Below are positions 1-64,000 of a DNA stretch of 64,000 nucleotides, piece after piece. Location of the stretch: positions 62,001 to 126,000 of the forward strand of contig SVGY01000005.1 in NCBI GenBank assembly GCA_015056145.1, read 5' to 3'. The stretch comes from Clostridiales bacterium (lineage in GTDB: Bacteria; Bacillota; Clostridia; Christensenellales; Aristaeellaceae). Position numbers and translations under genes: made by a program. A model generated the notes under the pieces. That model saw only the letters and a list, made by a program, of their open reading frames with translations, searched no databases and was not told the origin of the DNA. Each line of letters opens with the position of its first letter. The stretch's first letter is position 1.

Positions 1-1
1 C

Positions 2-652
2 GACTACCGCTACTTCCCGGAACCGGACATCCCCTGGCTTGTACTGTCCGGAAAGGAGGTGGAGGATATCCGCCGTTCCCTGCCTGTACTGCCAGACCAG
101 CTGCGCCGCCGCTTCACGGAAACCTGCGGCCTCACCGACTACGCCGCCGGGCTGATGGTAGAGGAAAAATGGCTGGCAGACTACTTCACCGCTGCGGCCT
201 CCTGTGCCCATGAGCCTGCGGCCCTCGCCAACCTGCTGCTGGGGGAATGCTTTGCCCTGATGAACCAGCAGGGGCTGGATCAGCTGCCCGTATCGCCCGG
301 CCATTTGGCATCCCTCAGCAACCTGATGACCTCCGGGCGCATCAACAGCTCCACCGGCAAAAAGATCCTCGCCGCCCTCTTTGAGGAAGACCAGGATCCT
401 GTGTCCTATGCAGAAAAACACGATCTCTTCCTTTTGACGGATGAAGCAGCATTATCCGCCCTGGTGGAAAAAACCCTGCTCCAGTGCCCCGATCTTGTGG
501 AAAGCTACCTCGGCGGCAAACTCACTGTGGAAAAAGCCCTGATGGGCCGTGCCATGGGTCTCAGCCGGGGCAAAGCGGAGCCGGAAGCCCTGCGCCGCCT
601 GATGATTGACCAGCTGGAAAAAAGGAAACAGCAAAAAAACAGCCCGATGTGA
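2..652 (+). CDS. gatB: Aspartyl/glutamyl-tRNA amidotransferase subunit B, 3' part
   Basis: This is the C-terminal part of GatB, the subunit of the GatCAB complex that binds misacylated Glu-tRNA(Gln) or Asp-tRNA(Asn) and has it amidated in the cytoplasm. The frame is open from the left edge and begins with DYRYFPEPDIPWL, a strongly conserved GatB block. The remainder (about 200 residues) fits the helical linker and the C-terminal YqeY-like tRNA-binding domain, ending in a Lys-rich tail. The N-terminal catalytic cradle lies outside the window. An internal GTG at 59 is not the true start because the conserved block lies before it. The presence of a tRNA-Gln gene at 40.1 kb is compatible with indirect Gln-tRNA synthesis but does not prove it. 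Confidence 0.93.
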   Translation, partial: DYRYFPEPDIPWLVLSGKEVEDIRRSLPVLPDQLRRRFTETCGLTDYAAGLMVEEKWLADYFTAAASCAHEPAALANLLLGECFALMNQQGLDQLPVSPGHLASLSNLMTSGRINSSTGKKILAALFEEDQDPVSYAEKHDLFLLTDEAALSALVEKTLLQCPDLVESYLGGKLTVEKALMGRAMGLSRGKAEPEALRRLMIDQLEKRKQQKNSPM

Positions 653-703
653 TATGATAATCGGGTTCCAAACTATACCCCCGAGGAAGGAGGCGAATCC
701 GGA

Positions 704-1495
704 ATGGAGATCATCGATACCCATGTACATATCTATCCGGATGCCATCGCCCAGAAGGCCGCAGATGCCATCGGCCAGTTTTACGACATTGCCATCCACA
801 AAAACGGCACCCTTGCCAGCCTGCTTCAATCCGGCATGGAAGGTGGCATCCGCCGTTTTTTGATCCACAGCGTTGCCACCACTCCCAAACAGGTGGAAAG
901 CATCAACCGCTACCTGCAGGGCGTGGGTCAGGCTCACCCGGAGGAGTGCATCCCTTTTGGCACCATGCATCCGGGCTACGAAAACATACCCGAAGAATTG
1001 CAGCGCATGAAGCAGGGCGGTCTCAGAGGCGTGAAGGTGCACCCGGACTTCCAGAAATTCCTGCTGGATTCTGACGAAGCCATGCACATGTTCCGCTGCA
1101 TTGCGGATGCCGGGCTGCCGGTGCTCATCCACATGGGCGATTACCGCTACCCCTACAGCGAACCGCAACGCATGGCAAAGGTGCTGGAAGCCTTCCCGGA
1201 TCTCCGGGTGATCGGTGCCCACCTGGGCGGATGGACCATCTGGAAGGAAGCCTGGAAAACCCTCAGCAAGTACAACAATTTCTGGGTGGATACCTCCTCC
1301 AGCCTGATGTTCCTCACCCCGGAGGAAAGCGCAGAGATCATCCGCAAGTATGCGCCTGACCATGTCTTCTTCGGCTCCGACTACCCCATGTGGGATCCTG
1401 CGGAAGAGGTGCAGCGCTTTATGGCCCTGCCCCTTACGGACGAGGAAAAGGAAAACATTCTGGGAAAGAACTTTACCCGGTTTATCGGGCGCTGA
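704..1495 (+). CDS. Amidohydrolase family metal-dependent hydrolase
   Basis: A 263-residue TIM-barrel hydrolase of the amidohydrolase-2 type. The N-terminus carries the metal-binding HVH motif (IIDTHVHIYPD), the middle has LIHMGDYRYPYSE and VIGAHLGGW with the histidines expected on later strands, and the C-terminus has FGSDYPMWDP with the metal-ligand aspartate. The family includes decarboxylases and hydrolases of small cyclic substrates; the substrate here cannot be told. The start has the ribosome binding site AGGAAGGAGG about 10 bases upstream. It follows gatB by about 50 bases with no visible terminator, so co-transcription is possible. Confidence 0.88.
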   Translation: MEIIDTHVHIYPDAIAQKAADAIGQFYDIAIHKNGTLASLLQSGMEGGIRRFLIHSVATTPKQVESINRYLQGVGQAHPEECIPFGTMHPGYENIPEELQRMKQGGLRGVKVHPDFQKFLLDSDEAMHMFRCIADAGLPVLIHMGDYRYPYSEPQRMAKVLEAFPDLRVIGAHLGGWTIWKEAWKTLSKYNNFWVDTSSSLMFLTPEESAEIIRKYAPDHVFFGSDYPMWDPAEEVQRFMALPLTDEEKENILGKNFTRFIGR

Positions 1496-1501
1496 AAAAC
1501 A

Positions 1502-1960
1502 ATGAATATAGAAAAGCTGGCGGTACACGATCTGCATATACTGAAGGAGTTATTCCATTACAACGATGTTGAACAGATGGTTTCCCAATGCACGCAGGAT
1601 ATACAGAATGGAATCATCGACATCTTTGTTCTGTTTGATAAAGGCGTGCTGGTGGGCGAGCTTCATGCCATGTACGAAAGCCACGATGAAAACTTTGCCG
1701 CAAGGGGCAAAAGGGCATATCTGTTTGCGTTCAGAGTCCGGGAAGATTTGCAGAACCGGGGATACGGAACCTGCCTCTTACAATCGGTTCTTGCTCTGCT
1801 CAGAGAGAGCGGCTATAGCGAATTCACTGTAGGTGTGGAGGATGACAATCCACGGGCATTCCACATGTATCAGTCTGCGGGCTTTACCCAGCTCCTTATC
1901 AGAAAACGGGAGGAATACCAGGGCGATACATACGAATACAATCTGTATCTGAAAAAATAA
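1502..1960 (+). CDS. GNAT family N-acetyltransferase
   Basis: A 152-residue single-domain acetyltransferase of the GNAT fold, predicted to move an acetyl group from acetyl-CoA to an unknown amine. The acetyl-CoA pyrophosphate loop is visible as FRVREDLQNRGYGTCLLQSV (Q/R-x-x-G-x-G/A pattern), followed by the typical VEDDNPRAFHMYQSAGF motif where N and Y form the C-terminal CoA-binding part. The gene starts only 6 bases after the amidohydrolase stop and has no clear Shine-Dalgarno sequence, suggesting translation coupled to the upstream gene. It is visibly more AT-rich than its neighbours, which may indicate recent acquisition. Confidence 0.85.
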   Translation: MNIEKLAVHDLHILKELFHYNDVEQMVSQCTQDIQNGIIDIFVLFDKGVLVGELHAMYESHDENFAARGKRAYLFAFRVREDLQNRGYGTCLLQSVLALLRESGYSEFTVGVEDDNPRAFHMYQSAGFTQLLIRKREEYQGDTYEYNLYLKK

Positions 1961-1965
1961 GAAAA

Positions 1966-2749
1966 CCCTCTGCATCCGGTCATGCAGAGGGCAGTTTGTC
2001 GAAAAACCTCATTCTTGTCAGTCAAAGCCGCAGATCTTGCACCTTCGGTGCTCGCTGTGCTTTCTTGAAAGTGCTGCGGCACAAGGAATGTGGGCTCTGC
2101 CCACACCCGGCAGGGGGATGATCCCCCTGCACCCTGCACATTTTTGACAGCCTGCCCTCTGCATCCGGTCATGCAGAGGGCAGTTTGTCGAAAAACCTCA
2201 TTCTTGTCAGTCAAAGCCGCAAATCTTGCACCTTCGGTACTGGCTTTGCTTTCTTTAATGTGCTGCGGCACAAGGAATGCGGGCTCTGCCCACACCCGGC
2301 AGGGGGATGATCCCCCTGCACCCTGCACATTTTTTGACAGTCTGTCCTCTGCATCCGGTCATGCTGAGGGCAGTTTGTCGAAAAACCTCATTCTTGTCAG
2401 TCAAAGCCGCAAATCTTGCACCTTCGGTGCTCGCTGTGCTTTCTTTAATGTGCTGCGGCACAAGGAATGTGGGCTCTGCCCACACCCGGCAGGGGGATGA
2501 TCCCCCTGCACCCTGCGCATTTTTGACAGCCTGCCCTCTGCATCCGGTCATGCAGAGGGCAGTTTGTCGAAAAACCTCATTCTTGTCAGTCAAAGCCGCA
2601 AATCTTGCACCTTCGGTGCTCGCTGTGCTTTCTTTAATGTGCTGCGGCACAAGGAATGCGGGCTCTGCCCACACCCGGCAGGGGGATGATCCCCCTGCAC
2701 CCTGCGCATTTTTTGACAGCCTGCCCTCTGCATCCGGTCATGCAGAGGG
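1966..2749. repeat. 189-bp tandem repeat (family R4), four units plus a partial
   Basis: Four near-identical units of 189-190 bp start at 1966, 2155, 2345 and 2534; a partial fifth at 2724-2749 closes the array. Each begins with the inverted repeat CCCTCTGCATCCGGTCATGCAGAGGG, continues through ATCTTGCACCTTCGGTG and contains the palindromic stretch GGGGGATGATCCCCC. The array occupies the whole gap between two convergent genes, from 6 bp after one stop. A diverged single copy lies at 24953-25112. Frames stay open through the array on both strands, but they overlap each other and have no start context, so I do not call genes here. Confidence 0.92.
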
Positions 2750-2785
2750 TTCCTTTTATGCAGGGGCAGTGATCCTTTCCTCTTC

Positions 2786-4777
2786 TCAGGGCTGGTAATA
2801 GTTCACAATGTGCTTCACCCGGCCGCCATCCAGCCAGTACTGGAGCACCACCATTTTGCTTTCGTTGTTGTGGCAGCTGTAGTGGATGTACCGCTGACCA
2901 TCTTCGGAAATATACACCTGGCCCACCCTGGGATAATCCCAGTAAAGGCCCCGGGTACCATTGGGGGACTGTACCTGGCCAAAATCCTTGTATGCACCCG
3001 TTACCTCCGCTTCGCTGGCGCCGAAGCCAACCTCCCGGGGCATACTGGTAAAGGCGCTGGTCATATCCAGCCTTACCAGCAGCCACTGCTTGTTGATCAG
3101 CGCAAACTCCGCATATCCCCAGCTGTATTCCAGATGACGGGCTTCCGCTTCCAGGTGAAGGTAAGTGGTATCCACGGTGGAACTGGGTGCGCCGAAGGTC
3201 TGTTCAAATTCGTCCTGGGTGGTTTTGAGGATGATGGCCCCGCCGAAGTGGTCGTCCACGCCGTACACTTCCAGCGGATAGGGCTTGATATTGAACTTGT
3301 AGCCTACTTCCAGAATACTGGATTGCTTGCCGTACTGGTTGACGCACATGGCCTTGAGGGTTACACGACCGGAGGGCATTTCGATGGGTGTGCCGTCGTA
3401 CAGCGGGCTTTCCAGGGTGGGGGTGGAGCCGTCGATGGTGTAGTAATAGGTCAGGTTGGCTTCCATCTCCGCCTGTTCCTTTTTGGTAAATTCCTCACGG
3501 GTGCCCGCCCGCAGGCTGACGAATTTCTTGGAATCATAGGTGTTGGGCGCAAGATTGCTCTTGGGCGCAGGGGGCGTGGGATGGAAGAAAGTGTAGCCCA
3601 CGGACATGGGGTCGCTCACCAGATCGCCGTTGACGCATACTGCCCTCAGGCTGACGCTGCCCTCAGTGATCTGCAGGCTCTTGCCATCGTAGAGAATGCC
3701 TTCCTCCGGCAGCTTTGCGCTGTCGTCCATGGTGTAGTAGATATCATAATTCTGGGGCGAGATGAGCGTGATACTCTCTTCCATTTTGCTGATCTCGTAC
3801 CGGCCTGCGGTCAGGTTGGTTTCCGGCGTCATGGGAATGTACTCCCTGCGCTGTTGGCGGAAGGCGTCCCGTTCGGTGTTTTCGTAGGCCAGTTTCATCA
3901 TATCCGCCGCTTCGGGGCCCCGGTCGGTATTCTGGTACAGGCGGATCAGGTAGGTGTATGCCTCGCTGCGGAAGGGGCTCACATTGTTGATCAGGTTGAG
4001 GTATACCTCCTCCGCCTTGGCGTTGTCCTCCTTCAGCTCGTAGGTGACTGCCATTTCCAGCAGGCCGTCGTAGTTTTCCGGGTCCAGAATATCCGCCATG
4101 CGGAAGGCAGTTATGGCAAGGTCAAGGTCGCCGCTGTCCACAAATGCATTGGCAACCGCCCAGTAGGCGTGTGGCTCGGCCTTGTTCCACTCCTTCAGCA
4201 GTTCCTCCTGCTCCGTAAGGCGGGTGGCATCCTTGGTGGTGGCCAGCTCAAAGGTTTCCTCGTTGGCTACGATCACGTTTTTGCGGGCTGTGGATTGCTG
4301 GCCTTCCTCGCTCTGGGACATGTACACGCTGTAACCCACAAGTGCACCCAGCGCCAGCACCGTACAGATGATGCCGATCAGCATCCAGTTGACGTTGCTC
4401 CTGCGGATCTTCTTTATGGGCGTGGGCCGGTGGCGTGCGATGGTCTCCCGGGCATTGCCCCGGCTGGGGGCTCCCCGATGATTATCCGGACGGCTGGCGC
4501 CCCTCACGGAGGCCTCGCTCATACGGGGCGCAGGACGGGAGCGGCTTTCCCAGCCACTCATATTCAGGGGGATATCGCTGGCCTCGTAATCGCCGTAGGA
4601 ACGTTCCTCCCCCTGGCGCAGAGGCAGGCGGGGCATGGCAGCTCCTGCCCGGCCCTGCCGCATGGACTGAATATCCGATTGGGCCGAACGGGGACGCATA
4701 TTGGCCACAAACTCGCCGCACCGGTCGCAGGTCAAAGCATCTTCAGATAAGTAGCTTCCGCAGCGTTCACAGATCAT
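2786..4777 (-). CDS. Zinc-ribbon, TPR and chitobiase-C domain membrane protein
   Basis: A 663-residue predicted membrane protein. Residues 1-22 form a zinc ribbon with two CxxC pairs (CERCG and CDRCG). A basic, Arg/Pro/Ser-rich linker follows, then one transmembrane helix near residues 130-152. The outer part has TPR-like helices (about 190-330), then two chitobiase/beta-hexosaminidase C-terminal-type beta domains, marked by YYTMDDSAKLPEEGILYDG and YYYTIDGSTPTLESPLYDG, and a C-terminal domain I do not recognise. Such domains are usually structural or sugar-associated; no enzyme site is visible. AAAGGAG lies 8 bases before the ATG. It is the last gene of an operon with the two genes at 4811-7385. 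Confidence 0.78.
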   Translation of the reverse strand: MICERCGSYLSEDALTCDRCGEFVANMRPRSAQSDIQSMRQGRAGAAMPRLPLRQGEERSYGDYEASDIPLNMSGWESRSRPAPRMSEASVRGASRPDNHRGAPSRGNARETIARHRPTPIKKIRRSNVNWMLIGIICTVLALGALVGYSVYMSQSEEGQQSTARKNVIVANEETFELATTKDATRLTEQEELLKEWNKAEPHAYWAVANAFVDSGDLDLAITAFRMADILDPENYDGLLEMAVTYELKEDNAKAEEVYLNLINNVSPFRSEAYTYLIRLYQNTDRGPEAADMMKLAYENTERDAFRQQRREYIPMTPETNLTAGRYEISKMEESITLISPQNYDIYYTMDDSAKLPEEGILYDGKSLQITEGSVSLRAVCVNGDLVSDPMSVGYTFFHPTPPAPKSNLAPNTYDSKKFVSLRAGTREEFTKKEQAEMEANLTYYYTIDGSTPTLESPLYDGTPIEMPSGRVTLKAMCVNQYGKQSSILEVGYKFNIKPYPLEVYGVDDHFGGAIILKTTQDEFEQTFGAPSSTVDTTYLHLEAEARHLEYSWGYAEFALINKQWLLVRLDMTSAFTSMPREVGFGASEAEVTGAYKDFGQVQSPNGTRGLYWDYPRVGQVYISEDGQRYIHYSCHNNESKMVVLQYWLDGGRVKHIVNYYQP

Positions 4778-4810
4778 GCCTCAGGCTCCTTTCGCAGATG
4801 AAAGCGTTGC

Positions 4811-5668
4811 TCAGTGAAGGATTCCGCCTCCGAAAAGGCCGTGATCCTTCTGCAGACGATGTACGGCCTTGTAGGTGGGATCGCCGGAAAAATCACGAAT
4901 GGGGGCTTCGCTGCCCAGGCGCTCGATGGCAGAACGGATCTCGATAAAATCGATGTAGCTCACATCATCGCTCTCCGCCACATCCAGCAGGGCTTCCAGC
5001 GCATGATCGTCATCCAGCTTGGCAAGATAGCCCGCATACAGGCCACGCTTGTCCTTGGTGGTTTTGAACTGGTTCAGGGCAAAAGCGAATACCTCGTTGT
5101 CGCCGGGATAGTCGCAGAGCACATCCAGCAGGGCTTCTTTGCCGGCTTCATCTGCGGCCCGGAAGGCAATCTTTGCAGGACCCACTACATTCTGGCCCAT
5201 ATCCCGCAGGCTTTCCAGCGCATTGTCCAGCAGGTCTTCCTCCTGCTTGCGCTCCACCTGCCAGCGAATGTATTCCACCATGGGCAGAGTGGACTCCTGC
5301 TGCCGGAGCAGCTCGATGGCCAGCATCCTGGCTTCGCAGGGAGCCGCCTCGTCCTTGGCAAGAGCAAAAACGGCTTCCTCATCACCCAGCTCCGCAATGC
5401 GATCCAAAAGCGGATCCGGCACCGGAACGTCCTCCTCAATATAACGCTTCACAAGGCCCAGCAATTCCCCGGTGTTTTCCACATCGTCAAAGGCATGGCC
5501 CGGAGCCTTGCCGTCCAGCCAGGGCGCAGGGGTTTCCAGAAACTGCTGGTATACCTCGGGCATGGCAGCTTCCATTTCATCGGCGTTACGGTAATTGGCC
5601 CGGTTTTCCTCCATCCAGCTGTTGAGCATTTCGGTAAACTGGGCGTCAAAATCAATGGGTTTCATCAT
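4811..5668 (-). CDS. HEAT-repeat-like hypothetical protein
   Basis: A 285-residue acidic, all-helical protein without signal peptide or membrane segment. Repeating pairs of helices such as LLDRIAELGDEEAVFALAK and LLDVLCDYPGDNEVFAFAL look like HEAT or armadillo repeats, suggesting a protein-binding scaffold. I do not recognise the family. The start is the ATGATG at 5668, 7 bases after AAAGGAG; an ATG at 5686 is in frame but lies before that ribosome binding site. The first 17 bases overlap the end of the TPR gene upstream and the stop is about 30 bases before the zinc-ribbon gene, so the three are almost surely one transcript. Confidence 0.72.
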   Translation of the reverse strand: MMKPIDFDAQFTEMLNSWMEENRANYRNADEMEAAMPEVYQQFLETPAPWLDGKAPGHAFDDVENTGELLGLVKRYIEEDVPVPDPLLDRIAELGDEEAVFALAKDEAAPCEARMLAIELLRQQESTLPMVEYIRWQVERKQEEDLLDNALESLRDMGQNVVGPAKIAFRAADEAGKEALLDVLCDYPGDNEVFAFALNQFKTTKDKRGLYAGYLAKLDDDHALEALLDVAESDDVSYIDFIEIRSAIERLGSEAPIRDFSGDPTYKAVHRLQKDHGLFGGGILH

Positions 5669-7385
5669 CAGAAGGCTCCTTTCCACGGGGGGACTGTTCC
5701 AGCCCGTTGAGGGTTTTTCGTATCATCCGGCAGGCTTTCAGCCATTTGGGTTTGCGGCTTGGCCAGAGCATGAGGCTGTCCACCGGGCGCATCAGCCGGC
5801 GGCGGAAAAGGGCATACTGGGTACAGAATGCGCTGACCCATACAAAACGCTCCTGCCCCAGAAAGGCGCTGCGATACTGCCTGGGCAACCGCTCCATAAC
5901 AGCCAGCGCATAGGGGATGCATTCGCTGTCCAGCTTCTTTTTGAGGATGCACAGGGTTTCGTATATGCGCCGCTGGATAAAGTGCTCCCGGCGCTTGTTC
6001 ATGGGCAAAGGCTGATAGAGCCGGAAGTGATCTTCCTCAAAGGCCATAAAAGGCGGCTTTGCCAGAAGAAGCAGCTGCCGGGATGCCTGCCGGAGCCCCC
6101 AGCTGCCGGGGCCTGTGAGCATATACCCCCTGAGCAGGGCTTCGGCGGTATTCTTGTAGCCCTTTGCCATAATGCACCGGATGGCAGCGATGGCCTCCGG
6201 AGCAGAAAACACGTTTCCAAAAAGATACTGCATGCGGATGCGGGTTTTTCTCCGGGACAGAGGATCCTCCCCGGAAGCTTCGGCCCAGGATTTGAACCAT
6301 GCCCTGCAGGATGCTTCCAGCTGCCTGTCCCGCTGGGCATAAAAGGGTTGATTGCTGATATCCCGCAGCAGATTCTCATTAGGGGGATCTATCTCCCCAA
6401 GGCTCTGGGTAAGGGCCCAGAGCTTCTCCACCCCGGGATCTTCCGGATCCAGCAGATACAGACGATAACTGAGCCGCCTGGCCTGTGCGTAATCGTCCTC
6501 CTTCAGGGCAAGCACACACAGGTTGAACAGCGCATCGGGACGGGTAGGACAGTCCAGCAGCGCCGCCTTCAACGCCGCTTTGGCAATGAAGCTTACGCCC
6601 AGCTGGTGGCACAAAGCGCATAAACGCCCCAGATGAATGGGCTGGCTGATGAGGCAGGCCGCCTTCATCAGATACCTGGCAGCCCGTGTGCGGCTGAAAC
6701 GCCCTTCTGCAAAGGCGCAGCGGAGCAAAGTTTCCGGATCCCGGAGCATGGCATTTCCCCGGAGGGAGCGGATCAAATCACGGCAGGTTTCCTCGTCCTG
6801 GGCCAGACAGGCTTTCAACACCCGGACTTGCGCCGGTTTGTAATGGCTGCCTTCCAGGCTGAGGGCCAGCTTTTCCGCTTCCTCCCTTTCACCTTCTTCC
6901 AGCAGCTTCCAGGCCTTTTGCAGCTTGTGCCCGCTGCGGGCCCGGCTCATTTCATCGTCGGGAAAGGCGTACATCCATTGGTCTATGTCCGTCATTTCAT
7001 CGTCCCACTCCGCAGCCGCAAAGGGGAACATGTCCACAAACTGTGAATAGATCATGTTCGCATCCACAGCAGGTTTCCGCAGGCCCAGATCTGCCAGATT
7101 CAGACCGATAAGCCCGTAGGCGGTAAACTGGGAAGGATGAACCGACAGTACATGCAGGCACTCTCTGAGGCTTGCGTGGATACAGCCCAGCCTGCGCAAA
7201 AGCCATGCATACTGCAGCTCCGCTTTGGGGCCGCACTCCTCCTGCTCAAGGCCGTGGCGCATCAAAACAGCGGCCCTGAGCATGTTGCCCTGAAGGTCGC
7301 ATTGCTCCGCACGCTGGAGCCAATAGCTGCCGGGATGAAAAAATTCCCGGATCTGTCCCTGTGTCAGGTTGGATTTGCTGGACAT
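5652..7385 (-). CDS. TPR-like hypothetical protein
   Basis: A 577-residue soluble protein built of helical hairpins of TPR type through its first two thirds (for example LQYAWLLRRLGCIHASLREC and LFNLCVLALKEDDYAQARRL). The C-terminal part is basic. No enzyme motif, signal peptide or membrane helix is visible. The ATG is preceded by AAAGGAAAG. It is the first gene of a three-gene operon that ends with a membrane-anchored TPR protein, so a shared scaffolding or envelope-associated role is possible but is inference. The 124-bp tandem repeat array begins about 35 bases upstream of its start and may hold its promoter. Confidence 0.72.
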   Translation of the reverse strand: MSSKSNLTQGQIREFFHPGSYWLQRAEQCDLQGNMLRAAVLMRHGLEQEECGPKAELQYAWLLRRLGCIHASLRECLHVLSVHPSQFTAYGLIGLNLADLGLRKPAVDANMIYSQFVDMFPFAAAEWDDEMTDIDQWMYAFPDDEMSRARSGHKLQKAWKLLEEGEREEAEKLALSLEGSHYKPAQVRVLKACLAQDEETCRDLIRSLRGNAMLRDPETLLRCAFAEGRFSRTRAARYLMKAACLISQPIHLGRLCALCHQLGVSFIAKAALKAALLDCPTRPDALFNLCVLALKEDDYAQARRLSYRLYLLDPEDPGVEKLWALTQSLGEIDPPNENLLRDISNQPFYAQRDRQLEASCRAWFKSWAEASGEDPLSRRKTRIRMQYLFGNVFSAPEAIAAIRCIMAKGYKNTAEALLRGYMLTGPGSWGLRQASRQLLLLAKPPFMAFEEDHFRLYQPLPMNKRREHFIQRRIYETLCILKKKLDSECIPYALAVMERLPRQYRSAFLGQERFVWVSAFCTQYALFRRRLMRPVDSLMLWPSRKPKWLKACRMIRKTLNGLEQSPRGKEPSDDETH

Positions 7386-7420
7386 GACTTTCCTTTCTGT
7401 AATTCATTGGCCATACTCCC

Positions 7421-7897
7421 GGCAGGCAGGATGGCCCCCGTATCCTTCCCGTGCAATTGCCTGGAAACCATCCAACAAAATTGCACTTTTCTTTTGGTTG
7501 AAGCTTCGGGCCGCTGTGCAGCATTATATACACACCATCCGCCCGGCAGGCAGGATGGCCCCGTATCCTTCCCGTACAATTGCCTGGTGATAACCCAACA
7601 AAATTGCGCTTTTCTTTTGGTTGATGCTTCGGGCCGCTGTGCAGCATTATACACACACCATCCGCCCGGCAGGCAGGATGGCCCCCGTATCCTTCCCGTG
7701 CAATTGCCTGGTGATAACCCAACAAAATTGCGCTTTTCTTTTGGTTGATGCTTCGGGCCGCTGCGCAGCATTATACACACACCATCCGCCCGGCAGGCAG
7801 GATGGCCCCGTATCCTTTCCGTGCAATTGCCTGAAAACCATCCAACAAAATTGCGCTTTTCTTTTGGTTCTTTTCTTTTCTCAGAAAAGAAAAGAAC
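7421..7897. repeat. 124-bp tandem repeat (family R2) ending in a hairpin
   Basis: Units of 123-124 bp begin at 7421, 7545, 7668 and 7792. Each has GGCAGGCAGGATGGCCC, a copy of CAATTGCCTGG, then AAATTGCGCTTTTCTTTTGGTT and CTTCGGGCCGCTG. In the last unit the GGTT is followed not by the usual sequence but by a perfect inverted repeat at 7867-7897 (14-bp arms around TCTCA-like centre), whose final base overlaps the hsp33 stop codon. Read on the minus strand, the order is hsp33 stop, hairpin, AAAAGAAAAGCGC tail, then three more body units. The array fills the gap between the hsp33 and TPR genes. Confidence 0.9.
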
Positions 7898-8799
7898 TAC
7901 CCGCGGAGCGCCATCAGGTCTTCCTGGGAAAAATTGTACTTGGTCTTGCAAAAATGGCAGATCAGCTCGGCACCTTCCACTTCGTCCTCGATCATGGAAG
8001 TAAGCTCCTCTTTGCCAAGGGCGATGAGGGCCTTCTCCATGCGGCTGCGGCTGCAGTTGCAGCGGTAGCTGAGGGGAGTGCGCTCCAGGATGACAGGCTT
8101 GAGGCCGTCGAACCACTTGTGCATCAGGTCTTCCATGGGCTCGTAGCAGATTTCCCGGCTGATGTCGTAGAAAAGGGGGCTGCGCAGTTCCAGCTCGGTG
8201 ATGATGCTGTCGGGGCAGCCGGGCATGGTCTGCAAAAGCACGCCGCCGGCAGAAAGCACCGTCTCGCCGCTGACCAGTACGCCCAGCGCCTGCAGGGTGG
8301 GGGTCTGCTCGCTCTGTACATAGTAGCCGGCAAAATCCTCGGCGATCTCGCCGGAGAGCAGATTGGTCTGACCGATGTAGGGGGACTTCATGCCAAGATC
8401 CCGCACAACGGTCATGCGGCCGTCCTTGCCCACTACCATACCCACGTTCAGCTTGCCGTCAGGGCGCAGGGGCATTTCGATATTGGGTACGTCCACAAGG
8501 CCACGGACGCTTTCCTTGTCGGCCACGCAAACGATGCGGCCGATGGGGCCGCCGCCGTTGATGGTCACGGTAACGGACTGCTCGTCGCCCTTGAGCATGG
8601 CGCCCATCATGGCGGTGCCCATGAGGGTGCGGCCCAGTGCAGCGGTAACCACAGGGGATGTGTTGTGGATGGCAGCGCCCTGGGCCACGGTGTTGGTGCC
8701 GGTGAGCAAAAGGCCACGGACCATGCCGTCTGCAAGGGTGATGTGGTAGATCTGGTCTACCCGGTTATATAATTCTTTGATCTCGCTCATGTATTTCAC
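7897..8799 (-). CDS. hslO: Redox-regulated molecular chaperone Hsp33
   Basis: Hsp33 is a cytosolic holdase switched on by oxidation and unfolding. The 300-residue length is normal for the family. The C-terminal redox switch shows the four zinc cysteines as CNC (in YRCNCSRSR) and CHFC (in ICHFCKTKYNF), the CxC plus CxxC pattern. The N-terminal chaperone core is recognised by GRTLMGTAMMGAMLKGDE and the INGGGPIGR motif. I use the GTG at 8799 because AGGAAAGAG lies about 5 bases before it and it overlaps the upstream stop (GTGA); an ATG at 8790 is an alternative. It is co-transcribed behind a methyltransferase and a spore protein gene. Confidence 0.95.
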   Translation of the reverse strand: MKYMSEIKELYNRVDQIYHITLADGMVRGLLLTGTNTVAQGAAIHNTSPVVTAALGRTLMGTAMMGAMLKGDEQSVTVTINGGGPIGRIVCVADKESVRGLVDVPNIEMPLRPDGKLNVGMVVGKDGRMTVVRDLGMKSPYIGQTNLLSGEIAEDFAGYYVQSEQTPTLQALGVLVSGETVLSAGGVLLQTMPGCPDSIITELELRSPLFYDISREICYEPMEDLMHKWFDGLKPVILERTPLSYRCNCSRSRMEKALIALGKEELTSMIEDEVEGAELICHFCKTKYNFSQEDLMALRG

Positions 8800-9593
8800 T
8801 CTCTTTCCTCAGGCTGAGCGCTGATGTTCAGAAAATCGTCAGGGATCTGGGTAAGGGGCTTGCGTGCTGCCAGGAACCAGCGGCATTCCTTGTCGGAGGG
8901 GTCCTCCAGTTTGCGGTCTCCGTAAAGGGTTATGTCGGTAAAGCCGCACCGATACATCAGGTTGATGAGTAAATCCGCATCGTGGGCGTACTGCCGCTGC
9001 TGCTCGCCGATACGCTGATAGGTTTCCCCTTCCTGACGGACGAAAATGGCCAGATTCATATCCACGCAGCCCAGGCCCTCGTTGTAGCGGTTCTGCCACA
9101 GGTAGGCGATGTCCTCGTCCTCGTCGCCGATGAAGTGGTTGCCCAGTACCCGGCGCAGCTTGTAGGGGGTGCTCAGGTCAAAAAACAGACCGCCGCCCTC
9201 CCGGATCACCCGCCATGCCGCCTGAAAAAACTGAGTCAGTTCCTGCTCATCCTTAAGGTAGTTGAGGCCGTCGTTGGTGCAGAGCACTGCATCCATCTGC
9301 CGGTGCAGATGCAGGATGCGCATGTCCTGCTTCACAAAGGGGATCATAGCTCCGGCTTTGCGGGCCTTCTGAGAGGCCTCAAAAAGCATGTCCGGGCTCA
9401 GATCCACGCCGGTCATCTGGTAGCCCATAGCCGCCAGCGGAATGGTCAGGCTGCCGGTGCCGCAGGCGCATTCGCAAACCTTGCCCCGGGGAATGCCGTA
9501 GCGTTCCATCAGCGTATGGTAAAACCCGGCCCAGCCGGCATAATCCACGCCGGTCATCAACCGGTCATAAACGGATGCGAATGCGGTGTACAT
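8796..9593 (-). CDS. Class I SAM-dependent methyltransferase
   Basis: A 265-residue methyltransferase of the Rossmann-like class I fold. Motif I is VCECACGTGSLTIPLA, followed by the acidic residue binding the ribose of SAM in MTGVDLSPDML and by VKQDMRIL and LCTNDGLNYL for the later motifs. The substrate is not identifiable; similar stand-alone proteins act on small molecules. It starts 3 bases after the spore-protein stop and overlaps hsp33 by four bases, so the three genes form one operon. Confidence 0.87.
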   Translation of the reverse strand: MYTAFASVYDRLMTGVDYAGWAGFYHTLMERYGIPRGKVCECACGTGSLTIPLAAMGYQMTGVDLSPDMLFEASQKARKAGAMIPFVKQDMRILHLHRQMDAVLCTNDGLNYLKDEQELTQFFQAAWRVIREGGGLFFDLSTPYKLRRVLGNHFIGDEDEDIAYLWQNRYNEGLGCVDMNLAIFVRQEGETYQRIGEQQRQYAHDADLLINLMYRCGFTDITLYGDRKLEDPSDKECRWFLAARKPLTQIPDDFLNISAQPEERE

Positions 9594-9596
9594 GTG

Positions 9597-9815
9597 TCAT
9601 TCTCCTTCTTTTGGGGCATGCCTCCTGCGGCCGATAAGGCCGCCAATGCGCCCGGTTTCCTTGGCGCTGAGCCCGGCCCAGCCCACCTGACGCACACGGG
9701 GCAAAAGGCCCAGCTCGCTGGCAATTTCATATTTCATGCGCTGTTCCTTTGTAAGGTAAGTGAGCGCATTGCGGCGGATAGTACCCTCGATGAGGGCATT
9801 GCGTTTGTCTTTCAC
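9597..9815 (-). CDS. Small acid-soluble spore protein, alpha/beta type (SspF-like)
   Basis: A 72-residue basic protein with the signature of minor alpha/beta-type SASPs, which coat and protect DNA in dormant spores. The blocks MKYEIASELGLLPRV and GWAGLSAKETGRIGGLIGRR align with the KYEIA-ELG and the G-IG positions of SspF-like proteins. The start is GTG at 9815, 8 bases after AAGGAGG. Finding it at the head of an operon with a methyltransferase and Hsp33 is unusual, because SASP genes are normally monocistronic and under the forespore sigma factor G. It is the best direct sign that the organism sporulates. Confidence 0.8.
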   Translation of the reverse strand: MKDKRNALIEGTIRRNALTYLTKEQRMKYEIASELGLLPRVRQVGWAGLSAKETGRIGGLIGRRRHAPKEGE

Positions 9816-9878
9816 GGATAACGCCTCCTTTTGCCAGATAGCTTGGCAGAAAAGCGGAAATCCATACTTCCGGGGGCG

Positions 9879-10850
9879 TTACTGAGCCTGATCCTCTTCT
9901 TCGGAAAGTTCCTCTTCGTCCTCTTCCTTGTACAGGCCCCGGTTTACTTCAGCGCCTTCGATGTTGACGTTGATGTACTTATCGAAAATGCCGTTGGTGT
10001 AGCTGGCGGTAATGAAGCGGCTCAGGGCAAAGCCGATGATGATGTAGTAGGCGCCAAGGACAAGCAGCATCAGATAGGTGTACTGGCCCGGCAGCAGCAG
10101 TGCAACCACGAAAATAAGGGCAGGAACCACCAGCGTAATCACTCTGAACAAAACGCTCTGGGGCAGCCGTCCGATGGTCAGGATAAGGCTGTTGCGCAGA
10201 ACGCCGCCGTAGCCAAGGGTGTAGGTGACAATCTGGGGGTAGATGTACATCTGCATCATCATCCAGATAATGCCCAGAAGCACTACCAGCGACTGGGGAA
10301 TCAGGAAGAAAAAGCTGCTGGCTGCCCGATCGCCATAAAAGGTGTAGCAGATATATACCAGCAACGGCACGCAACCAGTAATAAAGGAGTTGAGCAGTGC
10401 AGGCTTCCAGTTGGCCTTGATGGCATCCTTGTAATCAGACCAGGCAAAGGCGTGCTCGTCCCGGGCCCAGTTGCGGGTAACATAGCAAAGGCCGGCAGTG
10501 GCAGGGCCGGTGATGCCGATGCAGGGAATCAGCCAGAGCAGGGTGTAAAAAATCGTTGAATGGAAAAAATCAGAAAACATTTCGGGGGTAATGGCCGTTT
10601 CCATGTTGAGCCGAGACGGATCTTCCATGGCGGCTCCCAAATTGAGAAGGGAAGAGATGGCCTTTACGATCACAATCATCGTCGGAATCCAGATAACAGA
10701 GTACACCAGATTCAGCCGTACCAGCCCGGACAGACGGGTGCGCAGCATCTCCCAGAACAGCTGCATTCTGGTGCGGGGAAGGTCTTCCTTTTCGTAGTCG
10801 CCCTGACCGCTCTTGCCGTAATAGTAGCGGTTCATCATATTCTTAAACAT
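9879..10850 (-). CDS. YesL/DUF624 family membrane protein
   Basis: A 323-residue integral membrane protein of the DUF624 (YesL) family, often found near carbohydrate uptake genes; the biochemical role is unknown. At least five hydrophobic segments are visible, including IWIPTMIVIVKAISSLLNL, the LLWLIPCIGITGPATAGLCY block typical of the family, and a C-terminal pair near ALIFVVALLLPG and LMLLVLGAYYIIIGF. The C-terminus is strongly acidic. I start at the ATG at 10850, preceded by AAGGAGG at 9 bases; the frame extends upstream but without start signals. It is transcribed away from the phosphoesterase gene at 11103. Confidence 0.85.
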   Translation of the reverse strand: MFKNMMNRYYYGKSGQGDYEKEDLPRTRMQLFWEMLRTRLSGLVRLNLVYSVIWIPTMIVIVKAISSLLNLGAAMEDPSRLNMETAITPEMFSDFFHSTIFYTLLWLIPCIGITGPATAGLCYVTRNWARDEHAFAWSDYKDAIKANWKPALLNSFITGCVPLLVYICYTFYGDRAASSFFFLIPQSLVVLLGIIWMMMQMYIYPQIVTYTLGYGGVLRNSLILTIGRLPQSVLFRVITLVVPALIFVVALLLPGQYTYLMLLVLGAYYIIIGFALSRFITASYTNGIFDKYINVNIEGAEVNRGLYKEEDEEELSEEEDQAQ

Positions 10851-10961
10851 AGGGGGCCTCCTTGGCAGGTCATCATGGCAATACCATGTACCTTTCATTA
10901 TAACATATCCATGCAAGAAAACGAAAGAGCGATTCCTGGCTGAATATCCGGGAAAAAAACG

Positions 10962-11001
10962 TTTACGGCCTCTTCTCGGGAAAGTGTGAACAGGCCGTAA
11001 A
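10962..11001. other. Perfect 10-bp inverted repeat in a divergent intergenic region
   Basis: TTTACGGCCT at 10962-10971 is repeated inverted as AGGCCGTAAA at 10992-11001, with a 20-base spacer. Read on the minus strand it is followed by ACGTTTTTTT, so it could be a terminator or attenuator upstream of the DUF624 gene, although no minus-strand gene precedes it. It could also be an operator. Confidence 0.45.
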
Positions 11002-11024
11002 TTCTTGTATATGTTCATCATCAA

Positions 11025-11053
11025 TTGCACATTGACGCAAGCTTTGCTATACT
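11025..11053 (+). promoter_or_regulatory. Sigma-A type promoter for the phosphoesterase gene
   Basis: TTGCAC, 17 bases, TATACT. It ends 49 bases before the ATG at 11103. Confidence 0.6.
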
Positions 11054-11102
11054 GTACTGGATTTTTTCCATCAACCGATTTTTCCGAAAGGGGCTGAAGC
11101 CC

Positions 11103-11804
11103 ATGCGAATTGCGCTCGTCGCCGACCTGCACGGCAACCGTGCCGCCACCCTTGCCCTGGAAAAGGATCTGCAAACCACCCGTCCGGACAGGATCATCTG
11201 CCTGGGGGATGTGGTGGGCAAAGGCCCCTGCAGCGACTTTACCTTTGACTGGGCCTTTGCCAACTGCGATTTGATCGTTGGCGGCAACTGGGATTTCGGC
11301 GTAGCGAAGAAGATGTTTCCCAAGGACGAGCCCTACTGGACTCAGCTGGGCCCGGAGCGTATGCAGAAGCTGAGCCAGCTGCCCACGGAAGCGGAGCTGA
11401 TGCTTTCCGGGCGCAGCATCCGGCTGATCCATGGCCGCCCCATCATGAAAGAACTCATCGGCACGGGAGCCACTCACGAGCAGATCGACCCGCTGTTCAT
11501 AAAGCCCGACGGCAGCCGCTGGGATGTAGTGGCTTTTGCGGATGCGCACCGTCACGGCATGCGCACCATCAACCCCGGCCTGTTCATCAACAGCGGCAGC
11601 GTGGGCAACGCTTTGGGCGTGCCCCTTTGCTGCTATGCTCTGTTAGAGGGTGAAGAAGGCACAGAGGACGCCCCCTTTGAGGTTCGCTTCCGCCAGGTCG
11701 GCTACGACAAGGCGCTGGCGCTGCAGGATGCGGCCCTTCACCCGGATATTCCCCGCATCGACACCTTCATCCGGGAAATACAGACCGGCCTTTACAGCAG
11801 ATAA
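11103..11804 (+). CDS. Metallophosphoesterase family protein
   Basis: A 233-residue calcineurin-like phosphoesterase. The metal-binding motifs appear in order: DLHGN (residues about 8-12, the D-x-H), GDVVGKGP (G-D), GGNWD (G-N, with D replacing the usual H/E context) and later LIHGRP and FADAHRHG, the last corresponding to the G-H-T/S-H site with altered residues. It resembles the YfcE/ApaH-like group that cleaves phosphodiesters, but the substrate is unknown. AAAGGGG precedes the ATG. The gene lies just upstream of a MATE transporter in the same direction with a 43-base gap. Confidence 0.83.
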   Translation: MRIALVADLHGNRAATLALEKDLQTTRPDRIICLGDVVGKGPCSDFTFDWAFANCDLIVGGNWDFGVAKKMFPKDEPYWTQLGPERMQKLSQLPTEAELMLSGRSIRLIHGRPIMKELIGTGATHEQIDPLFIKPDGSRWDVVAFADAHRHGMRTINPGLFINSGSVGNALGVPLCCYALLEGEEGTEDAPFEVRFRQVGYDKALALQDAALHPDIPRIDTFIREIQTGLYSR

Positions 11805-11847
11805 CCGCCCTTTGCGGCCTCCACCATCACCCTGAGGTATACTGCCA

Positions 11848-13215
11848 ATGAAAAAAACCGCTTACATACGGGATATGACCAGCGGCTCCATCATCCGCCA
11901 TATCATCACCTTTGCCATTCCCCTTCTGGTGGGCAACCTGTTCCAGCAGCTCTACAACCTGGTAGATACCATGGTGGTGGGCTACCGGCTGGGCGACCAG
12001 GCCATTGCCGCTATCGGCGCCATTGTGTCCCTCTATTCCATGATCGTGGATTTTGCCTGCGATCTCAACAACGGTTACGGCATCATCGTTACCCAGCGCT
12101 TTGGGGCCGGCGATCCGGATCAAATGCGCAAGTCCGTTGCCGGCATGATGGAGCTGAACCTGTTCGCCGGAATCCTGCTGCCCACCCTGTCGCTGGTTTT
12201 CCTCAAGCCCATGCTGCATCTCATGAATACCCCCGACGAGATCTTCGGGCAGTCCTACGCTTACATTTCCATCATTTGCGCAGGCATCCCCGTTACCATC
12301 GGCTACAATATGTTTGCCTCCATCCTGCGGGCGGTGGGCAACAGCCGCTCGCCCCTGGTGTTCCTGATCCTGTCCAGCCTTCTGAACGTTGCGCTGGATA
12401 TCCTCTTCGTTTGGGTTCTGAACATGGGCATTGGCGGCGCTGCCCTGGCCACGGTGCTGGCGCAGCTTGCGGCCACGCTGTGCAGCGGTACATATGTTTG
12501 GAAGCATTACCGGCAATATCTGCCCAAAAAAGAAGACCTGCGTGTGCCGGGCCGCCTGCTTGTGGCTCTTGTTTTAAGCGGCGGTTCCCTGGCGATGATG
12601 TCCGTTGTGGTGGAGTTTGGCACCGTTATTTTCCAGAGCGCAGCCAACCTTCTGGGCAAAATGTACATCACCGCCCATTCCTCTGCCCGTCGCCTGCTGA
12701 TCATGATGATCCAGCCCATTATCAGCCTTTCCGTTGCCAACATGACCTTTATCGGCCAGAACTGGGGTGCAGGCAACAAGGAGCGCATCCAGCCTGCCAT
12801 CCGCCTCTCCCTCCTGATGGAGCTGCTCTGGGGCGCCTTCGTGGTGGCGGTATTCTTCCTTTTCGGCAGACAACTGATCCACTTCACCACCGGCACTACC
12901 GACACGGACATCCTGAAAAACGCCGTGCTGAGCCTGCGCATCAACTGCGTACTCTACCCGGTGCTGGGCGTGCTCTTCTGCATGCGCAACACCATGCAGG
13001 CCATGGGCCACAAGGTTATTCCCGTGCTTTCCAGCGTTATCGAGCTGATCATGAAGCTGATCGCCGTTGCGCTATTCATCCCAAAGTGGGGCTTCATCGG
13101 CGTATGCATCACCGAGCCGGTAACGTGGCTTCTAATGACCGCATTCCTTCTGGGCTGCTATCTATTCTTCCGGAAAAAGTGGTTTGGGGGGAAACTTTCA
13201 GAAAACTGTGTTTGA
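11848..13215 (+). CDS. MATE family efflux transporter
   Basis: A 455-residue polytopic membrane protein of the multidrug and toxic compound extrusion family. About 12 hydrophobic segments are present in two similar halves. Family blocks include SIIRHIITFAIPLLVGNLFQ and LYNLVDTMVVGYRLGDQAI near the N-terminus and the GIGGAALATVLAQL stretch. Such proteins export cationic compounds using a sodium or proton gradient; the substrate cannot be told. The stop is followed at once by a 225-bp repeat array. Confidence 0.93.
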   Translation: MKKTAYIRDMTSGSIIRHIITFAIPLLVGNLFQQLYNLVDTMVVGYRLGDQAIAAIGAIVSLYSMIVDFACDLNNGYGIIVTQRFGAGDPDQMRKSVAGMMELNLFAGILLPTLSLVFLKPMLHLMNTPDEIFGQSYAYISIICAGIPVTIGYNMFASILRAVGNSRSPLVFLILSSLLNVALDILFVWVLNMGIGGAALATVLAQLAATLCSGTYVWKHYRQYLPKKEDLRVPGRLLVALVLSGGSLAMMSVVVEFGTVIFQSAANLLGKMYITAHSSARRLLIMMIQPIISLSVANMTFIGQNWGAGNKERIQPAIRLSLLMELLWGAFVVAVFFLFGRQLIHFTTGTTDTDILKNAVLSLRINCVLYPVLGVLFCMRNTMQAMGHKVIPVLSSVIELIMKLIAVALFIPKWGFIGVCITEPVTWLLMTAFLLGCYLFFRKKWFGGKLSENCV

Positions 13216-14118
13216 CAGGTACGGCGGGCACGGACTCTGGCGGTGCAGGCGGGAGGAGGCTTTTCCCCGGGAAAAGCCCCCTCCCGCACCCTCCCGAAAA
13301 GCGTATATGGGCATAGATATTTTGGTCAGGAAGGGACTGCCTGTGTGCGGTGGTTTCTTTTTTGTGTGCCAACTTGGATGAAAATGCGGTCTTCTTTTGC
13401 TTCTTTTCTTCTGGCACAGAAGAAAAGAAGGCCCCCGGCAGGCTAAACAGCGGGCACTGGCTGTGGCGGTGCAGGCGGGAGAAGGCTTTTCCCCGGAAAA
13501 AGCCCCCTCCCGGACCCTCCCGAAAAGCGCATATGGGCATAGATATTTTGTGCAGAAAGGGACTGCCTGTGTGCGGTGGTCTCTTTTTGTTTGCTGATTT
13601 GGCTGCAAATGCGGTCTTCTTTTGCTTCTTTTCTTCTGACGCAGGAGAAAAGAAGGCCCCCGGCAGGGTAAACAGCGGGTACTGGCTGCGGCGGTGCAGG
13701 CGGGAGAAGGCTTTTCCCCGGGAAAAGCCCCCTCCCGCACCCTCCCGAAAAGCGTATATGGGGAAGGGTTTTTTGTGCAGGAAGGGGCTGCCGGTTTGCG
13801 GTGGTCTCTTTTTGTTTGCTGACTTGGCTGCAAATGCGGTCTTCTTTTGCTTCTTTTCTTCTGACACAGAAGAAAAGAAGGCCCCCGGCAGGGTAAACAG
13901 CGGGTACGGACTCTGGCGGTGCAGGCGGGAGAAGGCTTTTCCCCGGGAAAAGCCCCCTCCCGTACCCTCCCGAAAAGCGTATATGGGGAAGGGTATTTTG
14001 TGCAGGAAGGGGCTGCCGGTTTGCGGTGGTCTCTTTTTTGTGTGCCAACTTGGCTGCAAATGCGGTCTTCTTTTGCTTCTTTTCTTCTGACACAGAAGAA
14101 AAGAAGGCCCCCGGCAGG
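13216..14118. repeat. 225-bp composite palindromic repeat (family R1), four units
   Basis: Four units of 225-226 bp; the GCCCCCGGCAGG landmark falls at 13431, 13656, 13881 and 14107. Each unit has three inverted repeats in fixed order: GCGGGAG...CTCCCGC enclosing GGCTTTTCCC/GGGAAAAGCC; a terminator-like arm pair around GGACTGCCGG and GGTCTCTTTTT; and CTTCTTTTCTTCTG/CAGAAGAAAAGAAG with a 3-base loop. Core orientation follows the minus strand, that is downstream of acn. The same family recurs at 40302, 48585 and 62858. Confidence 0.92.
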
Positions 14119-14142
14119 GCCCTCCACAGCCCTATCGCATCC

Positions 14143-14174
14143 AAAAAAACCTGCTGCACATTGAATGCAGCAGG
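14143..14174 (-). terminator. Rho-independent terminator of acn
   Basis: Nine-base arms CCTGCTGCA/TGCAGCAGG with a 7-base loop, followed on the minus strand by TTTTTTT, 19 bases after the acn stop. Confidence 0.85.
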
Positions 14175-14192
14175 CTCTTTTATTCGTCTTTC

Positions 14193-16118
14193 TTACTTCC
14201 CGGCGATCATGTTGATGAGGCCGCCGGCCAGCAGCATCTGCCGCTGACGGTCGGTCACTTTCAGCTTCATGGTGGCGGTGAAGCCCTTGGTCTTGTTGGT
14301 AACGGGAATCTCCTCTGCGCCGCTTTCCACCAGCTGGCGGATACCGGTAAGGACGATCTCGTCTTCCTGATCGAAGCGGTCGTAATCGGCCTCGTTGACG
14401 AACTCCAGAGGCAGAATGCCGTTATTGATCAGGTTGGCACGGTGGATGCGGGCAAAGCTCTTGGCCAGCACGCCACGGATCTTCAGGTACAGGGGCACCA
14501 GGGCGGCATGCTCACGGCTGGAGCCCTGGCCGTAGTTCTGGCCAGCTACCAGGAAGCCGCCGCCGGCAGCCTTGGCACGCTCGGGGAAGGTAGCATCCAC
14601 GGGGCTGAGGCAGTACTCGCTCAGCTTCGGGATGTTGCTGCGGAAGGGCAGCAGATTGCTGCCGCTGGGCATAATGTGGTCGGTGGTGATATTGTCTTCC
14701 ATCTTGAGCAGGGCGGAGCCGGTCAGGTCGTCTGCCAGCACATCGGCCTGGGGGAAGGGCTTGATGTTGGGGCCACGGACGACCTCCACATCGGCAGCCT
14801 CTGCCTCGGCGGCAGGGGGCAGGATCATGTTGTCGTTGCAGACAAAGGTCTCGGGCATTTCAACGTCCAGATCCGCCTCCACATCCCGGGGATCGCTCAG
14901 ATAACCGGAAAGGGCGGTGGCAGCGGCGGTTTCGCAGCTGACCAGGTAAATGCCGGCGGATTTGGTTCCGCTGCGGCCGAAGAAGTTACGGTTGTTGGTA
15001 CGCACGCTAACGCCGTTGGTCTGGGGGCTCTGGCCCATGCCGATGCAGAAGCCGCAGGCGGTTTCGCAGATACGGGCGCCGGCCTGGATCATATCCGCAA
15101 GGGCGCCGTTCTGGCTGAGCATGGTCAGCACCTGACGGCTGCCGGGGGCGATGACCAGGGACACTTCGGGGTTCACGGTCTTGCCACGGAGCATGGCGGC
15201 AACACGCATCATATCCTGATAGCTGGAGTTGGTGCAGCTGCCGATGCACACCTGATCCACCTTAATCTTGCCCGCTTCCTTCACGGTCATTACGTTATCG
15301 GGCATATGGGGCAGGGCCACCATGGGTTCCAGGGCGCTCAGGTCGATTTCAACGGTTTCCTCGTAAACTGCGTCCTCGTCTGCGGTCAGGGGCTGATAAT
15401 CCTCTTCACGGTTCTGGGCCTTAAGGAAAGCACGAGTCACCTCGTCGCTGGGGAACACGGAAGTGGTAGCGCCCAGCTCTGCGCCCATGTTGGTAATGGT
15501 GGCACGCTCGGGGATGGACAGGGTAGCCACGCCGGGGCCGGTGTATTCCATCACCTTGCCCACGCCGCCCTTTACGCTCAGGCGGCGCAGCAGCTCAAGG
15601 ATAACGTCCTTGGCAGCAACGCCACGGCTCAGCTTGCCGGTAAGGCGCACATTGACCACGCTGGGGCAGTCCAGATAATAGGCGCCGCCGCCCATGGCCA
15701 CGGCCACGTCAAGGCCGCCGGCACCGATGGCGATCATGCCCAGTGCGCCGCCGGTGGGAGTATGGCTGTCGCTGCCCAGCAAAGTCTTGCCGGGCTTGCC
15801 GATGCGCTCCAGCTGCACCTGATGGCAGATGCCGTTGCCGGGCTTGCTCAGCCAGATGCCGTGCTTCTTTGCCACGGTGGTGATGTACTTATGGTCGTCA
15901 GCATTTTCAAAGCCGGTCTGCAGGGTGTTATGGTCGATATAGGCCACGCTGCGTTCGGTACGCACACGGGAAATGCCCATTGCCTCAAACTGCAGGTAGG
16001 CCATGGTGCCGGTGGAATCCTGCGTCAAAGTCTGGTCGATACGGATGGAGATCTCCTTGCCGGGGATCATTTCGCCGGAAAGCAGGTGCGCCGACAGGAT
16101 TTTCTGCGTTACGTTCAT
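14193..16118 (-). CDS. acn: Aconitate hydratase
   Basis: A 641-residue aconitase of the short, single-chain bacterial group, catalysing citrate to isocitrate in the cytoplasm. The iron-sulphur ligands are visible as the cysteine of GSCTN and the CxxC of ACGFCIGMGQ. Other family blocks are LGSDSHTPTGGALGMIAIG near residue 115, TTDHIMPSG at the start of the swivelling domain and GQNYGQGSSREHAAL in the C-terminal domain. The start is ATG at 16118 with GGAGGACAGAAC before it. A TATAAT lies at 16197-16202 on the minus strand, but no good -35 is spaced from it. No citrate synthase or isocitrate dehydrogenase gene is adjacent. Confidence 0.95.
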   Translation of the reverse strand: MNVTQKILSAHLLSGEMIPGKEISIRIDQTLTQDSTGTMAYLQFEAMGISRVRTERSVAYIDHNTLQTGFENADDHKYITTVAKKHGIWLSKPGNGICHQVQLERIGKPGKTLLGSDSHTPTGGALGMIAIGAGGLDVAVAMGGGAYYLDCPSVVNVRLTGKLSRGVAAKDVILELLRRLSVKGGVGKVMEYTGPGVATLSIPERATITNMGAELGATTSVFPSDEVTRAFLKAQNREEDYQPLTADEDAVYEETVEIDLSALEPMVALPHMPDNVMTVKEAGKIKVDQVCIGSCTNSSYQDMMRVAAMLRGKTVNPEVSLVIAPGSRQVLTMLSQNGALADMIQAGARICETACGFCIGMGQSPQTNGVSVRTNNRNFFGRSGTKSAGIYLVSCETAAATALSGYLSDPRDVEADLDVEMPETFVCNDNMILPPAAEAEAADVEVVRGPNIKPFPQADVLADDLTGSALLKMEDNITTDHIMPSGSNLLPFRSNIPKLSEYCLSPVDATFPERAKAAGGGFLVAGQNYGQGSSREHAALVPLYLKIRGVLAKSFARIHRANLINNGILPLEFVNEADYDRFDQEDEIVLTGIRQLVESGAEEIPVTNKTKGFTATMKLKVTDRQRQMLLAGGLINMIAGK

Positions 16119-16303
16119 GTTCTGTCCTCCAAAGAAATAGTGGGGATATGTTTCTGGCAGCCCTCGCCGCCCCTGCGTTTACTGCACATAAACGCTATTA
16201 TACAATGCACAGTATAGACAATCCGCCCCGGCCTTTCAACGGAAAACCACAAGAAATGCAGCAAAAAACAGCATTTGTACACTTTCACGCCCCGGCTGTG
16301 ATT

Positions 16304-16332
16304 TTGACACAGCCGGCTTTTCGTGGTATGCT
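16304..16332 (+). promoter_or_regulatory. Sigma-A promoter of the DUF1292 gene
   Basis: Consensus -35 TTGACA, 17-base spacer and TATGCT, ending 70 bases before the ATG at 16403. Confidence 0.7.
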
Positions 16333-16402
16333 TTTCCTACGTTCTGCACTTCTTTCACGCACATCTGCACACAAACCGATCACACAAGGAGATGCAATCA
16401 TC

Positions 16403-16711
16403 ATGGAAGACATGAACAAGATGCTTCAGGATCTGCTGGGCGAAGCGCCCGACAACATCGTCGTCCTCAACGACGAAAACGGCAACGAGGTGGAGTTTGA
16501 ATTTCTGGACCTGATGGAATACAACGGCAGCGAGTACGTTATCCTTCTTCCTAAGGACGACGGGGATGGCGAAGTAGTCATCCTGAAAGTGCTCGCCGGA
16601 GAAAGCGGCGAAGAAGAATCCTACGTCAGCGTGGACGACGCGGAGACCCTCGACGCCGTATTCCAGCTGTTCAAGGAAAAATTCAAAGACGACTTCAACT
16701 TCGTGGACTGA
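16403..16711 (+). CDS. DUF1292 family acidic protein
   Basis: A 102-residue very acidic protein with the core NIVVLNDENGNEVEFEFLDL and EYVILLPKDDGDGEVVILKV, the beta-rich pattern of DUF1292 (YrzB-like) proteins, common in Bacillota and of unknown function. The ATG follows AAGGAG by 11 bases. It stands alone between its own promoter (16304) and a terminator (16731). The Asp/Glu-rich composition is typical for the family. Confidence 0.85.
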   Translation: MEDMNKMLQDLLGEAPDNIVVLNDENGNEVEFEFLDLMEYNGSEYVILLPKDDGDGEVVILKVLAGESGEEESYVSVDDAETLDAVFQLFKEKFKDDFNFVD

Positions 16712-16730
16712 TCCGCCACTGCGCATGCCA

Positions 16731-16755
16731 AACGGGCTCCGGCCCGTTTTTTCTT
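16731..16755 (+). terminator. Rho-independent terminator of the DUF1292 gene
   Basis: AACGGGC and GCCCGTT around a 4-base loop, followed by TTTTCTTTT. Confidence 0.85.
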
Positions 16756-16768
16756 TTGCGCCCTTTGG

Positions 16769-16797
16769 TTGACACCTGTCTGCAAAGGGGGTATCAT
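16769..16797 (+). promoter_or_regulatory. Sigma-A promoter of the glycosyltransferase gene
   Basis: TTGACA, 17 bases, TATCAT, ending 36 bases before the ATG at 16834. Confidence 0.7.
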
Positions 16798-16833
16798 TCA
16801 CATATACTTTCACTTGCTTTGGAGGGATTTTCC

Positions 16834-17838
16834 ATGGAGCCCATGGTCAGCATCTGCACCACCACCTACCAGCACGCCCTGTACATCGAAAAGGCGCTGG
16901 ACAGCTTTCTGATGCAGAAAACCAACTTTCCCTTTGAGATTCTTGTACACGACGACGTTTCCACCGACGGCACCGTGGAGATCCTCAAGCGTTATGCCGA
17001 AAAATACCCGGACATCGTCAAGCCGCTCTTTGAGGAGGAGAATCAGTACTCCAAGGGCGTTCCCATCAACGAGACCTTCAATTTTCCCCGTGCCCGGGGC
17101 AAATACATCGCCCTGTGCGAGGGTGACGACTGCTGGCTGACCGAGGACAAGCTGCAAAAGCAGGTGGACTACATGGAAGCCCATCCGGACTGCACTTTCT
17201 GCTTCACCAACGGCATCATCACCGACGTATCCGGTCAGGCTCCGGACCGGGAATTTGTACCCTACTACGAGGAAGAAAAAGTCTTCTTCCACGGTCAGGA
17301 TCACAGCTACGAGCTGGGCGACATGGCCGGCCTCACCTTTGTGCCCACTGCCAGCTACCTTTTCCCCCGGGCCATATGGGAACGGCTTCACGAGGAATAT
17401 TCCCAAAAGATGTGCGAGCATGGCGACCTGAAAATGCGCCTGTACTTCACCTCCGAGGGGTACGGCCGCTACCTGCATGAATTCAGCTGTCTCTACCGTC
17501 AAAACGTTTCCGGCAGCGCCTTTCAGGTATGGCGCAAGGAAAGCGCCGAGAAAACCGCACGCCGGGCCGCCACCGTATCGGAAATGCTGGACGACCTGAA
17601 CCTGCGCACCGGCGGCAAATACGAGGCTGGTCTCCAGCCCCTGAAAGACCGCTACCTCTTTGTGGCACTCTGGAACACCACCGAAAAACGGCCCCTCTCC
17701 CGCCCGGAACTGCGCCGTGTCTACAAGGGTCTGCCCCTGAAGCAGCGTCTGCGCTGGCGCATCAAGAGGGTCGTACCCAGGAAGCTTATTGATTTTGCGA
17801 AGAGGACTTACTTTTCTTTTCTGAGAAAAGAAAAGTAA
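16834..17838 (+). CDS. Glycosyltransferase family 2 protein
   Basis: A 334-residue GT-A fold glycosyltransferase. The N-terminus VSICTTTYQHALYIEKAL is the usual nucleotide-sugar-binding start; ILVHDDVSTDGT matches the family-2 D-D-x-S-x-D-G-T block; ALCEGDDCWLTEDKLQKQV contains the metal-binding DxD equivalent (EGDDCW) and the following lysine-rich segment. It probably adds a sugar to a surface polysaccharide or glycolipid. No membrane helix is visible. Oddly, the last codons (TYFSFLRKEK) and the stop are supplied by the hairpin of an R3 repeat, so the original C-terminus has probably been replaced or extended. Confidence 0.9.
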   Translation: MEPMVSICTTTYQHALYIEKALDSFLMQKTNFPFEILVHDDVSTDGTVEILKRYAEKYPDIVKPLFEEENQYSKGVPINETFNFPRARGKYIALCEGDDCWLTEDKLQKQVDYMEAHPDCTFCFTNGIITDVSGQAPDREFVPYYEEEKVFFHGQDHSYELGDMAGLTFVPTASYLFPRAIWERLHEEYSQKMCEHGDLKMRLYFTSEGYGRYLHEFSCLYRQNVSGSAFQVWRKESAEKTARRAATVSEMLDDLNLRTGGKYEAGLQPLKDRYLFVALWNTTEKRPLSRPELRRVYKGLPLKQRLRWRIKRVVPRKLIDFAKRTYFSFLRKEK

Positions 17839-18125
17839 GCAAAAGAAAAGCGCAATTTGCTTGAGGGATATTGGGAGTTGGCTTTTCTTCCCGGGGTTGC
17901 ATTCCTCACACGTCCGGGCTTTTCTGAGAAAAGAAAAGCAAGCAAAGGAAAAGCGCAATTTGCTTGAGGGATATTGGAAGTTAGCTTTTCTTCCTGGGGT
18001 TGCATTCCTCACAAATCGGGCTTTTCTGAGAAAAGAAAAGCAAGCAAAGTAAAAGCGCAATTTTGCTTGAGGATACGGGAGTTGGCTTTTCTTCCCGGGA
18101 TTACATTTTCCGCGCAGGCTGGGCT
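17811..18125. repeat. 102-bp tandem repeat (family R3), three units
   Basis: The hairpin CTTTTCTGAGAAAAG recurs at 17816, 17919 and 18021, and a decayed form near 18123, giving a 102-103 bp period. Each hairpin is followed by AAGCAAAGGAAAAGCGCAA, TTGCTTGAGGGATATTGG-type sequence and GCTTTTCTTCCCGGGG. The first hairpin contains the stop codon of the glycosyltransferase at 17836-17838. From 18126 to 18280 I see only AT-rich sequence leading to the next gene. Confidence 0.9.
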
Positions 18126-18280
18126 TTTCATGTCAGGCTTTTTCCGAGAATGATTTTTCTCAAAATGAAAAGCGATCCAACGAAAATCAACCAACATTCG
18201 CAATTCTCCTTCATTCCACCGGAAACAATCCTTCCTTCCCTTTTTCGCTGAAACCATTTCTGCCAAGGAGGCGATCCCCC

Positions 18281-19219
18281 TTGAATTCCGCTCCAACTCC
18301 CATCCATTTCCTTTTCGAGGATGAAAACCACAACCGCATCTACATCAAGCGGGAAGACCTGCTTCCCTTCTCCTTTGGCGGCAACAAAGTGCGCATCGGC
18401 CTTGAGTTGCTTGAGGACATGCGTTCCCAAGGCTGCGATCATCTCATCGCCTATGGCAACGCCCGCTCCAATCTGTGCCGGGTACTGAGCAATCTCTGCG
18501 CCGGGCAGGGCATTCCCTGCACCATTCTCTCCCCCGCTGACGACGACGGCACCGTCAGCGAAAGCTTTAATCAGCGCATGTGTCTTTCCTTTGGGGCGGA
18601 AATTGTACCCTGTCTGAAAACGGGAGTGAAGGCCACGGTGGAAGCCGCTCTCGCAAAAAGCAGAGCGTCAGGCCGCAAGCCTTACTACATCTACGGCAAT
18701 TCGCTGGGCGACGGCAATCTCATCACCCCTGTGAAAGCCTACCGCAAGGTATGGGATGAACTGCTTTCCCAGCAGGCGCAGCTGAACCTTTCCTTTGACC
18801 ATCTGTTCCACGCTTCCGGCACCGGCATGACCCAGTCCGGCCTCATCTGCGGCCAGCTGCAGCAGGGCGGCGGGACGTCCATCCATGGCATTTCCATCGC
18901 CCGCAGCACGGAAAACGGCACCGCCCACATCCTGCGTTACATCCGTGCCTTCATGGGGGACGAAGCCATTGCCCCGGCCATCGACTTTGTGGATGACTAC
19001 GCCATGAGCTACGGCATTTTCTCTCCGGAGATGGCAGATTGCGCTTCCCGCATGATGCGCCTCTACGGCCTGCCGCTGGATCTGACCTACACCGGCAAGG
19101 CCTTCTACGGCATGCTGGAAGAAATCCGCCGGCGGGGATATCGGGCGCAGAACGTGCTGTTTGTGCACACCGGCGGAACACCGTTGTTTTTTGATAAAGT
19201 TGGGGTATCCATTCTCTGA
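18281..19219 (+). CDS. PLP-dependent D-cysteine desulfhydrase / ACC deaminase family protein
   Basis: A 312-residue fold-type II PLP enzyme. The internal aldimine lysine is expected in LLPFSFGGNKVR, preceded by IYIKREDL, exactly the family pattern. HASGTGMTQSGLICG is the phosphate-binding loop with the usual G-x-G-x-T order, and FVHTGGTPLFF is the conserved C-terminal motif. Members remove sulphide from D-cysteine or open the ring of aminocyclopropane carboxylate; I cannot tell which. I use a TTG start at 18281 because AAGGAGG lies 9 bases upstream and no ATG is close. Two terminators follow. Confidence 0.88.
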   Translation: MNSAPTPIHFLFEDENHNRIYIKREDLLPFSFGGNKVRIGLELLEDMRSQGCDHLIAYGNARSNLCRVLSNLCAGQGIPCTILSPADDDGTVSESFNQRMCLSFGAEIVPCLKTGVKATVEAALAKSRASGRKPYYIYGNSLGDGNLITPVKAYRKVWDELLSQQAQLNLSFDHLFHASGTGMTQSGLICGQLQQGGGTSIHGISIARSTENGTAHILRYIRAFMGDEAIAPAIDFVDDYAMSYGIFSPEMADCASRMMRLYGLPLDLTYTGKAFYGMLEEIRRRGYRAQNVLFVHTGGTPLFFDKVGVSIL

Positions 19220-19240
19220 TGAAAATCAAGAACATCATGC

Positions 19241-19280
19241 AACAAGCCCCACGCATTTCAAGTATGCGTAGGGCTTGTTA
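19241..19280 (+). terminator. Hairpin terminator after the PLP enzyme
   Basis: AACAAGCCC-ACGCAT pairs with ATGCGT-GGGCTTGTT around a 7-base loop, 21 bases after the stop; the T-tract is weak. Confidence 0.7.
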
Positions 19281-19303
19281 TTGCAATCACATGATTTTCT
19301 TAT

Positions 19304-19336
19304 AAAAGGCTGTGCCTAAAAATCTGCACAGCCTTT
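19304..19336. terminator. Bidirectional terminator between convergent genes
   Basis: AAAAGGCTGTGC and GCACAGCCTTTT form 12-base arms. The A/T flanks suit both the plus-strand PLP gene and the minus-strand frr operon. Confidence 0.85.
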
Positions 19337-19361
19337 TCTGTCATATTATTCTTCCCCGCCC

Positions 19362-19619
19362 TCACTCCTGATTCCACAGCCCGGTCAGAAAACGGGCTAC
19401 GATCAGGCGGCGGCCGTCTTCCTCCACACGGATCACCCTTGTGGAGGCGTAGCCCTGCTCTTCGCCTTCGGGGGTGCGGTAGGCATCCTCCGGACAGGGT
19501 TTCTGGCGGGGCGGGGCGGCGGTGGGTACTACTTCCACATCCACGATGCCGCTGGCGGCAAGCACGCCCAGGGCGGCGGCAGTGGGCAGCCCCAAAAGAT
19601 GGTCAAAGGTGCGGCGCAT
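19362..19619 (-). CDS. Small hypothetical protein coupled to frr
   Basis: An 85-residue protein I do not recognise. The N-terminal half is helical and Ala/Leu-rich (TAAALGVLAASGIVDVEVV), followed by a Pro-rich turn and a beta-like end (TRVIRVEEDGRRLIVARFL). The ATG overlaps the frr stop by one base and uses a GGAGG inside the frr 3' end, so translation is coupled and the gene is probably real. The AASG-x-x-VEVV-x-TAAP pattern faintly resembles a PASTA-like beta unit, but this is weak. Confidence 0.6.
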   Translation of the reverse strand: MRRTFDHLLGLPTAAALGVLAASGIVDVEVVPTAAPPRQKPCPEDAYRTPEGEEQGYASTRVIRVEEDGRRLIVARFLTGLWNQE

Positions 19620-20176
19620 CAGACCTCCATGATCTCCTTTTCCTTCTGGGCGCTGATCTGGTCGATACCCTTGATGGCCTCGTCGGTGGCTTCCTGCATC
19701 TTCTTTTCGGCCTTGGCACGGTCGTCCTCGGTGATGGAGCTGTCCTTTTCCAGCTTCTTGAACTGTTCCATAGCATCACGACGGATGGAACGGATGGCAA
19801 CCTTGGCCTCTTCTGCGCCCTTGCGCACCAGCTTGGTCAGTTCCTTACGGCGTTCTTCGTTCAGTTCCGGGATCACCAGGCGGATCAGCTTGCCGTCGTT
19901 GGAGGGGTTCAGGCCCAGGTCGCTCTTGAGGATGGCCTTCTCCACCAGGGGCAGAGCCTTCTGGTCCCAAACGCTGACCACCAGCATGCGGGGTTCAGGG
20001 GAAGATACGTTGCCCATCTGGGTCAGGGGAGTCTGCACGCCGTAGTAATCCACCATCACACGGTCCAGCAGCTGGGGGTTGGCCCGGCCGGCACGGATGG
20101 AGCGAAGGTCGGTCTGATAAACGGAAGTGGTTTTCTGCATTTTTTCCTTGGCAGTTTCGATAACTTGACGATACAT
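19619..20176 (-). CDS. frr: Ribosome recycling factor
   Basis: RRF, with EF-G, splits the post-termination ribosome in the cytoplasm. The 185-residue length is standard. Family blocks are DLRSIRAGRANPQLLDRVMVDYYG-like near the N-terminus (RAGRANP), SPEPRMLVVSVWD, DLGLNPSNDGK and the C-terminal KKLEKDSSITEDD. The ATG at 20176 is 6 bases after GGGAGGA; the frame is open upstream without a start signal. frr usually follows pyrH and tsf; here it has its own promoter and lies after an unrelated HAD gene, so it has been separated from that group. Confidence 0.97.
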   Translation of the reverse strand: MYRQVIETAKEKMQKTTSVYQTDLRSIRAGRANPQLLDRVMVDYYGVQTPLTQMGNVSSPEPRMLVVSVWDQKALPLVEKAILKSDLGLNPSNDGKLIRLVIPELNEERRKELTKLVRKGAEEAKVAIRSIRRDAMEQFKKLEKDSSITEDDRAKAEKKMQEATDEAIKGIDQISAQKEKEIMEV

Positions 20177-20236
20177 TGGGGTTCCTCCCTTGAATAAAAA
20201 TATGATGTAACCTGCGTTACAGAAAGTTCTGCAATC

Positions 20237-20265
20237 ATTGTAACCCACGGCGGGAAAAATGGCAA
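20237..20265 (-). promoter_or_regulatory. Sigma-A promoter of frr
   Basis: On the minus strand TTGCCA, 17 bases, TACAAT, ending 60 bases before the frr start. Confidence 0.65.
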
Positions 20266-20287
20266 GAAGAAAGAATGCATTCCGCCA

Positions 20288-20971
20288 CTATTTTTCCAGG
20301 ATAATCTTCCGGGCGGCCTCCAGTGTGGATACCGCATAATTTGCCCCGTGTTTTTCCGGGATATTGCCTTCGTGGTTGATGAAAATGCTGTCCACGCCTG
20401 CTTTTTTTGCGGCGGGGATATCGGCGGTAACGCTGTCCCCCAGCAAAACGGCCTCCCCGGGCTTTGCGCCGGCCATTTTCAGGGCCTCAAACACCATGGC
20501 GGGGTCGGGCTTGGAAGCGCCCACTTCCTCGCTGATGACCAGCCCTGCAATATACGGCGCCAGCACGGAGCTTTCAAACCGGGAATGCTGCACCCGGGCA
20601 AGGCCGTTGGTTACAAGGTAGATGGGCATGGCCGCCGATACTTCCCGGCAGAACTCCAGAGCTCCCGGCAGAAGAATCTGCTGCATACCCAGCCTGCTTT
20701 CGTAAAACTCACTGATCTCGTGGGGATTGCCTGTGAGGCCTGCCCGCTCCATGAATATCTTAAAGCGTTCCCAGCGAAGACGGGTCTGGTCGGTTTCGCC
20801 CCTCTCCAGCCGCTTCCACTGCTCGTCATTGGCGTGATGGTAGCACAGCACGTTTTCCTCCGTTACCGGGAAGGAAAAATGCTGAAAGGTTTCCCGGATG
20901 GCGTTGCGTTCCCCGGCCTTGAAATCAAACAATGTGCCGTCCGCATCGGACAGAAGGACCTGGTACTTCAT
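20288..20971 (-). CDS. HAD family hydrolase, YjjG-like nucleotidase
   Basis: A 227-residue haloacid dehalogenase-type phosphatase. Motif I is LLSDADGTLFDF with DxD in the variant D-A-D; motif II is the threonine in YLVTNGLARVQ; motif III is the lysine in GASKPDPAMVF and motif IV is LLGDSVTADIPAAKKAG. The pattern, including the TNG and the cap length, fits the YjjG group, which dephosphorylates pyrimidine nucleotides including non-canonical ones. It overlaps the flavin reductase gene upstream by four bases (ATGA), so the two are co-transcribed. Confidence 0.88.
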   Translation of the reverse strand: MKYQVLLSDADGTLFDFKAGERNAIRETFQHFSFPVTEENVLCYHHANDEQWKRLERGETDQTRLRWERFKIFMERAGLTGNPHEISEFYESRLGMQQILLPGALEFCREVSAAMPIYLVTNGLARVQHSRFESSVLAPYIAGLVISEEVGASKPDPAMVFEALKMAGAKPGEAVLLGDSVTADIPAAKKAGVDSIFINHEGNIPEKHGANYAVSTLEAARKIILEK

Positions 20972-21594
20972 TTCTTCATCCCCCGGCGTTCAAGGGCTTC
21001 GGGCGATGCTACGGAATAACCAAAAAATCCCTGGCTTTCCCCTATGCTATGATATTTTCCGTGAATGTAGCAAACCAGTTCCATGTCTTCCTCCCGGATG
21101 GAGCCGGATTCCGTGAAATAGCGGTCCGCCACATGGGTTTCCAGCACTTCTGCCAGGAACAAATCATGGCTGCCCAGTTCGATAACCTGCTTCACCTTGC
21201 AGCTGAGGAAGGCGGGAGCTTCCCCGATGGCCGGGGCGGTGGAAAGAGGCTCGGCCTTGACGGGGGTAAGGCCGCAGGCTTCAAACTTGTCCACCTCACG
21301 GCCGCTCTTGACGCCGCAGAAGTCCATCTTTTCGCAAAGTTCTTTTCCGATAAGGTTCAGGGTGAACTCGCCGGTATTGGAAATAATTTCATGGCTGAGG
21401 CGGCTCTTGCGGATGCTGACGGAAACCATGGGCGGCTTGGAGCAAACCACACCGGCCCAGGCAATGGTAATCAGGTTGGGTTTATGGCCGTTTTCCGGAT
21501 CGGCGCAGCCCAGCAGCACGGCGGGGATGGGCGAAAGATAGGTGGTAGCGCCAATCTGTCGGAATTTGTTTTCAGCGTTCTCAAAATGAGCCAT
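20968..21594 (-). CDS. Flavin reductase family protein
   Basis: A 208-residue protein of the FMN-binding split-barrel flavin reductase group. Characteristic blocks are YLSPIPAVLLGC near the N-terminus, NLITIAWAGVVCSKPPMVSVSIR and TGEFTLNLIGKELCEKMDFCG, which surround the FMN site. Members reduce flavins or serve as flavin-dependent enzymes with unknown substrates. The ATG at 21594 is 6 bases after GGGGAGGA and has its own promoter at 21628-21656. It is the first gene of a two-gene operon with the HAD phosphatase. Confidence 0.88.
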   Translation of the reverse strand: MAHFENAENKFRQIGATTYLSPIPAVLLGCADPENGHKPNLITIAWAGVVCSKPPMVSVSIRKSRLSHEIISNTGEFTLNLIGKELCEKMDFCGVKSGREVDKFEACGLTPVKAEPLSTAPAIGEAPAFLSCKVKQVIELGSHDLFLAEVLETHVADRYFTESGSIREEDMELVCYIHGKYHSIGESQGFFGYSVASPEALERRGMKK

Positions 21595-21608
21595 TTGGAA
21601 TCCTCCCC

Positions 21609-21637
21609 TTGTATCCTGTTTTAGAAAAGTGTACAAT
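21609..21637 (+). promoter_or_regulatory. Plus-strand promoter overlapping the divergent promoter
   Basis: TTGTAT, 17 bases, TACAAT. Its -10 overlaps the -10 of the minus-strand flavin reductase promoter by two bases. Distance to the ATG at 21679 is 41 bases. Confidence 0.6.
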
Positions 21638-21656
21638 GAAAGCCCAAAACTGTCAA
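21628..21656 (-). promoter_or_regulatory. Promoter of the flavin reductase-HAD operon
   Basis: Minus strand TTGACA, 17 bases, TACACT, ending 33 bases before the ATG at 21594. Confidence 0.65.
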
Positions 21657-21678
21657 CAAAGGAAAGGTGGTACAAAGG

Positions 21679-22578
21679 ATGTATGCGGGCCCTTATCGTC
21701 GCCGAAGAATGAACAAGCGCCGTCGCTTCCGTTTCCCTCTGAAAACAGTACTGCTGCTGCTTGTTCTCCTTGCGCTGCTCCTGTACCCCTTTATAGAGGC
21801 CGGACGCAGCCCCGCCGTGGATCGGCACACCCTGCAGATTGCCAATCTGGATCCCAACCTGAAGAACCTGAAAATCGTCTATGTAAGCGACATTCACCAA
21901 TGCCTGTGGTTTTCCCAGGGCCGGGTGAACGAGCTCGTGAACCAGATCAACGGCCTCAGCCCGGATATCGTCATCCTTGGCGGCGACTATGCCACCGACA
22001 GCTACAGCGCCATAGAGTTTTTTGAAAACCTGCCGCCCATCACCGCACGCATCGGCACCTATGCAGTGCTTGGCGGCAAGGATCGCAACGGCCCGCCCAC
22101 AAACCTTTCCAGGCTTATCGGCGTTATCAGCGGCAAGGGCATTACCCCGCTTGTGAATAACCTGGTCACCGTAAAGCGGGGCAAGAGCCCCATCACCATC
22201 GTGGGCGTGGACGATCTCTATTACGGCGATGCGGATGTAGGCGGCGTTGCATGCCAGGTGAAGGAATCCGACTTTGTCATCTTCGCCGGCCATAACCCGG
22301 ACCTGATGGAGGAAATGCTCAAAGCCCGGGGCAGCGACGGGGATAACCACTGGTTTGATATCGCCCTTTTCGGCTCCACTCACGGCGGTCAGATCAACTT
22401 CTTCCGCAAAACTCCCTTCTACCAGCTCAGGCCCAAGGAGGGCGCGCGCTACCTCAGCGGCTGGCTGGAGGAAAACCGTGCCTCCATTCTCATCAGCCGG
22501 GGCGTGGGTACCTCCTACTTCCCCATCCGGCTTTTCGCCCGGCCTCAGATTCACCTCATCACCCTCAAAGGGCGATGA
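21679..22578 (+). CDS. Membrane-anchored metallophosphoesterase
   Basis: A 299-residue calcineurin-like phosphoesterase with a basic N-terminus (YRRRRMNKRRRFR) and one transmembrane helix (TVLLLLVLLALLLYPFI), so the domain lies outside. Metal motifs are VYVSDIHQ (D-x-H), ILGGDYATD (G-G-D), and FAGHNPD and FGSTHGGQ for the later histidines. The expected GNHD motif reads VLGGKDRNG, so the asparagine and histidine appear changed. It resembles YkuE-like proteins. The ATG at 21679 is 8 bases after GGAAAGGTGG; a GTG at 21667 is in frame but precedes that site. Confidence 0.82.
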   Translation: MYAGPYRRRRMNKRRRFRFPLKTVLLLLVLLALLLYPFIEAGRSPAVDRHTLQIANLDPNLKNLKIVYVSDIHQCLWFSQGRVNELVNQINGLSPDIVILGGDYATDSYSAIEFFENLPPITARIGTYAVLGGKDRNGPPTNLSRLIGVISGKGITPLVNNLVTVKRGKSPITIVGVDDLYYGDADVGGVACQVKESDFVIFAGHNPDLMEEMLKARGSDGDNHWFDIALFGSTHGGQINFFRKTPFYQLRPKEGARYLSGWLEENRASILISRGVGTSYFPIRLFARPQIHLITLKGR

Positions 22579-22617
22579 GCCTCCCCTGAAAATTTTACAT
22601 CTTATGACGGGCAGGGC

Positions 22618-22646
22618 TTGCTTTTTTTCCCTGTCGGTGCTATCAT
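22618..22646 (+). promoter_or_regulatory. Promoter of secG
   Basis: TTGCTT, 17 bases, TATCAT, ending 31 bases before the ATG. Confidence 0.65.
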
Positions 22647-22677
22647 AATAGATACATCTGCTAAGGAGGGACCCCCA

Positions 22678-22902
22678 ATGAGTGTGGTAGTTGGCATTCT
22701 GCTTATCATAGCTGCTTTGGTCATGGTTGTTACTGTTTTGCTGCAGAGCAGCGAAAAGGCCGGCATTGGCGCTGTAAGCGGCGCAGCCGAAACTTTCTTC
22801 GGCAAGAACAAGGCCAGCGGCATGGAAGCAAAGCTGGCCCTGATCACCAAGATCAGCGCTGCCGTCTTTGTAGTACTGTGCATCGTTTTCATGTTCCTGT
22901 AA
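22678..22902 (+). CDS. secG: Preprotein translocase subunit SecG
   Basis: A 74-residue protein with two membrane helices, the small SecG subunit that assists SecA cycling in the SecYEG channel. The first helix is VVGILLIIAALVMVVTVLLQ, followed by the conserved cytoplasmic loop QSSEKAGIGAVSGAAETFFGKNKA, which carries the family G-x-(I/L)-(S/G)-G pattern, and the second helix is ISAAVFVVLCIVFMFL. AAGGAGG precedes the ATG. It has its own promoter and a strong terminator and is therefore monocistronic; rnr, often downstream in Bacillota, is absent. Confidence 0.95.
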   Translation: MSVVVGILLIIAALVMVVTVLLQSSEKAGIGAVSGAAETFFGKNKASGMEAKLALITKISAAVFVVLCIVFMFL

Positions 22903-22930
22903 TTTTCAGGAAAGCATACGCACTGCAAAC

Positions 22931-22970
22931 AAAAAAACCGGGTTTGTCTTCGGGACAATCCCGGTTTTTT
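22931..22970 (+). terminator. Rho-independent terminator of secG
   Basis: ACCGGG-TTGTC paired with GACAA-CCCGGT around a TTCG-containing loop, followed by TTTTTT. Confidence 0.9.
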
Positions 22971-22971
22971 G

Positions 22972-23000
22972 TTGATTGTTATCGAAAAAAATGCTACTAT
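22972..23000 (+). promoter_or_regulatory. Promoter of the transglutaminase-like gene
   Basis: TTGATT, 17 bases, TACTAT, starting directly after the secG terminator T-tract. Confidence 0.5.
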
Positions 23001-23058
23001 TTTTATGAATCTTGAATGATATTCAATTTCACATCTTTATTCCAAGGAAGTGTTTCGT

Positions 23059-24918
23059 GTGATCTGTGCAGCCCTTTCCAAAAAGAAGAAAAGAAGCTCT
23101 CTTCGCACCATTTTCATGCTGATTCTCTACAGCGTCATCCTCCTTACCGGCTATGAGTACGTTACCAATGCGGAATTCCGGCAAAGCGTGAACGACGGCG
23201 TCAGCGGATTTGTTACCCGTACCGGTGAATATATTTCTTCCCTGAAGGATAAAGACGGCCCTGGCTTTTCCATGGATGGGCTATTCGCAGCTATCTCCGG
23301 GGAGGAGGATAAGTCCCTCGCCGCATCCACCGGCAGTGTACCCACCCCAACAAAAAAGCCCTCTTCTACCCGCAAACCCTTCTCATCCAATTTCTACACA
23401 GGCAGCGGAACCTCAACGACCTCCTCCATCAGCACCCGGGATGATCTGGTCGCTGCAATCAAAGAAAAGTCGGCGGATAAGCCCACCAGCATTTACATTT
23501 CTCTTTCCCCGTTTCTGTACAACATGGCGGAAGACCGGGACTGGCTTACGGAAGTCATCTACGATGCAGGCATACGTCATTCCACTTGGACACGCCGCAG
23601 CTCAGCCGGCTCCTACTCCATCACCTTTAATGAAATCACCTACATGGATGCCATAAGCTGCACCAGCGTTACCCATTTTGAAAACCTGCTGAAAGGGGCA
23701 AAAGAAACCGGCACCCTCTCTATCCGGCCCAGTCCAGAGCTTTATGCGCAGCTGAAGGAAAACGACTATGCGCTTGTTTACGCCATCGAAGGCAAGGCAG
23801 GCATCATTGACGGCACCTTCACTTCCTATAAGGAACCTTACCGTGTGTTTGAATTCAAGGATTTGGTCTTTGCAGACAACTTCCACAAAGTAACATCGGT
23901 GGATCAGGTGAAGCAGTGCCTGTACGAAAGCTCCAAGCGAGGCGATACCTCCATCGCCCTTTATTGCAGCGAAGACACTCTCTACAACCGTCTCACGGGC
24001 CGCAATGCGTTTACCTCCGATACCAGCGTTGTTTCCGTTATAGCTCAAAACTGCGGTATTTCTCATCCCAATTTTCTATTTAATGAAAGTAAGAATCTGA
24101 TCTATTCCACTAATCTGGGCTACCAACCCGGCGTACGCATCGCCTTCCTTGCCAAAAACGGACAGCTCAGCAAACTGACGCCTGCCGAGCGTGCCCTTTA
24201 CGACCGTGCCATGCTGATGGCAAACCGCTGCAAGGCTACTTCCTCCGATGATTACGAATTGGTGATGAGCATCTGCACGGAAATCTCCACCAGCGCCAGC
24301 TATCAGTATTGCGAGGACGAGGATTGCGGCGGCTGTGAACGGGACAACGCCTACGGCGTGCTGATGCAGGGCAGCGGCGAATGCGACAGCTACACCGATG
24401 CCTTCTACCTGGTTGCAAGCCTCGCCGGACTGAATGTGGGCTACCAGCTTGGTCATGTCAACGAAGAATATTATGGAAAGCTCAGCGATAACAACCACGT
24501 CTGGAACACTGTAACCCTGAACGGCAATACCTATTTTCTGGATATGACCTGGGCCGATGACGATTCCGACACCCATCCCTTGGAAAAGAACTGGATCCTT
24601 GCGGGTAGCGACCTGATGCAGCACAGCCACATATGGAATAAGGATCTTCTCCTGAAACCCATTTCTGTCACCAGCAGAAAGTATTTCCCCTTCTACCGTG
24701 AAAACTGCACCTTTGGTTCACCCATGGATGCTGCCAGCTACATCCGCAGTCAGGCAAAAAAAGGCGCCGCTTCCGTGGATGTTATGCTTATTATGAAAAA
24801 CAACACCTCCGAAGAAGAACTTGCACAGCAGATTCTGGACGGACTGCATCTGGGCGGTTCCTATCTTCATCGCAGTATCGGCAATCATTTCTTCTTTACT
24901 TATTATTTCGCCAAATGA
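23059..24918 (+). CDS. Transglutaminase-like domain membrane protein
   Basis: A 619-residue protein with a basic N-terminus, one membrane helix (IFMLILYSVILLTGY) and a Ser/Thr/Pro-rich linker, so the bulk is extracellular. The C-terminal third holds a transglutaminase/protease-like domain: the cysteine in GSGECDSYTDAF, the histidine in NNHVWNTV and the aspartate in FLDMTWADD give the Cys-His-Asp triad. A CEDEDCGGCE cluster before it may bind metal or form disulphides. The central region (residues about 130-400) has no domain I know. I start at GTG 23059, 6 bases after AAGGAAG; GTG 23050 overlaps that site. Confidence 0.8.
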   Translation: MICAALSKKKKRSSLRTIFMLILYSVILLTGYEYVTNAEFRQSVNDGVSGFVTRTGEYISSLKDKDGPGFSMDGLFAAISGEEDKSLAASTGSVPTPTKKPSSTRKPFSSNFYTGSGTSTTSSISTRDDLVAAIKEKSADKPTSIYISLSPFLYNMAEDRDWLTEVIYDAGIRHSTWTRRSSAGSYSITFNEITYMDAISCTSVTHFENLLKGAKETGTLSIRPSPELYAQLKENDYALVYAIEGKAGIIDGTFTSYKEPYRVFEFKDLVFADNFHKVTSVDQVKQCLYESSKRGDTSIALYCSEDTLYNRLTGRNAFTSDTSVVSVIAQNCGISHPNFLFNESKNLIYSTNLGYQPGVRIAFLAKNGQLSKLTPAERALYDRAMLMANRCKATSSDDYELVMSICTEISTSASYQYCEDEDCGGCERDNAYGVLMQGSGECDSYTDAFYLVASLAGLNVGYQLGHVNEEYYGKLSDNNHVWNTVTLNGNTYFLDMTWADDDSDTHPLEKNWILAGSDLMQHSHIWNKDLLLKPISVTSRKYFPFYRENCTFGSPMDAASYIRSQAKKGAASVDVMLIMKNNTSEEELAQQILDGLHLGGSYLHRSIGNHFFFTYYFAK

Positions 24919-24952
24919 TCCAAAGGACAGCCGGAAAGTTGCCGCCTCAGAC

Positions 24953-25112
24953 TGTTGAAAAAACCATAGGTATCGATCAGAGTCGCACATCTTGCTCCTA
25001 CGGTGCTTGCTGTGCTTGCTGAAAAGGGCTGCGGCGCAAGGTTTGTGGGCTCTGCCCACACCCGGCAGGGGGATGATCCCCCTGCACCCCACACTTTTTG
25101 ACACCCCGAGGG
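24953..25112. repeat. Diverged single copy of the 189-bp R4 repeat
   Basis: Shares the order of landmarks with the array at 1966-2749: TTGAAAAA, a (T/G)CCGCA/TCGCAC-ATCTTGC block, CGGTGCT(T/C)GCTGTGCTT, GCTGCGGC, GTGGGCTCTGCCCACACCC and GGCAGGGGGATGATCCCCC. The 5' half has many substitutions. It follows a gene stop by about 35 bases. Confidence 0.85.
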
Positions 25113-25164
25113 CAGCCGGGAAGCGGCTGCCCCTTTTGTTTACACACTCTTCATCCCTCCTTCC

Positions 25165-25193
25165 TTGCCTTTTTTCCCATGGAAAGGTATAAT
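25165..25193 (+). promoter_or_regulatory. Promoter of the M50 protease-scpAB operon
   Basis: TTGCCT, 17 bases, TATAAT, 71 bases before the ATG at 25264. Confidence 0.65.
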
Positions 25194-25263
25194 ATTTTCC
25201 TGCCCCTTACAGAATTTGTTTGTCTGTTTTTTCTTTCTTTTTTTCGGAAACGAGGTGAACGTC

Positions 25264-26055
25264 ATGAGAATTTTTGGACGGCTGGAATCCTATATCGACC
25301 TTCTTACCAGCGATCCCATCGGCTTTTTGCTGTTTGTGCTCTACACTGCCGCCGCCATCCTGCCTGCGCTGATTTTGCACGAATGCGCCCACGGCTATGT
25401 AGCATACCGCTGCGGCGATCCCACCGCCAAGATGCTGGGCCGCCTCACCCTGAACCCGGCAAAGCATCTGGATCCCATCGGCACCATCTGCATGGTTCTT
25501 CTGGGCTTTGGCTGGGCCAAACCCGTGCCCGTCAATCCCCGCAATTTCCGCAACTATCGCCGGGACGATATCCTGGTAAGCATTGCAGGCATTGTGACCA
25601 ATTTCTGCCTGTTCCTTGTCAGCTGTGCTCTGGTGGTGGTGCTCAATTCCATTATCTGGGAACCCGACGTGATGCAGTCATACGGCGGACCACTGATGTA
25701 CAACTTTGCCGGCACCACCTTCCTCTCCCGGGATTTTGTATCCCTCAATGCCGAATTCATGCGTGCCCCCTGGCTGATGTATTTCATTTGGTACTTCAGC
25801 CTTTCCGCCGGCATCAACCTCAGCCTTGCCTTCTTCAATCTGCTGCCCATACCGCCTCTGGATGGTTTTCACCTTCTGGACAACATCCTGCTGCGCAACC
25901 GCATCCAAATCAACCAGCAGTTTCACGACATTGCCCGTTTTGTACTGATGGTGCTGTGCCTGAGCGGCTTGCTGGGGAACCTTCTCGGCTCCGTTACCGG
26001 CGCTGTGGAAAAAGGCATCAGCTACCTGTTTATGCTTATGATGGGGCAGGTGTAA
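25264..26055 (+). CDS. Site-2 protease family (M50) membrane metalloprotease
   Basis: A 263-residue intramembrane zinc protease. The HExxH active site is ILHECAHGYVAYRCGD in a hydrophobic context, and the third zinc ligand is in FFNLLPIPPLDGFHLL, the classic N-x-x-P-x-x-x-L-D-G motif. Four or more membrane segments are visible. This short form without PDZ or CBS domain is commonly found directly upstream of scpA in Bacillota, as here; the substrate is unknown. The ATG follows GAGGTGA. The stop is one base before scpA. Confidence 0.93.
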   Translation: MRIFGRLESYIDLLTSDPIGFLLFVLYTAAAILPALILHECAHGYVAYRCGDPTAKMLGRLTLNPAKHLDPIGTICMVLLGFGWAKPVPVNPRNFRNYRRDDILVSIAGIVTNFCLFLVSCALVVVLNSIIWEPDVMQSYGGPLMYNFAGTTFLSRDFVSLNAEFMRAPWLMYFIWYFSLSAGINLSLAFFNLLPIPPLDGFHLLDNILLRNRIQINQQFHDIARFVLMVLCLSGLLGNLLGSVTGAVEKGISYLFMLMMGQV

Positions 26056-26056
26056 C

Positions 26057-26794
26057 ATGGCGGTACATGTACGGCTCAACCAGTTCGACGGCCCGCTGGA
26101 TCTGCTTTTGCACCTGGTCAACAAGGCCAAGATCGACCTGAAGGACATTTTCATCAGCGAAATTACGGAGCAGTATTTCGAGATCCTCCGCAACGCTCCG
26201 GACTTTGACATGGACGAAGCCAGCGAGTTTGTGACCATGGCAGCGCTGCTTTTGGAGATCAAATCCCGCAGCCTTCTGCCCAAGCCTCCCAAAGAGGAGG
26301 AGGAAGACCCGGAGCTGATGCTGATCCAGCGGCTCATCGCCTACAAGCAGTTCAAGGAAACCGCCTCCCGCATGGCAGAGTTTGAAAAAAGCGCCCGGGA
26401 CGTATTCGGCAAGCTGCCGGAGGAATATCCCCTGCCGCCCCAGGCCACAGAGATCGACGGCCTTACGGTGGAAGCGCTCTGGGAGGCCCTTCTCCGCATC
26501 CAGAGCCGCAAACCCCGGGAACCGGAAGAAGCGGTGTTCCGTCTCCGGGACATACGCCGGGACAGCTACACCGTAGAGGGCTGCATGGAGGCCATCGAAA
26601 GCCGGCTCAGCGTCGGGCGGCTCAGCTTTACCCAACTGTTCAGCGAAAAGCCGGACCGGGAGGAAGTGGTAACGCTGTTCATTGCCCTTCTGGAGCTGCT
26701 CAAGCTTGGCAAGGCTCACGTTTTGCAGACCGATAATCTGGGCGAGATGACCCTCGTACCCGGAAGGAGAGAAGAAACCCTTGGAGATGAATGA
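26057..26794 (+). CDS. scpA: Segregation and condensation protein A
   Basis: ScpA is the kleisin that bridges the heads of the SMC dimer in bacterial condensin. The 245-residue length is typical. The N-terminal helical block LNQFDGPLDLLLHLVNKAKIDLKDI and the ITEQYFEIL-EFVTMAALLLEIKSRSLLP block are diagnostic; the C-terminal winged helix is SFTQLFSEKPDREEVVTLFIALLELLK. It begins one base after the protease stop and overlaps scpB, so the three genes are co-translated. Confidence 0.96.
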   Translation: MAVHVRLNQFDGPLDLLLHLVNKAKIDLKDIFISEITEQYFEILRNAPDFDMDEASEFVTMAALLLEIKSRSLLPKPPKEEEEDPELMLIQRLIAYKQFKETASRMAEFEKSARDVFGKLPEEYPLPPQATEIDGLTVEALWEALLRIQSRKPREPEEAVFRLRDIRRDSYTVEGCMEAIESRLSVGRLSFTQLFSEKPDREEVVTLFIALLELLKLGKAHVLQTDNLGEMTLVPGRREETLGDE

Positions 26795-27329
26795 AATCCC
26801 CCACATTATTGAGGCCATCCTGTTTGTGGCCGGGGAACCCCTTGCCATTGCGGATATTGCCTCTGCCCTGCAATTGACGGAAATGGAGATCATGCACGCC
26901 GTGGAAGACCTGCAGCGTGACTTTGACATAAGCCAGCGGGGCATTACCCTGAAGCGATACGGCGACCACCTGCGCCTGGAGACCCGGCCTGAATATGCGG
27001 AATATGTGGAGCGGCTTTTGCAGCCTGTACAGCGGCAGAGCCTGACCCAGACCGCCCTTGAAACCCTTGCAGTGATCGCTTACCGCCAGCCCGCCACCAA
27101 GGGCGAGGTGGAGCAGGTGAGGGGCGTCAAGTGCGATTATTCCATCCAGACCCTTCTGGCAAAAGACCTCATCCGGGAGGCAGGCCGCAAGGAAACCCTG
27201 GGCCGCCCCATCCTCTACGTTACCACAGACAAATTCCTGGAGCATTTCGGCTTCAGCGACATCCGGGAGCTGCCCCCACTGCCCGACCCGGAACCCGTCC
27301 CCCACGACGAAGAACCCCTCACCCCGTAA
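26781..27329 (+). CDS. scpB: Segregation and condensation protein B
   Basis: ScpB pairs as a dimer with ScpA in the SMC condensin. Two winged helices are visible: IIEAILFVAGEPLAIADIAS with LQLT, and LETLAVIAYRQPATKGEVEQVRG, the strongly conserved ScpB block, then GRPILYVTTDKFLEHFGF. The C-terminus is Pro/Glu-rich. The start is ambiguous: TTG at 26781 lies about 10 bases after AAGGAGAG, while ATG at 26787 is close to a GGAG; I prefer 26781. It overlaps scpA by 14 bases. Confidence 0.95.
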   Translation: MEMNEIPHIIEAILFVAGEPLAIADIASALQLTEMEIMHAVEDLQRDFDISQRGITLKRYGDHLRLETRPEYAEYVERLLQPVQRQSLTQTALETLAVIAYRQPATKGEVEQVRGVKCDYSIQTLLAKDLIREAGRKETLGRPILYVTTDKFLEHFGFSDIRELPPLPDPEPVPHDEEPLTP

Positions 27330-27426
27330 ATGCATATTTTTCCTGCGCCCGGTGCAAGCTTTGCATGTAGGGCGCTTTCCTTTTGCCCGGAAGGGAGGCC
27401 CATCAACCTGTGGGAGGAAAACAAGC

Positions 27427-28917
27427 ATGAAACGAACCATTGCAATGATGGGAGCCATTTTGGTACTGCTGTTGCTGGCTTCCGGCTTTATGGCGGCAGA
27501 CAACATCCGCCTCAGCGGCGAGAAAGCCGCCCTTACCGACAAATTCAACGATCAGAGCTACGAGTACGCCCTTTTACACCACCAGCTGCAAGCCAGCCGT
27601 CAGCAGGTAACGGACCTGATCCAGGAGCGGGACCAGCTTGTGAGGGAATTGCAGGATTATCAGCCCGGAAGGGAGCCAGGTGGTTCCGGCAGAGTGATCC
27701 CCGCTGAGTCTCTGCCGGAGGAACCCCCGCACAACCCCACCGCTCCGGACAGCCTGGCAAAGGGGGACAGTGTACCGGATGATGCACCGGCAGGCGAAAA
27801 GGACGACATTGCTTCCACTGGCGGGGCTGCCAGCGATTCGGGTGACGATTCCGACGGCAAGGATGCTGATGGTTCGGCTGATGGTTCTGTTGGCGAAAAC
27901 AGCGACGGTTCCGCAGGCGAAGCTGCCCGTGATTTAGCTGGCAACACTGCCGATCTGGATGCTGATATTTCCGCTGATATTTCCGCTGATGGTTCGGCTG
28001 ATGGCCCGGATGATGGTTCTGTTGGCGAAAACAGCGACGGTTCCGCAGGCGAAGCGGCCCGTGATTTAGCTGGCGACACTGCCGACCTGGATGCTGATAT
28101 TTCCGCTGATGGTTCGGTTGATGGTTCGGCTGATGGTTCGGCTGATGGCTCTGTTGGTGGAAATGGCGACGGTTCCGCAGGCGGGGCTGCCCGTGATTTA
28201 GCTGGCGACACTGCCGACCTGAATGCTGATATTTCCGCTGATGGTTCGGCTGATGGCCCGGATGATGGTTCTGTTGGCGAAAACAGCGACGGTTCTACAG
28301 GCGGGGCTGCCCGTGATTTAACTGGCGACACTGCCGACCTGAATGCTGATATTTCCGCTGATGGTTCTGTTGATGGCCCAGATGATGGTTCTGTTGGCGA
28401 AAACAGCGATGGTTCCGCAGGCGAAGCTGCCCGTGATTTGGCTGGCCACAATTCCTCCAGCCTGGATTTCCCCGGCGAAGATGCGCCCGTCATCCCGGCG
28501 AACACCGATGCCGTGTCTGCCCCCGTGACTGTTTCAGGGGGCGCAACCCAGGCTGCCCTTTCAAACATGGCAGGCGCTTCCATTCTGCCCGAGGACAACA
28601 TCTTCGTCATCCAAACCGATGCGCCTCTGCAACCCTCTTCCGAAACCACATCAAACATCGCTGCTTCCTCCGACGCAGCCGGGGAAGATGTTCATCTGCA
28701 ACTTCAGCAGCTTCAGCAGGAAGTATCATCCCTGCGCCAGGAACTGGAACAACTGCGCACCCGGCTTCTGCTGCTTCATCAGCCTCTTTCCCTGACCCCC
28801 GCCGAAACCAGCCCGGCCCCTGCGGAAGACACCCTTTATCAGCTTGATTCCCTGCTGCGCTCCATCCCCAGCACGCTTCGCCTGAAATACTGGAACAATA
28901 TTCTTCTGACCCCCTGA
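27427..28917 (+). CDS. Membrane-anchored Asp/Ser/Gly-rich repeat protein
   Basis: A 496-residue protein with an N-terminal helix (MMGAILVLLLLASGFMAA) acting as signal or anchor, then a coiled coil (about residues 27-75, LLHHQLQASRQQVTDLIQER). Residues about 130-340 are low complexity, built of DGSADG, SVGENSDGSAG and AARDLAGDTADLDADIS units. A second coiled coil lies near the end (LQQLQQEVSSLRQELEQLR). No enzyme motif is visible; it may be a spacer or surface protein. The ATG is preceded by GGGAGGA. The repeat makes length differences between strains likely. Confidence 0.7.
   Translation: MKRTIAMMGAILVLLLLASGFMAADNIRLSGEKAALTDKFNDQSYEYALLHHQLQASRQQVTDLIQERDQLVRELQDYQPGREPGGSGRVIPAESLPEEPPHNPTAPDSLAKGDSVPDDAPAGEKDDIASTGGAASDSGDDSDGKDADGSADGSVGENSDGSAGEAARDLAGNTADLDADISADISADGSADGPDDGSVGENSDGSAGEAARDLAGDTADLDADISADGSVDGSADGSADGSVGGNGDGSAGGAARDLAGDTADLNADISADGSADGPDDGSVGENSDGSTGGAARDLTGDTADLNADISADGSVDGPDDGSVGENSDGSAGEAARDLAGHNSSSLDFPGEDAPVIPANTDAVSAPVTVSGGATQAALSNMAGASILPEDNIFVIQTDAPLQPSSETTSNIAASSDAAGEDVHLQLQQLQQEVSSLRQELEQLRTRLLLLHQPLSLTPAETSPAPAEDTLYQLDSLLRSIPSTLRLKYWNNILLTP
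27958..28450 (+). repeat. In-frame coding minisatellite, 132/132/120-bp units
   Basis: The GATGCTGATATTTCCGCTGA landmark and its AATGCTGAT variant fall at 27958, 28090, 28222 and 28342, all spacings being multiples of three. Smaller GATGGTTCGGCT subrepeats lie inside. It lies wholly in the gene at 27427. Confidence 0.85.
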
Positions 28918-28939
28918 TCCTTTTTGGCCCCATACAACG

Positions 28940-28975
28940 ATCCCCCCGAGGCGTTCTGCCCCGGGGGGATTTTGT
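28940..28975 (+). terminator. Terminator between convergent genes
   Basis: ATCCCCCCG and CGGGGGGAT arms around a 13-base loop, then TTTTGTG, 22 bases after the stop at 28917. Confidence 0.75.
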
Positions 28976-29020
28976 GTCTGCCGACTTATTCCTCGGCAGA
29001 AGATGTTTTGTTTTTGCGGA

Positions 29021-32000
29021 TCAATTCTTGGGTACAGCGCTGTCGGAATACAGCACCCGCAGGGTTTCTTCGTCAGCAATGCCAGTAGCGGGAAGACCAT
29101 TGTTTTTCTGGAAATCTTTTACCCTGTCCGTACACTTTTCGGTATATGTTTCGCTGACTTCCGTACCTTTCCTGAAGTAACCCAATTCCTGCATGCGCAG
29201 TTTCATCTTCAGCACGTCGGCGCCCTTATCGCCCTGGCTCAGCGGTTTGTAATGCACTTCCTCTGCCTGGGTTTCGGGCTCGTGGTTGATTATCACGGAG
29301 GTATCCGTCTGTGCAGAAGGCTGGCTGGCTGCGGGGCTGCTGTCCAGCCGTTCCACAAACATAACTTCGGAAATGGCTACTTCATCAAACTTTCGACCTT
29401 TGTAGTAACTTATAACACGAAGTTTCACACCACGCACATTTTCATGATGCCCCAGCGGCACCATGGTCCAGTAGGCGCCTTCTTCCCATCCGCTATCCTC
29501 AAGCGTTACCTCTACTTCATCCTGATAATCCGACTGATCGTCATACAGGAAGCTGATGCCTACTTTTTTGGGCCTGGCGTTTTGGTAGTACTGATCGTAC
29601 TTATTCCATTTCCAGAAGCCGTTTTTGATCCACATCTCATCCACGACGCTTCCGGGCTTATACCAGAGCTGCAAACCTATTTTTCCATCCGTCTTCTTGG
29701 AATGTTCGTACTGCCAGCAGGTTTCTTCATTCTTATCGGTGGCCTTGTCTCCTGTATATGTATCACTCACAGTGCTATTGGCTTCCACCTTGATGGGGAT
29801 ATTTTCCACGGCCACATCTGTGCCTGCAATGGGCCTTGTACCCGGGCCGGGAGTCTTTTTGGGCCGATCCACAGGCTCATCCACAGGCTGATCCTCGATG
29901 GCAGGTGCCGGGGTTTCCGTTGCCCAGCCCAGATCCACCATGGCATAGTCCATATCCTCCACGAAGCCTATATCGTACATATCCTCATAGGGATTTGGCG
30001 TTGCGGTAACCACCGGTTCCTCCGTGGGGGGCAGGGTGGGAATATCCGTAGTTGCCGGCGGCAGGGTGGGGGTTGCGGTGGGCACTTCGGTAGGCACCGG
30101 AGTGGATTCTTCGGTGGGGGGAATGACAACCTCGCCGTCTTCCTCGTCATCCATGGGCAAAAAAGGCGAACCCTGAATGGAGCCGTAAAATTCCGTCTCC
30201 TGAGGCACAACATCCTCTGTTTCTTCGGCGTTTTCGGCAGGAGGGGTTTGGGTGGGTGCCTGTGCAAAAGTTTCGGCCTGCTCCATAGAAGAAACGTGAT
30301 TTCTTCCAATTGGAATTCTAAGTGACCACTCGCCTACATTGCATTCTCCATATTCATTGCTTCCAACAGCAACAACACTTCCGTCCGCTTTTAAGCCTAC
30401 AGTGCGGTTTCCTCCAGCAGCGATAAATACGATATCCGTCCAAAGCTCAATATCACATTGCCCCTCGCTATTATCGCCGGTAGCAACAACAGTTCCATCT
30501 TTTTTCAAACCGACCACATGCTCTGAGCCCATCGAAATAGCTACAACGTCCGTCCAGTTGCTTGCTTCGCTACAATCTGCCGGGCTCCAGGACCCAGATT
30601 CAATATGTTCCGTTATCACTACGGTGCCGTCACGCTTTACACCAACCGTATATGCATCGTTGGTGTCGATTGCTATGATGTCCGTCCAGCCGTTTACGTT
30701 CGTTTCACCATAATCGTCCGAGCCCGCTGCAACGACGGTTCCATCTTTCTTCAAACCAATGATTTCATTATCGCAGGAAGCAATGGCTACAATATCAGAC
30801 CACATTTTTGCCCCGTACAAATCAGGATCATCTGTATCCGTCATCACTATCGTTCCATCAGATTTTAATCCAACAGAGAACTCCATACCCATTGCTATTG
30901 AAACAATATCTGTCCAGTCGCTTACATTTCCTTCACCATACTCATTTGCGCCTTTTGAAACAACGGTTCCATCCGCCTTAAGTGCCAATACTGTTTGATC
31001 GTTCTGATAGATAGAAATAACATCCGTCATGCCGAATACATCCAGCGTATAATATGATCCGTTTCCAGCAGCAACCACTGTACCATTTGGTTTTACGCCG
31101 AACGTTTCTTCGTATCCTGTAACCAGGACGTTTTCTTCTCTTCCGTTTGATTGTGGGTTCACTAAATTTTTCATCAAATTCCAATTTCCCACATCACACT
31201 GGCCATATTCATTACTGCCTGCCGTCAACACCTGACCGTCAGATGTAACGCCTACGGTATGAGAAACACCAGCAGCCACTGCAATTATTTCCTTCCAGTC
31301 ACCTACATCACACTGGCCTTCATAAGGAAAAATGTCGGAGATATAGTCTGTTGCTATTACTGTGCCATCTTTTTTCAGTCCAACCGTATGATCGGCTCCG
31401 GCAGAAATGGCAACGATATCCGTCCAAGATGTTACGTTACATTCGCCACATTCGTTATCTCCGGTAGCCACCACCGTTCCGTCTTTTTTCAAGCCGATTG
31501 TATGATCAAGCCCAACAGATATAGCGATTATGTCTTTCCATTCTGAAACATCGCATTGTCCGTAACTATTTTCCCCAGTAGCCACTACTGTACCGTCTTT
31601 TTTCAAACCAACAGCGAAACCGTCACCTGCGCCGATCGCAACGATATTCTTCCAGTTACTTACATCATATTCGTCTGATGTTGTCAGTACCGTTCCATCA
31701 GCCTTCAGGCCAATAATATGATATTTTCCTGCCTCTACGGCAACAATATCTTTCCAACCCTTTGCAGATTCCTCATTATCAATAGAATCACCCACGACAA
31801 CAATCGTTCCGTCTGTTTTCAATCCCACGGTCTTATCCCATTTTGTGGAAATAGATATGATGTCGCTCCATGTTCCAACATAATTCTGTCCAAAAACATT
31901 GTAACCAACGGCAAGAACCGTTCCATCTGGCAATACTCCAAATGTGCCGTCATAACCTGCGGAAATAAGGGTTTTTCTGTCCAATTCCTTGGCTTTCCCC

Positions 32001-34078
32001 TCCCCCTCATCCGGCGTTTCCTCCACCACCGCCACAGGCGCAGCGCTGACTTCGTATTTCATGCCGCATTCCTTGGCATAGGTATGGGCGTAGGAGCCCT
32101 CATAGACCACAAGCGTTACATTATCACATTCACTAATTGCTTGATCTCCGAGACTTTTCACGCTTATGGGCAGATACAATTTTTCAAGATTCTTGCAATA
32201 TGTTATCGCTGAGTCCTCAATGGCGAGCAAACCTTCAGGAATATATATCTGCTTGAGTTCCGGTCTGCTCATAAATGCACCGCTGCTAATGGTTTCGACA
32301 CCGCTGGGTACATCATATCTTTCCAAACCACGACCAGCGAGATAATGAATGAGCTTCTTATCTTCTTTGCTAAACAGAACTCCATCTTCAATTATTAAGT
32401 ATTTATTCCCGGCGGCTATTGTTATCTTTTCTAACTGATGTGTCCTTGCAAACGGATTTCCTTGGATGGTTTTCAGTTTTTTGGGCAAGCTAATTGCTTT
32501 TATGCCGGTGCATTCTCCAAAGGCATAGTCTCCAATATATTTAAGACTTGTAGGCAGCTTAACATTCTCCAGGCCTGCGTTTTTTTCAAAAGCCTTTTTT
32601 CCAATTTGCGTAATATTCCTGCCAAAAGTAATTTCCTCAAGTCGATTTGCTCTAAAGGTGCCTTCTTCTACCACTTTTAGGCTTGCAGGCAATTCAACTA
32701 CCGTCAGTTTGCAAACAGCAAATGCATACTTTCCGATATGTTCCAGTTTTTTTCCCAAATGAATAGTCGAAAGATTGCTGTCGCCAAAGGCTCTATCGCC
32801 AATCGAACGCAGACCTGAGCCTCCTTCGACTTCGCGTAACGATGAATATAAAAACGCATCATTTCCTATGGAGGTCAAGCTGCGTGGCAATTTTATAGTT
32901 TGAACTCCGCTTTTGTAAAACATTCCTTCATCAATAATACTTATTCCTTCGCCTAGTTTCACATCCCTTACCTTTGCTTCAGTAAATGCATATTTTCCTA
33001 TTTTTTTGACTCGACCGGAAATAACCAATTCGCTTGAAAATTCGCATCTTGCAAAGGCATAATCTCCTATTTCCTGTAAGCTTTTGGGCAACTCAAAGTC
33101 CCAGTCAAAATCGCATCCACTTAACGCACCCGCTGCAATGCGCCGGATGTCTTCCGGTAATTCGTCTATTGTGTCGCCTGTATTCGTGCAACCGATAAGC
33201 GTATGACTTTGAGTGTCAACAAGGAACGCTCCCACATACTGATATCGCTCTTCATCCTCAAAAACAAGTCTATCGATAATATTGTTTTTTCCAAATGGAT
33301 TACCTATGTTTGTCACGCTGGCAGGTATTTTCAGCTCTTGAATTTTTGTTCCACGACCACCCTTGGCACAATAAAAGGCGCAATCCCCCAAAGTACGAAG
33401 CCCTTCATTAAGCCTAATGTTCGTCAAAAAAGAGCAGTGTGCAAACGCATATTCACCTATTGTTCTCATGCTGTCAGGTATCGTCACAGTTTCAAGCCCA
33501 CGACACTCATAAAAAGCATACTCCTCTATAGTTCTAACACCGTCAGGAATATATGCTTCTCTAAAACTGCCCAGGCTGAAACAATAGCTGCCAATGGTGC
33601 GGATGCCGTCCGGGATCGTTACATATTCCCCGTCCACCACATAGCACACCAGCCGCCTGCCCTCACGTTCAATGAGTGCATTGTCCTGCATGTAGAACAC
33701 TTCGTTGCCCCGATCCACCTCAATGGATTCTACTCTCGAGAAATAGAACGGGTTTCCGTCCATCTCCTCAATGGAAGCAGGAATCTTCACCGTATCAACG
33801 GACGAAAAAATGGCATTGCCAAGGGCGACCACCTTTCGGCCGTCGATCTCTTCAGGAATGACCACATCCATATCAGAACCGGTGTAGGCCACAATCTTTG
33901 CCTTGTTGCCCTTGAGAATCTGATACTGATACTGGCCGTCCATGCTGTTGTACACCGCCATGGAGGCGTATTCGCTGACGTTGTTGAGCTGCCAGAAGTA
34001 CAGCCCGCCGCCGGCGATTGCCGCCAAAAGCACAGGGATAATGATCCAGAGTAACCATAATTTCTTTTTGCGCTTCAT
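29021..34078 (-). CDS. Giant surface protein: LRR_5, RCC1-like, glycan-binding and peptidoglycan-binding domains
   Basis: A 1685-residue type II membrane protein. A KRKKK start and one helix (LWLLWIIIPVLLAAIAGGGLYF) anchor it. Residues about 60-680 are BspA-type leucine-rich repeats (AFYECRGLETVTIPDSMRTI pattern). Residues about 705-1245 are RCC1-like blades of the form ISAGADHTVGLKKDGTVVAT. A Thr/Pro/Glu linker follows. Residues about 1426-1580 resemble the NADase-type glycan-binding domain (DKNEETCWQYE, GVKLRVISYYKGRKFDEVAISE). The end (about 1600-1680) is a peptidoglycan-binding fold (MRMQELGYFRKG-type, VKDFQKNNGLPATGIADEETL). It is probably a wall-associated adhesin or scaffold. AAAGGTGAG precedes the ATG. 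The LRR/RCC1 DNA is much more AT-rich than its surroundings. Confidence 0.85.
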   Translation of the reverse strand: MKRKKKLWLLWIIIPVLLAAIAGGGLYFWQLNNVSEYASMAVYNSMDGQYQYQILKGNKAKIVAYTGSDMDVVIPEEIDGRKVVALGNAIFSSVDTVKIPASIEEMDGNPFYFSRVESIEVDRGNEVFYMQDNALIEREGRRLVCYVVDGEYVTIPDGIRTIGSYCFSLGSFREAYIPDGVRTIEEYAFYECRGLETVTIPDSMRTIGEYAFAHCSFLTNIRLNEGLRTLGDCAFYCAKGGRGTKIQELKIPASVTNIGNPFGKNNIIDRLVFEDEERYQYVGAFLVDTQSHTLIGCTNTGDTIDELPEDIRRIAAGALSGCDFDWDFELPKSLQEIGDYAFARCEFSSELVISGRVKKIGKYAFTEAKVRDVKLGEGISIIDEGMFYKSGVQTIKLPRSLTSIGNDAFLYSSLREVEGGSGLRSIGDRAFGDSNLSTIHLGKKLEHIGKYAFAVCKLTVVELPASLKVVEEGTFRANRLEEITFGRNITQIGKKAFEKNAGLENVKLPTSLKYIGDYAFGECTGIKAISLPKKLKTIQGNPFARTHQLEKITIAAGNKYLIIEDGVLFSKEDKKLIHYLAGRGLERYDVPSGVETISSGAFMSRPELKQIYIPEGLLAIEDSAITYCKNLEKLYLPISVKSLGDQAISECDNVTLVVYEGSYAHTYAKECGMKYEVSAAPVAVVEETPDEGEGKAKELDRKTLISAGYDGTFGVLPDGTVLAVGYNVFGQNYVGTWSDIISISTKWDKTVGLKTDGTIVVVGDSIDNEESAKGWKDIVAVEAGKYHIIGLKADGTVLTTSDEYDVSNWKNIVAIGAGDGFAVGLKKDGTVVATGENSYGQCDVSEWKDIIAISVGLDHTIGLKKDGTVVATGDNECGECNVTSWTDIVAISAGADHTVGLKKDGTVIATDYISDIFPYEGQCDVGDWKEIIAVAAGVSHTVGVTSDGQVLTAGSNEYGQCDVGNWNLMKNLVNPQSNGREENVLVTGYEETFGVKPNGTVVAAGNGSYYTLDVFGMTDVISIYQNDQTVLALKADGTVVSKGANEYGEGNVSDWTDIVSIAMGMEFSVGLKSDGTIVMTDTDDPDLYGAKMWSDIVAIASCDNEIIGLKKDGTVVAAGSDDYGETNVNGWTDIIAIDTNDAYTVGVKRDGTVVITEHIESGSWSPADCSEASNWTDVVAISMGSEHVVGLKKDGTVVATGDNSEGQCDIELWTDIVFIAAGGNRTVGLKADGSVVAVGSNEYGECNVGEWSLRIPIGRNHVSSMEQAETFAQAPTQTPPAENAEETEDVVPQETEFYGSIQGSPFLPMDDEEDGEVVIPPTEESTPVPTEVPTATPTLPPATTDIPTLPPTEEPVVTATPNPYEDMYDIGFVEDMDYAMVDLGWATETPAPAIEDQPVDEPVDRPKKTPGPGTRPIAGTDVAVENIPIKVEANSTVSDTYTGDKATDKNEETCWQYEHSKKTDGKIGLQLWYKPGSVVDEMWIKNGFWKWNKYDQYYQNARPKKVGISFLYDDQSDYQDEVEVTLEDSGWEEGAYWTMVPLGHHENVRGVKLRVISYYKGRKFDEVAISEVMFVERLDSSPAASQPSAQTDTSVIINHEPETQAEEVHYKPLSQGDKGADVLKMKLRMQELGYFRKGTEVSETYTEKCTDRVKDFQKNNGLPATGIADEETLRVLYSDSAVPKN

Positions 34079-34199
34079 AGTTTCTCACCTTTTCCTTATT
34101 TGTCAGAAAGCGACGAATTTATGCAGCCGATGCTGTTTTTTGCAAATGTTCATTCAAAGTATTTCTATGACCATTTGTCTTTTTCCTGCTGATAAACAC

Positions 34200-34239
34200 A
34201 AAAATATCCCCTGGTGAAACATTTTTTCACACAGGGGAT
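34200..34239 (-). terminator. Terminator of the BspA-like gene
   Basis: ATCCCCTG...CAGGGGAT with inner TGAAA/TTTCA pairing; the minus strand continues ATATTTTTG. It lies 23 bases after the stop. Confidence 0.75.
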
Positions 34240-34261
34240 TTAGATTATTCATTGATTTGCT

Positions 34262-35536
34262 TTATTTATCGCCGGCATGACGGAAGGGCAGGCCGCTTTC
34301 CCGGGCCCATGCTTCAGCGGGAGAATCCGCTTCCACCGTCAGCACAAGGGCAGGGCACTGGGCAAAGGCATCCTTGCCGATAATTTCCGTATCTGCCGGG
34401 ATGCTGGCTTCCTTCAGCGACCGGCACTGCCAGAAGGCGCCCTCGCCGATGGTTTTCAGCCCCGAAGGCAAAATCAGGGTTTCCAACGCATCCAGATGGT
34501 AAAAATCGTATTCGCTGATGGTCGTCATCCCCTCGGGCAGTTTCAGGCTTTTGAGGCTGTAGCACTCCTGAAATACCTCTGTGCCAATATAATCCACCTC
34601 TTTTGGCAGAACGATGCTTTCCATATCGCCGCAGCCCAGGAAAGCCCCGTGGCCGATGTGGCGTACCGACTGCGGCACCACGAGTCCCTTGAGCCTGTAG
34701 CACCTTTCCAGTCCCCGTTCGCCGATATAGGTAAGCCCCTCCGGCAGAGTCAGCCCGTCCGTCATGCTCAGCCCCGACAGGCCGTAATCCTCAATGACCC
34801 GGAGGGAGGAGGGCAAAATCACTTCTTCGGGTTCTATGCAGCTGTAAAATGCGCTGTGGCCAATGATCTCCACGCCCTCCGGTACCGTTACACTCGTTTC
34901 CTTGCTGCCGCAGGGATAGGCGATGACCCGCATGTCCGCTTTGCCGATGAGCATGCCGTTGCTCACTTCAAACAGAGGGCTGCCTGGGGGCAAATCGATC
35001 CTCTCCAATGCATAACTGCCGCAGAAGGGATTGGTGCCAACGCTTTCCAGACTGTCCGGCAGGTGGATGATGCGCAGGTTTTCGCAGCGGCTGAATGCCC
35101 CTGCGCCAAGGCTCCTAAGGCCCCGGGGCAGCGTGACCTCCACCAGGCCGTCGCAGCCGGAGAAGGCGCTTTCCCCAATGGTGCCAAGGCTGGCCGGCAG
35201 CTTCAGGCTGCGCAGGGAATAGCAGTCCAGAAAAGCACGGTCTCCCACGCTTTCCACGCCCTCGGGGATACGCACGGCTTCCAGCTTTGCGCTGTTGCAA
35301 AACGCCATCGGGCCGATGGCCTTTACAGGACTGCCGTCCACCAGGCTGGGAACAGTCTCCTCGCTGTTCTCACCCAGGTAGCTCAGAAGGATGATCCCTC
35401 CGTCCTCCAGAAAGGCGTACTGGTAATCGCCGCCGGCGGTAACGAAGGTTTCCCCCGCATCCTCCCCGAAGCAGGCAGAGGGCAAGGCCAAAAGGGCCAG
35501 AATTCCGAAAAGCAATATAATCAACGGTCTTTTCAT
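34262..35536 (-). CDS. BspA-type leucine-rich repeat secreted protein
   Basis: A 424-residue secreted protein. A signal peptide (KRPLIILLFGILALLALPSACFG) is followed by a beta stretch, GGDYQYAFLEDGGIILLSYLG, like the N-terminal cap of BspA proteins, and then about a dozen LRR_5 units (for example AFLDCYSLRSLKLPASLGTIGESAF). The CFG cysteine is not in a canonical lipobox because proline occupies the -3 position, so ordinary signal peptidase cleavage is more likely. The ATG at 35536 is 7 bases after GGGAGGT. It is transcribed in the same direction as the giant LRR protein but has its own terminator. Confidence 0.88.
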   Translation of the reverse strand: MKRPLIILLFGILALLALPSACFGEDAGETFVTAGGDYQYAFLEDGGIILLSYLGENSEETVPSLVDGSPVKAIGPMAFCNSAKLEAVRIPEGVESVGDRAFLDCYSLRSLKLPASLGTIGESAFSGCDGLVEVTLPRGLRSLGAGAFSRCENLRIIHLPDSLESVGTNPFCGSYALERIDLPPGSPLFEVSNGMLIGKADMRVIAYPCGSKETSVTVPEGVEIIGHSAFYSCIEPEEVILPSSLRVIEDYGLSGLSMTDGLTLPEGLTYIGERGLERCYRLKGLVVPQSVRHIGHGAFLGCGDMESIVLPKEVDYIGTEVFQECYSLKSLKLPEGMTTISEYDFYHLDALETLILPSGLKTIGEGAFWQCRSLKEASIPADTEIIGKDAFAQCPALVLTVEADSPAEAWARESGLPFRHAGDK

Positions 35537-35673
35537 GGTCAATACCTCCCTTGCCGTTTCCATTATATCCCACTATACAACGAATGCCCGCCGCAAAACC
35601 ATGCATCGGCTGTTTTTCCGTAGTTTTTTGCTGCACGTTTTCCTCCGGTTTCCCGAAGGCAGCTTCATTACGC

Positions 35674-35711
35674 AAAACCCCCGATGCAGCTTTTCATTGC
35701 TGCATCGGGGG
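35674..35711 (-). terminator. Terminator of the beta-helix surface protein gene
   Basis: CCCCCGATGCAGC and GCTGCATCGGGGG arms around an 8-base loop; the minus strand then reads TTTTGCG. Confidence 0.82.
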
Positions 35712-35747
35712 GATTATGCATATCACGCTGTATCCGCCAAGGCCGGA

Positions 35748-37082
35748 TTATGCCCGAACCTTACGGCTCAGCACAAACATCACTGCGCCGCAGATAACCA
35801 TCAGGCAAACCAGCATGGCAATGGGAGTGCTGTCGCCGGTGACGGGAGCCTCGTTTTCTTCAGGAGCGGTGTCCTCGTCGGGTTCTTCTTCGGGCTCTTC
35901 CACGGGAACCTGATCCTCAGGCATTACGGTCCAGGTGCCATCGCCATTGTCGTACACCACATAACCTTCGGGCACGCTGTCTTCGCCAGGGTTATGGCTG
36001 AAGGTGCCGCCGGTGAGGGTGGCCAGTCTGGAATCCACAATCAGCAGGTCGCCGTTATTCTGGCGGGAAGGAGAAATGGCGCTGTTGCCGATCACCTCGC
36101 CGCCGCTGATTTCCAGATTGCTGGCGGAGCCCAGCATGATGATGCCTCCGCTGGCATTGCCGACGTTATCGGTAATGGTGCCGCCGGTCATAATCATGTT
36201 GCCGGAGGAGTGGATGTAAATGGTGCTGCCGTTGGAATTGTTGGGGCCGGGATAGGCGGTGGTGTCGGAAATGGTGCCGCCGCTCATTTCCAGGGTGCCC
36301 TTGTAGACCATGAAAACAGAGCCGTTGGAGTTAACGCCCTTTACATCGCTGATGGTGCCGCCCTTCATGTACAGGGTACCGTTGTTGATGCGGCTTACAA
36401 CACCGTTGCGCAGGCCATACACATCCGTAATGGTGGTGCCGTCGTCAATGGTGACGGTGGCATCTGCGGAGTTGATCAGCACGACGGTTGCTTCGTGTTT
36501 GGAGGCCACATGCTGGATGGTGGCGCCGGTCAGGTCCAGACTGCCGGTGCCGTAAACGGCGAACAGGCTGCTGGAATCGGAGCTGTAGGTGTTCTTGACG
36601 GTAAGGCCGTCGGTGGTGGTGGTACCGGCGGAGATCTGAATAAGGGCCTTGTTGCTGCCGTTCATGGCAGTGGAGGGGGCACCGGCCTCAGGGGTGAGAT
36701 AGGATCCGTCGGGAGACCTGTGGGAAGGATCTGCCAGGGTGGCATCCGCAGCAGCCTTGTCGAAAGTCCAGTTGTTCTGGCCGTCGATGGTCAGGTCGGT
36801 CATCTCCACATCGGCAGAGATGGTCAGCATGATGCCCTTATAGCTGGATACCCGCTTGATGGAGTAGCCGTTGCCGTCGATGGTTACAGCACGGCTCACC
36901 GTCAGCTTTTCTGTGGCTTCCAGATCGGCGCCCAGCACGATGGTATCCACGGAGGAATCCGCCAGGGCGGCCTTCAACTCGGCCCAAGTGGTAACGGTCT
37001 GGCTGGCAGCAGAGGCAGCCATGGGCAGCATGGCGATCATCATCACCAGCAATGCCAGAAGAAGCTTGGTTCTTGCTTTCAT
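35748..37082 (-). CDS. Sortable beta-helix surface protein
   Basis: A 444-residue secreted protein with signal peptide (LLLALLVMMIAMLPMAASA) and a right-handed beta-helix/pectate-lyase-like body rich in short turns such as GTLYMKGGTISDV, GTLEMSGGTISDT and GNMIMTGGTITDN. It ends with a Pro/Glu-rich spacer, the motif APVTGDST, a hydrophobic helix (IAMLVCLMVICGAVMFVL) and SRKVRA, the layout of an LPXTG wall-sorting signal with Ala instead of Leu. The N-terminal LKAALADSSVDTIVLGADLE segment is typical of such helices. No catalytic residues are evident. ATG at 37082 follows AAGGAAG. Confidence 0.85.
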   Translation of the reverse strand: MKARTKLLLALLVMMIAMLPMAASAASQTVTTWAELKAALADSSVDTIVLGADLEATEKLTVSRAVTIDGNGYSIKRVSSYKGIMLTISADVEMTDLTIDGQNNWTFDKAAADATLADPSHRSPDGSYLTPEAGAPSTAMNGSNKALIQISAGTTTTDGLTVKNTYSSDSSSLFAVYGTGSLDLTGATIQHVASKHEATVVLINSADATVTIDDGTTITDVYGLRNGVVSRINNGTLYMKGGTISDVKGVNSNGSVFMVYKGTLEMSGGTISDTTAYPGPNNSNGSTIYIHSSGNMIMTGGTITDNVGNASGGIIMLGSASNLEISGGEVIGNSAISPSRQNNGDLLIVDSRLATLTGGTFSHNPGEDSVPEGYVVYDNGDGTWTVMPEDQVPVEEPEEEPDEDTAPEENEAPVTGDSTPIAMLVCLMVICGAVMFVLSRKVRA

Positions 37083-37215
37083 GAATTTATCTTCCTTTCT
37101 TCGTTTTCGCCCGTACGGCATGTGAGCAGGGAGCCGGGGGCATGTCCGAAGGAATTGCCCATATTGTCCAATAATAAGTAAGCATTGCCAAAATGGCGGC
37201 ACTTACTCATGAAAA

Positions 37216-37244
37216 ATTATATCATCCGCACCTGAGCACAGCAA
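37216..37244 (-). promoter_or_regulatory. Promoter of the beta-helix protein gene
   Basis: Minus strand TTGCTG, 17 bases, TATAAT. The divergent region 37083-37524 is otherwise AT-rich with no gene I can support. Confidence 0.65.
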
Positions 37245-37427
37245 GAAATTTTCCCCATTGTTCAATATATTTAATATAATTAACAATGATGCAATAAAAA
37301 TAACGTATGATTTTTATTAAATAACATACTTCTTTTACTCTTCCCCCGCAAGGGCAAAAAAATTCTCCTTTGGAAAGAAATGGCAGCCGCCCATCGTTAT
37401 TATTTTTGAAAAAGCATCCCGGATTTC

Positions 37428-37456
37428 TTGCCACCCGGTTTCTGCTCTGCTATAAT
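37428..37456 (+). promoter_or_regulatory. Promoter of the DUF6273 gene
   Basis: TTGCCA, 17 bases, TATAAT, 68 bases before the ATG at 37525. Confidence 0.7.
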
Positions 37457-37524
37457 TTAGCATATCAACATCAAACGAAAGCTTTTTCACTCCCGGATAC
37501 ATATCAGCAAAGGAGCGGTCTTCT

Positions 37525-38235
37525 ATGCGTACATCTTCCATCCTGCGGCGCATCCTGTGCCTTGCCCTGCTTCTGGCACTCCTGCCCGCCTGCCTTCCGG
37601 CTGCGGCCGATACGGACTTTGCCCCTGCCTACCCCGGCTATGTTTATCCCGGCGCAATGGTATACTTCGGTTTCTACGAGCAGGACAACAATTTCCAAAA
37701 CGGCACCGAGCCCGTGCAGTGGCAGGTGCTGGCGGTGGATTACAATGGCGGACGGGTGCTGCTGCTTTCCCGCTATGCACTGGAAATGCAGCGGTTCAAC
37801 CATGATTGGGTCAAGATCAGCTGGCGGGACTGCTCCCTGCGCAATTTCCTGAACAATTCCTTCTACTACCAGTGCTTCTCCCAGTACGAGCGGCAGGCCA
37901 TTCTGCCCACGGCCATGACCTCCAAATATGTAAACCAGCAGGTGGATACGGTGGATAACGTCTTCTGCCTGGATTCCGCCCAGGTCAAGCAGTACTTCCC
38001 TTCCAAGGCCCAGCGGCTGACGCTGCCCACTCCCTACGCCATCGCCCGGGAAACCGCTATTTTTGATGGCGGCACCTGCTACTGGTGGCTGCGGGATACC
38101 ACCAAGCGCCAGAACGACGCCAACCGCATCAAGCCCGACGGCACCCTGGAAGAATACGGCGGCAACACCAATGCCTACGGCGTGGGCGTACGCCCGGCGG
38201 TTTGGGTAAAGCTGAATTATTTCCCGGTTTACTGA
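37525..38235 (+). CDS. Secreted DUF6273 domain protein
   Basis: A 236-residue exported protein. Signal peptide ILRRILCLALLLALLPACLPAAA is followed by a DUF6273 domain covering nearly the whole chain: MVYFGFYEQDNNFQNGTEPVQW, VLLLSRYALE, SLRNFLNNSFY and the end block CYWWLRDTT with GVGVRPAVWVKL. The function of this family, common in gut Clostridia, is unknown; the W/C-rich fold suggests a lectin-like or binding role. AAAGGAG precedes the ATG. It has its own promoter and terminator. Confidence 0.82.
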   Translation: MRTSSILRRILCLALLLALLPACLPAAADTDFAPAYPGYVYPGAMVYFGFYEQDNNFQNGTEPVQWQVLAVDYNGGRVLLLSRYALEMQRFNHDWVKISWRDCSLRNFLNNSFYYQCFSQYERQAILPTAMTSKYVNQQVDTVDNVFCLDSAQVKQYFPSKAQRLTLPTPYAIARETAIFDGGTCYWWLRDTTKRQNDANRIKPDGTLEEYGGNTNAYGVGVRPAVWVKLNYFPVY

Positions 38236-38281
38236 TAACCGGCCCTTCCCCCTTGGCACAAATTCCCCCACAACAAAACTA

Positions 38282-38326
38282 CAGGACGGACAGGCCGCTT
38301 TGGCTGTCCGTCCTGATTTTTTATTG
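38282..38326 (+). terminator. Rho-independent terminator of the DUF6273 gene
   Basis: CAGGACGGACAG and CTGTCCGTCCTG arms around a 10-base loop, followed by ATTTTTTATT. Confidence 0.88.
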
Positions 38327-38346
38327 GTATTTAGCTGCCCTTGCCG

Positions 38347-39780
38347 TTATGCTTCCGCTGCGGGGGTTTCTTCCGCAGCGGGGGTTTCTTCCGTTGCGGG
38401 CTGTGCGGCGGGGGCCTCTACATTGCGGCCTACCAGACCGCCGGTAGAGATGGTATTGAGCATTTTGGGGATATCCAAACCCACGGAGGACTTCATAGCC
38501 TCGAAGGTCTGCAGCATGGAGCCGGTTACATCCCGGGTGAGGCCGGTAGCAGAGCCTTCGCCGAAGAGGATGATCTTCTCGGTCTGGCCCAGAGGCTCGC
38601 CGATGGCACGGGCCACTTCGGGCAGCTTATCCACCACCATTTCCAGCATGGCGGCCTGGCCGTACTGCTGCATGGCTCTGGCTTTCAGTTCGATGGCCTC
38701 GGCTTCGGCCTTGCCCTTGAGCAGAATGGCCTCGGCAACCTTCTGGGCTTCATAGTACTCGGCGTCCGCAAGGGCCTGACGCTCGGCCTTCTCAGCCTCG
38801 GCACGGTACACACGGGCGTCACGCTCGGCCTGGGCCTTTTCACGGATCTCCACATTCAGCTTTTCACGCTGGATCTCTACCTGCTGACGCTGCAGCTCGG
38901 TCTCTTTTTGCAGTCGCACCAGCTCGGCGGCGGCGTGCTCCTCTTCCAGCTCGATGCGGTTGGACTGCTCTGCCACTTGGTAGGCAAGGTCAGCCTTGGC
39001 CTTTTCCTTGTCGGCCATCACTTTGAACTCAGCCTGCTTCAGGCTCAGGTTCTTTTCCTGCTCGGCAATCTTGGTCTGGGCTTCCACCATGGCGGCGTGG
39101 CCTTCCTGCTCGGCAGCGGCCTTGGCCATCTTGGCGTCACGCTCTTTTTCCACGATGTTCTTGGTGGCCATGGTTTCCACCACGCCATCATTATCCCGGA
39201 AGTTCTGCACCGTCAGGTTGATGATCTCAAGGCCCATGTTGGCCATGTCGTAGTTGGCGGCACGGCTGGTTTCCAGGGCGAATTTATCACGGTTCTGCAC
39301 CAGATCGGCCACCAGCATGCGGCCGATGATCTCGCGCATGTTACCTTCCAGCACCTGCTGGGCAACGGCGGCGATATCCTGCTGCTTCCAGTTCAGGAAC
39401 TGCTCGGCAGCGGTGGCAATGCTCACATCGTCGGAACCGATCTTGATGTTGGCAACGCCGTCCACCATGACGGAGATGTATTCCTGGGAGGGCACGGGCT
39501 GGGTGGTTTTGATATCCACCTGCATCAGGCCCAGATGCAGCCTGTCTACCCGCTCCAGGAAGGGGATCACAAAGGTGGCGCCGCCACGCACGATGCGGTA
39601 GCCAAACTTCTTCACCACCAGCTCTCCCTCTTCATCCCGCACCTTGTAATTGCGGCGGATAAAGCCGGAAATCACCAGCGCTTCATTGGGCGGAACCTTC
39701 AGGTACCGGGGGAAGAAAACCAACAGCAAAACAATACCGGCCACAGTGAGGAGGATGGGCAGGATGATTTCATTGAACAT
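38347..39780 (-). CDS. Flotillin family membrane protein
   Basis: A 477-residue protein with an N-terminal membrane helix (IILPILLTVAGIVLLLVFF), an SPFH/band-7 domain (about residues 35-210, RGGATFVIPFLERVDRLHLGLMQ) and a long coiled coil rich in Glu/Ala repeats (EKAKADLAYQVAEQSNRIEL, AEAEAIELKARAMQQYGQ). Flotillins organise membrane microdomains and oligomerise through these parts. The C-terminus is a short Ala/Pro/Glu tail with the repeat EETPAAEETPAAEA. No NfeD gene is adjacent, although it often accompanies flotillin. The gene stands alone on the minus strand. Confidence 0.93.
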   Translation of the reverse strand: MFNEIILPILLTVAGIVLLLVFFPRYLKVPPNEALVISGFIRRNYKVRDEEGELVVKKFGYRIVRGGATFVIPFLERVDRLHLGLMQVDIKTTQPVPSQEYISVMVDGVANIKIGSDDVSIATAAEQFLNWKQQDIAAVAQQVLEGNMREIIGRMLVADLVQNRDKFALETSRAANYDMANMGLEIINLTVQNFRDNDGVVETMATKNIVEKERDAKMAKAAAEQEGHAAMVEAQTKIAEQEKNLSLKQAEFKVMADKEKAKADLAYQVAEQSNRIELEEEHAAAELVRLQKETELQRQQVEIQREKLNVEIREKAQAERDARVYRAEAEKAERQALADAEYYEAQKVAEAILLKGKAEAEAIELKARAMQQYGQAAMLEMVVDKLPEVARAIGEPLGQTEKIILFGEGSATGLTRDVTGSMLQTFEAMKSSVGLDIPKMLNTISTGGLVGRNVEAPAAQPATEETPAAEETPAAEA

Positions 39781-40005
39781 TCTTGTTTTCTCCTTTTTTC
39801 ATTCAATCATGTGGGGGAAAAGTAAGTTGTACCGGGAAAGAAACTTTTTTCTTTCATGGCCTGAGACTACCATTTTCTGATAAATTCGTCAATATCTGCC
39901 GTCCAAAAGCCCCCCGGGGCACGCCAAAATGACAGCTTCTCTGCCCAAACACTGACCCGTTCCCTTTTCCACGCACAGCCTATGAAAACACAAAACAAAA
40001 ATATG

Positions 40006-40049
40006 CAAAAAAGAACAACCCCCACATTGCCAATGCAAATGTGAGGATT
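40006..40049 (-). terminator. Terminator of the tRNA operon
   Basis: Minus strand AATCCTCACATT pairs with AATGTGGGGGTT (with G-T pairs), followed by GTTCTTTTTT, 8 bases after tRNA-Glu. Confidence 0.75.
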
Positions 40050-40056
40050 GCTCAGG

Positions 40057-40131
40057 TGGCAGCTCCAAGGGGAATCGAACCCCTGATTTCGCCTTGAGAG
40101 GGCGACGTCTTAACCGCTTGACCATGGAGCC
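40057..40131 (-). tRNA. tRNA-Glu (CTC)
   Basis: A 75-base cloverleaf with encoded CCA. The acceptor GGCTCCA pairs with TGGAGCT, the anticodon loop is CTCTCAA (anticodon CTC) on a TCGCC/GGCGA stem, and the T arm is GGGGTTCGATTCCCC. Confidence 0.95.
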
Positions 40132-40134
40132 AGA

Positions 40135-40208
40135 TGGCTGGGGAACTAGGATTCGAACCTAGACAATACGAGTCAGAGTCGTAGGTGCTGCCGTTACACA
40201 ATTCCCCA
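40135..40208 (-). tRNA. tRNA-Gln (CTG)
   Basis: A 74-base cloverleaf with encoded CCA. The acceptor TGGGGAA pairs with TTCCCCA, the anticodon loop is CTCTGAC (anticodon CTG) on TACGA/TCGTA, and the T arm is CTAGGTTCGAATCCTAG. Only three bases separate it from tRNA-Glu. Confidence 0.95.
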
Positions 40209-40228
40209 TTGCGTTTGATGCAGGAGCT

Positions 40229-40257
40229 ATTATAATCCAGTGCATCTGAAATGTCAA
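40229..40257 (-). promoter_or_regulatory. Promoter of the tRNA-Gln/tRNA-Glu operon
   Basis: Minus strand TTGACA, 17 bases, TATAAT, a perfect consensus 21 bases upstream of tRNA-Gln. Confidence 0.85.
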
Positions 40258-40301
40258 CCCCTTTTTTTCGTCAATTCAGGAAAAAAATTTTATTCGGAGG
40301 G

Positions 40302-40498
40302 TTCCCTGCCGGGAGCCTTCTTTTCTTCTGTGTCAGAAGAAAAGAAGCAAAAGAAGACCACATTTGCAGCCAAATCAGCAAACAAAAAGAGACCACCGCA
40401 CACAGGCAGTCCCTTTCTGCACAAAATTTCTATGCCCATATACGCTTTTCGGGTGGGTTCGGGAGGGGGCTTTTCCCGGGGAAAAGCCTCCTCCCGCC
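40302..40498. repeat. Single R1 composite palindromic repeat, inverted
   Basis: One unit of the 225-bp family in the opposite orientation to the array at 13216. The CTTCTTTTCTTCTG/CAGAAGAAAAGAAG hairpin comes first, then GACCACCGCACACAGGCAGTCC and the GGCTTTTCCCGGGGAAAAGCC-like palindrome. It lies between the tRNA promoter and the 3' end of the DUF6273-carboxypeptidase gene. Confidence 0.88.
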
Positions 40499-40527
40499 TC
40501 ATCACCACACCTCATCACCACACCTCG

Positions 40528-42252
40528 TCACCTCAGCTCTGCATCGAATTCCACGGCGATGTCGCAGAGGATCATCAGTAGTTCGGGCATGCGCACACGG
40601 CGTGCCTCCTGCTTGATGAGGGCGGGGGTAAAGATTTCGTTGGGCACCAGCTGGACGGTTTCCACCGTAACAGAGGGCACGCCCAGGGAGAACATGTAAT
40701 CTGTAGAGGAACCGAAGTTACCGTCCTCGGCATCCCGCATCTGGATGAGACGGTAACGTTCCGGACGGACAGCCTCCGCCAGGCGGCGGTTCATGTCATC
40801 CAGGGCCTCCACCGTAAGGGTAGACTGTATGTCGGCCTGAGCGAAGCCGCCTTTGCCGTAATATACTTCCTGGCCCTTGGAGTGGAAATCCACCATAGCG
40901 TTGTAATTGTAGCGCTGCATCAAGTCCACCAGCGCTTTGGTCTCCGGTTCGCTGGCCGCCTCGGGGCCAGGGTAGTCCGTGTCGCCGGGAACCAGCTCGC
41001 TGCCCCAGTGGGGGGTGGGAAAATTCCGGTTCAGGTTCACGCCGGCGGCATTTGCTTTGCGGCCCATAAACATATTGTGCATGCTGTAATCAAGGCAGTA
41101 AACGTATCCATCGGGGTTGGCGCAGGGCACCAGTACAAGGCTGACCCTCTCCAGCCGGGCAGCGGTTTCCGCATCTCCTGCCTGCATCTGTTCGATGATA
41201 TCGGCAATGCCATCCATCATAATGGGCGTGTTGGCCAGTTCGTTGCCGTGAATGCCGGCCATGCCGAAGGCGTATACATCGCCCGTACCAAGAGTGATGG
41301 CGTAAAGCGGCCGGCCTTCCACCGTTTCACCGATGACTTCCGTCTTCAGCCAGGGCTCGTCAATCTGGCCCCAGGCAGCAAAGTCGTCTTCCAGCATTTG
41401 GAAGGTGTAGTACTCGCTGCTGCGGGGCAATTCCACCCTGGGTTCGGGCATTTCCACCGCAGGGGCGCAGTGCATGGCTTCCACCAGGCTTTCCCGCATG
41501 AGGCGCTTCTGGCGCAGGGTCTCCACCTGGCCTTCAGGAAGCATATCCTCAAACACGGTCATATCCACCCACATGCAGGGCCTGACGGTGTTGGTTTTCC
41601 ACCACACATCCTGCTTGCCGTACACCGCCACCTTGCCGGAGGGGCGCACGCCCTGAATATCCACATTCCGTTCGCCGGGGGTGCGCAGCCACCAGTAGCA
41701 TGCCCCGTTGTCCTCGTTGACCTCGCAGCCGGTGGCAATGGCGTGGGCCGTGGGGTAGGCAATGCGATCCTCCAGCTCCGGCAGGTAATAAAGCACCTCT
41801 TCCCGGCTGAGGAAATACAGCTTGTCCGGCGTATCCGCCCCGCCGCCCCGCATGCCGTGGGGGTTGGTATTCTTGACGGAGGTGGTGCGGATCATCTCCT
41901 GTTCCTCCGGGGTGAAGGCGGCGTTGAGAAAATCATCATTCATCCATGTGCGGATTTTGCTTTTGCCCCAGTAGCAGGGACTGTGGGCCGGATTTTCATT
42001 GAAGATGCGGGTGTCCAGGCAGTACACGCTGAGCAGGAACACATACTCGTCCTCCGTATCCAGCACCATCCACTGGATGGGTTCCTTGCCGTTTTCCAGA
42101 TTTTCATCCTGCTCGTAGTGGCCGTAGGTTACAATGGCGCCGAACTCCGGGAAGGCCGGGGCAGGCGCATCTCCCTCCGTCGTTTGCGCATAGGCGGTCG
42201 CACCAAGCGCCATCGTCATAGCGGCCAGAACCATTGCAAGGAAACGTTTCAT
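40528..42252 (-). CDS. Secreted DUF6273-M14 zinc carboxypeptidase fusion
   Basis: A 574-residue exported protein. After a signal peptide (MVLAAMTMALGATAYAQ), residues about 35-235 form a DUF6273 domain (IVTYGHYEQDENLENGKEP, GACYWWLRTPG). From about residue 290 an M14 peptidase follows: the zinc ligands in GIHGNE (H-x-x-E) and the histidine in VDFHSKG, the substrate-binding NPDGYV and LNRNFPTPHWG, and the catalytic glutamate probably in SVTVETVQ. It should trim C-terminal residues from peptides or peptidoglycan stems outside the cell. ATG follows AGGAGG. It is 23 bases behind the YARHG gene, so they form an operon. Confidence 0.88.
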   Translation of the reverse strand: MKRFLAMVLAAMTMALGATAYAQTTEGDAPAPAFPEFGAIVTYGHYEQDENLENGKEPIQWMVLDTEDEYVFLLSVYCLDTRIFNENPAHSPCYWGKSKIRTWMNDDFLNAAFTPEEQEMIRTTSVKNTNPHGMRGGGADTPDKLYFLSREEVLYYLPELEDRIAYPTAHAIATGCEVNEDNGACYWWLRTPGERNVDIQGVRPSGKVAVYGKQDVWWKTNTVRPCMWVDMTVFEDMLPEGQVETLRQKRLMRESLVEAMHCAPAVEMPEPRVELPRSSEYYTFQMLEDDFAAWGQIDEPWLKTEVIGETVEGRPLYAITLGTGDVYAFGMAGIHGNELANTPIMMDGIADIIEQMQAGDAETAARLERVSLVLVPCANPDGYVYCLDYSMHNMFMGRKANAAGVNLNRNFPTPHWGSELVPGDTDYPGPEAASEPETKALVDLMQRYNYNAMVDFHSKGQEVYYGKGGFAQADIQSTLTVEALDDMNRRLAEAVRPERYRLIQMRDAEDGNFGSSTDYMFSLGVPSVTVETVQLVPNEIFTPALIKQEARRVRMPELLMILCDIAVEFDAELR

Positions 42253-42275
42253 ACAGGTTCCTCCTGTTCATCGAA

Positions 42276-43193
42276 TCAATATTTTTCGGCCTCTTCATCC
42301 TTTTCCGGGAATGCCTCCAGCACTTTCATGGGAATGAATCCACGCACGGTCTTGCCCTCGGCGGTGGTCTCCACATAGGCCCAGGAGCCCCGGGCATTCT
42401 GGAAGCCGCTGAGGTAGATCACTTCCTCCCCTGCGCTGAGGCTGCGGATGGAACTGCTCTGGGTGGCAGGATCATCGGTAAGAGCGCAATCGCCGATGAG
42501 CTTCATGGGCGTACAGGAAAAGCTGAGATAGGGCGCATCCACCGTGCCCTTGATATTGTGAATGTATCCTACCCGTACTGCGCCGTTGTTGGTTTCGTAC
42601 ATAATCAGCAGCCAGCCGTCCACCCATCCGGCGGCGTACACGGAGCCGTTGGTGCTCACTTTGGCCTTGCCCTTTGCGCCCCGCCAGGAGTTCTCGCTGG
42701 GGGCGGAGAACACATTCAGCTTCTGGCCAGATTTCAGCCGGATGAGTTCAAAGCCGGAAAGCACATCCATATAGCCGTTCTCCACATAATCCAGGTAGTG
42801 CATGCCGCTGGGGTTGGTGGTACCCATGATGCGCATTTCCGCACGCACATCCTTGCACAGCCGCTCATTGGCCCACTCCACGGAATTGAGCTGCGGATAG
42901 CATGCAGCGGAATTATCCGGGTCGGCATTGGGCTGATACCAGGGCCTTGTGCGGAAGAAATTATCGTACTTTTCGCCAGGGATGAAATTGTATCCATGCC
43001 GGGCAAAAATCTCATTGAAAATAAAACCGATGGATTCATAATCCCACTGCCAGAGTTCCTCTCTGGTCAAAAGCCTTATATCGCTGTCGGGGATGATATA
43101 GGCCCGCCGCTTGGTGGCCGCTCCCGTGCTGCCGGGCAGGAAGGATAGCGTCAAAATCAGAACAAGCAGCCATGCTGCCCAGCGTTTTTTCAT
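42276..43193 (-). CDS. Secreted YARHG domain protein
   Basis: A 305-residue exported protein. Signal peptide AAWLLVLILTLSFLPGSTGA, then a YARHG domain (LTREELWQWDYESIGFIFNEIFARHGYNF, continuing to RPWYQPN), named for its conserved ARHG and thought to bind at the envelope. The second half has SH3-like beta strands (SGQKLNVFSAPSENSWRGAKG, GWLLIMYE). ATG at 43193 is preceded by AAAGGATG. It is the first gene of an operon with the DUF6273-carboxypeptidase, suggesting both act on the cell wall surface. Confidence 0.85.
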   Translation of the reverse strand: MKKRWAAWLLVLILTLSFLPGSTGAATKRRAYIIPDSDIRLLTREELWQWDYESIGFIFNEIFARHGYNFIPGEKYDNFFRTRPWYQPNADPDNSAACYPQLNSVEWANERLCKDVRAEMRIMGTTNPSGMHYLDYVENGYMDVLSGFELIRLKSGQKLNVFSAPSENSWRGAKGKAKVSTNGSVYAAGWVDGWLLIMYETNNGAVRVGYIHNIKGTVDAPYLSFSCTPMKLIGDCALTDDPATQSSSIRSLSAGEEVIYLSGFQNARGSWAYVETTAEGKTVRGFIPMKVLEAFPEKDEEAEKY

Positions 43194-43239
43194 GGAGTAA
43201 CATCCTTTCGGCACAAGTATATGCCATTGTTTGTGGTTC

Positions 43240-43269
43240 ATTGTAGCAAGAATGGCGGGGGTGTGTCAA
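43240..43269 (-). promoter_or_regulatory. Promoter of the YARHG-carboxypeptidase operon
   Basis: Minus strand TTGACA, 18 bases, TACAAT, 46 bases before the ATG. Confidence 0.68.
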
Positions 43270-43303
43270 TGCCAGGGAATGATGCACTTTCCCCGCCCCC
43301 TCC

Positions 43304-43332
43304 TTGCAGCCCGGCCCGGCCTGTGCTACAAT
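43304..43332 (+). promoter_or_regulatory. Promoter of the secreted protein genes at 43386-45487
   Basis: TTGCAG, 17 bases, TACAAT, 53 bases before the ATG at 43386. Confidence 0.6.
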
Positions 43333-43385
43333 AAACGGGAAAAGGATGTTTTTTTCCGCAAACGAATACGAAATGAGTTGAGCCC

Positions 43386-43916
43386 ATGAAGAAAACTGTT
43401 GCCCTGCTTCTTGGCCTGGCGCTGTGCCTTGGCGCATTTTCCGCCGGGGCAGAGGAGATCAAAATCGGCGGTCTCACTTTGGACGTTCCCGAAGAATACG
43501 CCGTTTTCCTCAGTGAGAAAGACGAAAGCACTGTCCTCACCCTTCAGAAGGGGGACGTGGTTTATAGCATCACCTCGGGCAAAAAGCAGGTTCCGGAGCT
43601 GGAGCTGCTCCTTATTTACCGCACGGTGGAGGACGGCTTTTATTCCGCCATCGATCCCGCCTACACCTCCGCCGGTGAAGAAACCCTCTTTATCGGCCAG
43701 ACGGAAGTGCACCTTTCCTCTGCGACGGTAAAGGCAGCCGGTCAGGAGGCGCAGGTGATGTGCCTGTGCATGCTCATCGACGGCGATCTGACAGTGATTT
43801 CCGTCATGCCGTTGGATGGCTCTGCACCGGACAGGGCCGCCATTGAGGAAATGCTTACCTTTATCAAAAAACCAAAGTTCTTCCGTAAGGGGCTTACAGA
43901 AGAACCCGTAAAATAA
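43386..43916 (+). CDS. Small secreted hypothetical protein
   Basis: A 176-residue protein with signal peptide KKTVALLLGLALCLGAFSAGA. The body reads as a single alpha/beta domain (IGGLTLDVPEEYAVFLSEKD, FYSAIDPAYTSAGEETLFIG, ending IEEMLTFIKKP). The same plan, GxLTVxLPDGY at the start and a final helix before SFxxP, is seen in the N-terminal part of the next gene, so the two are probably distant paralogs. The function is unknown. It is 41 bases upstream of that gene in the same direction. Confidence 0.68.
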   Translation: MKKTVALLLGLALCLGAFSAGAEEIKIGGLTLDVPEEYAVFLSEKDESTVLTLQKGDVVYSITSGKKQVPELELLLIYRTVEDGFYSAIDPAYTSAGEETLFIGQTEVHLSSATVKAAGQEAQVMCLCMLIDGDLTVISVMPLDGSAPDRAAIEEMLTFIKKPKFFRKGLTEEPVK

Positions 43917-43957
43917 CCCATCGCAAATATCACTATCCAAATGAAAGAGAGGTCTCC

Positions 43958-45487
43958 ATGATGAAAAAGCTGCTTTCCATCCTGCTGATGCTGGCGCTGC
44001 TGCTCTGCGCCCTTCCCGCCATGGCGGAAACCTATCAGTCCGGCATGCTGACCGTGACCCTGCCCGACGGCTATGAAGGCCGCACCTCCAGCGGCGAAGG
44101 CCAGGACTACGTCTACATCTATCATGGTCAGGAGTATTACCACATCTCCTGCGGTGCGCTGCCGCAACACGGCAATACCGTTGCCAAGATTTATGACGGC
44201 ATTGCCCAGGGCTTCTTCGGAGGCGTTGAAGAGTACACCATCCACGAAAACAAAACCGTGTATCTGGGCCAGCGGGAATGCCGCATGAGCAGCGTGGACA
44301 TGTCCCTCAACGGGAAGATGTACCCCGTGCTGATGTTCTACGCCTACGACGACGGATACATGTACCTGTTCAACCTGATGCACCGTGATGGAACGGCGGT
44401 GGAGACCAGCGAGCTGGATCTGCTTTTCAGCATGATCGATTCGCCTGCGTTCTTCCACCTGCCCATCACCGACGCTCCCTCTTCCGAGACTGCGCCCGCC
44501 GCTACCGCTGCTCCCTCTTCCCAGGGCTTTATCTTCACCCCCGCCAGCAGCGACAATGCTCCTGCCGCCGATGATTCCTCCGTGGACGATGCTCCCGCTG
44601 CGGAGTCCTCCTCCACCCAGGGCATGTTCTTCTCCTCCACCAGCAGCGACGATGCTTCTGCCGCCGATGATTCCTCCGTGGATGATGCTCCCGCTGCGGA
44701 GTCCTCCTCCCAGGGCATGTTCTTCTCCTCCACCATCAGCGACGATGCTTCTGCCGCCGATGATTCCTCCGTGGACGATGCTCCCGCTGCGGAGTCCTCC
44801 TCCTCCCAGGGCATGTTCTTCTCCTCCACCATCAGCGACGATGCTTCTGCCGCCGATGATTCCTCTGTGGACGATGCTCCCGCTGCGGAGTCCTCCTCCT
44901 CCCAGGGCATGTTCTTCACCCCCGTCAGCAGCGATGACGCTCCCGCCGAAGAAGAAGCTGCCCCTTCCGGGGAGATGACCTTCTTCGGCCCCCTGGGCTT
45001 TGCTCTTGACGACAACGATATCGCTTCGGAATCTGAAAAGGTTGATGGCCAGACCATGTTGGTCATCTTTACCGATTATGATGACGCCGCCTTGCTGCAC
45101 AGCAACATCAACGTTGCCTGGACGAATAACCAGTCGCCTATGGAGACGCTCCTTTCCTCCGAAAGTGCCCGCTCCACCTATGCCGACACCCTGGCCGAAA
45201 CTTCCATAAGCTCACTGCGCGAGCAGGGTATTTCTGCCACGCTCATCCATTCCGAATCTCCGTGCGAGATCACGGTGGACGGTCAGACTATGCTCAAATT
45301 CCAGTATAATATGAACGTCGATTATTCCGGCAAGTTCCCCCAGATTTCCGAATCGGTGGATATGACCGTAGTGCAGTACTACCTCACCCTTCCCGACGAC
45401 GGAACCTACATCATCACCGTTACCACCACCGACGACGACTTTGACAAGATCACCGCCCTGGTGGAAAATATGGAAATTGACTACTGA
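43958..45487 (+). CDS. Secreted two-domain protein with Ser/Asp/Ala tandem repeats
   Basis: A 509-residue exported protein. Signal peptide KKLLSILLMLALLLCALPAMA; residues about 24-165 resemble the neighbouring protein; residues about 190-330 are four copies of a 31-32 residue unit containing DDSSVDDAPAAESSS and QGMFFSS; residues about 335-509 form a second alpha/beta domain (EKVDGQTMLVIFTDYDDAAL, MTVVQYYLTLPDDGTYIITV). The repeat appears to be a flexible spacer between two folded domains. No catalytic motif is visible. A terminator follows. Confidence 0.7.
   Translation: MMKKLLSILLMLALLLCALPAMAETYQSGMLTVTLPDGYEGRTSSGEGQDYVYIYHGQEYYHISCGALPQHGNTVAKIYDGIAQGFFGGVEEYTIHENKTVYLGQRECRMSSVDMSLNGKMYPVLMFYAYDDGYMYLFNLMHRDGTAVETSELDLLFSMIDSPAFFHLPITDAPSSETAPAATAAPSSQGFIFTPASSDNAPAADDSSVDDAPAAESSSTQGMFFSSTSSDDASAADDSSVDDAPAAESSSQGMFFSSTISDDASAADDSSVDDAPAAESSSSQGMFFSSTISDDASAADDSSVDDAPAAESSSSQGMFFTPVSSDDAPAEEEAAPSGEMTFFGPLGFALDDNDIASESEKVDGQTMLVIFTDYDDAALLHSNINVAWTNNQSPMETLLSSESARSTYADTLAETSISSLREQGISATLIHSESPCEITVDGQTMLKFQYNMNVDYSGKFPQISESVDMTVVQYYLTLPDDGTYIITVTTTDDDFDKITALVENMEIDY
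44564..44935 (+). repeat. In-frame coding minisatellite, 93/96-bp units
   Basis: GCCGCCGATGATTCCTC recurs at 44564, 44660, 44753 and 44849 with spacings 96, 93 and 96. One-codon differences (an extra TCC or ACC) explain the length change. Nearly identical DNA suggests recent slippage or recombination. Confidence 0.88.
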
Positions 45488-45502
45488 ACCAGCGCAACTC
45501 TT

Positions 45503-45550
45503 TCCCCGGTCCCGGAGCCTCTTCCGGGCCGGGGTTTTCTGTTTTTTAGG
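45503..45550 (+). terminator. Rho-independent terminator
   Basis: CCCCGG-CCCGGA paired with TCCGGG-CCGGGG around a short loop, followed by TTTTCTGTTTTTT. Confidence 0.85.
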
Positions 45551-45601
45551 GCATACTGTCTGTACTGCCTTTGTATCCCTTTGGCTGAAACATGTTTTTT
45601 C

Positions 45602-45630
45602 TTGAATCGGCCATGGCTTTCATGTATACT
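45602..45630 (+). promoter_or_regulatory. Promoter of the Lrp-aminotransferase operon
   Basis: TTGAAT, 17 bases, TATACT, 46 bases before the ATG at 45676. Confidence 0.6.
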
Positions 45631-45675
45631 ATTTTGGGCAGGTTTCAGCCTGCCGCCGAATGGAGGAATGCATTC

Positions 45676-46167
45676 ATGGATCAATTGCAGATGGATCTGC
45701 TTACCATTTTGCAGGAAGACTGCCGCCTGCCTCTGGAAAAAATGGCCGTGATGACCGGCCGCAGCCTTGAGGAAGTGGCCCAAACCATTTCCGATATGGA
45801 AAGGGACGGCGTTATTCTGCGTTATTCCCCGGTGATCAACTGGGACAAGACCGCCCGGGAACGGGTGGAGGCCATGATTGAGGTGCGGGTAACGCCCCAG
45901 CGGGATCAGGGCTTTGATGCAGTGGCCGAGCGCATTTACCGCTTTGACGAAGTGAAAACCGTGTATCTCATGAGCGGCGCATACGACCTGCTGTTGCTGG
46001 TGGAAGCCCGTACCCTCAAGGAGCTGGCCTATTTTGTATCCACCAAGCTGAGCACGCTGGAAACCGTCACCGGCACTGCCACCCACTTTGTTCTGAAGCG
46101 CTACAAGAGCGACGGCGTGGTATTTGAGGACAAATCCCGGGATAAGAGGCTGGTGGTACAGGCGTGA
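45676..46167 (+). CDS. Lrp/AsnC family transcriptional regulator
   Basis: A 163-residue feast/famine regulator. The N-terminal helix-turn-helix is LLTILQEDCRLPLEKMAVMTG with LEEVAQTISDMERDGVI; the C-terminal RAM ligand domain is VEAMIEVRVTPQRDQGFDAV and VYLMSGAYDLLLLVEARTLKEL. It should bind an amino acid and control the overlapping aminotransferase gene. ATG at 45676 is 8 bases after TGGAGGA; the frame extends upstream through the promoter without another ribosome binding site. The stop overlaps the next start. Confidence 0.92.
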   Translation: MDQLQMDLLTILQEDCRLPLEKMAVMTGRSLEEVAQTISDMERDGVILRYSPVINWDKTARERVEAMIEVRVTPQRDQGFDAVAERIYRFDEVKTVYLMSGAYDLLLLVEARTLKELAYFVSTKLSTLETVTGTATHFVLKRYKSDGVVFEDKSRDKRLVVQA

Positions 46168-47348
46168 ATTTTCAGCCCGAAAAATATGTGAACCAGGCCA
46201 TTGCCGCCGTGCCCAAATCCGGCATCCGCAAGTTTTTCGATGTGGCGCAGACCATTCCCGGGGCCATTTCCCTCGGCGTTGGCGAGCCGGACTTTGTGAC
46301 CCCCTACCATATCCGCAACGCCGCCATCGACAGCCTTCTGGACGGCGAAACCGCCTACACCAGCAACCTGGGCCTTATGGAGCTGCGGCAGGAAATCGCC
46401 GCCTACATGGAAGGCCGCTTCAGCCTTGCATACAACCCTGCGGATGAGATCCTTGTTACCGTCGGCGCCAGCGAAGCCATCGACCTTGCCCTGCGTGCCC
46501 TGGTCAACCCCGGCGAAGAGGTGCTCATCCCCGAACCCAGCTACGTCAGCTATGCCCCCGGCGTGGTATTTGCCGGCGGCATGCCCGTGCCGGTGCCCAC
46601 CCATGCCGGCAACGGCTTCCAGCTGGAGGCATCTGCGCTGGAAAGCCACATTACCGAAAAAACCAAAGCCATCATTCTGCCCTATCCCAACAACCCCACC
46701 GGGGCCGTGCTGGGCGGTCAGGCCCTCAGAGAAGTGGCCGAGGTCATCCTCCGGCACGATCTCATCGTCATCAGCGACGAGATCTACGCCGAGCTGACTT
46801 ACGCCCCGGAAGGACATCACAGCATCGCCGCCCTGCCGGGCATGAAGGAACGCTCCATCGTCATCAACGGCTTTTCCAAAGCTTTCGCCATGACGGGCTG
46901 GCGCATGGGTTTCCTCTGCGCCCCGGCAGGCTTTACCGGCATTATGTACAAAATCCATCAGTACACCATCATGTGCGCACCCCGTCAGGGGCAGGTAGCC
47001 GCCCTGGAGGCCCTGCGCCGGGGCCGGGAAGACGGCATGCAGGATGTACGCACCATGCGGGAAAGCTACGACCGCCGCCGCCGGCTCATGGTCAGCGCCT
47101 TCCGGGAGATGGGCCTGGACTGCTTTGAGCCCCTTGGCGCATTCTACGTCTTCCCCAGCATCAAAAACACAGGCCTCACCAGCGACGAATTCTGCACCCG
47201 CCTCCTCAACCAGGAAAAGGTGGTCTGCGTGCCCGGCACCGCCTTTGGCGCCTCCGGCGAGGGGCACATCCGCTGCTGCTATGCCACGGCCCTGGACAAG
47301 CTCAACGAGGCACTGGAGCGCATCCGGCATTTCCTTTCCACCCTCTGA
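46164..47348 (+). CDS. Class I/II PLP-dependent aminotransferase
   Basis: A 394-residue fold-type I aminotransferase. The PLP lysine is in INGFSKAFAMTGWRMG, the aspartate contacting the pyridine nitrogen in VISDEIYAELTY, the asparagine in LPYPNNPTGAV and the arginine binding the carboxylate in EGHIRCCYAT. The pattern fits aromatic/aspartate-type aminotransferases (AspC/PatA-like). GTG start at 46164 overlaps the regulator stop by four bases. The Lrp-aminotransferase pairing suggests regulation by the substrate amino acid. Confidence 0.93.
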   Translation: MNFQPEKYVNQAIAAVPKSGIRKFFDVAQTIPGAISLGVGEPDFVTPYHIRNAAIDSLLDGETAYTSNLGLMELRQEIAAYMEGRFSLAYNPADEILVTVGASEAIDLALRALVNPGEEVLIPEPSYVSYAPGVVFAGGMPVPVPTHAGNGFQLEASALESHITEKTKAIILPYPNNPTGAVLGGQALREVAEVILRHDLIVISDEIYAELTYAPEGHHSIAALPGMKERSIVINGFSKAFAMTGWRMGFLCAPAGFTGIMYKIHQYTIMCAPRQGQVAALEALRRGREDGMQDVRTMRESYDRRRRLMVSAFREMGLDCFEPLGAFYVFPSIKNTGLTSDEFCTRLLNQEKVVCVPGTAFGASGEGHIRCCYATALDKLNEALERIRHFLSTL

Positions 47349-47370
47349 CCCATACGAATGGAGGATCATC

Positions 47371-48570
47371 ATGAAAAAGCGCTGGCTGACCATCATTGCC
47401 GCCCTGCTTTTGCTGGCAATGGGCGCAACGGCCCTTGCCGAATTTGACAACGAGGAAGTTACCATCACCTTTATCGACCCCAACGGCGTGCCCCTCACCG
47501 GCGAGGATGCAGTGCCCGATCTTGACGGCGACGGCTATGCAGACGTTACCCCCGAGCCGGAACCCACCCCCGACCCTTCTGCCCCGGTCTACGAAACCGA
47601 TGGTTCCATTTTGCTGACCATGTCCTTCACCGGCGATGTGACCATCGGCAGCGACCCCCGCAAAAGCAGTTCCATTTTCAACAAGGAGCTGAAAAAGCAA
47701 AACGGCGACATCCACTTTCCCTTCCGCAACGTCAAGGATATCTTCGCCGAGGACGACCTGACCATGGTCAATTTTGAAGGCACCCTCACTACCGCCAAGC
47801 CCAATCCCAAAAAGGCGGATTACCAGTTCCTGTTCCGGGCGGATCCCTCCTTTGCGGAGATCCTGCCTGCCGCAAACATCGAAACTGTATCCTACGAAAA
47901 CAACCATGCCGACGATATGGGCGACGCCGGCCTGGCAGAAACCAAGCAGAGCCTCATGGGCGTGGGCGTTACCTATGCCAGCGAAGACGAACCCTGCATC
48001 ATGCGGGTAAAAGGCGTCACCATCGGTTCTCTGGCCTATCAGGGCTGGAGGGACCGCCGGGACGAAGTGATGGCCAAACTGCCCACAGACATTGCCGACC
48101 TGCGGGCCAAGGGCTGCGATATCGTCATTGTCAGTTTCCACTGGGGCAACGAGAAGGATTATTCCCCCACCGAGACCCAGATTGCCCTGGGCCGGGGCGC
48201 AGTGGATGCAGGCGCTGACCTGGTCATCGGCCACCACAGCCACCGCATCAACCCCATCGAGCTCTACAACGGCAAGTACATCTGCTATTCCCTTGGCAAT
48301 TTCAGCTTTGCCGGCAACAGCAAGCCCGATGATATGTCCACCTACATTTTCCAGATCCGCATGCGGGTCATGAACGGCGAAGTGAGCAACGATGCCATCA
48401 AGCTGATTCCCTGCCGCATTTCCAGCCGCACCGATTACAACGACTTCGCTCCCACTCCCTACGACGACCAGTCCAAATGCGAAACCGTTATCAACCTGCT
48501 CCGGCAGAACGGCAAAAAGCTGGATTACGCTTTGGAGGATTACCCCCTCAAGTGGCCCGACGAGGAATGA
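47371..48570 (+). CDS. Secreted CapA family protein
   Basis: A 399-residue exported protein. Signal peptide WLTIIAALLLLAMGATALA, then a Glu/Pro spacer (PEPEPTPDPSAP), then a CapA/PGA_cap phosphoesterase-like domain: MSFTGDVTIGSD, MVNFEGTLT, SYENNHADDMGDAGL and GHHSHRINPIELYNGKYICYSLGNFSF. These are the metal-site and conserved blocks of proteins linked to poly-gamma-glutamate and capsule anchoring, although many members have unknown roles. The usual ANNH reads YENNHA. ATG follows TGGAGGA, 22 bases after the aminotransferase stop. Confidence 0.9.
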   Translation: MKKRWLTIIAALLLLAMGATALAEFDNEEVTITFIDPNGVPLTGEDAVPDLDGDGYADVTPEPEPTPDPSAPVYETDGSILLTMSFTGDVTIGSDPRKSSSIFNKELKKQNGDIHFPFRNVKDIFAEDDLTMVNFEGTLTTAKPNPKKADYQFLFRADPSFAEILPAANIETVSYENNHADDMGDAGLAETKQSLMGVGVTYASEDEPCIMRVKGVTIGSLAYQGWRDRRDEVMAKLPTDIADLRAKGCDIVIVSFHWGNEKDYSPTETQIALGRGAVDAGADLVIGHHSHRINPIELYNGKYICYSLGNFSFAGNSKPDDMSTYIFQIRMRVMNGEVSNDAIKLIPCRISSRTDYNDFAPTPYDDQSKCETVINLLRQNGKKLDYALEDYPLKWPDEE

Positions 48571-48584
48571 GCAGGCGACGGGGG

Positions 48585-49245
48585 GAGTTATCGTGGTGCA
48601 AGCGGGAGAAGGCTTTTCCCCGGGAAAAGCCCCCTCCCGCACCCTCCCGAAAAGCGTATATAAGGAGCATGCATTGTATGAAAAAGAGACTCCCGGTTTG
48701 CGGTAGTCTCTTTTTGCACGCTGAGTTGTATACAAATGTGGTCTTCTTTTGCTTCTTTTCTTCTGACACAGAAGAAAAGAAGGCCCCCGGCAGGGACAGC
48801 AGCGGGGACGTGCAGTGGCGGTGCTGGCGGGAGAAGGCTTTTCCCCGGGAAAAGCCCCCTCCCGTTCCCTCCCGAAAAGCGTATATAGGGAGCATGTATT
48901 GTAAGAAAAAGAGACTCCCGGTTTGCGGTAGTCTCTTTTTGCACGCTGAGTTGTATACATATGTGGTCTTCTTTTGCTTCTTTTCTTCTGACACAGAAGA
49001 AAAGAAGGCCCCCGGCAGGGGCAGCGGCGGGGATGGCTTGCAGCGGTGCAGGCGAGAGAAGGCTTTTCCCCGGGAAAAGCCCCCTCCCGCACCCTCCCGA
49101 AAAGCGTATATAGGGAGCATGTATTGTATGAAAAAGAGACTGCCGGTTTGTGGTAGTCTCTTTTTGCACGCTGAATTGTATACATATGTGGTCTTCTTTT
49201 GCTTCTTTTCTTCTGACACAGAAGAAAAGAAGGCCCCCGGCAGGG
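48585..49245. repeat. R1 composite palindromic repeats, three units
   Basis: Three 225-bp units with GCCCCCGGCAGG at 48783, 49008 and 49233. Here the middle hairpin is close to perfect: AAAAAGAGACT and AGTCTCTTTTT arms around CCCGGTTTGCGGT. Core orientation is minus strand. The array ends 20 bases from the stop of the 27-residue frame at 49266. Confidence 0.92.
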
Positions 49246-49265
49246 TCACACGATGCCTTCCGTTT

Positions 49266-49349
49266 TCATTTGTCCATCCTGCTGAAAATCCTGTCCAGCA
49301 CAATGATGGCCACAATGGGCAGGAACACAAAGGTCAGAATGATTCCCAT
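49266..49349 (-). CDS. Possible 27-residue single-helix membrane peptide
   Basis: The frame encodes MGIILTFVFLPIVAIIVLDR followed by IFSRMDK, one hydrophobic helix with a basic end. A GAAGGGAG stands 10 bases before the ATG. An R1 repeat begins about 20 bases after its stop in the sense direction, the same arrangement seen behind several larger genes, which mildly supports it. The sequence is too short for recognition by family and could be chance. The surrounding region 49350-49488 holds nothing else I can support. Confidence 0.4.
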   Translation of the reverse strand: MGIILTFVFLPIVAIIVLDRIFSRMDK

Positions 49350-49488
49350 AAAGGCTGCGCTCCCTTCGCCGGGCAGGAGGCGCTTGCCCCTGCGTTATTC
49401 GCCAGCCCGGTGCAGAGGGTTGTGCCTCATTCCCGGGCTGCCTCATAAGCATACACGCTTCTCCCGGCGCAGGCAAGCACAAATTGCA

Positions 49489-50526
49489 TCAGCCCTCTCC
49501 GGCCTCCGCAGGCCAAATGATGCAATCCCGGAATTCCACAAAGGTATCATAGCCGCCCTGCAGGTTGATCAGCACAGGTTCGCCTGTGTCGAGCTCAGTG
49601 TGAACAGGCTGGGCAAGGCCATTTTCTGCATCCATGGAATAGAGGGTCACGCTGCCATTGCAGCCTTCCCGGCTCTGTACCCAGTACTGCAGCCCTGGGC
49701 ATTCCACCATAACAAAAAAGCGTGCGTTGATGATCTCGGTCTTTTCGTATACGGACTGAAACCGTGCCTTGTGCTCCACCCCGGTCATGGTGCAGCCCTC
49801 GGGCAGGCGCAGGCTCATATTCTGCGCAAGATAAAAAGATGCGCTGCCTTCCTGCCCGTAGGCAAACCGGTGGAGGATATCGCCGTTCTCCGCAAAAACA
49901 TAAATCTCCCCTTCGCCGCTTCCCAGGTGAACGGTATACACTCCCGGCACAATATCCACCCCGGCTGTATACAGGCCGGCTGTATCAGCGCTGAATCCCT
50001 CCGGGGCGGTATCGTAGGTGCTCCGGTGGCGGAAGTATGTAACCCTGTCCGGCTCCGGCTTGGCCGCCTGGCACAGGGCGCAGCGTTCCAGGCCGCAATA
50101 GGGTTCCTCCGCCAATTGTTCCACTTTCAGGCTTTCCATCAGGGGTTGGTATTCGGCGGCGACGGCCTCGCAATTGCTGCGGGTGTGGTAATAACGGCCG
50201 CCGTCAGGATTCCAGTACACCACCTCCATCCACTGGGCTCCTTCTGCCTGCGGAGACTGTGTCTCCTTGCGGAAGCAGATGTTGCAGCGCATCAGTGTGG
50301 AGTACGCCTCCTCCGTAAGGCGGCTTTCCGGCAGGGATTGCATCAGGGAATGGTATTCGCTGCGGATGGTTTCGCATTGGGGGAAGCTGTGATAATACCT
50401 GCCTCCCTCTGGATTAAAGTACACCAGATCCCCCTGCGCGGCTGCGGGCAGAGCAAAAACAGCAGCCCCCGCAAGGCAGAGGATGAGCATCAGCAAAGCA
50501 GGCATTTTTTTCTTATGCATGGTCAT
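49489..50526 (-). CDS. Secreted protein with duplicated YYH/Cys module
   Basis: A 345-residue exported protein with signal peptide (KKKMPALLMLILCLAGAAVFALPAAA). Two tandem modules of about 55 residues follow: VYFNPEGGRYYHSFPQCETI ending RCNICF, and VYWNPDGGRYYHTRSNCEAV ending RCALCQ. Each has a conserved histidine, one cysteine, then a CxxC pair, which may bind metal or form disulphides. Residues about 175-345 are beta-rich. I do not recognise the whole. ATG at 50526 is 8 bases after AAAGGAG; an ATG at 50547 precedes that site. Confidence 0.72.
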   Translation of the reverse strand: MTMHKKKMPALLMLILCLAGAAVFALPAAAQGDLVYFNPEGGRYYHSFPQCETIRSEYHSLMQSLPESRLTEEAYSTLMRCNICFRKETQSPQAEGAQWMEVVYWNPDGGRYYHTRSNCEAVAAEYQPLMESLKVEQLAEEPYCGLERCALCQAAKPEPDRVTYFRHRSTYDTAPEGFSADTAGLYTAGVDIVPGVYTVHLGSGEGEIYVFAENGDILHRFAYGQEGSASFYLAQNMSLRLPEGCTMTGVEHKARFQSVYEKTEIINARFFVMVECPGLQYWVQSREGCNGSVTLYSMDAENGLAQPVHTELDTGEPVLINLQGGYDTFVEFRDCIIWPAEAGEG

Positions 50527-50652
50527 GGATTCGGCTCCTTTCTGCATAAGGGATTTTCTGGGTCAACCAATATGGAAACGTTTTTCAGATGGAAAACCAT
50601 GCCCGGATCTTGCACTTTTTTCCATAAGTCTCCGTGACGCTTCGCTATCGCC

Positions 50653-50681
50653 TTGACTTATCCCGGCCCCGGCCCTATAAT
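50653..50681 (+). promoter_or_regulatory. Promoter of the nucleoside hydrolase-ribokinase operon
   Basis: TTGACT, 17 bases, TATAAT, 42 bases before the ATG at 50724. Confidence 0.75.
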
Positions 50682-50723
50682 CTATGCAAAGCAAAACATC
50701 ATATCTGCAAGGAGAGTACCGCC

Positions 50724-51656
50724 ATGCTAACCAAAGAGCAGCGTCTGAACATGCTCGCCACCCCTGCGGGCAAAATCGATGTGGTTATTGATTCAGACAC
50801 CTTCAATGAGATCGACGATCAGTTTGCCATCTGCTATGCCCTTCACTGCCCGGAGAAGATGGACGTGAAGGCCATCTATGCTGCGCCTTTTTTCAACCAT
50901 CACTCCACCTCCCCCGGAGACGGCATGGAGCGCAGCTATCAGGAAATCCTCAAGCTGCTGGAGCTTTCCCGTATGCAGCGGGAAGTGTACCGGGGCTCCA
51001 CGGACTACCTGGCGGATGAGAACACGCCCCGCATTTCCTATGCGGCAGAGGATCTGTGCGTCCGTGCCATGAATTACAGCCCGGAAAAGCCCTTGTATAT
51101 TGTTGCTCTGGGCGCCATTACCAACGTGGCCTCCGCTTTGCTGATGAACCCTGCCATTGCCGACCGCATGGTGGTGGTATGGCTGGGCGGCCACAGCCTG
51201 GAATGGGACAGCAACAAGGAATTCAACATGGGCCAGGACGTGGCTGCGGCCCGGGTTGTATACAAAAGCGGCGTGCCGCTGGTGATCCTGCCCTGCCTTG
51301 GCGTGGTAAGCAGCTTTACCATTTCCGGCCCGGAACTGAATTACTGGCTTACAGGCCAGAACGACCTGTGCGACTACCTGGCACAGAACACCATCGAGGA
51401 GGCGGAAGCCTACGCCAAGGGCAAGGTATGGACCCGGGTCATCTGGGATGCCACCGCAGTGGGCTGGCTGATGAACCGTGACGAATGCTTCATGCGGGAT
51501 CGGCTCATGTCCACCCCCGTTCCGGAATACGAGCACCGCTGGACCCTGACGGAGGACGGCCCCCTGTGCCGGTATGTGTACTTCATCAAGCGGGACGCCC
51601 TGTTTGAGGATATGTTTGCAAGGCTCCGTGCCCATGGAAAGGATGCGCTGCAATGA
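50724..51656 (+). CDS. Nucleoside hydrolase
   Basis: A 310-residue inosine-uridine-preferring-type nucleoside hydrolase that should cleave the N-glycosidic bond of ribonucleosides to base and ribose. The calcium and substrate aspartates are in VVIDSDTFNEIDDQFA, matching the D-x-D-x-x-x-x-D-D signature with one more residue spacing; LGAITNVASAL and MGQDVAAARVVY are other family blocks, and the late WDATAVGWL aspartate completes the site. ATG is after AAGGAGAG. It overlaps the ribokinase gene by four bases, so ribose released is likely phosphorylated at once. Confidence 0.9.
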   Translation: MLTKEQRLNMLATPAGKIDVVIDSDTFNEIDDQFAICYALHCPEKMDVKAIYAAPFFNHHSTSPGDGMERSYQEILKLLELSRMQREVYRGSTDYLADENTPRISYAAEDLCVRAMNYSPEKPLYIVALGAITNVASALLMNPAIADRMVVVWLGGHSLEWDSNKEFNMGQDVAAARVVYKSGVPLVILPCLGVVSSFTISGPELNYWLTGQNDLCDYLAQNTIEEAEAYAKGKVWTRVIWDATAVGWLMNRDECFMRDRLMSTPVPEYEHRWTLTEDGPLCRYVYFIKRDALFEDMFARLRAHGKDALQ

Positions 51657-52555
51657 AAACGCTGGTTTATGGTTCTCTGAACATCGATCATGTATACAGG
51701 CTGCCCCATTTTCTCAGGCCCGGGGAGACCCTTCCCTCGGAAAAGTACAGCCGGGGCAGCGGCGGCAAGGGGCTCAATCAGGCCATTGCGCTGGCCCGTG
51801 CAGGCATGGATACATGGTTTGCAGGCGGCCTTGGGCAGGACGGACTTTTTCTGAAGGAGGCCCTGGAGGGTGACAATGTGAATACATCCCTGCTGAAGAT
51901 GGCGGATGTGCCCACGGGTCACGCCATCATCTGCGTCAACGATGAAGGCGAGAACGCCATTCTGCTTTACGGCGGCGCCAACCAGACCGTAACGGAGGAG
52001 GATATCCTCCGCACCCTGGATGCCTGCGCCCCCGGCGATGCAGTGCTGTTGCAAAACGAGATCAACCTGGTGCCGGAGATCATCCTCCGGGCAAAGGAAC
52101 GGGGCCTTACGGTGGTGCTGAATCCCTCGCCGGCATCGCCGGATATGGCAAACTGGCCCCTTCACATGGTAGACTGGCTCATACTCAACGAGGTGGAAGG
52201 CTTCGACCTGACGGGCCAGCGTGATCCGGACGCTATAGCTGATGCGCTGCTGATCCGCTGCCCCGCCATGCATGTAGTGCTGACCCTCGGGCCGGAGGGT
52301 TCCCTATATGCGGACGCCACAAGCAGGCTGCGCCAGCAGGCCATGCCGGTGGATGCGGTGGATACCACTGCCGCCGGAGACACTTTCACCGGTTACCTGA
52401 TGCAGGGTATCTTTTCCGGCATGAAACCGGCAGAAGCCCTTCGCAGAGCAAGCTGCGGTGCGGCCATGGCAGTGGAGCGGCCCGGAGCCAGCGCCTCCAT
52501 CCCTGCAAGGGCAGAGGTAGAGAAGCGCCTTGCCCAATGGACGGAAGGAAACTGA
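51653..52555 (+). CDS. PfkB family carbohydrate kinase (ribokinase-like)
   Basis: A 300-residue ribokinase-fold kinase. The N-terminal GSLNIDHVYRLPHF and SRGSGGKGLNQAIALARAG blocks bind the sugar; VVLNPSPA is the central motif; and VDTTAAGDTFTGYLMQG carries the anion hole and catalytic aspartate (signature 2). The RSGGKGxNQ pattern is typical of ribokinase. Co-translation with the nucleoside hydrolase makes ribose or deoxyribose the likely substrate. Two terminators follow. Confidence 0.92.
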   Translation: MKTLVYGSLNIDHVYRLPHFLRPGETLPSEKYSRGSGGKGLNQAIALARAGMDTWFAGGLGQDGLFLKEALEGDNVNTSLLKMADVPTGHAIICVNDEGENAILLYGGANQTVTEEDILRTLDACAPGDAVLLQNEINLVPEIILRAKERGLTVVLNPSPASPDMANWPLHMVDWLILNEVEGFDLTGQRDPDAIADALLIRCPAMHVVLTLGPEGSLYADATSRLRQQAMPVDAVDTTAAGDTFTGYLMQGIFSGMKPAEALRRASCGAAMAVERPGASASIPARAEVEKRLAQWTEGN

Positions 52556-52576
52556 CCGGTCTTGTATCCGGGCATA

Positions 52577-52623
52577 AAAAGGCAGCCCTCCATGGTGCAA
52601 ACCAACGGGAGGGCTGCTTTGTC
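52577..52623 (+). terminator. Terminator of the nucleoside salvage operon
   Basis: AAAGGCAGCCCTCC and GGAGGGCTGCTTT arms around a 16-base loop. Confidence 0.75.
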
Positions 52624-52633
52624 TGATAATGGG

Positions 52634-52664
52634 AAAACCCCGGGCTGCGACACCGGGGTTTTTT
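52634..52664. terminator. Bidirectional terminator
   Basis: AAAACCCCGG and CCGGGGTTTT arms around a 9-base loop with T-runs on both strands; serves the plus-strand kinase and the minus-strand gene ending at 52673. Confidence 0.85.
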
Positions 52665-52672
52665 ACTGCCGG

Positions 52673-53068
52673 TCAGTTTTTTTCCTCCCGGCCTGTAATG
52701 ATTTTCCGGGGACAGAAGCGAGCCGTTTCCAGGGGATCATACCAGGAAAAAAGCTCGAATACCTGAAAATTGGGGCCGATGCGATACAGCTCCGGCTCCA
52801 CAATGGGATCCAGCGCCGTGCCGTCCAGAAAATCCTCCGGCAATTGAATACCGGCCTCCTTTGCCCGGGCCTCCAGATAGTACATCTCATCCCGTATGGC
52901 CTCGCTGCGCAGGGCCAGAAGCTCCTCCGCCTTTGCTTTTAGCTCCGGGGCGATGTCCCTGCCACGGAGGACGTAGTCCTTCACCACTTCGCAGGCAGGC
53001 CCCAGCGCCTCGGTTTCCCGCCGGAACGCCAGGGCTGCTTTCAATGTCTTTGTCATGAATGCAGGCAT
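52673..53068 (-). CDS. Hypothetical helical protein
   Basis: A 131-residue charged, mostly helical cytoplasmic protein I do not recognise. The central part (ELKAKAEELLALRSEAIRDEMYYLEARAKEAG) is likely a coiled coil or helical hairpin; the C-terminus is less charged (YRIGPNFQVFELFSWYDPLE). ATG at 53068 follows AAAGGAG by 6 bases. It lies downstream of the esterase gene, separated by that gene's terminator. Confidence 0.6.
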   Translation of the reverse strand: MPAFMTKTLKAALAFRRETEALGPACEVVKDYVLRGRDIAPELKAKAEELLALRSEAIRDEMYYLEARAKEAGIQLPEDFLDGTALDPIVEPELYRIGPNFQVFELFSWYDPLETARFCPRKIITGREEKN

Positions 53069-53104
53069 GTTTTTCTCCTTTCTGCCACCAGCTCTTCTGC
53101 ATCC

Positions 53105-53139
53105 AAAAAAGGGGCGGCAGAATGCGCTTCCGCCGCCCC
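53105..53139 (-). terminator. Terminator of the esterase gene
   Basis: Minus strand GGGGCGGC and GCCGCCCC arms, then TTTTTT, about 7 bases after the stop. Confidence 0.85.
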
Positions 53140-53145
53140 GCTGCA

Positions 53146-53994
53146 TCAGAACAGATTCTGGGCAAAATGATACAATCCGTTTTTCCACACAAAGAAGTTG
53201 TGAGCTCCGGGCGTTTTATAGAAGATATGCTCGGTGCCGTTATTGGTCAGGGCGTTGGAATAGGTTTCCGGCCAGATGCCCACCGCCTCGTCCTCGCTGC
53301 CGGTACAGATAAGGATGAAAGTATCATAGCCGTCGGCAGCCTTAAAGGTTTCCTCGGTGAAGAGCCCGCCCTCTGCGGCATAGGGCAACAGGCCCGGCGC
53401 AGGGGCAAAGGCGCCCACATAGCCAAAGGTTTCCGGCAGGGACAGGCCCACATACAGCGCAACACGGCCGCCCATGGAAAGGCCTGCGATGGCGGTATTT
53501 TCCCGACCCTCGGCAACACTGTAGTTGGCGGCCATGTAGGGCATGATATCCACCGTGATCTCGTTGATAAAGTTATCAAAACCTGCGTACATTTCCGGGC
53601 CGTAGCCGCCAGTAGCCACCGTATCCTTATGGAATGCCTTGATATTGGGCGTGACGATGATCATTTCCTTTGCCTTGCCGGATGCCACCAGATTGCCTAC
53701 GATCACCTCAGGCTTGCCGCTGGTCCATTCCCGGTGATCGCCGCCGATGCCATGCAGCAGGTACAGCACCGGGTATTCCTTATCCTCGGTGTAGCCCACG
53801 GGCAGGTAGAGGTTGAACTTGCGCTCCTTTTCGCAGGTGGTGGAATAGTAGGTGATCTCCTGCACCTGAGCATATTCAACGCCGGTCTGCTTCACGTCAT
53901 AGCCGCTGACGGGGCGGTAGGGATCCTGCTCCGCAAGGACAGGAACACAGCCCAGGACCAGGATCAGTGCCAGCAGAAAACTCAAAAACCGCAT
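53146..53994 (-). CDS. Secreted esterase D/feruloyl esterase-type hydrolase
   Basis: A 282-residue exported alpha/beta hydrolase of the putative esterase family. Signal peptide FLSFLLALILVLGCVPVLA; LPVGYTEDKEYPVLYLLHG and the HRE block are typical; the nucleophile is in IAGLSMGGRVAL (G-x-S-x-G), the acid in ICTGSEDEAVG and the histidine in KTPGAHNFFVW. Related enzymes split feruloyl or acetyl esters from plant xylan, which suits a gut organism, but substrate is inference. ATG at 53994 is about 8 bases after AAAGGAG. Confidence 0.88.
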   Translation of the reverse strand: MRFLSFLLALILVLGCVPVLAEQDPYRPVSGYDVKQTGVEYAQVQEITYYSTTCEKERKFNLYLPVGYTEDKEYPVLYLLHGIGGDHREWTSGKPEVIVGNLVASGKAKEMIIVTPNIKAFHKDTVATGGYGPEMYAGFDNFINEITVDIMPYMAANYSVAEGRENTAIAGLSMGGRVALYVGLSLPETFGYVGAFAPAPGLLPYAAEGGLFTEETFKAADGYDTFILICTGSEDEAVGIWPETYSNALTNNGTEHIFYKTPGAHNFFVWKNGLYHFAQNLF

Positions 53995-54027
53995 ACAGGT
54001 CACTCCTTTTGTTAATGTGCTGTTTCC

Positions 54028-54056
54028 ATTATAACCCTGTTAGCCTGCCGGGGCAA
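54028..54056 (-). promoter_or_regulatory. Promoter of the esterase gene
   Basis: Minus strand TTGCCC, 17 bases, TATAAT, 34 bases before the ATG. Confidence 0.68.
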
Positions 54057-54072
54057 GGAAATTGTGCGGTGT

Positions 54073-54792
54073 TTATATCATCCCCAGCAGGTTTTTCACT
54101 TCCGCAAAGGTTACTTTTGCATATGCAAACAGGATTTTTCTTGACACCGTGTACCACACCGGATGAACAAATTGCAGATACACCGTCTCCCCTTCCTGAA
54201 AATACTCTGCGCCAGAGGGCAGCATCCTGACCCGCTGCTGCTCAACACCAAAAATACTTTTGGCGTATTCAAAAGTACCTCCGCAAATCACGAGCCTCGG
54301 GCCGATCAGCTCCATCTGCCTGCGCACCACAAAGCCATACCTGTCTGCCGCCTGCACCAGTTCATCATGCTTGCTGGCAGAGCCCCCCGCCGTTTTCTTA
54401 ATATTGACAATGGCTATATCCAGCAGGTTCTGCTGCAATTTATCAACGTCGAATGAACCATTCCCATTCAAACAATCCCTGTAGAATATGTTATCTTCCT
54501 TCAGCGCTTCCATCCACAGGCAGACGTTGGGCCAGGTTGTATACATTTTATCTGTATAAGCCTGTTTTCTGACGTAGTTATCAAGAAAATCCTCCCAGTC
54601 CTCTTGTCTGTCGCGATCGTTTACTTCCTTGAGCAGAAAAGCCGTTCTTATCCCGCTATTCAGAAAAGCTGCCTCATCCACAACACCATCAAAAACGATG
54701 GGTTTTCCCTCAAACAGGCTGCGGTTTTCTTCCAGCAGGGCCTTTATTTTCCTGTTAATTCCACTTACTTCAGCATTCCCCTCATATCTCAT
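54073..54792 (-). CDS. Hypothetical protein, weakly uracil-DNA-glycosylase-like
   Basis: A 239-residue soluble protein. Some features recall the uracil-DNA glycosylase superfamily: RTAFLLKEVNDRD after the first strand, an AIVNIKKTAG block, GPRLVICGGTFEYAKSIFG as a Rossmann-type strand and helix, and VYLQFVHPVW in place of the catalytic HP loop. Sequence support is weak and it may be another alpha/beta fold. I start at ATG 54792, 9 bases after GGAGG; ATG 54801 is too close to that site. It is the last gene of a three-gene minus-strand operon of unknown role, more AT-rich than its flanks. Confidence 0.6.
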   Translation of the reverse strand: MRYEGNAEVSGINRKIKALLEENRSLFEGKPIVFDGVVDEAAFLNSGIRTAFLLKEVNDRDRQEDWEDFLDNYVRKQAYTDKMYTTWPNVCLWMEALKEDNIFYRDCLNGNGSFDVDKLQQNLLDIAIVNIKKTAGGSASKHDELVQAADRYGFVVRRQMELIGPRLVICGGTFEYAKSIFGVEQQRVRMLPSGAEYFQEGETVYLQFVHPVWYTVSRKILFAYAKVTFAEVKNLLGMI

Positions 54793-55240
54793 CCCACTCA
54801 TCCTCCTCTGGATCCAGCCGAATCAAATCCTCCATTGCGACCGTCCTTTTGCGCCGGATGATGCATTCGGAAATGGTATTATTCACCAGCAGCTTGCATT
54901 TTTCAAAATACTCGCTGCCGCACATGCTGTTTTTGGCAAAAACGCTGCATCTTCCATACAGGCAACACAGCTCCTCCGCATCCTCAAGAGAGAGGGCGGC
55001 CTTGCTCCGGTGCAGTTCCATGTACAGAAGCGTTGCGTTCAGAATGCGGATAATCAGGGATGCGTCGATCCCCCTGCACTGATCAAAGCATTCCAGCGCC
55101 CATTGGTTGATCTCGTCCCAGATGCGGCACAGGAGAAAAAAATCCTTTTCCAGCTGATGGATCTCCGCCTCCTCGTAAGCATAATCTTCCCAGGGATATT
55201 CCTCTGCGATGTTTTCCTCCAGATATTCGTACAGCCTCAC
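54782..55240 (-). CDS. Hypothetical acidic helical protein
   Basis: A 152-residue acidic protein, mostly helical, with several cysteines (CRGI, LCCLYGRCS, CGSEYFEKC). I do not recognise it. GTG start at 55240 is about 9 bases after AAAGGAG and overlaps the stop of the upstream gene; its own 3' end overlaps the next gene. The tight overlaps indicate one translational unit of three genes. Confidence 0.62.
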   Translation of the reverse strand: MRLYEYLEENIAEEYPWEDYAYEEAEIHQLEKDFFLLCRIWDEINQWALECFDQCRGIDASLIIRILNATLLYMELHRSKAALSLEDAEELCCLYGRCSVFAKNSMCGSEYFEKCKLLVNNTISECIIRRKRTVAMEDLIRLDPEEDEWDEI

Positions 55241-55488
55241 ATTTCAGCGCTCCTTTCCGTTTTTTCCTGCCCATTCAGCAGCTGCAAAAACCGCAAGCGC
55301 ATTTCCTCTTTCGTCTCAGACCACGCATCATTTGTCTCAAGCAAATGATCCAGTTCCGAAATATCGTCCGTGATTTTCACAAGGGCATCGCTTTCGTCGC
55401 AATGGGAGCAGTACAGTTGCTCCGGGGGAATTTCCGCCGGGGAAATGTAAATGTCGAATCCCTGATGCTGCTGATAAATGTAGATCAT
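55237..55488 (-). CDS. Small hypothetical protein with CxxC
   Basis: An 83-residue protein beginning MIYIYQQHQGFDIYISPAEI and containing LYCSHCDES, a single CxxC that could bind zinc or act in redox. The second half is helical and charged. ATG at 55488 is 6 bases after AGGAAGG; a GTG at 55509 is in frame but precedes that site. It is the first gene of the operon that continues with the genes at 54782 and 54073. The function is unknown. Confidence 0.6.
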   Translation of the reverse strand: MIYIYQQHQGFDIYISPAEIPPEQLYCSHCDESDALVKITDDISELDHLLETNDAWSETKEEMRLRFLQLLNGQEKTERSAEM

Positions 55489-55516
55489 ACCGTCCCTTCC
55501 TATCCACACTTACTTC

Positions 55517-55545
55517 AGTATATACAGTACCGGAAGAAAAACCAA
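55517..55545 (-). promoter_or_regulatory. Promoter of the three-gene hypothetical operon
   Basis: Minus strand TTGGTT, 17 bases, TATACT, 29 bases before the ATG at 55488. Confidence 0.5.
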
Positions 55546-55610
55546 TTCCCTCCCCGGGAAAAAAATTTTTTTATTCCCTCCCGCCATCAGGCTCCTTTTC
55601 GTGCCTTTTT

Positions 55611-56378
55611 TCATCCCCGGGGCAGCTTCTTCACCGCAAAGCCGCCCTCCATGGTAAAGGCCTCCCGGAACCCTGCCTTGTAGCAAATGTGCTCCGACGG
55701 GCCTGCCCACTGCCAGCAGACGGGCAGTGCATTCTGCCTGCAATAATCCACCACAAAGCTCAGCAGCTCACTGGCGTAGCCCTGGCCCCGGTGCTCCTTT
55801 GCTGTTACGATGTAATCAAAGCGGGTATTCCCCAGCGGCGAAAGGTGGATATCCGTGTATACCACTGCTTTGCCCTGCAGGCAGCCCACAAACAGCAGGC
55901 CGTTTTCCTGCTCCGCCCTGTTTTTCGTTACCGCCACCTCCCAGGGTTCCCCCGAGGGAATGAGAATGTCCCTGGCGATGCGCTCATCCCATTGCGACAG
56001 CACTTGGATATCCAGCCTTTTGGGCGTTACGATGGCATTTTCCGCGGACAGGATCATGACCCGGTGATCTTCCTCCGGGGTGTAGGTAAAGCCGCAGGAA
56101 GCAAGAGTTTCCAGGTTGTTCCGGAAATAATCCTTCTCAAAAGGATGATAGATGGAGGCATCCATGCCCCGTCCGTGGTAAAAGGCGGCGATGTCCTCCA
56201 GCGCCCCACGCAGGTCGCCGATTCTGTCCGGATAGATGCAGGCGTGGTTGCCGTCGTAGGAATCCGGGTTATCGGGCATGTAATAAAGCGTGCCGTAGTC
56301 CCGCTCTTCATACTGGGCAAAGAGGCGGGGAAAGTCGTTTTCCTCCTGTTTGATGGAGGCGATAATCTTTTCGTCCAT
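55611..56378 (-). CDS. GNAT family N-acetyltransferase
   Basis: A 255-residue acetyltransferase in which the C-terminal half is the GNAT fold: FDYIVTAKEHRGQGYASELL is the acetyl-CoA loop (R-G-x-G-x-A) and EHICYKAGFREAF is the usual end motif. The N-terminal half (about 125 residues) is a separate domain, as in two-part GNAT proteins. The substrate is unknown. ATG follows AAAGGAG. It lies 13 bases downstream of the DUF1810 gene in the same direction and is probably co-transcribed from the promoter at 56904. Confidence 0.85.
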   Translation of the reverse strand: MDEKIIASIKQEENDFPRLFAQYEERDYGTLYYMPDNPDSYDGNHACIYPDRIGDLRGALEDIAAFYHGRGMDASIYHPFEKDYFRNNLETLASCGFTYTPEEDHRVMILSAENAIVTPKRLDIQVLSQWDERIARDILIPSGEPWEVAVTKNRAEQENGLLFVGCLQGKAVVYTDIHLSPLGNTRFDYIVTAKEHRGQGYASELLSFVVDYCRQNALPVCWQWAGPSEHICYKAGFREAFTMEGGFAVKKLPRG

Positions 56379-56391
56379 GGGAAGACTCCTT

Positions 56392-56826
56392 TCAGAGGGA
56401 CTTCAACATACCCAGGGTACGCCTGTCTGGTTTTCCATTGTAGAATTTATCCAGCACCTTCTGGAAAATATCCGTTTCCGGGGATGCCTCCCGGAACAGC
56501 GTCATGCAGGAGCACACCTTCAGGTCGTCCGGCGAGGGCAGAATGTAGTTGATAGGGCCCTTTTGCTCATACAGCGCCTGGCTGATCTCCACAAGGCGGC
56601 TGCCCAGTACCGGATGCTGCATATACTCTCGTGCTTCCTGCAGATTCTGTATGCCGTAATAGTTGGCCGTGCTGCTGTAGCCCAGCCCGTACAGTTGGGG
56701 AAAAACATACCATATCCAATGGCTTGTTTTGCACCCCCTGCGGATTTCACCAAGGGCTGTTTCATAGGCAGGATAAAAGGTTTTCCCTTCCTGTGCTGCA
56801 AGAAACTTTTCTGCATCCAAATTCAT
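56392..56826 (-). CDS. DUF1810 family protein
   Basis: A 144-residue protein of the DUF1810 family, small cytoplasmic proteins of unknown function found in bacteria and some plants and fungi. The diagnostic blocks are FLAAQEGKTFYPAYETALGEI, KTSHWIWYVFPQLYGLGYSS, YGIQNLQEAREYMQHPVLG and SPDDLKVCSCMTLF, all in family order. I start at ATG 56826, 5 bases after AGGAGG; the upstream ATG at 56844 lies before that site. Confidence 0.92.
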   Translation of the reverse strand: MNLDAEKFLAAQEGKTFYPAYETALGEIRRGCKTSHWIWYVFPQLYGLGYSSTANYYGIQNLQEAREYMQHPVLGSRLVEISQALYEQKGPINYILPSPDDLKVCSCMTLFREASPETDIFQKVLDKFYNGKPDRRTLGMLKSL

Positions 56827-56903
56827 AATATCCTCCTGTCCCATCCTGCCGCATCATGGCAGCAAAGACGTTTTTCCTATTGTGACGTTTTTCATCTACC
56901 CGA

Positions 56904-56932
56904 ATTATAGCACATATTGCCGACCGTGACAA
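56904..56932 (-). promoter_or_regulatory. Promoter of the DUF1810-GNAT operon
   Basis: Minus strand TTGTCA, 17 bases, TATAAT, 77 bases before the ATG. Confidence 0.7.
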
Positions 56933-57014
56933 AGTGCGTGCCGGCTTGTGTTCCTGTACGGTTTATGCTACCATTGCGGATAGAGATCAACCGTTTTTTT
57001 AGGAGGAAAGATTT

Positions 57015-57437
57015 ATGAAAATCACGCCTACCCTGAATTTCGGCGGATGCTGCCGGGAAGCAATACAGCTGTATGCAGAAGCCTTCAACGGCACCATCTC
57101 CTGCATGGTCACTTACCGGGAGGCCAACGATCCGGCCTACCTGCCCCTGCTAAGGGAAGATCAGCTGGACTATATCTACCATGCAGAGCTCTTGCTCGGC
57201 CACGAGCGCATCATCATGAGCGACCATGCGGATATCGATTTTACAGTGTGCTACTCCAATTTTCTTACCATTATGTACGATACAAAGGAAGAGGTACAGC
57301 GTGCCTACACCCTCATGAAGGAAGGCAGCACCACTATCTAAGAGATGGCCGCCACCCCCTACAGTTCCTGCCGTGTGGTTTTTGTGGACCGTTTCGGCAT
57401 CCGCTGGGGAATCATGACCGAACAAACAGAGCGTTAA
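57015..57437 (+). pseudogene. VOC/PhnB-like protein interrupted by an in-frame TAA
   Basis: A glyoxalase/VOC-fold protein of the PhnB-like type, starting MKITPTLNFGGCCREAIQLY after AGGAGG. The frame stops at a TAA at 57339-57341 after EGSTTI, but in the same frame the next 31 codons read EMAATPYSSCRVVFVDRFG and IRWGIMTEQTER before a second TAA at 57435. The DRFGIRW block is the conserved C-terminal end of this family. One base change therefore splits a normal-length (about 140 residue) protein. It could be a recent pseudogene, an assembly error or a readthrough site. Confidence 0.8.
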
Positions 57438-57477
57438 TGGCTGCCCGTAGGGGCTTGGGCATAATTCATTTTCCCAA

Positions 57478-57514
57478 AAACCCTCTGAGGGCTCACTGCC
57501 CATGCAGAGGGTTT
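57478..57514 (+). terminator. Terminator after the VOC gene
   Basis: AAACCCTCTG and CAGAGGGTTT arms around a 17-base loop; the T-run is short. Confidence 0.7.
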
Positions 57515-57529
57515 GCTGTATACAGCTAC

Positions 57530-57558
57530 TTGCCAAGCCGACTGTTTTTGTTTATACT
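57530..57558 (+). promoter_or_regulatory. Promoter of recF
   Basis: TTGCCA, 17 bases, TATACT, 33 bases before the GTG at 57592. Confidence 0.62.
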
Positions 57559-57591
57559 CAGTTTAGTTTTTTATGAAGGGGAGGCTGCGCC

Positions 57592-58713
57592 GTGCATTTT
57601 TCTTTGCTCAGGGTCAAGCAGTTCCGCAACTACCCCTTTCTGGAGCTGGCGCCCTCGCCGGGCATCACCGTTCTCTACGGCCAGAACGGCGCTGGCAAAA
57701 CCAATCTTTTGGAGGCCATGCACCTGCTTTCCCTGGGCCGCAGCCACCGCACCCCCACCGACCGGGAAATGATCGCCCAGGGGGAAGCCGCCGCCCTTAT
57801 CCACGGCCAGACCCAGCGCATGGACGGCCGTCACGATATCGAGGTACGCCTCTATGCCCAGGAAAAGCCCCAGAAGCGGGTCATGCTTTACGGCAAGCCT
57901 GCCCAGCGCATATCCGACATGATGGGCCACGCCACGGTGGTCATGTTTTCGCCGGAGGATATACGCATCGTCCGGGACGGCCCCGCTGCAAGGCGTCGCT
58001 TTGTGGATATGCAGCTGAGCCAGATCCGCCCGGAATACCTCAAGGTACTGCGAACCTATCTCAGCGTGCTGGAAAGCCGAAACACCCTTCTCAAGCAGGA
58101 CAAACTGGGGCTTGTGTCGGATTTTTCCGCCGAGCTGGACATCTGGGACGAGCAGCTTGCCCGGGCCGCTGCGCCGCTGGTGAGGCACCGCCGCTGGTTT
58201 CTTGAGGAGCTGAAAAAATATGCCGCCGAAGAATATGCAGGAATAGCGGAAAATCCCGGCGAACCTTTCTCTCTGGAATATATGGGCAGCCTTGCCCGGG
58301 CCGACGACCCTGCAGCCAGAATGCTGGAAGGCCTCCGGCGCAGCCGGGAGGAGGACCGCCGCCGGCTGTATACCACCTTCGGCCCCCACCGGGATGATGT
58401 GGCCCTGATGCTTTACGGCAGGGATCTCAGGGCCATGGGCAGTCAGGGCCAGCTGCGCACCGCCGTTCTGAGCATGAAGCTGGGCGAGATTCGCCTCATC
58501 CGTCAGGAGATGGGCGAAGCTCCCACACTGCTTCTGGACGATGTTTTCAGCGAGCTGGATGTGAAGCGGCGCAGTGCATTGCTGCGCTCCACCACCGGTA
58601 TACAAACCCTCATCACCTGCACCGATCGTCAGGATGCCGCCGACGCACGGGCCGACCAGTTCATCCGTGTATCCAGCACAGCAGACGGCGCAGGCTGCAT
58701 TCAGGTGGAATGA
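57592..58713 (+). CDS. recF: DNA replication/repair protein RecF
   Basis: A 373-residue ABC-type ATPase that helps load RecA at gaps. Walker A is VLYGQNGAGKTNLLEA (residues about 27-42); the signature-like region is SQGQLRTAVLSMKLGEI; Walker B with D-loop is TLLLDDVFSELD. The RNYPFLEL N-terminus and SPEDIRIVRDGPAARRRFVD block are diagnostic. Start is GTG with a GGGGAGG upstream. In most bacteria recF sits in the dnaA-dnaN-recF-gyrB group near the origin; here it has its own promoter and no such neighbour in the window. Confidence 0.96.
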   Translation: MHFSLLRVKQFRNYPFLELAPSPGITVLYGQNGAGKTNLLEAMHLLSLGRSHRTPTDREMIAQGEAAALIHGQTQRMDGRHDIEVRLYAQEKPQKRVMLYGKPAQRISDMMGHATVVMFSPEDIRIVRDGPAARRRFVDMQLSQIRPEYLKVLRTYLSVLESRNTLLKQDKLGLVSDFSAELDIWDEQLARAAAPLVRHRRWFLEELKKYAAEEYAGIAENPGEPFSLEYMGSLARADDPAARMLEGLRRSREEDRRRLYTTFGPHRDDVALMLYGRDLRAMGSQGQLRTAVLSMKLGEIRLIRQEMGEAPTLLLDDVFSELDVKRRSALLRSTTGIQTLITCTDRQDAADARADQFIRVSSTADGAGCIQVE

Positions 58714-58819
58714 TCCCGCCATCATCATCCTCTTTCTTCCCCTGGGGAATTCCCGGCCCCGGCCGGTTTCCATACAGAATCATTTGCCATTATTCTCACC
58801 ACAGAAAGGATGTATCCAC

Positions 58820-59755
58820 ATGTTTGGACGCAGACCGGAAGGCCGCCGTGTTAAAGGCCTGGATCCCATCATTCAGATCACGCCCTACCTGATGCCCCAG
58901 CGTTGCGACGCACAGGTATTCCTCAGCTACGATGCCGATTACGAACCCCTGATGAAGTACATCGCCGCCAAGAGCCGTGAAGGTGTAAAGATCACCTTCA
59001 TGGAGCTGCTCATTGCAGCCTACGTCCGTGCTGCCTCTCAGGTGCCGGAAACCAACCGCTTCATCATGAACAAGCAGTTCTACAACCGTACCGAGCTCAC
59101 CGTCAGCTTCACCCTCCTGCTGGACACCAAGGACGATTCCATCGAAGAAAATGCCGTAAAGATCAAGTTCGATCCCTCCGACACCATCTTTGACGTCAGC
59201 GCCCGTGTGAAGCAGGCCATTGTGGAAAACCGCAAGGTGGAAGAACCTGGCTTCCTCATCAAGCTGGCTTCCGCACTGCTGAAGGTGCCCGGCCTTGCCA
59301 ACCTGGTAGTGGGCCTGGTAAAGCTGCTGGACCGCTACGGCATCTGCCCCAAGGCTCTCATTGATTTCCTGCCCTTCCACTGCAGCATGTTCATCACCAA
59401 CATGGCCTCCATCGGCATGACCCGTGTATACCACCACATCTACAACTTCGGCAACACCAGCCTGTTCATGTCCCTGGGCACCCCCATCCGTTCCAATGCT
59501 GTGGACCGTGAAGGCAAGGTATACCGCAAGGCCGTGCTGCCCATCGGCATGACTGCTGACGAGCGTGTTTGCGGCGGCGCCATGTACGCCCGCCTCTTCG
59601 CTCACATGAAGCGCATCCTCGCTCACCCCGAAGAGCTGGAACTCCCCCCCGAAACCGTCCGCTTCAACCACGGCTGCGAGTTCCACGTCGCCAAGCCTGA
59701 TAACGTTGCTGTTCCCCAGAAGGACGAAGGCAACGGCGTTACGGTGGAAGGCTGA
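58820..59755 (+). CDS. Acyltransferase-fold protein (2-oxo acid dehydrogenase E2-like), catalytic motif degraded
   Basis: A 311-residue protein matching the chloramphenicol acetyltransferase-like catalytic domain of lipoyl E2 enzymes, without lipoyl or subunit-binding domains. VKITFMELLIAAYVRAASQ and RFIMNKQFYNRTELTVSFTLL correspond to the core strands, and NFGNTSLFMSLGTPIR to the late strand. The catalytic HRxxDG motif, expected at about residue 260, reads DERVCGGAMYARLF, so the histidine and aspartate are lost. Stand-alone E2-like proteins of this kind are common in Clostridia and their role is unknown. ATG follows AAAGGATG. Confidence 0.8.
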   Translation: MFGRRPEGRRVKGLDPIIQITPYLMPQRCDAQVFLSYDADYEPLMKYIAAKSREGVKITFMELLIAAYVRAASQVPETNRFIMNKQFYNRTELTVSFTLLLDTKDDSIEENAVKIKFDPSDTIFDVSARVKQAIVENRKVEEPGFLIKLASALLKVPGLANLVVGLVKLLDRYGICPKALIDFLPFHCSMFITNMASIGMTRVYHHIYNFGNTSLFMSLGTPIRSNAVDREGKVYRKAVLPIGMTADERVCGGAMYARLFAHMKRILAHPEELELPPETVRFNHGCEFHVAKPDNVAVPQKDEGNGVTVEG

Positions 59756-59787
59756 TTGAGGGAACTGCGTTGAGGACGGGGAACGGC

Positions 59788-60118
59788 GTTCTTTCTTTTC
59801 TGAGAAAAGAAAGAACCAAAGAAAAGCGCATTTATATTTGAATTGAGGCAAGCAACAGAGCTCCCGGGTGGCCGGGGCTCTTGTTGTTTTTCAGCGGCCT
59901 ACGGGACGGGGGCGGGGGACGGGGGGCGGCGTTCTTTCTTTTCTGAGAAAAGAAAGAACCAAAGAAAAGCGCTTTTTTATTGGGATTGTGGCAAGCACCC
60001 ATGCACAAAAACAGGGCCTCCCATCCGGAAGACCCTGTCTGCAATGATCTGCTGGCTGTCAAAGCGTATGGCCTTTGCCATGCGCTTTTCTTTTGCTTCT
60101 TTTCTGAGAAAAGAAGGC
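59788..60118. repeat. R3-type hairpin elements, three copies
   Basis: Hairpins at 59788-59816 and 59931-59959 (GTTCTTTC...GAAAGAAC) read on the plus strand and are each followed by CAAAGAAAAGCGC. A third at 60096-60116 reads on the minus strand (CTTCTTTTCTCAGAAAAGAAG then CAAAAGAAAAGCGCATGG). The plus copies lie downstream of the gene ending at 59755, the minus copy downstream of the gene ending at 60143, so each matches the sense of its nearest gene. Between them are GC-rich runs and no gene. Confidence 0.88.
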
Positions 60119-60142
60119 CCACTCATCCGCCAAAAGCAAAAA

Positions 60143-60814
60143 TTACTTGTAGTTGACGCAGTAGTTTTCGCCCTTGAGTCCGGGGAAAGCGCCGTCGGCG
60201 ATCATATCCTTCATGTCATCATGAGCGATGAGCCACTTGTCCACAGCCCAGAGCAGAGCGCCGTCGCCTTCGGCGGGGCGTGGATTGGCCAGAGCGGCAT
60301 TGGTGCCACGGGGCAGCACAACGATGCAGCGGAAGCCTTCATCGCTTACCTGGCAGGGAGCATAGTGCAGGGTGGTGGCGTACACTTCGATGGTGGTTCC
60401 CTTGGGCACATAGAAGGCCTTCACCTTGCCGGCGGGAAGAACGCCGTCTTCCATATCCTGCTGGGATGCCAGCAGCAGCACCACGTCGGTCACGGCGATG
60501 TTATGCTCGCTGGAACGATGGTACTCCAGGCAGTTGAGCATCTGGTTATAGCCCCAGCACAGGCCGATCTGGCAGCTGCCTTCGCCACGGAGGCTATTCT
60601 TCACCTGGGCGAATGCGGGCAGGGCTTCCAGGGCGGGAGCGTCGGTGACGTATTCGCAGGTGCCGTCGGGCATGGGGATCTCTTTGATGCAGGTTTCGAT
60701 CAGGCTGGCGGCGTCAAAATCGATGACGCGGCCGAAGGGGCGGAACTCGGGGTCGTTGACGGAGTAGAAAGGCAGACCGGGGTTGAGGTTGCGCAGGGTT
60801 TCCAAAGTGCTCAT
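60143..60814 (-). CDS. DUF4867 family protein
   Basis: A 223-residue protein of the DUF4867 family, thought to have a cupin-like barrel and to take part in sugar metabolism. Recognisable blocks are LNPGLPFYSVNDPEFRPFGRV at the N-terminus, IGLCWGYNQMLNCLEYHRSSE, VPKGTTIEVYATTLHYAPC and the end LWAVDKWLIAHDD. The HYAPC and EYH histidines could bind metal. ATG at 60814 is 8 bases after AAAGGAGG. It is 19 bases downstream of the aldose epimerase gene and likely in the same operon. Confidence 0.87.
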   Translation of the reverse strand: MSTLETLRNLNPGLPFYSVNDPEFRPFGRVIDFDAASLIETCIKEIPMPDGTCEYVTDAPALEALPAFAQVKNSLRGEGSCQIGLCWGYNQMLNCLEYHRSSEHNIAVTDVVLLLASQQDMEDGVLPAGKVKAFYVPKGTTIEVYATTLHYAPCQVSDEGFRCIVVLPRGTNAALANPRPAEGDGALLWAVDKWLIAHDDMKDMIADGAFPGLKGENYCVNYK

Positions 60815-60833
60815 GGGGGATTCCTCCTTTGAT

Positions 60834-61682
60834 TTATCCAATGGTGATGATGTGATCCCGGGAAGCTTTTTCGCCGGGGTTGAGGCCGATATAATGGGGT
60901 TTTTGGGAAATATCGTGGGGTGCGTCCACAAAATCGGGATGATTGTTCCAGGGCTCGATGCACAGGTAGGGCGCACCGGGTTTATGCCAGAACATGATGG
61001 TGGAATTGCCGGGGAAATCCACCCGAACGGGGCGGCTGCCGTCCTTGCGCTGCAGGGTAACGCCGGTGGAGCGAAGGCCGAAAAAAACCAGCGCATCGTT
61101 CATGAGCAGCTCTTCGTTCAGGTCGAGGATACGGGTATTATCACCAAGAAGGACTCCTTCGTGGTGGATGAGAGTACCCTCCAGCGGGTGATGGAGCAAA
61201 GTTTCCGGCTCGTCAAACACCAGCTGATAGTCCTCCATGCGGCCGGGGCAGGCGTAAGCCTCGTGGCCGCCCATGGTGGCCCAGATGATGCGCTCGTCCT
61301 TGTTTTCCAGCTGATAGGAAACATGGATGCGGTTATTGTCCAGCCAGTAGATGGCCCGGAAGGCATACCGGAAGGGGAAGCCGGGTTTCTGTGCCGTAAG
61401 CAGGAAGGTGGCGCAGGTTTCGTCGGCGGATTCAAGGGCCCATTCTTCGCCACGGGCAAAGCCGTGCTTCTGCATGGGGTACCATTGACCGTCCAGCTCA
61501 TAGCCGTCATCCCGCATGCCACCGGCTACAGGAAACAGAACCGGCGCACGGCCCGTCCAGAAGGCAGGATCGCCGTTCCAGAGGCGTTCCTGGCCGTCCT
61601 TGTCCAGAATGGACTGAATCTCTGCGCCTTTGGTGGAAATACGCAGGGTAAGGTGTTGATTTTTCAGCGTAACTTCGGGCAT
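60834..61682 (-). CDS. Aldose 1-epimerase family protein (LacX-like)
   Basis: A 282-residue galactose mutarotase-type protein that interconverts alpha and beta anomers of aldoses. LWNGDPAFWTGRAPVLFPVAGG and PMQKHGFARGEEWAL carry the first conserved histidine; WATMGGHEAYACP carries the second (the catalytic acid); and YLCIEPWNNHPD holds the catalytic glutamate. The short form resembles LacX. ATG at 61682 is 7 bases after AAGGAGA; an ATG at 61688 abuts that site. Together with DUF4867 it suggests a small sugar-processing operon. Confidence 0.9.
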   Translation of the reverse strand: MPEVTLKNQHLTLRISTKGAEIQSILDKDGQERLWNGDPAFWTGRAPVLFPVAGGMRDDGYELDGQWYPMQKHGFARGEEWALESADETCATFLLTAQKPGFPFRYAFRAIYWLDNNRIHVSYQLENKDERIIWATMGGHEAYACPGRMEDYQLVFDEPETLLHHPLEGTLIHHEGVLLGDNTRILDLNEELLMNDALVFFGLRSTGVTLQRKDGSRPVRVDFPGNSTIMFWHKPGAPYLCIEPWNNHPDFVDAPHDISQKPHYIGLNPGEKASRDHIITIG

Positions 61683-61800
61683 GGGCATTCTCCTTGCAGG
61701 GCAGGATTCATTTTTGTGGGTTAGTAAAGTATATTTTATAACATCCTTTCGGGATGGTCAATAGGTTTTGGGAAAATGTTTTCAGGGCGCAGATGTACGC

Positions 61801-61829
61801 TTGCGCATTTGTGCGCATGCGTGTATAAT
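61801..61829 (+). promoter_or_regulatory. Promoter with internal TGCGCA repeats
   Basis: TTGCGC, 17 bases, TATAAT. The spacer has a second TGCGCA and a GCATGC, giving nested palindromes that could bind a regulator. It ends 81 bases before the ATG at 61910. Confidence 0.6.
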
Positions 61830-61909
61830 ATGTGGAGAAATATGGCGACAGCTTCCCGCCCGGATTGCTGGTCGCTGAAGGAAAAACGAATGAGAGGAGA
61901 TTTCACCAG

Positions 61910-62845
61910 ATGAAGGAACTGGATAATAAGGCGTTGCAGGAATATCTGAAAAACGCCATCGATCTGGAAACGGATGTGGAGACGCAGAAAAGGATTATTG
62001 CGTATAATGACGAAATAGCATCACAAAACGAACCTGTTTATCAAGAATATTCCTTACCAAGGATGCCACAACCACCCGAGCATTCGCACGGTATGCTGTT
62101 TATAGGGTTAGCTGTAACCATCGGCTTATTCCTGCTTATGTTCTCCTCTTTTTCTAATAAAGGTTATACTCCTTCGGAGGACTGGGGCCTTTATCTTGGC
62201 TTTGGAATATTGATCTTAGTTGTTTCCGGCTGGATGCCTATTGTTGGATTTATTCAATTGCTTGGTGAAAAAAGCATAAATGATAACTACCAAAAAAATG
62301 TCGAACACTACACAAAAAAAGTGAAGGAAATACAGCAGCTCAACAAAAAGAAAAAAGAAGAATACACTTTGCAGCACACAAATTGGTTGACTGAAACAAG
62401 CGAAATGAAGAAAAGTCTGGTGAAACCCTATCAAGAATCCCAGGCCCTTCTGGAAAAGCTCTACGCCTCCGATGTGATTTTCCCCAAATACCGCAACCTG
62501 CCTGCTTTGACCAGCATCAGCGAATACCTCATCACCGGTCGCTGCGACAGCCTCACCGGCCCCCACGGCGCCTATAACCTCTACGAAGAGGAAATCCGCC
62601 AGAATACTGTTATCGCCCAGCTGAACGTGGTCATCCGCAATCTGGAACAGATCAAGCAGAACCAGTACCTGCTCTACGAACAGGTCAGCCAGATCAACCG
62701 GGTAGCCCAGGGCGTCTACTCCGAGCTGCGCCAGATTAAGAACTACAGCGCAAGCATCGCTGCCAGCTCGGCCCTCACCGCCTACTACGCCGGCCGCAAC
62801 GAGCGCCACAACCGCATTTCCATGTACTGCGATTTGCTGGATTGA
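61910..62845 (+). CDS. Hypothetical membrane protein with coiled coil
   Basis: A 311-residue protein with two membrane helices (MLFIGLAVTIGLFLLMFSSF and LYLGFGILILVVSGWMPIVGF, about residues 63-125), then a long charged coiled coil (YTKKVKEIQQLNKKKKEEY) and a C-terminal helical domain with LYASDVIFPKYRNLPALTSISEYLITGR. The last block, LEQIKQNQYLLYEQVSQINR, is also coiled. I do not recognise the family. The first half of the gene is more AT-rich than the second, hinting at a mosaic. ATG is after GAGGAG. Confidence 0.7.
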   Translation: MKELDNKALQEYLKNAIDLETDVETQKRIIAYNDEIASQNEPVYQEYSLPRMPQPPEHSHGMLFIGLAVTIGLFLLMFSSFSNKGYTPSEDWGLYLGFGILILVVSGWMPIVGFIQLLGEKSINDNYQKNVEHYTKKVKEIQQLNKKKKEEYTLQHTNWLTETSEMKKSLVKPYQESQALLEKLYASDVIFPKYRNLPALTSISEYLITGRCDSLTGPHGAYNLYEEEIRQNTVIAQLNVVIRNLEQIKQNQYLLYEQVSQINRVAQGVYSELRQIKNYSASIAASSALTAYYAGRNERHNRISMYCDLLD

Positions 62846-62857
62846 GGGACGGATTCA

Positions 62858-63556
62858 TGAGGTGCAGGCGGGAGAAGGCTTTTCCCCGGGAAAAGCCTTC
62901 TCCCGCACCCTCCCGAAAAGCGTATATGGAAAAGGGTGTTTTGTGTGAAGATGGGACTGCCGGTATGCGGTAGTCCTTTTTTGTGATATGGTTTGTGTAA
63001 TATGCGGTCTTCTTTTGCTTCTTTTCTTCTGACACAGAAGAAAAGAAGGCCCCCGGCAGGGCCTGCTGCGGGGACGTGCTGTGGCGGCGCTGGCAGGAGA
63101 AGGCTTTTCCCCGGGAAAAGCCCCCTCCCGCACCCTCCCGAAAAGCGTATATAGGGAAGATTGTTTTGTTCGGAAAAGGGACTGCCGGTTTGCGGTGGTC
63201 TCTTTTTGCACGCTAACTTGTGTACAAATGCGGTCTTCTTTTGCTTCTTTTCTTCTGACACAGAAGAAAAGAAGGCCCCCGGCAGGGACAACAGCAGGGA
63301 CGTGTAGTAGCGGCGCTGGCGGGAGAAGGCTTTTCCCCGGGAAAAGCCCCCTCCCGCACCCTCCCGAAAAGCGTATATGGGAAAGGATTTTTTGTTTTAA
63401 GAAGGGACTGCCGGTATGCGGTAGTCCTTTTTTGTGATATGGTTTGTGTAATATGCGGTCTTCTTTTGCTTCTTTTCTTCTGACACAGAAGAAAAGAAGG
63501 CCCCCGGCAGGGACAACGGCGGAGACGTGCAGTGGCGGCGCTGGCGGGAGAAGGCC
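62858..63556. repeat. R1 composite palindromic repeats, three units and a truncated fourth
   Basis: GCCCCCGGCAGG falls at 63049, 63275 and 63500. The region between middle and last hairpin alternates between two versions: TTGTGATATGGTTTGTGTAA in units one and three, TTGCACGCTAACTTGTGTAC in unit two. The array breaks off at 63556 inside the first palindrome of a further unit. Both flanking genes are on the plus strand while the core faces minus. Confidence 0.92.
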
Positions 63557-63570
63557 CCGCATCTGCTCAC

Positions 63571-63599
63571 TTGCATATTATTTCTGGAAAATATATAAT
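63571..63599 (+). promoter_or_regulatory. Promoter of the lipoprotein gene
   Basis: TTGCAT, 17 bases, TATAAT, 30 bases before the ATG at 63630, directly after the truncated R1 repeat. Confidence 0.72.
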
Positions 63600-63629
63600 G
63601 TTTCCATAAGCTGTGCAGGAGGAACCATT

Positions 63630-64000
63630 ATGAAAAAGCGATTTTTAAAGCGCATGTTTTCGTTAGCCCTGGCCCTTGTCATGATAGCCGGCCTGACGGG
63701 CTGCGCATCCCCGGAGGGGCAGTATGACAACGCCAACAAGCTGTTGATCAATGGCGAATATTCCGAAGCCGCAGAGGCGTTTGCATCTCTGGGCGGCTTC
63801 CAGGACGCCTCCCAGATGACCCGCTACTGCCGTGCCTTAGCCGCAGCCGAAAGTGGAGATTATGATACAGCCGTCCGCACCTTTGCTTCCATGGAGCAGT
63901 TCAAAGACTGCTACCTGCTGGCCCCGTACTACAGCGCCCGGCAGCAAGAAGCGCTGGGTGTCTCAGAAACCGACCCTGCAAAATGGTATGAAGCGGAAGG
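63630..64000 (+). CDS. Lipoprotein with TPR-like repeats, 5' part
   Basis: The frame starts MKKRFLKRMFSLALALVMIA after GCAGGAGG and runs off the right edge (at least 123 residues). A lipobox, LTGC, ends the signal peptide, so the mature protein is a lipoprotein. Helical repeats follow: YDNANKLLINGEYSEAAEAF and GDYDTAVRTFASMEQFKDCY, the YxxAxxxFxxLGxYxDS type common in Clostridia. Such N-termini often precede a DUF6273 or beta domain, but the rest is outside the window. Confidence 0.82.
   Translation, partial: MKKRFLKRMFSLALALVMIAGLTGCASPEGQYDNANKLLINGEYSEAAEAFASLGGFQDASQMTRYCRALAAAESGDYDTAVRTFASMEQFKDCYLLAPYYSARQQEALGVSETDPAKWYEAE

Follow-up and report, generated by a model that had tools for sequence, protein, structure and literature searches.

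Short hairpin elements with a mirrored third strand at gene 3′ ends in a Clostridiales bacterium

The genome of this gut bacterium carries more than 100 short repeats at gene ends. In the window (the whole stretch of 64,000 nt analysed here), an initial annotation had described intergenic repeat families, said to be dissimilar elsewhere, as sharing one hairpin core, and had read it as a 3′-end element, perhaps a terminator. What is this core, and what keeps it behind genes?

In the core, a hairpin precedes a third strand whose sequence is the mirror image of one arm and covaries with that arm; the core lies at gene 3′ ends, and the larger units to which it belongs contain terminator-like hairpins. 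The mirroring, which the initial annotation did not contain, is the main feature of the element. We put at about an even chance the reading that the core is an A/T-rich element of the intrastrand triplex (PIT) type, with class II layout, ending larger units that act as portable gene 3′ ends.

Layout and sites of the core

The core consists of a T/C arm (Y), its A/G complement (R), a C and a second A/G strand (the tail). The module (Y arm, R arm and CAAAAGAARRCSGCA-like tail) is found at the sites where it had been reported: the window has 22 matches to the pattern CTTTTCTN{0,24}AGAAAAG, with 0.01 expected. Genome-wide, the core pattern gives 136 matches and its reversed control 4, and a directional form of the pattern gives 57 + 64, against 1 + 2 for the control. 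A covariance model, which had been proposed as a check, was built from core elements and finds 18 places in the window, 16 strong and two degenerate R3 units; its remaining rows there are reverse readings of the same palindromes. An Rfam scan of the window at gathering scores returns two tRNAs only, the core matching no known RNA family. The elements are listed below (CM, covariance model), with gene calls from a simple codon-score finder and Pfam names for the adjoining genes (Hsp33, glycosyltransferase 2, aconitase, DUF4867, and 2-oxoacid_dh for the gene earlier termed ‘E2-like’).

7482..7742, − strand: three further R2 units, tail AAAAGAAAAG(C/T)GCA alone, hairpin absent
7855..7897, − strand: core element of the first R2 unit, with Y and R of 14 each, a loop of 3, then C and the mirror tail; starts in the Hsp33 stop codon (CM)
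13388..13430, − strand: core element, R1 array unit (CM)
13613..13655, − strand: core element, R1 array unit with imperfect stem (CM)
13838..13880, − strand: core element, R1 array unit (CM)
14064..14106, − strand: core element, R1 array unit closest to the aconitase stop at 14193 (CM, Pfam)
17808..17851, + strand: core element, R3; glycosyltransferase stop (17836-17838) in the R-arm base (CM)
17919..17954, + strand: R3 unit 2, left arm shortened (CM, E 0.001)
18021..18056, + strand: R3 unit 3, left arm shortened (CM, E 0.009)
40317..40359, + strand: lone R1 copy, antisense to both neighbours (CM)
48740..48782, − strand: core element, R1 array (CM)
48965..49007, − strand: core element, R1 array (CM)
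49190..49232, − strand: core element, R1 array (CM)
59788..59827, + strand: core element, run lengths 3,4; 32 nt downstream of the 2-oxoacid_dh-like gene (CM)
59931..59970, + strand: second copy of the 59788..59827 element (CM)
60084..60116, − strand: inverted partner of the 59788 and 59931 copies, 26 nt behind the DUF4867 gene (CM)
63006..63048, − strand: R1 array core element, antisense to the genes on either side (CM)
63232..63274, − strand: core element, R1 array (CM)
63457..63499, − strand: core element, R1 array (CM)

As had been noted, base 7897 does belong to the Hsp33 stop codon, and the stop of the glycosyltransferase does fall within the hairpin. The hairpin had been assigned to the R2 and R3 repeats in general; among the four R2 units it is present only in the one next to the Hsp33 stop, the other three having the tail alone, and the last two of the three R3 units have a shortened left arm. 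In the element at 59788..59827 the tail AAAGAAAAG is the mirror of the R arm GAAAAGAAAG.

The core stands at the end of larger repeat units of ∼100–225 bp, which form tandem arrays and whose bodies differ both within and between genomes. Its stem is A/T-rich and is followed by A/G, without a T tract. Across 207 elements there are 7–11 triplets, a first loop of 2–6 nt in all 207, and a second loop of 3–6 nt in 204 and 7–10 nt in three. The base stem is usually 4 bp and varies with compensation; its 23 kinds are nearly all paired, perfect stems having been required at selection. Because this stem overlaps the 5-nt second loop, the full hairpin and a triplex probably could not exist together, a point against the triplex reading. 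The RNA hairpins of four window copies are predicted at −14.7 to −19.3 kcal/mol.

The 207 elements derive from 221 hits with a perfect stem of at least 9, a Y arm of 75% pyrimidine and a purine run of at least 7 starting within 6 nt, 9-bp CTTTTCC-type hairpins being left out. Further conditions were a mirror match of at least 7 and a linker no longer than 5 nt, and overlapping elements were merged. The results on geometry, distance to stop codons, gap types, orthologous gene ends and neighbouring hairpins are all based on these 207. Three of the 207 lie inside gene calls.

Mirror order of the third strand

The tail is a mirror of the R arm, not a copy of it, and a change in R is accompanied by a change in the tail. 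Among the 87 distinct forms in the 221 hits, which are not fully independent since many copies are related by duplication, the mirror is the better fit in 47 and the direct copy in 3, with 37 ties; over its full length, the tail run is a mirror in 65 and a direct copy in 26. The mean mirror match is 8.74, against 7.82 in 500 shuffles (sd 0.07, maximum 8.02); the mean direct match, 7.91, is slightly above its shuffles (7.79, sd 0.06). Where the A-runs are unequal (47 forms), the tail has mirror order in 40, equal runs in 7 and direct order in none. A generic finder, run with longer loops on the stretches fetched from two genomes, yields 73 mirror-only third strands in G000 and 36 in G016, and no direct-only ones in either; an earlier version under-counted, its second loop being too short (direct 48 versus mirror 11 in G016). 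The finder returns zero elements from shuffled sequence and, in 331,753 bases from five other members of the genus, no third strand, mirror or direct. The 87-form analysis, the finder counts and the run-order count were all made without the mirror filter.

The column-pairing tests lean towards the mirror, since their alignment (A2; the 28 forms, out of 84 distinct ones, that have a 14-bp stem and a 3-nt loop) was drawn from the mirror-filtered 207 elements. Over three varying columns, 84 of 84 cells agree with parallel pairing and 21 double changes are seen; under the antiparallel alternative 237 of 252 cells pair, counting G-U, while 15 break, and only one of its nine pairs has changes on both sides. 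Opposite A the third strand has A at 1601 of 1649 positions, and it mirrors R exactly in 192 of 227 cases. That the mirror order arises because the tail pairs with a complement further downstream was considered and rejected: 90 elements lacking such a partner within 250 nt are still mirrored (mirror better in 56, or 53 over the whole run; tie in 34; direct in none).

These counts bear on two other accounts of the tail. A switch between alternative hairpins, in which Y pairs with R or with the tail, could draw on the symmetric forms, which allow tail–Y pairing (the 26 copied directly as a whole), and on the antiparallel cells that hold; such strand exchange is disfavoured by the absence of direct-only third strands beside 109 mirror-only ones, by the antiparallel breaks and single two-sided pair, and by the order of unequal runs, and we regard it as highly improbable. 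To a low-complexity artefact, that is, short A/G tracts mirrored by chance or copying, we give hardly any credence: the tracts are indeed short and written in two letters, but the permutation maximum falls below the observed match, shuffles and sampled relatives give zero, and distant Clostridia have other run lengths.

Among 17 genomes of the genus scored with the covariance model, two have the element in abundance, at most 150 candidates having been scored per genome, negative genomes too; the counts for the two carriers, 145 and 152, include reverse readings of palindromes. Elements with other run lengths occur in a few other, distant Clostridia (a class survey with 16 candidates scored per genome and stricter filters). 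Of their 44 distinct forms, 25 fit the mirror better and 6 the direct copy, with 13 ties. The forms that a direct copy fits better, 3 of 87 and 6 of 44, speak against the mirror rule. Hairpins counted in G047 and G055 could not be assigned to the element, the palindromes seen there being different ones. A related short palindrome with a tail is found in G036; it scores direct 7 and mirror 6 with loops of at least 2, and by eye a tie when read with a one-base loop. There are zero exact matches to two core patterns in viral contigs, and zero to one R1 unit in plasmids.

Gene ends and terminator-like hairpins

In the stretches fetched from the two genomes, an element is present in 50 of 74 convergent gaps, 44 of 142 tandem gaps and 4 of 67 divergent gaps (convergent versus divergent, p=5e-15). 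These stretches were picked for holding the motif (for G016, out of the first 100 matches in a list of 127), so the base rates apply to the stretches themselves. The elements thus lie in gaps with gene 3′ ends, close behind stop codons, and avoid divergent gaps. The core had been said to read in the sense of the nearest upstream gene, a rule that fails in tandem gaps, where 18 hold sense elements, 16 antisense and 10 both; the apparent sense pattern arose because in a convergent gap either orientation is sense to one gene. The two places already noted as misfits to that rule are so (40317 and 63006-63499). Random orientation in tandem gaps weakens any role directed by transcription. Randomness of both orientation and position had been named as what would speak against a 3′-end element: orientation in tandem gaps is random, position is not. 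The gap-type bias and the differing bodies bear out the earlier view of a 3′-end element joined to different bodies.

Of orthologous gene ends that carry an element, 15 of 19 have one in the sister species too, versus 8 of 44 among ends that carry none. Units can also occupy sites that hold an ordinary terminator in the sister species; the orthologous sites of the two species looked too diverged to define ends for a comparison of empty and occupied sites.

Where a gene end has a sense element within 80 nt, a terminator-like hairpin lies within 250 nt in 21 of 25 cases (G000) and 51 of 55 (G016). The corresponding figures are 23 of 27 and 25 of 26 where some other element is near the end, and 38 of 75 and 26 of 46 where the end has no element, all such hairpins being called by sequence pattern only. 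A stricter perfect-stem rule leaves few within 150 nt (15/88 and 6/119). Directly before the Y arm there is a GC hairpin in 25/88 and 8/119 elements. The suggestion of a terminator divides: an intrinsic terminator has a GC-rich stem and then a T tract, and the core alone has an A/T-rich stem and then A/G, whereas the larger unit as a whole does carry hairpins with T tracts, as patterns.

Explanations and known systems

The mirror order is what an intrastrand triplex, a triple helix within one strand, would require. We infer that the third strand is kept since the element would fold, at least briefly, into such a helix, which would form on single-stranded DNA during transcription or replication. 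Being nearly all A/G in the sense strand, the third strand is T/C on the complement, and T.A-T and C+.G-C triplets on that complementary strand (class IV) would fit at least as well as the sense-strand triplets A.A-T and G.G-C. Beyond the gene end, polymerases would be slowed by the fold while the unit's terminator released the RNA, and the hindrance would favour slippage and hence tandem arrays. A wider proposal is tentative, with the chances against it: some Clostridia may use A/T-rich elements with covarying base triples, so that the triple helix itself would be selected; the element would be a portable 3′ end whose sequence turns over while its place behind particular genes persists, and its working form, judging from the A/G-only third strand, would be a pyrimidine-type triplex on the complementary strand or an antisense RNA.

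We think it rather unlikely that the element is, as the initial annotation held, a plain RNA 3′-end hairpin, the Y–R hairpin stabilising or ending mRNAs with the tail as a by-product. The predicted energies, the closeness to stop codons and the paired base stems agree with this, and where a GC hairpin precedes the Y arm, that arm could be its U tract; the mirror tail is left unexplained, however, no U tract follows the Y–R hairpin, tandem-gap orientation is random, and purine-motif triplexes do not form in RNA according to PMC4666352, so that the tail would bring no gain to a sense RNA. A mobile repeat of the REP/MITE kind, with a transposase recognising hairpin ends and inserting units behind stop codons, would account for the dispersed copies, the presence in two of 17 genomes, the tandem arrays, the units close behind stops in either orientation, and the inverted pairs of G016, mostly 121–124 or 167–169 nt apart. 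We consider it improbable all the same. The one Y1 transposase match of G000, near one element (G000 C14), is IS200-type and scores 31.2 bits with NF047646, for which the REP-associated (RAYT) cut-off is 80, and a RAYT/REP driver was rejected (the scan left out a second, partial Y1 match of G016); a full Y1 transposase also occurs in G002, a genome without elements; viral contigs and plasmids gave no exact match to the patterns and unit searched; and the mirror rule again goes unexplained. Equally improbable is the kind of instability element that has been suggested for the triplex motifs of E. coli, one that is under selection, or tolerated, for stalling replication and raising variation: tandem arrays, sequence turnover at shared gene ends and a patchy distribution (as PMC4666352 reports for its motif) are in its favour, but ends with an element are more often matched in the sister species than ends without, and divergent gaps are strongly avoided.

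Under the PIT-type reading, several known systems invite comparison. REP elements and BIMEs are likewise dispersed intergenic hairpins with inverted pairs; the core differs in its third strand, and no REP-associated transposase exceeds the cut-off among the Y1 matches scanned. The units resemble intrinsic terminators in their GC hairpins with T tracts and in standing at terminator sites of the sister species, although the core hairpin itself does not. In H-DNA, as in the core, R and third strand form a homopurine mirror repeat with a short spacer, but the core has the hairpin arm Y on the same strand and compensated base-stem variation, neither of which H-DNA requires.

For the core, the closest known system contradicts the earlier statement that no described class was known. 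Class II PIT motifs are known from E. coli as the G/C-rich BoxC (Holder et al. 2015, PMC4666352), and the core has their layout: the order Y, R and purine third strand on one strand, a third strand following A.A-T / G.G-C and hence mirroring R, a stem of 6-15 nt and loops of 1-6 nt. BoxC/PIT/TMECO motifs are also intergenic, with inverted pairs and very uneven numbers among close relatives. According to that paper, the E. coli motif is conserved, earlier work on PIT elements found no promoter or terminator activity, footprinting in vivo by the authors themselves gave no support for a stable triplex, and whether such motifs act in bacteria is an open question. Most E. coli copies listed there have the purine arm GGGAGAGGG, which reads the same backwards, so mirror and direct order are indistinguishable; in the present elements the two can be told apart in dozens of natural variants, which favour the mirror. 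These provide base-triple evidence that needs sequence alone, and sets of variants ready for testing.

The core differs from these motifs in its A/T-rich sequence and 3′-end placement, and in open-licence PMC papers we found no published account of an A/T-rich mirror element. The E. coli motif, as given in PMC4666352, is CCCTCNCCC...GGGNGAGGG and G/C-rich, with a third strand that contains T in most of the copies listed; it shows no strand bias and is reported to lie more often upstream than downstream of an ORF; compared by eye, the T/A-rich core does not follow the BoxC/TMECO consensus CCCTCNCCCN3-6GGGNGAGGGN3GGGNGAGGG. The core, unlike BoxC, has a third strand of nearly all A/G, a variable base stem, run-length covariation and bodies in tandem arrays, and it points to a 3′-end unit occupying the place of an ordinary terminator in a sister species.

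Hairpin core and mirrored tail

The source genome (G000; 2.77 Mb, 31 contigs) encodes an Hsp33 with 89% identity to that of the water-deer-gut MAG RGIG9011 and 70% to that of a 'Candidatus Limiplasma' MAG. The element treated here consists of a T/C arm (Y), its A/G complement (R), a C linker and an A/G tail. The initial annotation placed a shared hairpin core in the window's repeats, and this is borne out: the hairpin pattern matches 22 times in the window against 0.01 in shuffles, and a covariance model trained on 28 elements picks out 18 places there. For two of the repeat families the claim must be narrowed: the R2 unit (repeat body plus core) at the Hsp33 stop carries the hairpin but other R2 units do not, and R3 has it whole in its first unit but not in later ones. 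Genome-wide, the hairpin pattern gives 136 matches per strand versus 4 for the reversed pattern, and hairpin plus tail 57 and 64 versus 1 and 2 for the reversed control.

Copies compared side by side show the tail varying together with the hairpin: an R arm GAAAAAGAAAGTAC goes with a tail AAAGAAAAAG, and GAAAAGAAGAGAAGCA with GAAGAAAAG. Read backwards, the R arm gives the tail, its mirror. A set of 221 hairpins, each trailed by a purine run of any sequence and at least 7 in length, gave 87 distinct arm/tail combinations. A full-length mirror match holds for 65 tail runs and a full-length direct copy for 26, with mirror the better fit in 47, direct copy in 3 and a tie in 37. The mean mirror match is 8.74, against 7.82 with tails shuffled among arms (sd 0.07; highest among 500 shuffles, 8.02), and the mean direct match 7.91, against 7.79 (sd 0.06; maximum 8.02). 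Where the A-runs are unequal and a C linker is present (47 distinct forms), mirror order occurs in 40, equal tail runs in 7 and direct order in none. Duplication creates direct or inverted repeats and is not known to yield mirror repeats.

A third-strand finder that treats both orders alike classed 73 cases as mirror-only, 17 as both and 0 as direct-only in G000 stretches totalling 304,028 bases; for stretches of its sister genome G016 (319,239 bases) the counts were 36, 78 and 0. It found no third strand in 331,753 bases from five other genus members, at Hsp33 in six nearer relatives (35,542 bases) or in any of 20 shuffled windows; a further 73 Hsp33 loci yielded 4 direct cases and no mirror ones. 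The hairpin of alignment A2 is paired in 392/392 cells, perfect stems being a condition of selection. Read in parallel, the three variable columns of the tail complement the Y arm in 84/84 cells, with 21 double changes. Antiparallel pairing of Y arm and tail breaks down in 15/252 cells and depends on G-U in 15 more.

Proposed triplex reading

To judge by sequence, a mirror third strand beside a Y-R hairpin is the layout of the class II intrastrand triplex motif, which Holder et al. 2015 (PMC4666352) define as a Y arm, an R arm and a reverse-Hoogsteen purine strand, searched with 1–6 nt loops. Our 207 elements have 7–11 triplets each; the first loop has 3 nt in 193 of them and the second has 5 nt in 183. 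The third-strand base opposite A is A at 1601 of 1649 positions and T at 12, some of the latter from poor alignment. Because the purine motif tolerates T in the third strand, we infer from this near absence that the third strand fits a pyrimidine code on the complementary strand; common ancestry of the copies could also leave so little T. The same paper describes pyrimidine-type triplexes as driven by T-A-T triplets, and formation of purine-type triplexes in RNA as impossible (PMC4666352). The base stem, of 23 kinds (CTTC/GAAG, GTTC/GAAC, GTAC/GTAC and others), overlaps the second loop, so the core probably forms either hairpin or triplex and not both at once.

Two further repeat types lie in the window:
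13230–13330 and 62870–62915, examples of the G/C-rich repeat at the other end of R1, CGGG(A/T)GGG..CGGGAGGGGGCTTTTCCCGGGGAAAAGCCTTCTCCCG.
1967–2834 and 24958–25099, a separate tandem repeat of 189 bp that has strong GC hairpins, plus a single copy related to it; the covariance model of the core has zero matches at both.
The pattern for the R1 end gives 42 matches in G000 stretches and 4 in G016 stretches, and the end looks like a putative second triplex-type motif, of class I order.

Placement at gene ends

With genes called by a simple codon-score finder in fetched stretches of G000 and G016, elements occupy 50/74 convergent, 44/142 tandem and 4/67 divergent gaps (convergent versus divergent, p=5e-15; tandem versus divergent, p=3e-5). 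The proposal that the core reads in the sense of the upstream gene fails, since orientation in tandem gaps is sense in 18, antisense in 16 and both in 10. Many G016 elements start a few nucleotides from a stop codon, and antisense copies in several cases (not all) lie 160–170 nt past the stop in both genomes, which suggests that the whole unit, rather than the core, is placed behind the stop codon. By a cruder ORF rule, 30 loci of other Clostridia divide into tandem sense 10, tandem antisense 3, convergent 7, divergent 3, inside an ORF 6 and edge 1. At 17800–17838 the hairpin itself forms the last codons and stop of the glycosyltransferase; the G016 ortholog ends without it.

An element lies within 300 nt of 52 G000 gene ends. 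Clear orthologs of 19 of these genes occur in the fetched G016 stretches, 15 of them with an element, versus 8 of the 44 such orthologs found for the 169 ends lacking an element (p=8e-6), the G016 stretches themselves having been picked for containing elements. Unit type and number differ at the same gene between the two species, and a species without the unit can have an ordinary-looking terminator there (Hsp33 in G016; in G000, genes with ends at 19219 and L026:9901). By pattern calls, terminator-like hairpins within 250 nt accompany 21/25 (G000) and 51/55 (G016) ends that have a sense element no more than 80 nt away; the counts are 23/27 and 25/26 with another element nearby, and 38/75 and 26/46 without any. 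A stricter perfect-stem rule yields few terminator hairpins. Several copies in both genomes (loci L021, L038, L039 and L041 of G000; L131, L132, L138, L141 and L142 of G016) have a GC hairpin close to GCCTCCGGCGGCCCTGCCGGGGGC immediately before the Y arm, which there resembles a terminator T tract.

Distribution, proposed mechanism and known motifs

Within the genus, covariance-model matches are confined to G000 and G016 among 17 genomes, with scoring of up to 150 candidates in each genome. Across 396 genomes of the order (G016 outside the sample), a directional pattern gives 44+45 in G000 and at most a handful in any other. Across 391 genomes of the class, 12, G000 included, have model matches at 1e-5; a re-search at 1e-3 counted 75 in G572, 28 in G480, 22 in G699, 15 in G036, 10 in G481, 8 in G577, 5 each in G066 and G617, 2 in G637 and 1 each in G501 and G594. 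Run lengths in fetched copies differ (G066 6,3; G572 3,5; G637 5,3; G617 4,3; G480 4,3 and 5,3), yet the tails mostly obey the mirror: among 44 distinct forms it fits better in 25, direct copy in 6, and 13 tie. Three of the six lack the C linker (two G480, one G066) and seem to have been read from the opposite strand or only in part; the linker-bearing three (one G066, two G036) are ambiguous or run counter to the mirror rule. A palindrome, CTTTTCTTTAAGAAAAG, has many copies in G036 and G055, from other families of the order, and is often paired about 130–320 bp apart on one G036 contig.

The structure rule and 3'-end place are observed. Most likely the unit would act as a portable gene end, in which the GC hairpin and T tract would free the RNA; the core may fold on single-stranded DNA while polymerases pass, hindering them. 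Such hindrance would limit transcription past the unit into a following or opposing gene and, through slippage, could let arrays grow. Pausing of polymerases at and behind H-DNA sequences is described in PMC5295012. For the E. coli motif no terminator activity is reported, which counts against this mechanism (PMC4666352).

The Y-R-third-strand layout is already known. Our elements share it but do not match the E. coli consensus; the G/C-rich end of R1 appears nearer in sequence to the E. coli motif. As far as our searches of the open-licence PMC literature go, what is new is the A/T-rich Clostridia form, with its covarying third strand, 3'-end placement and arrays.
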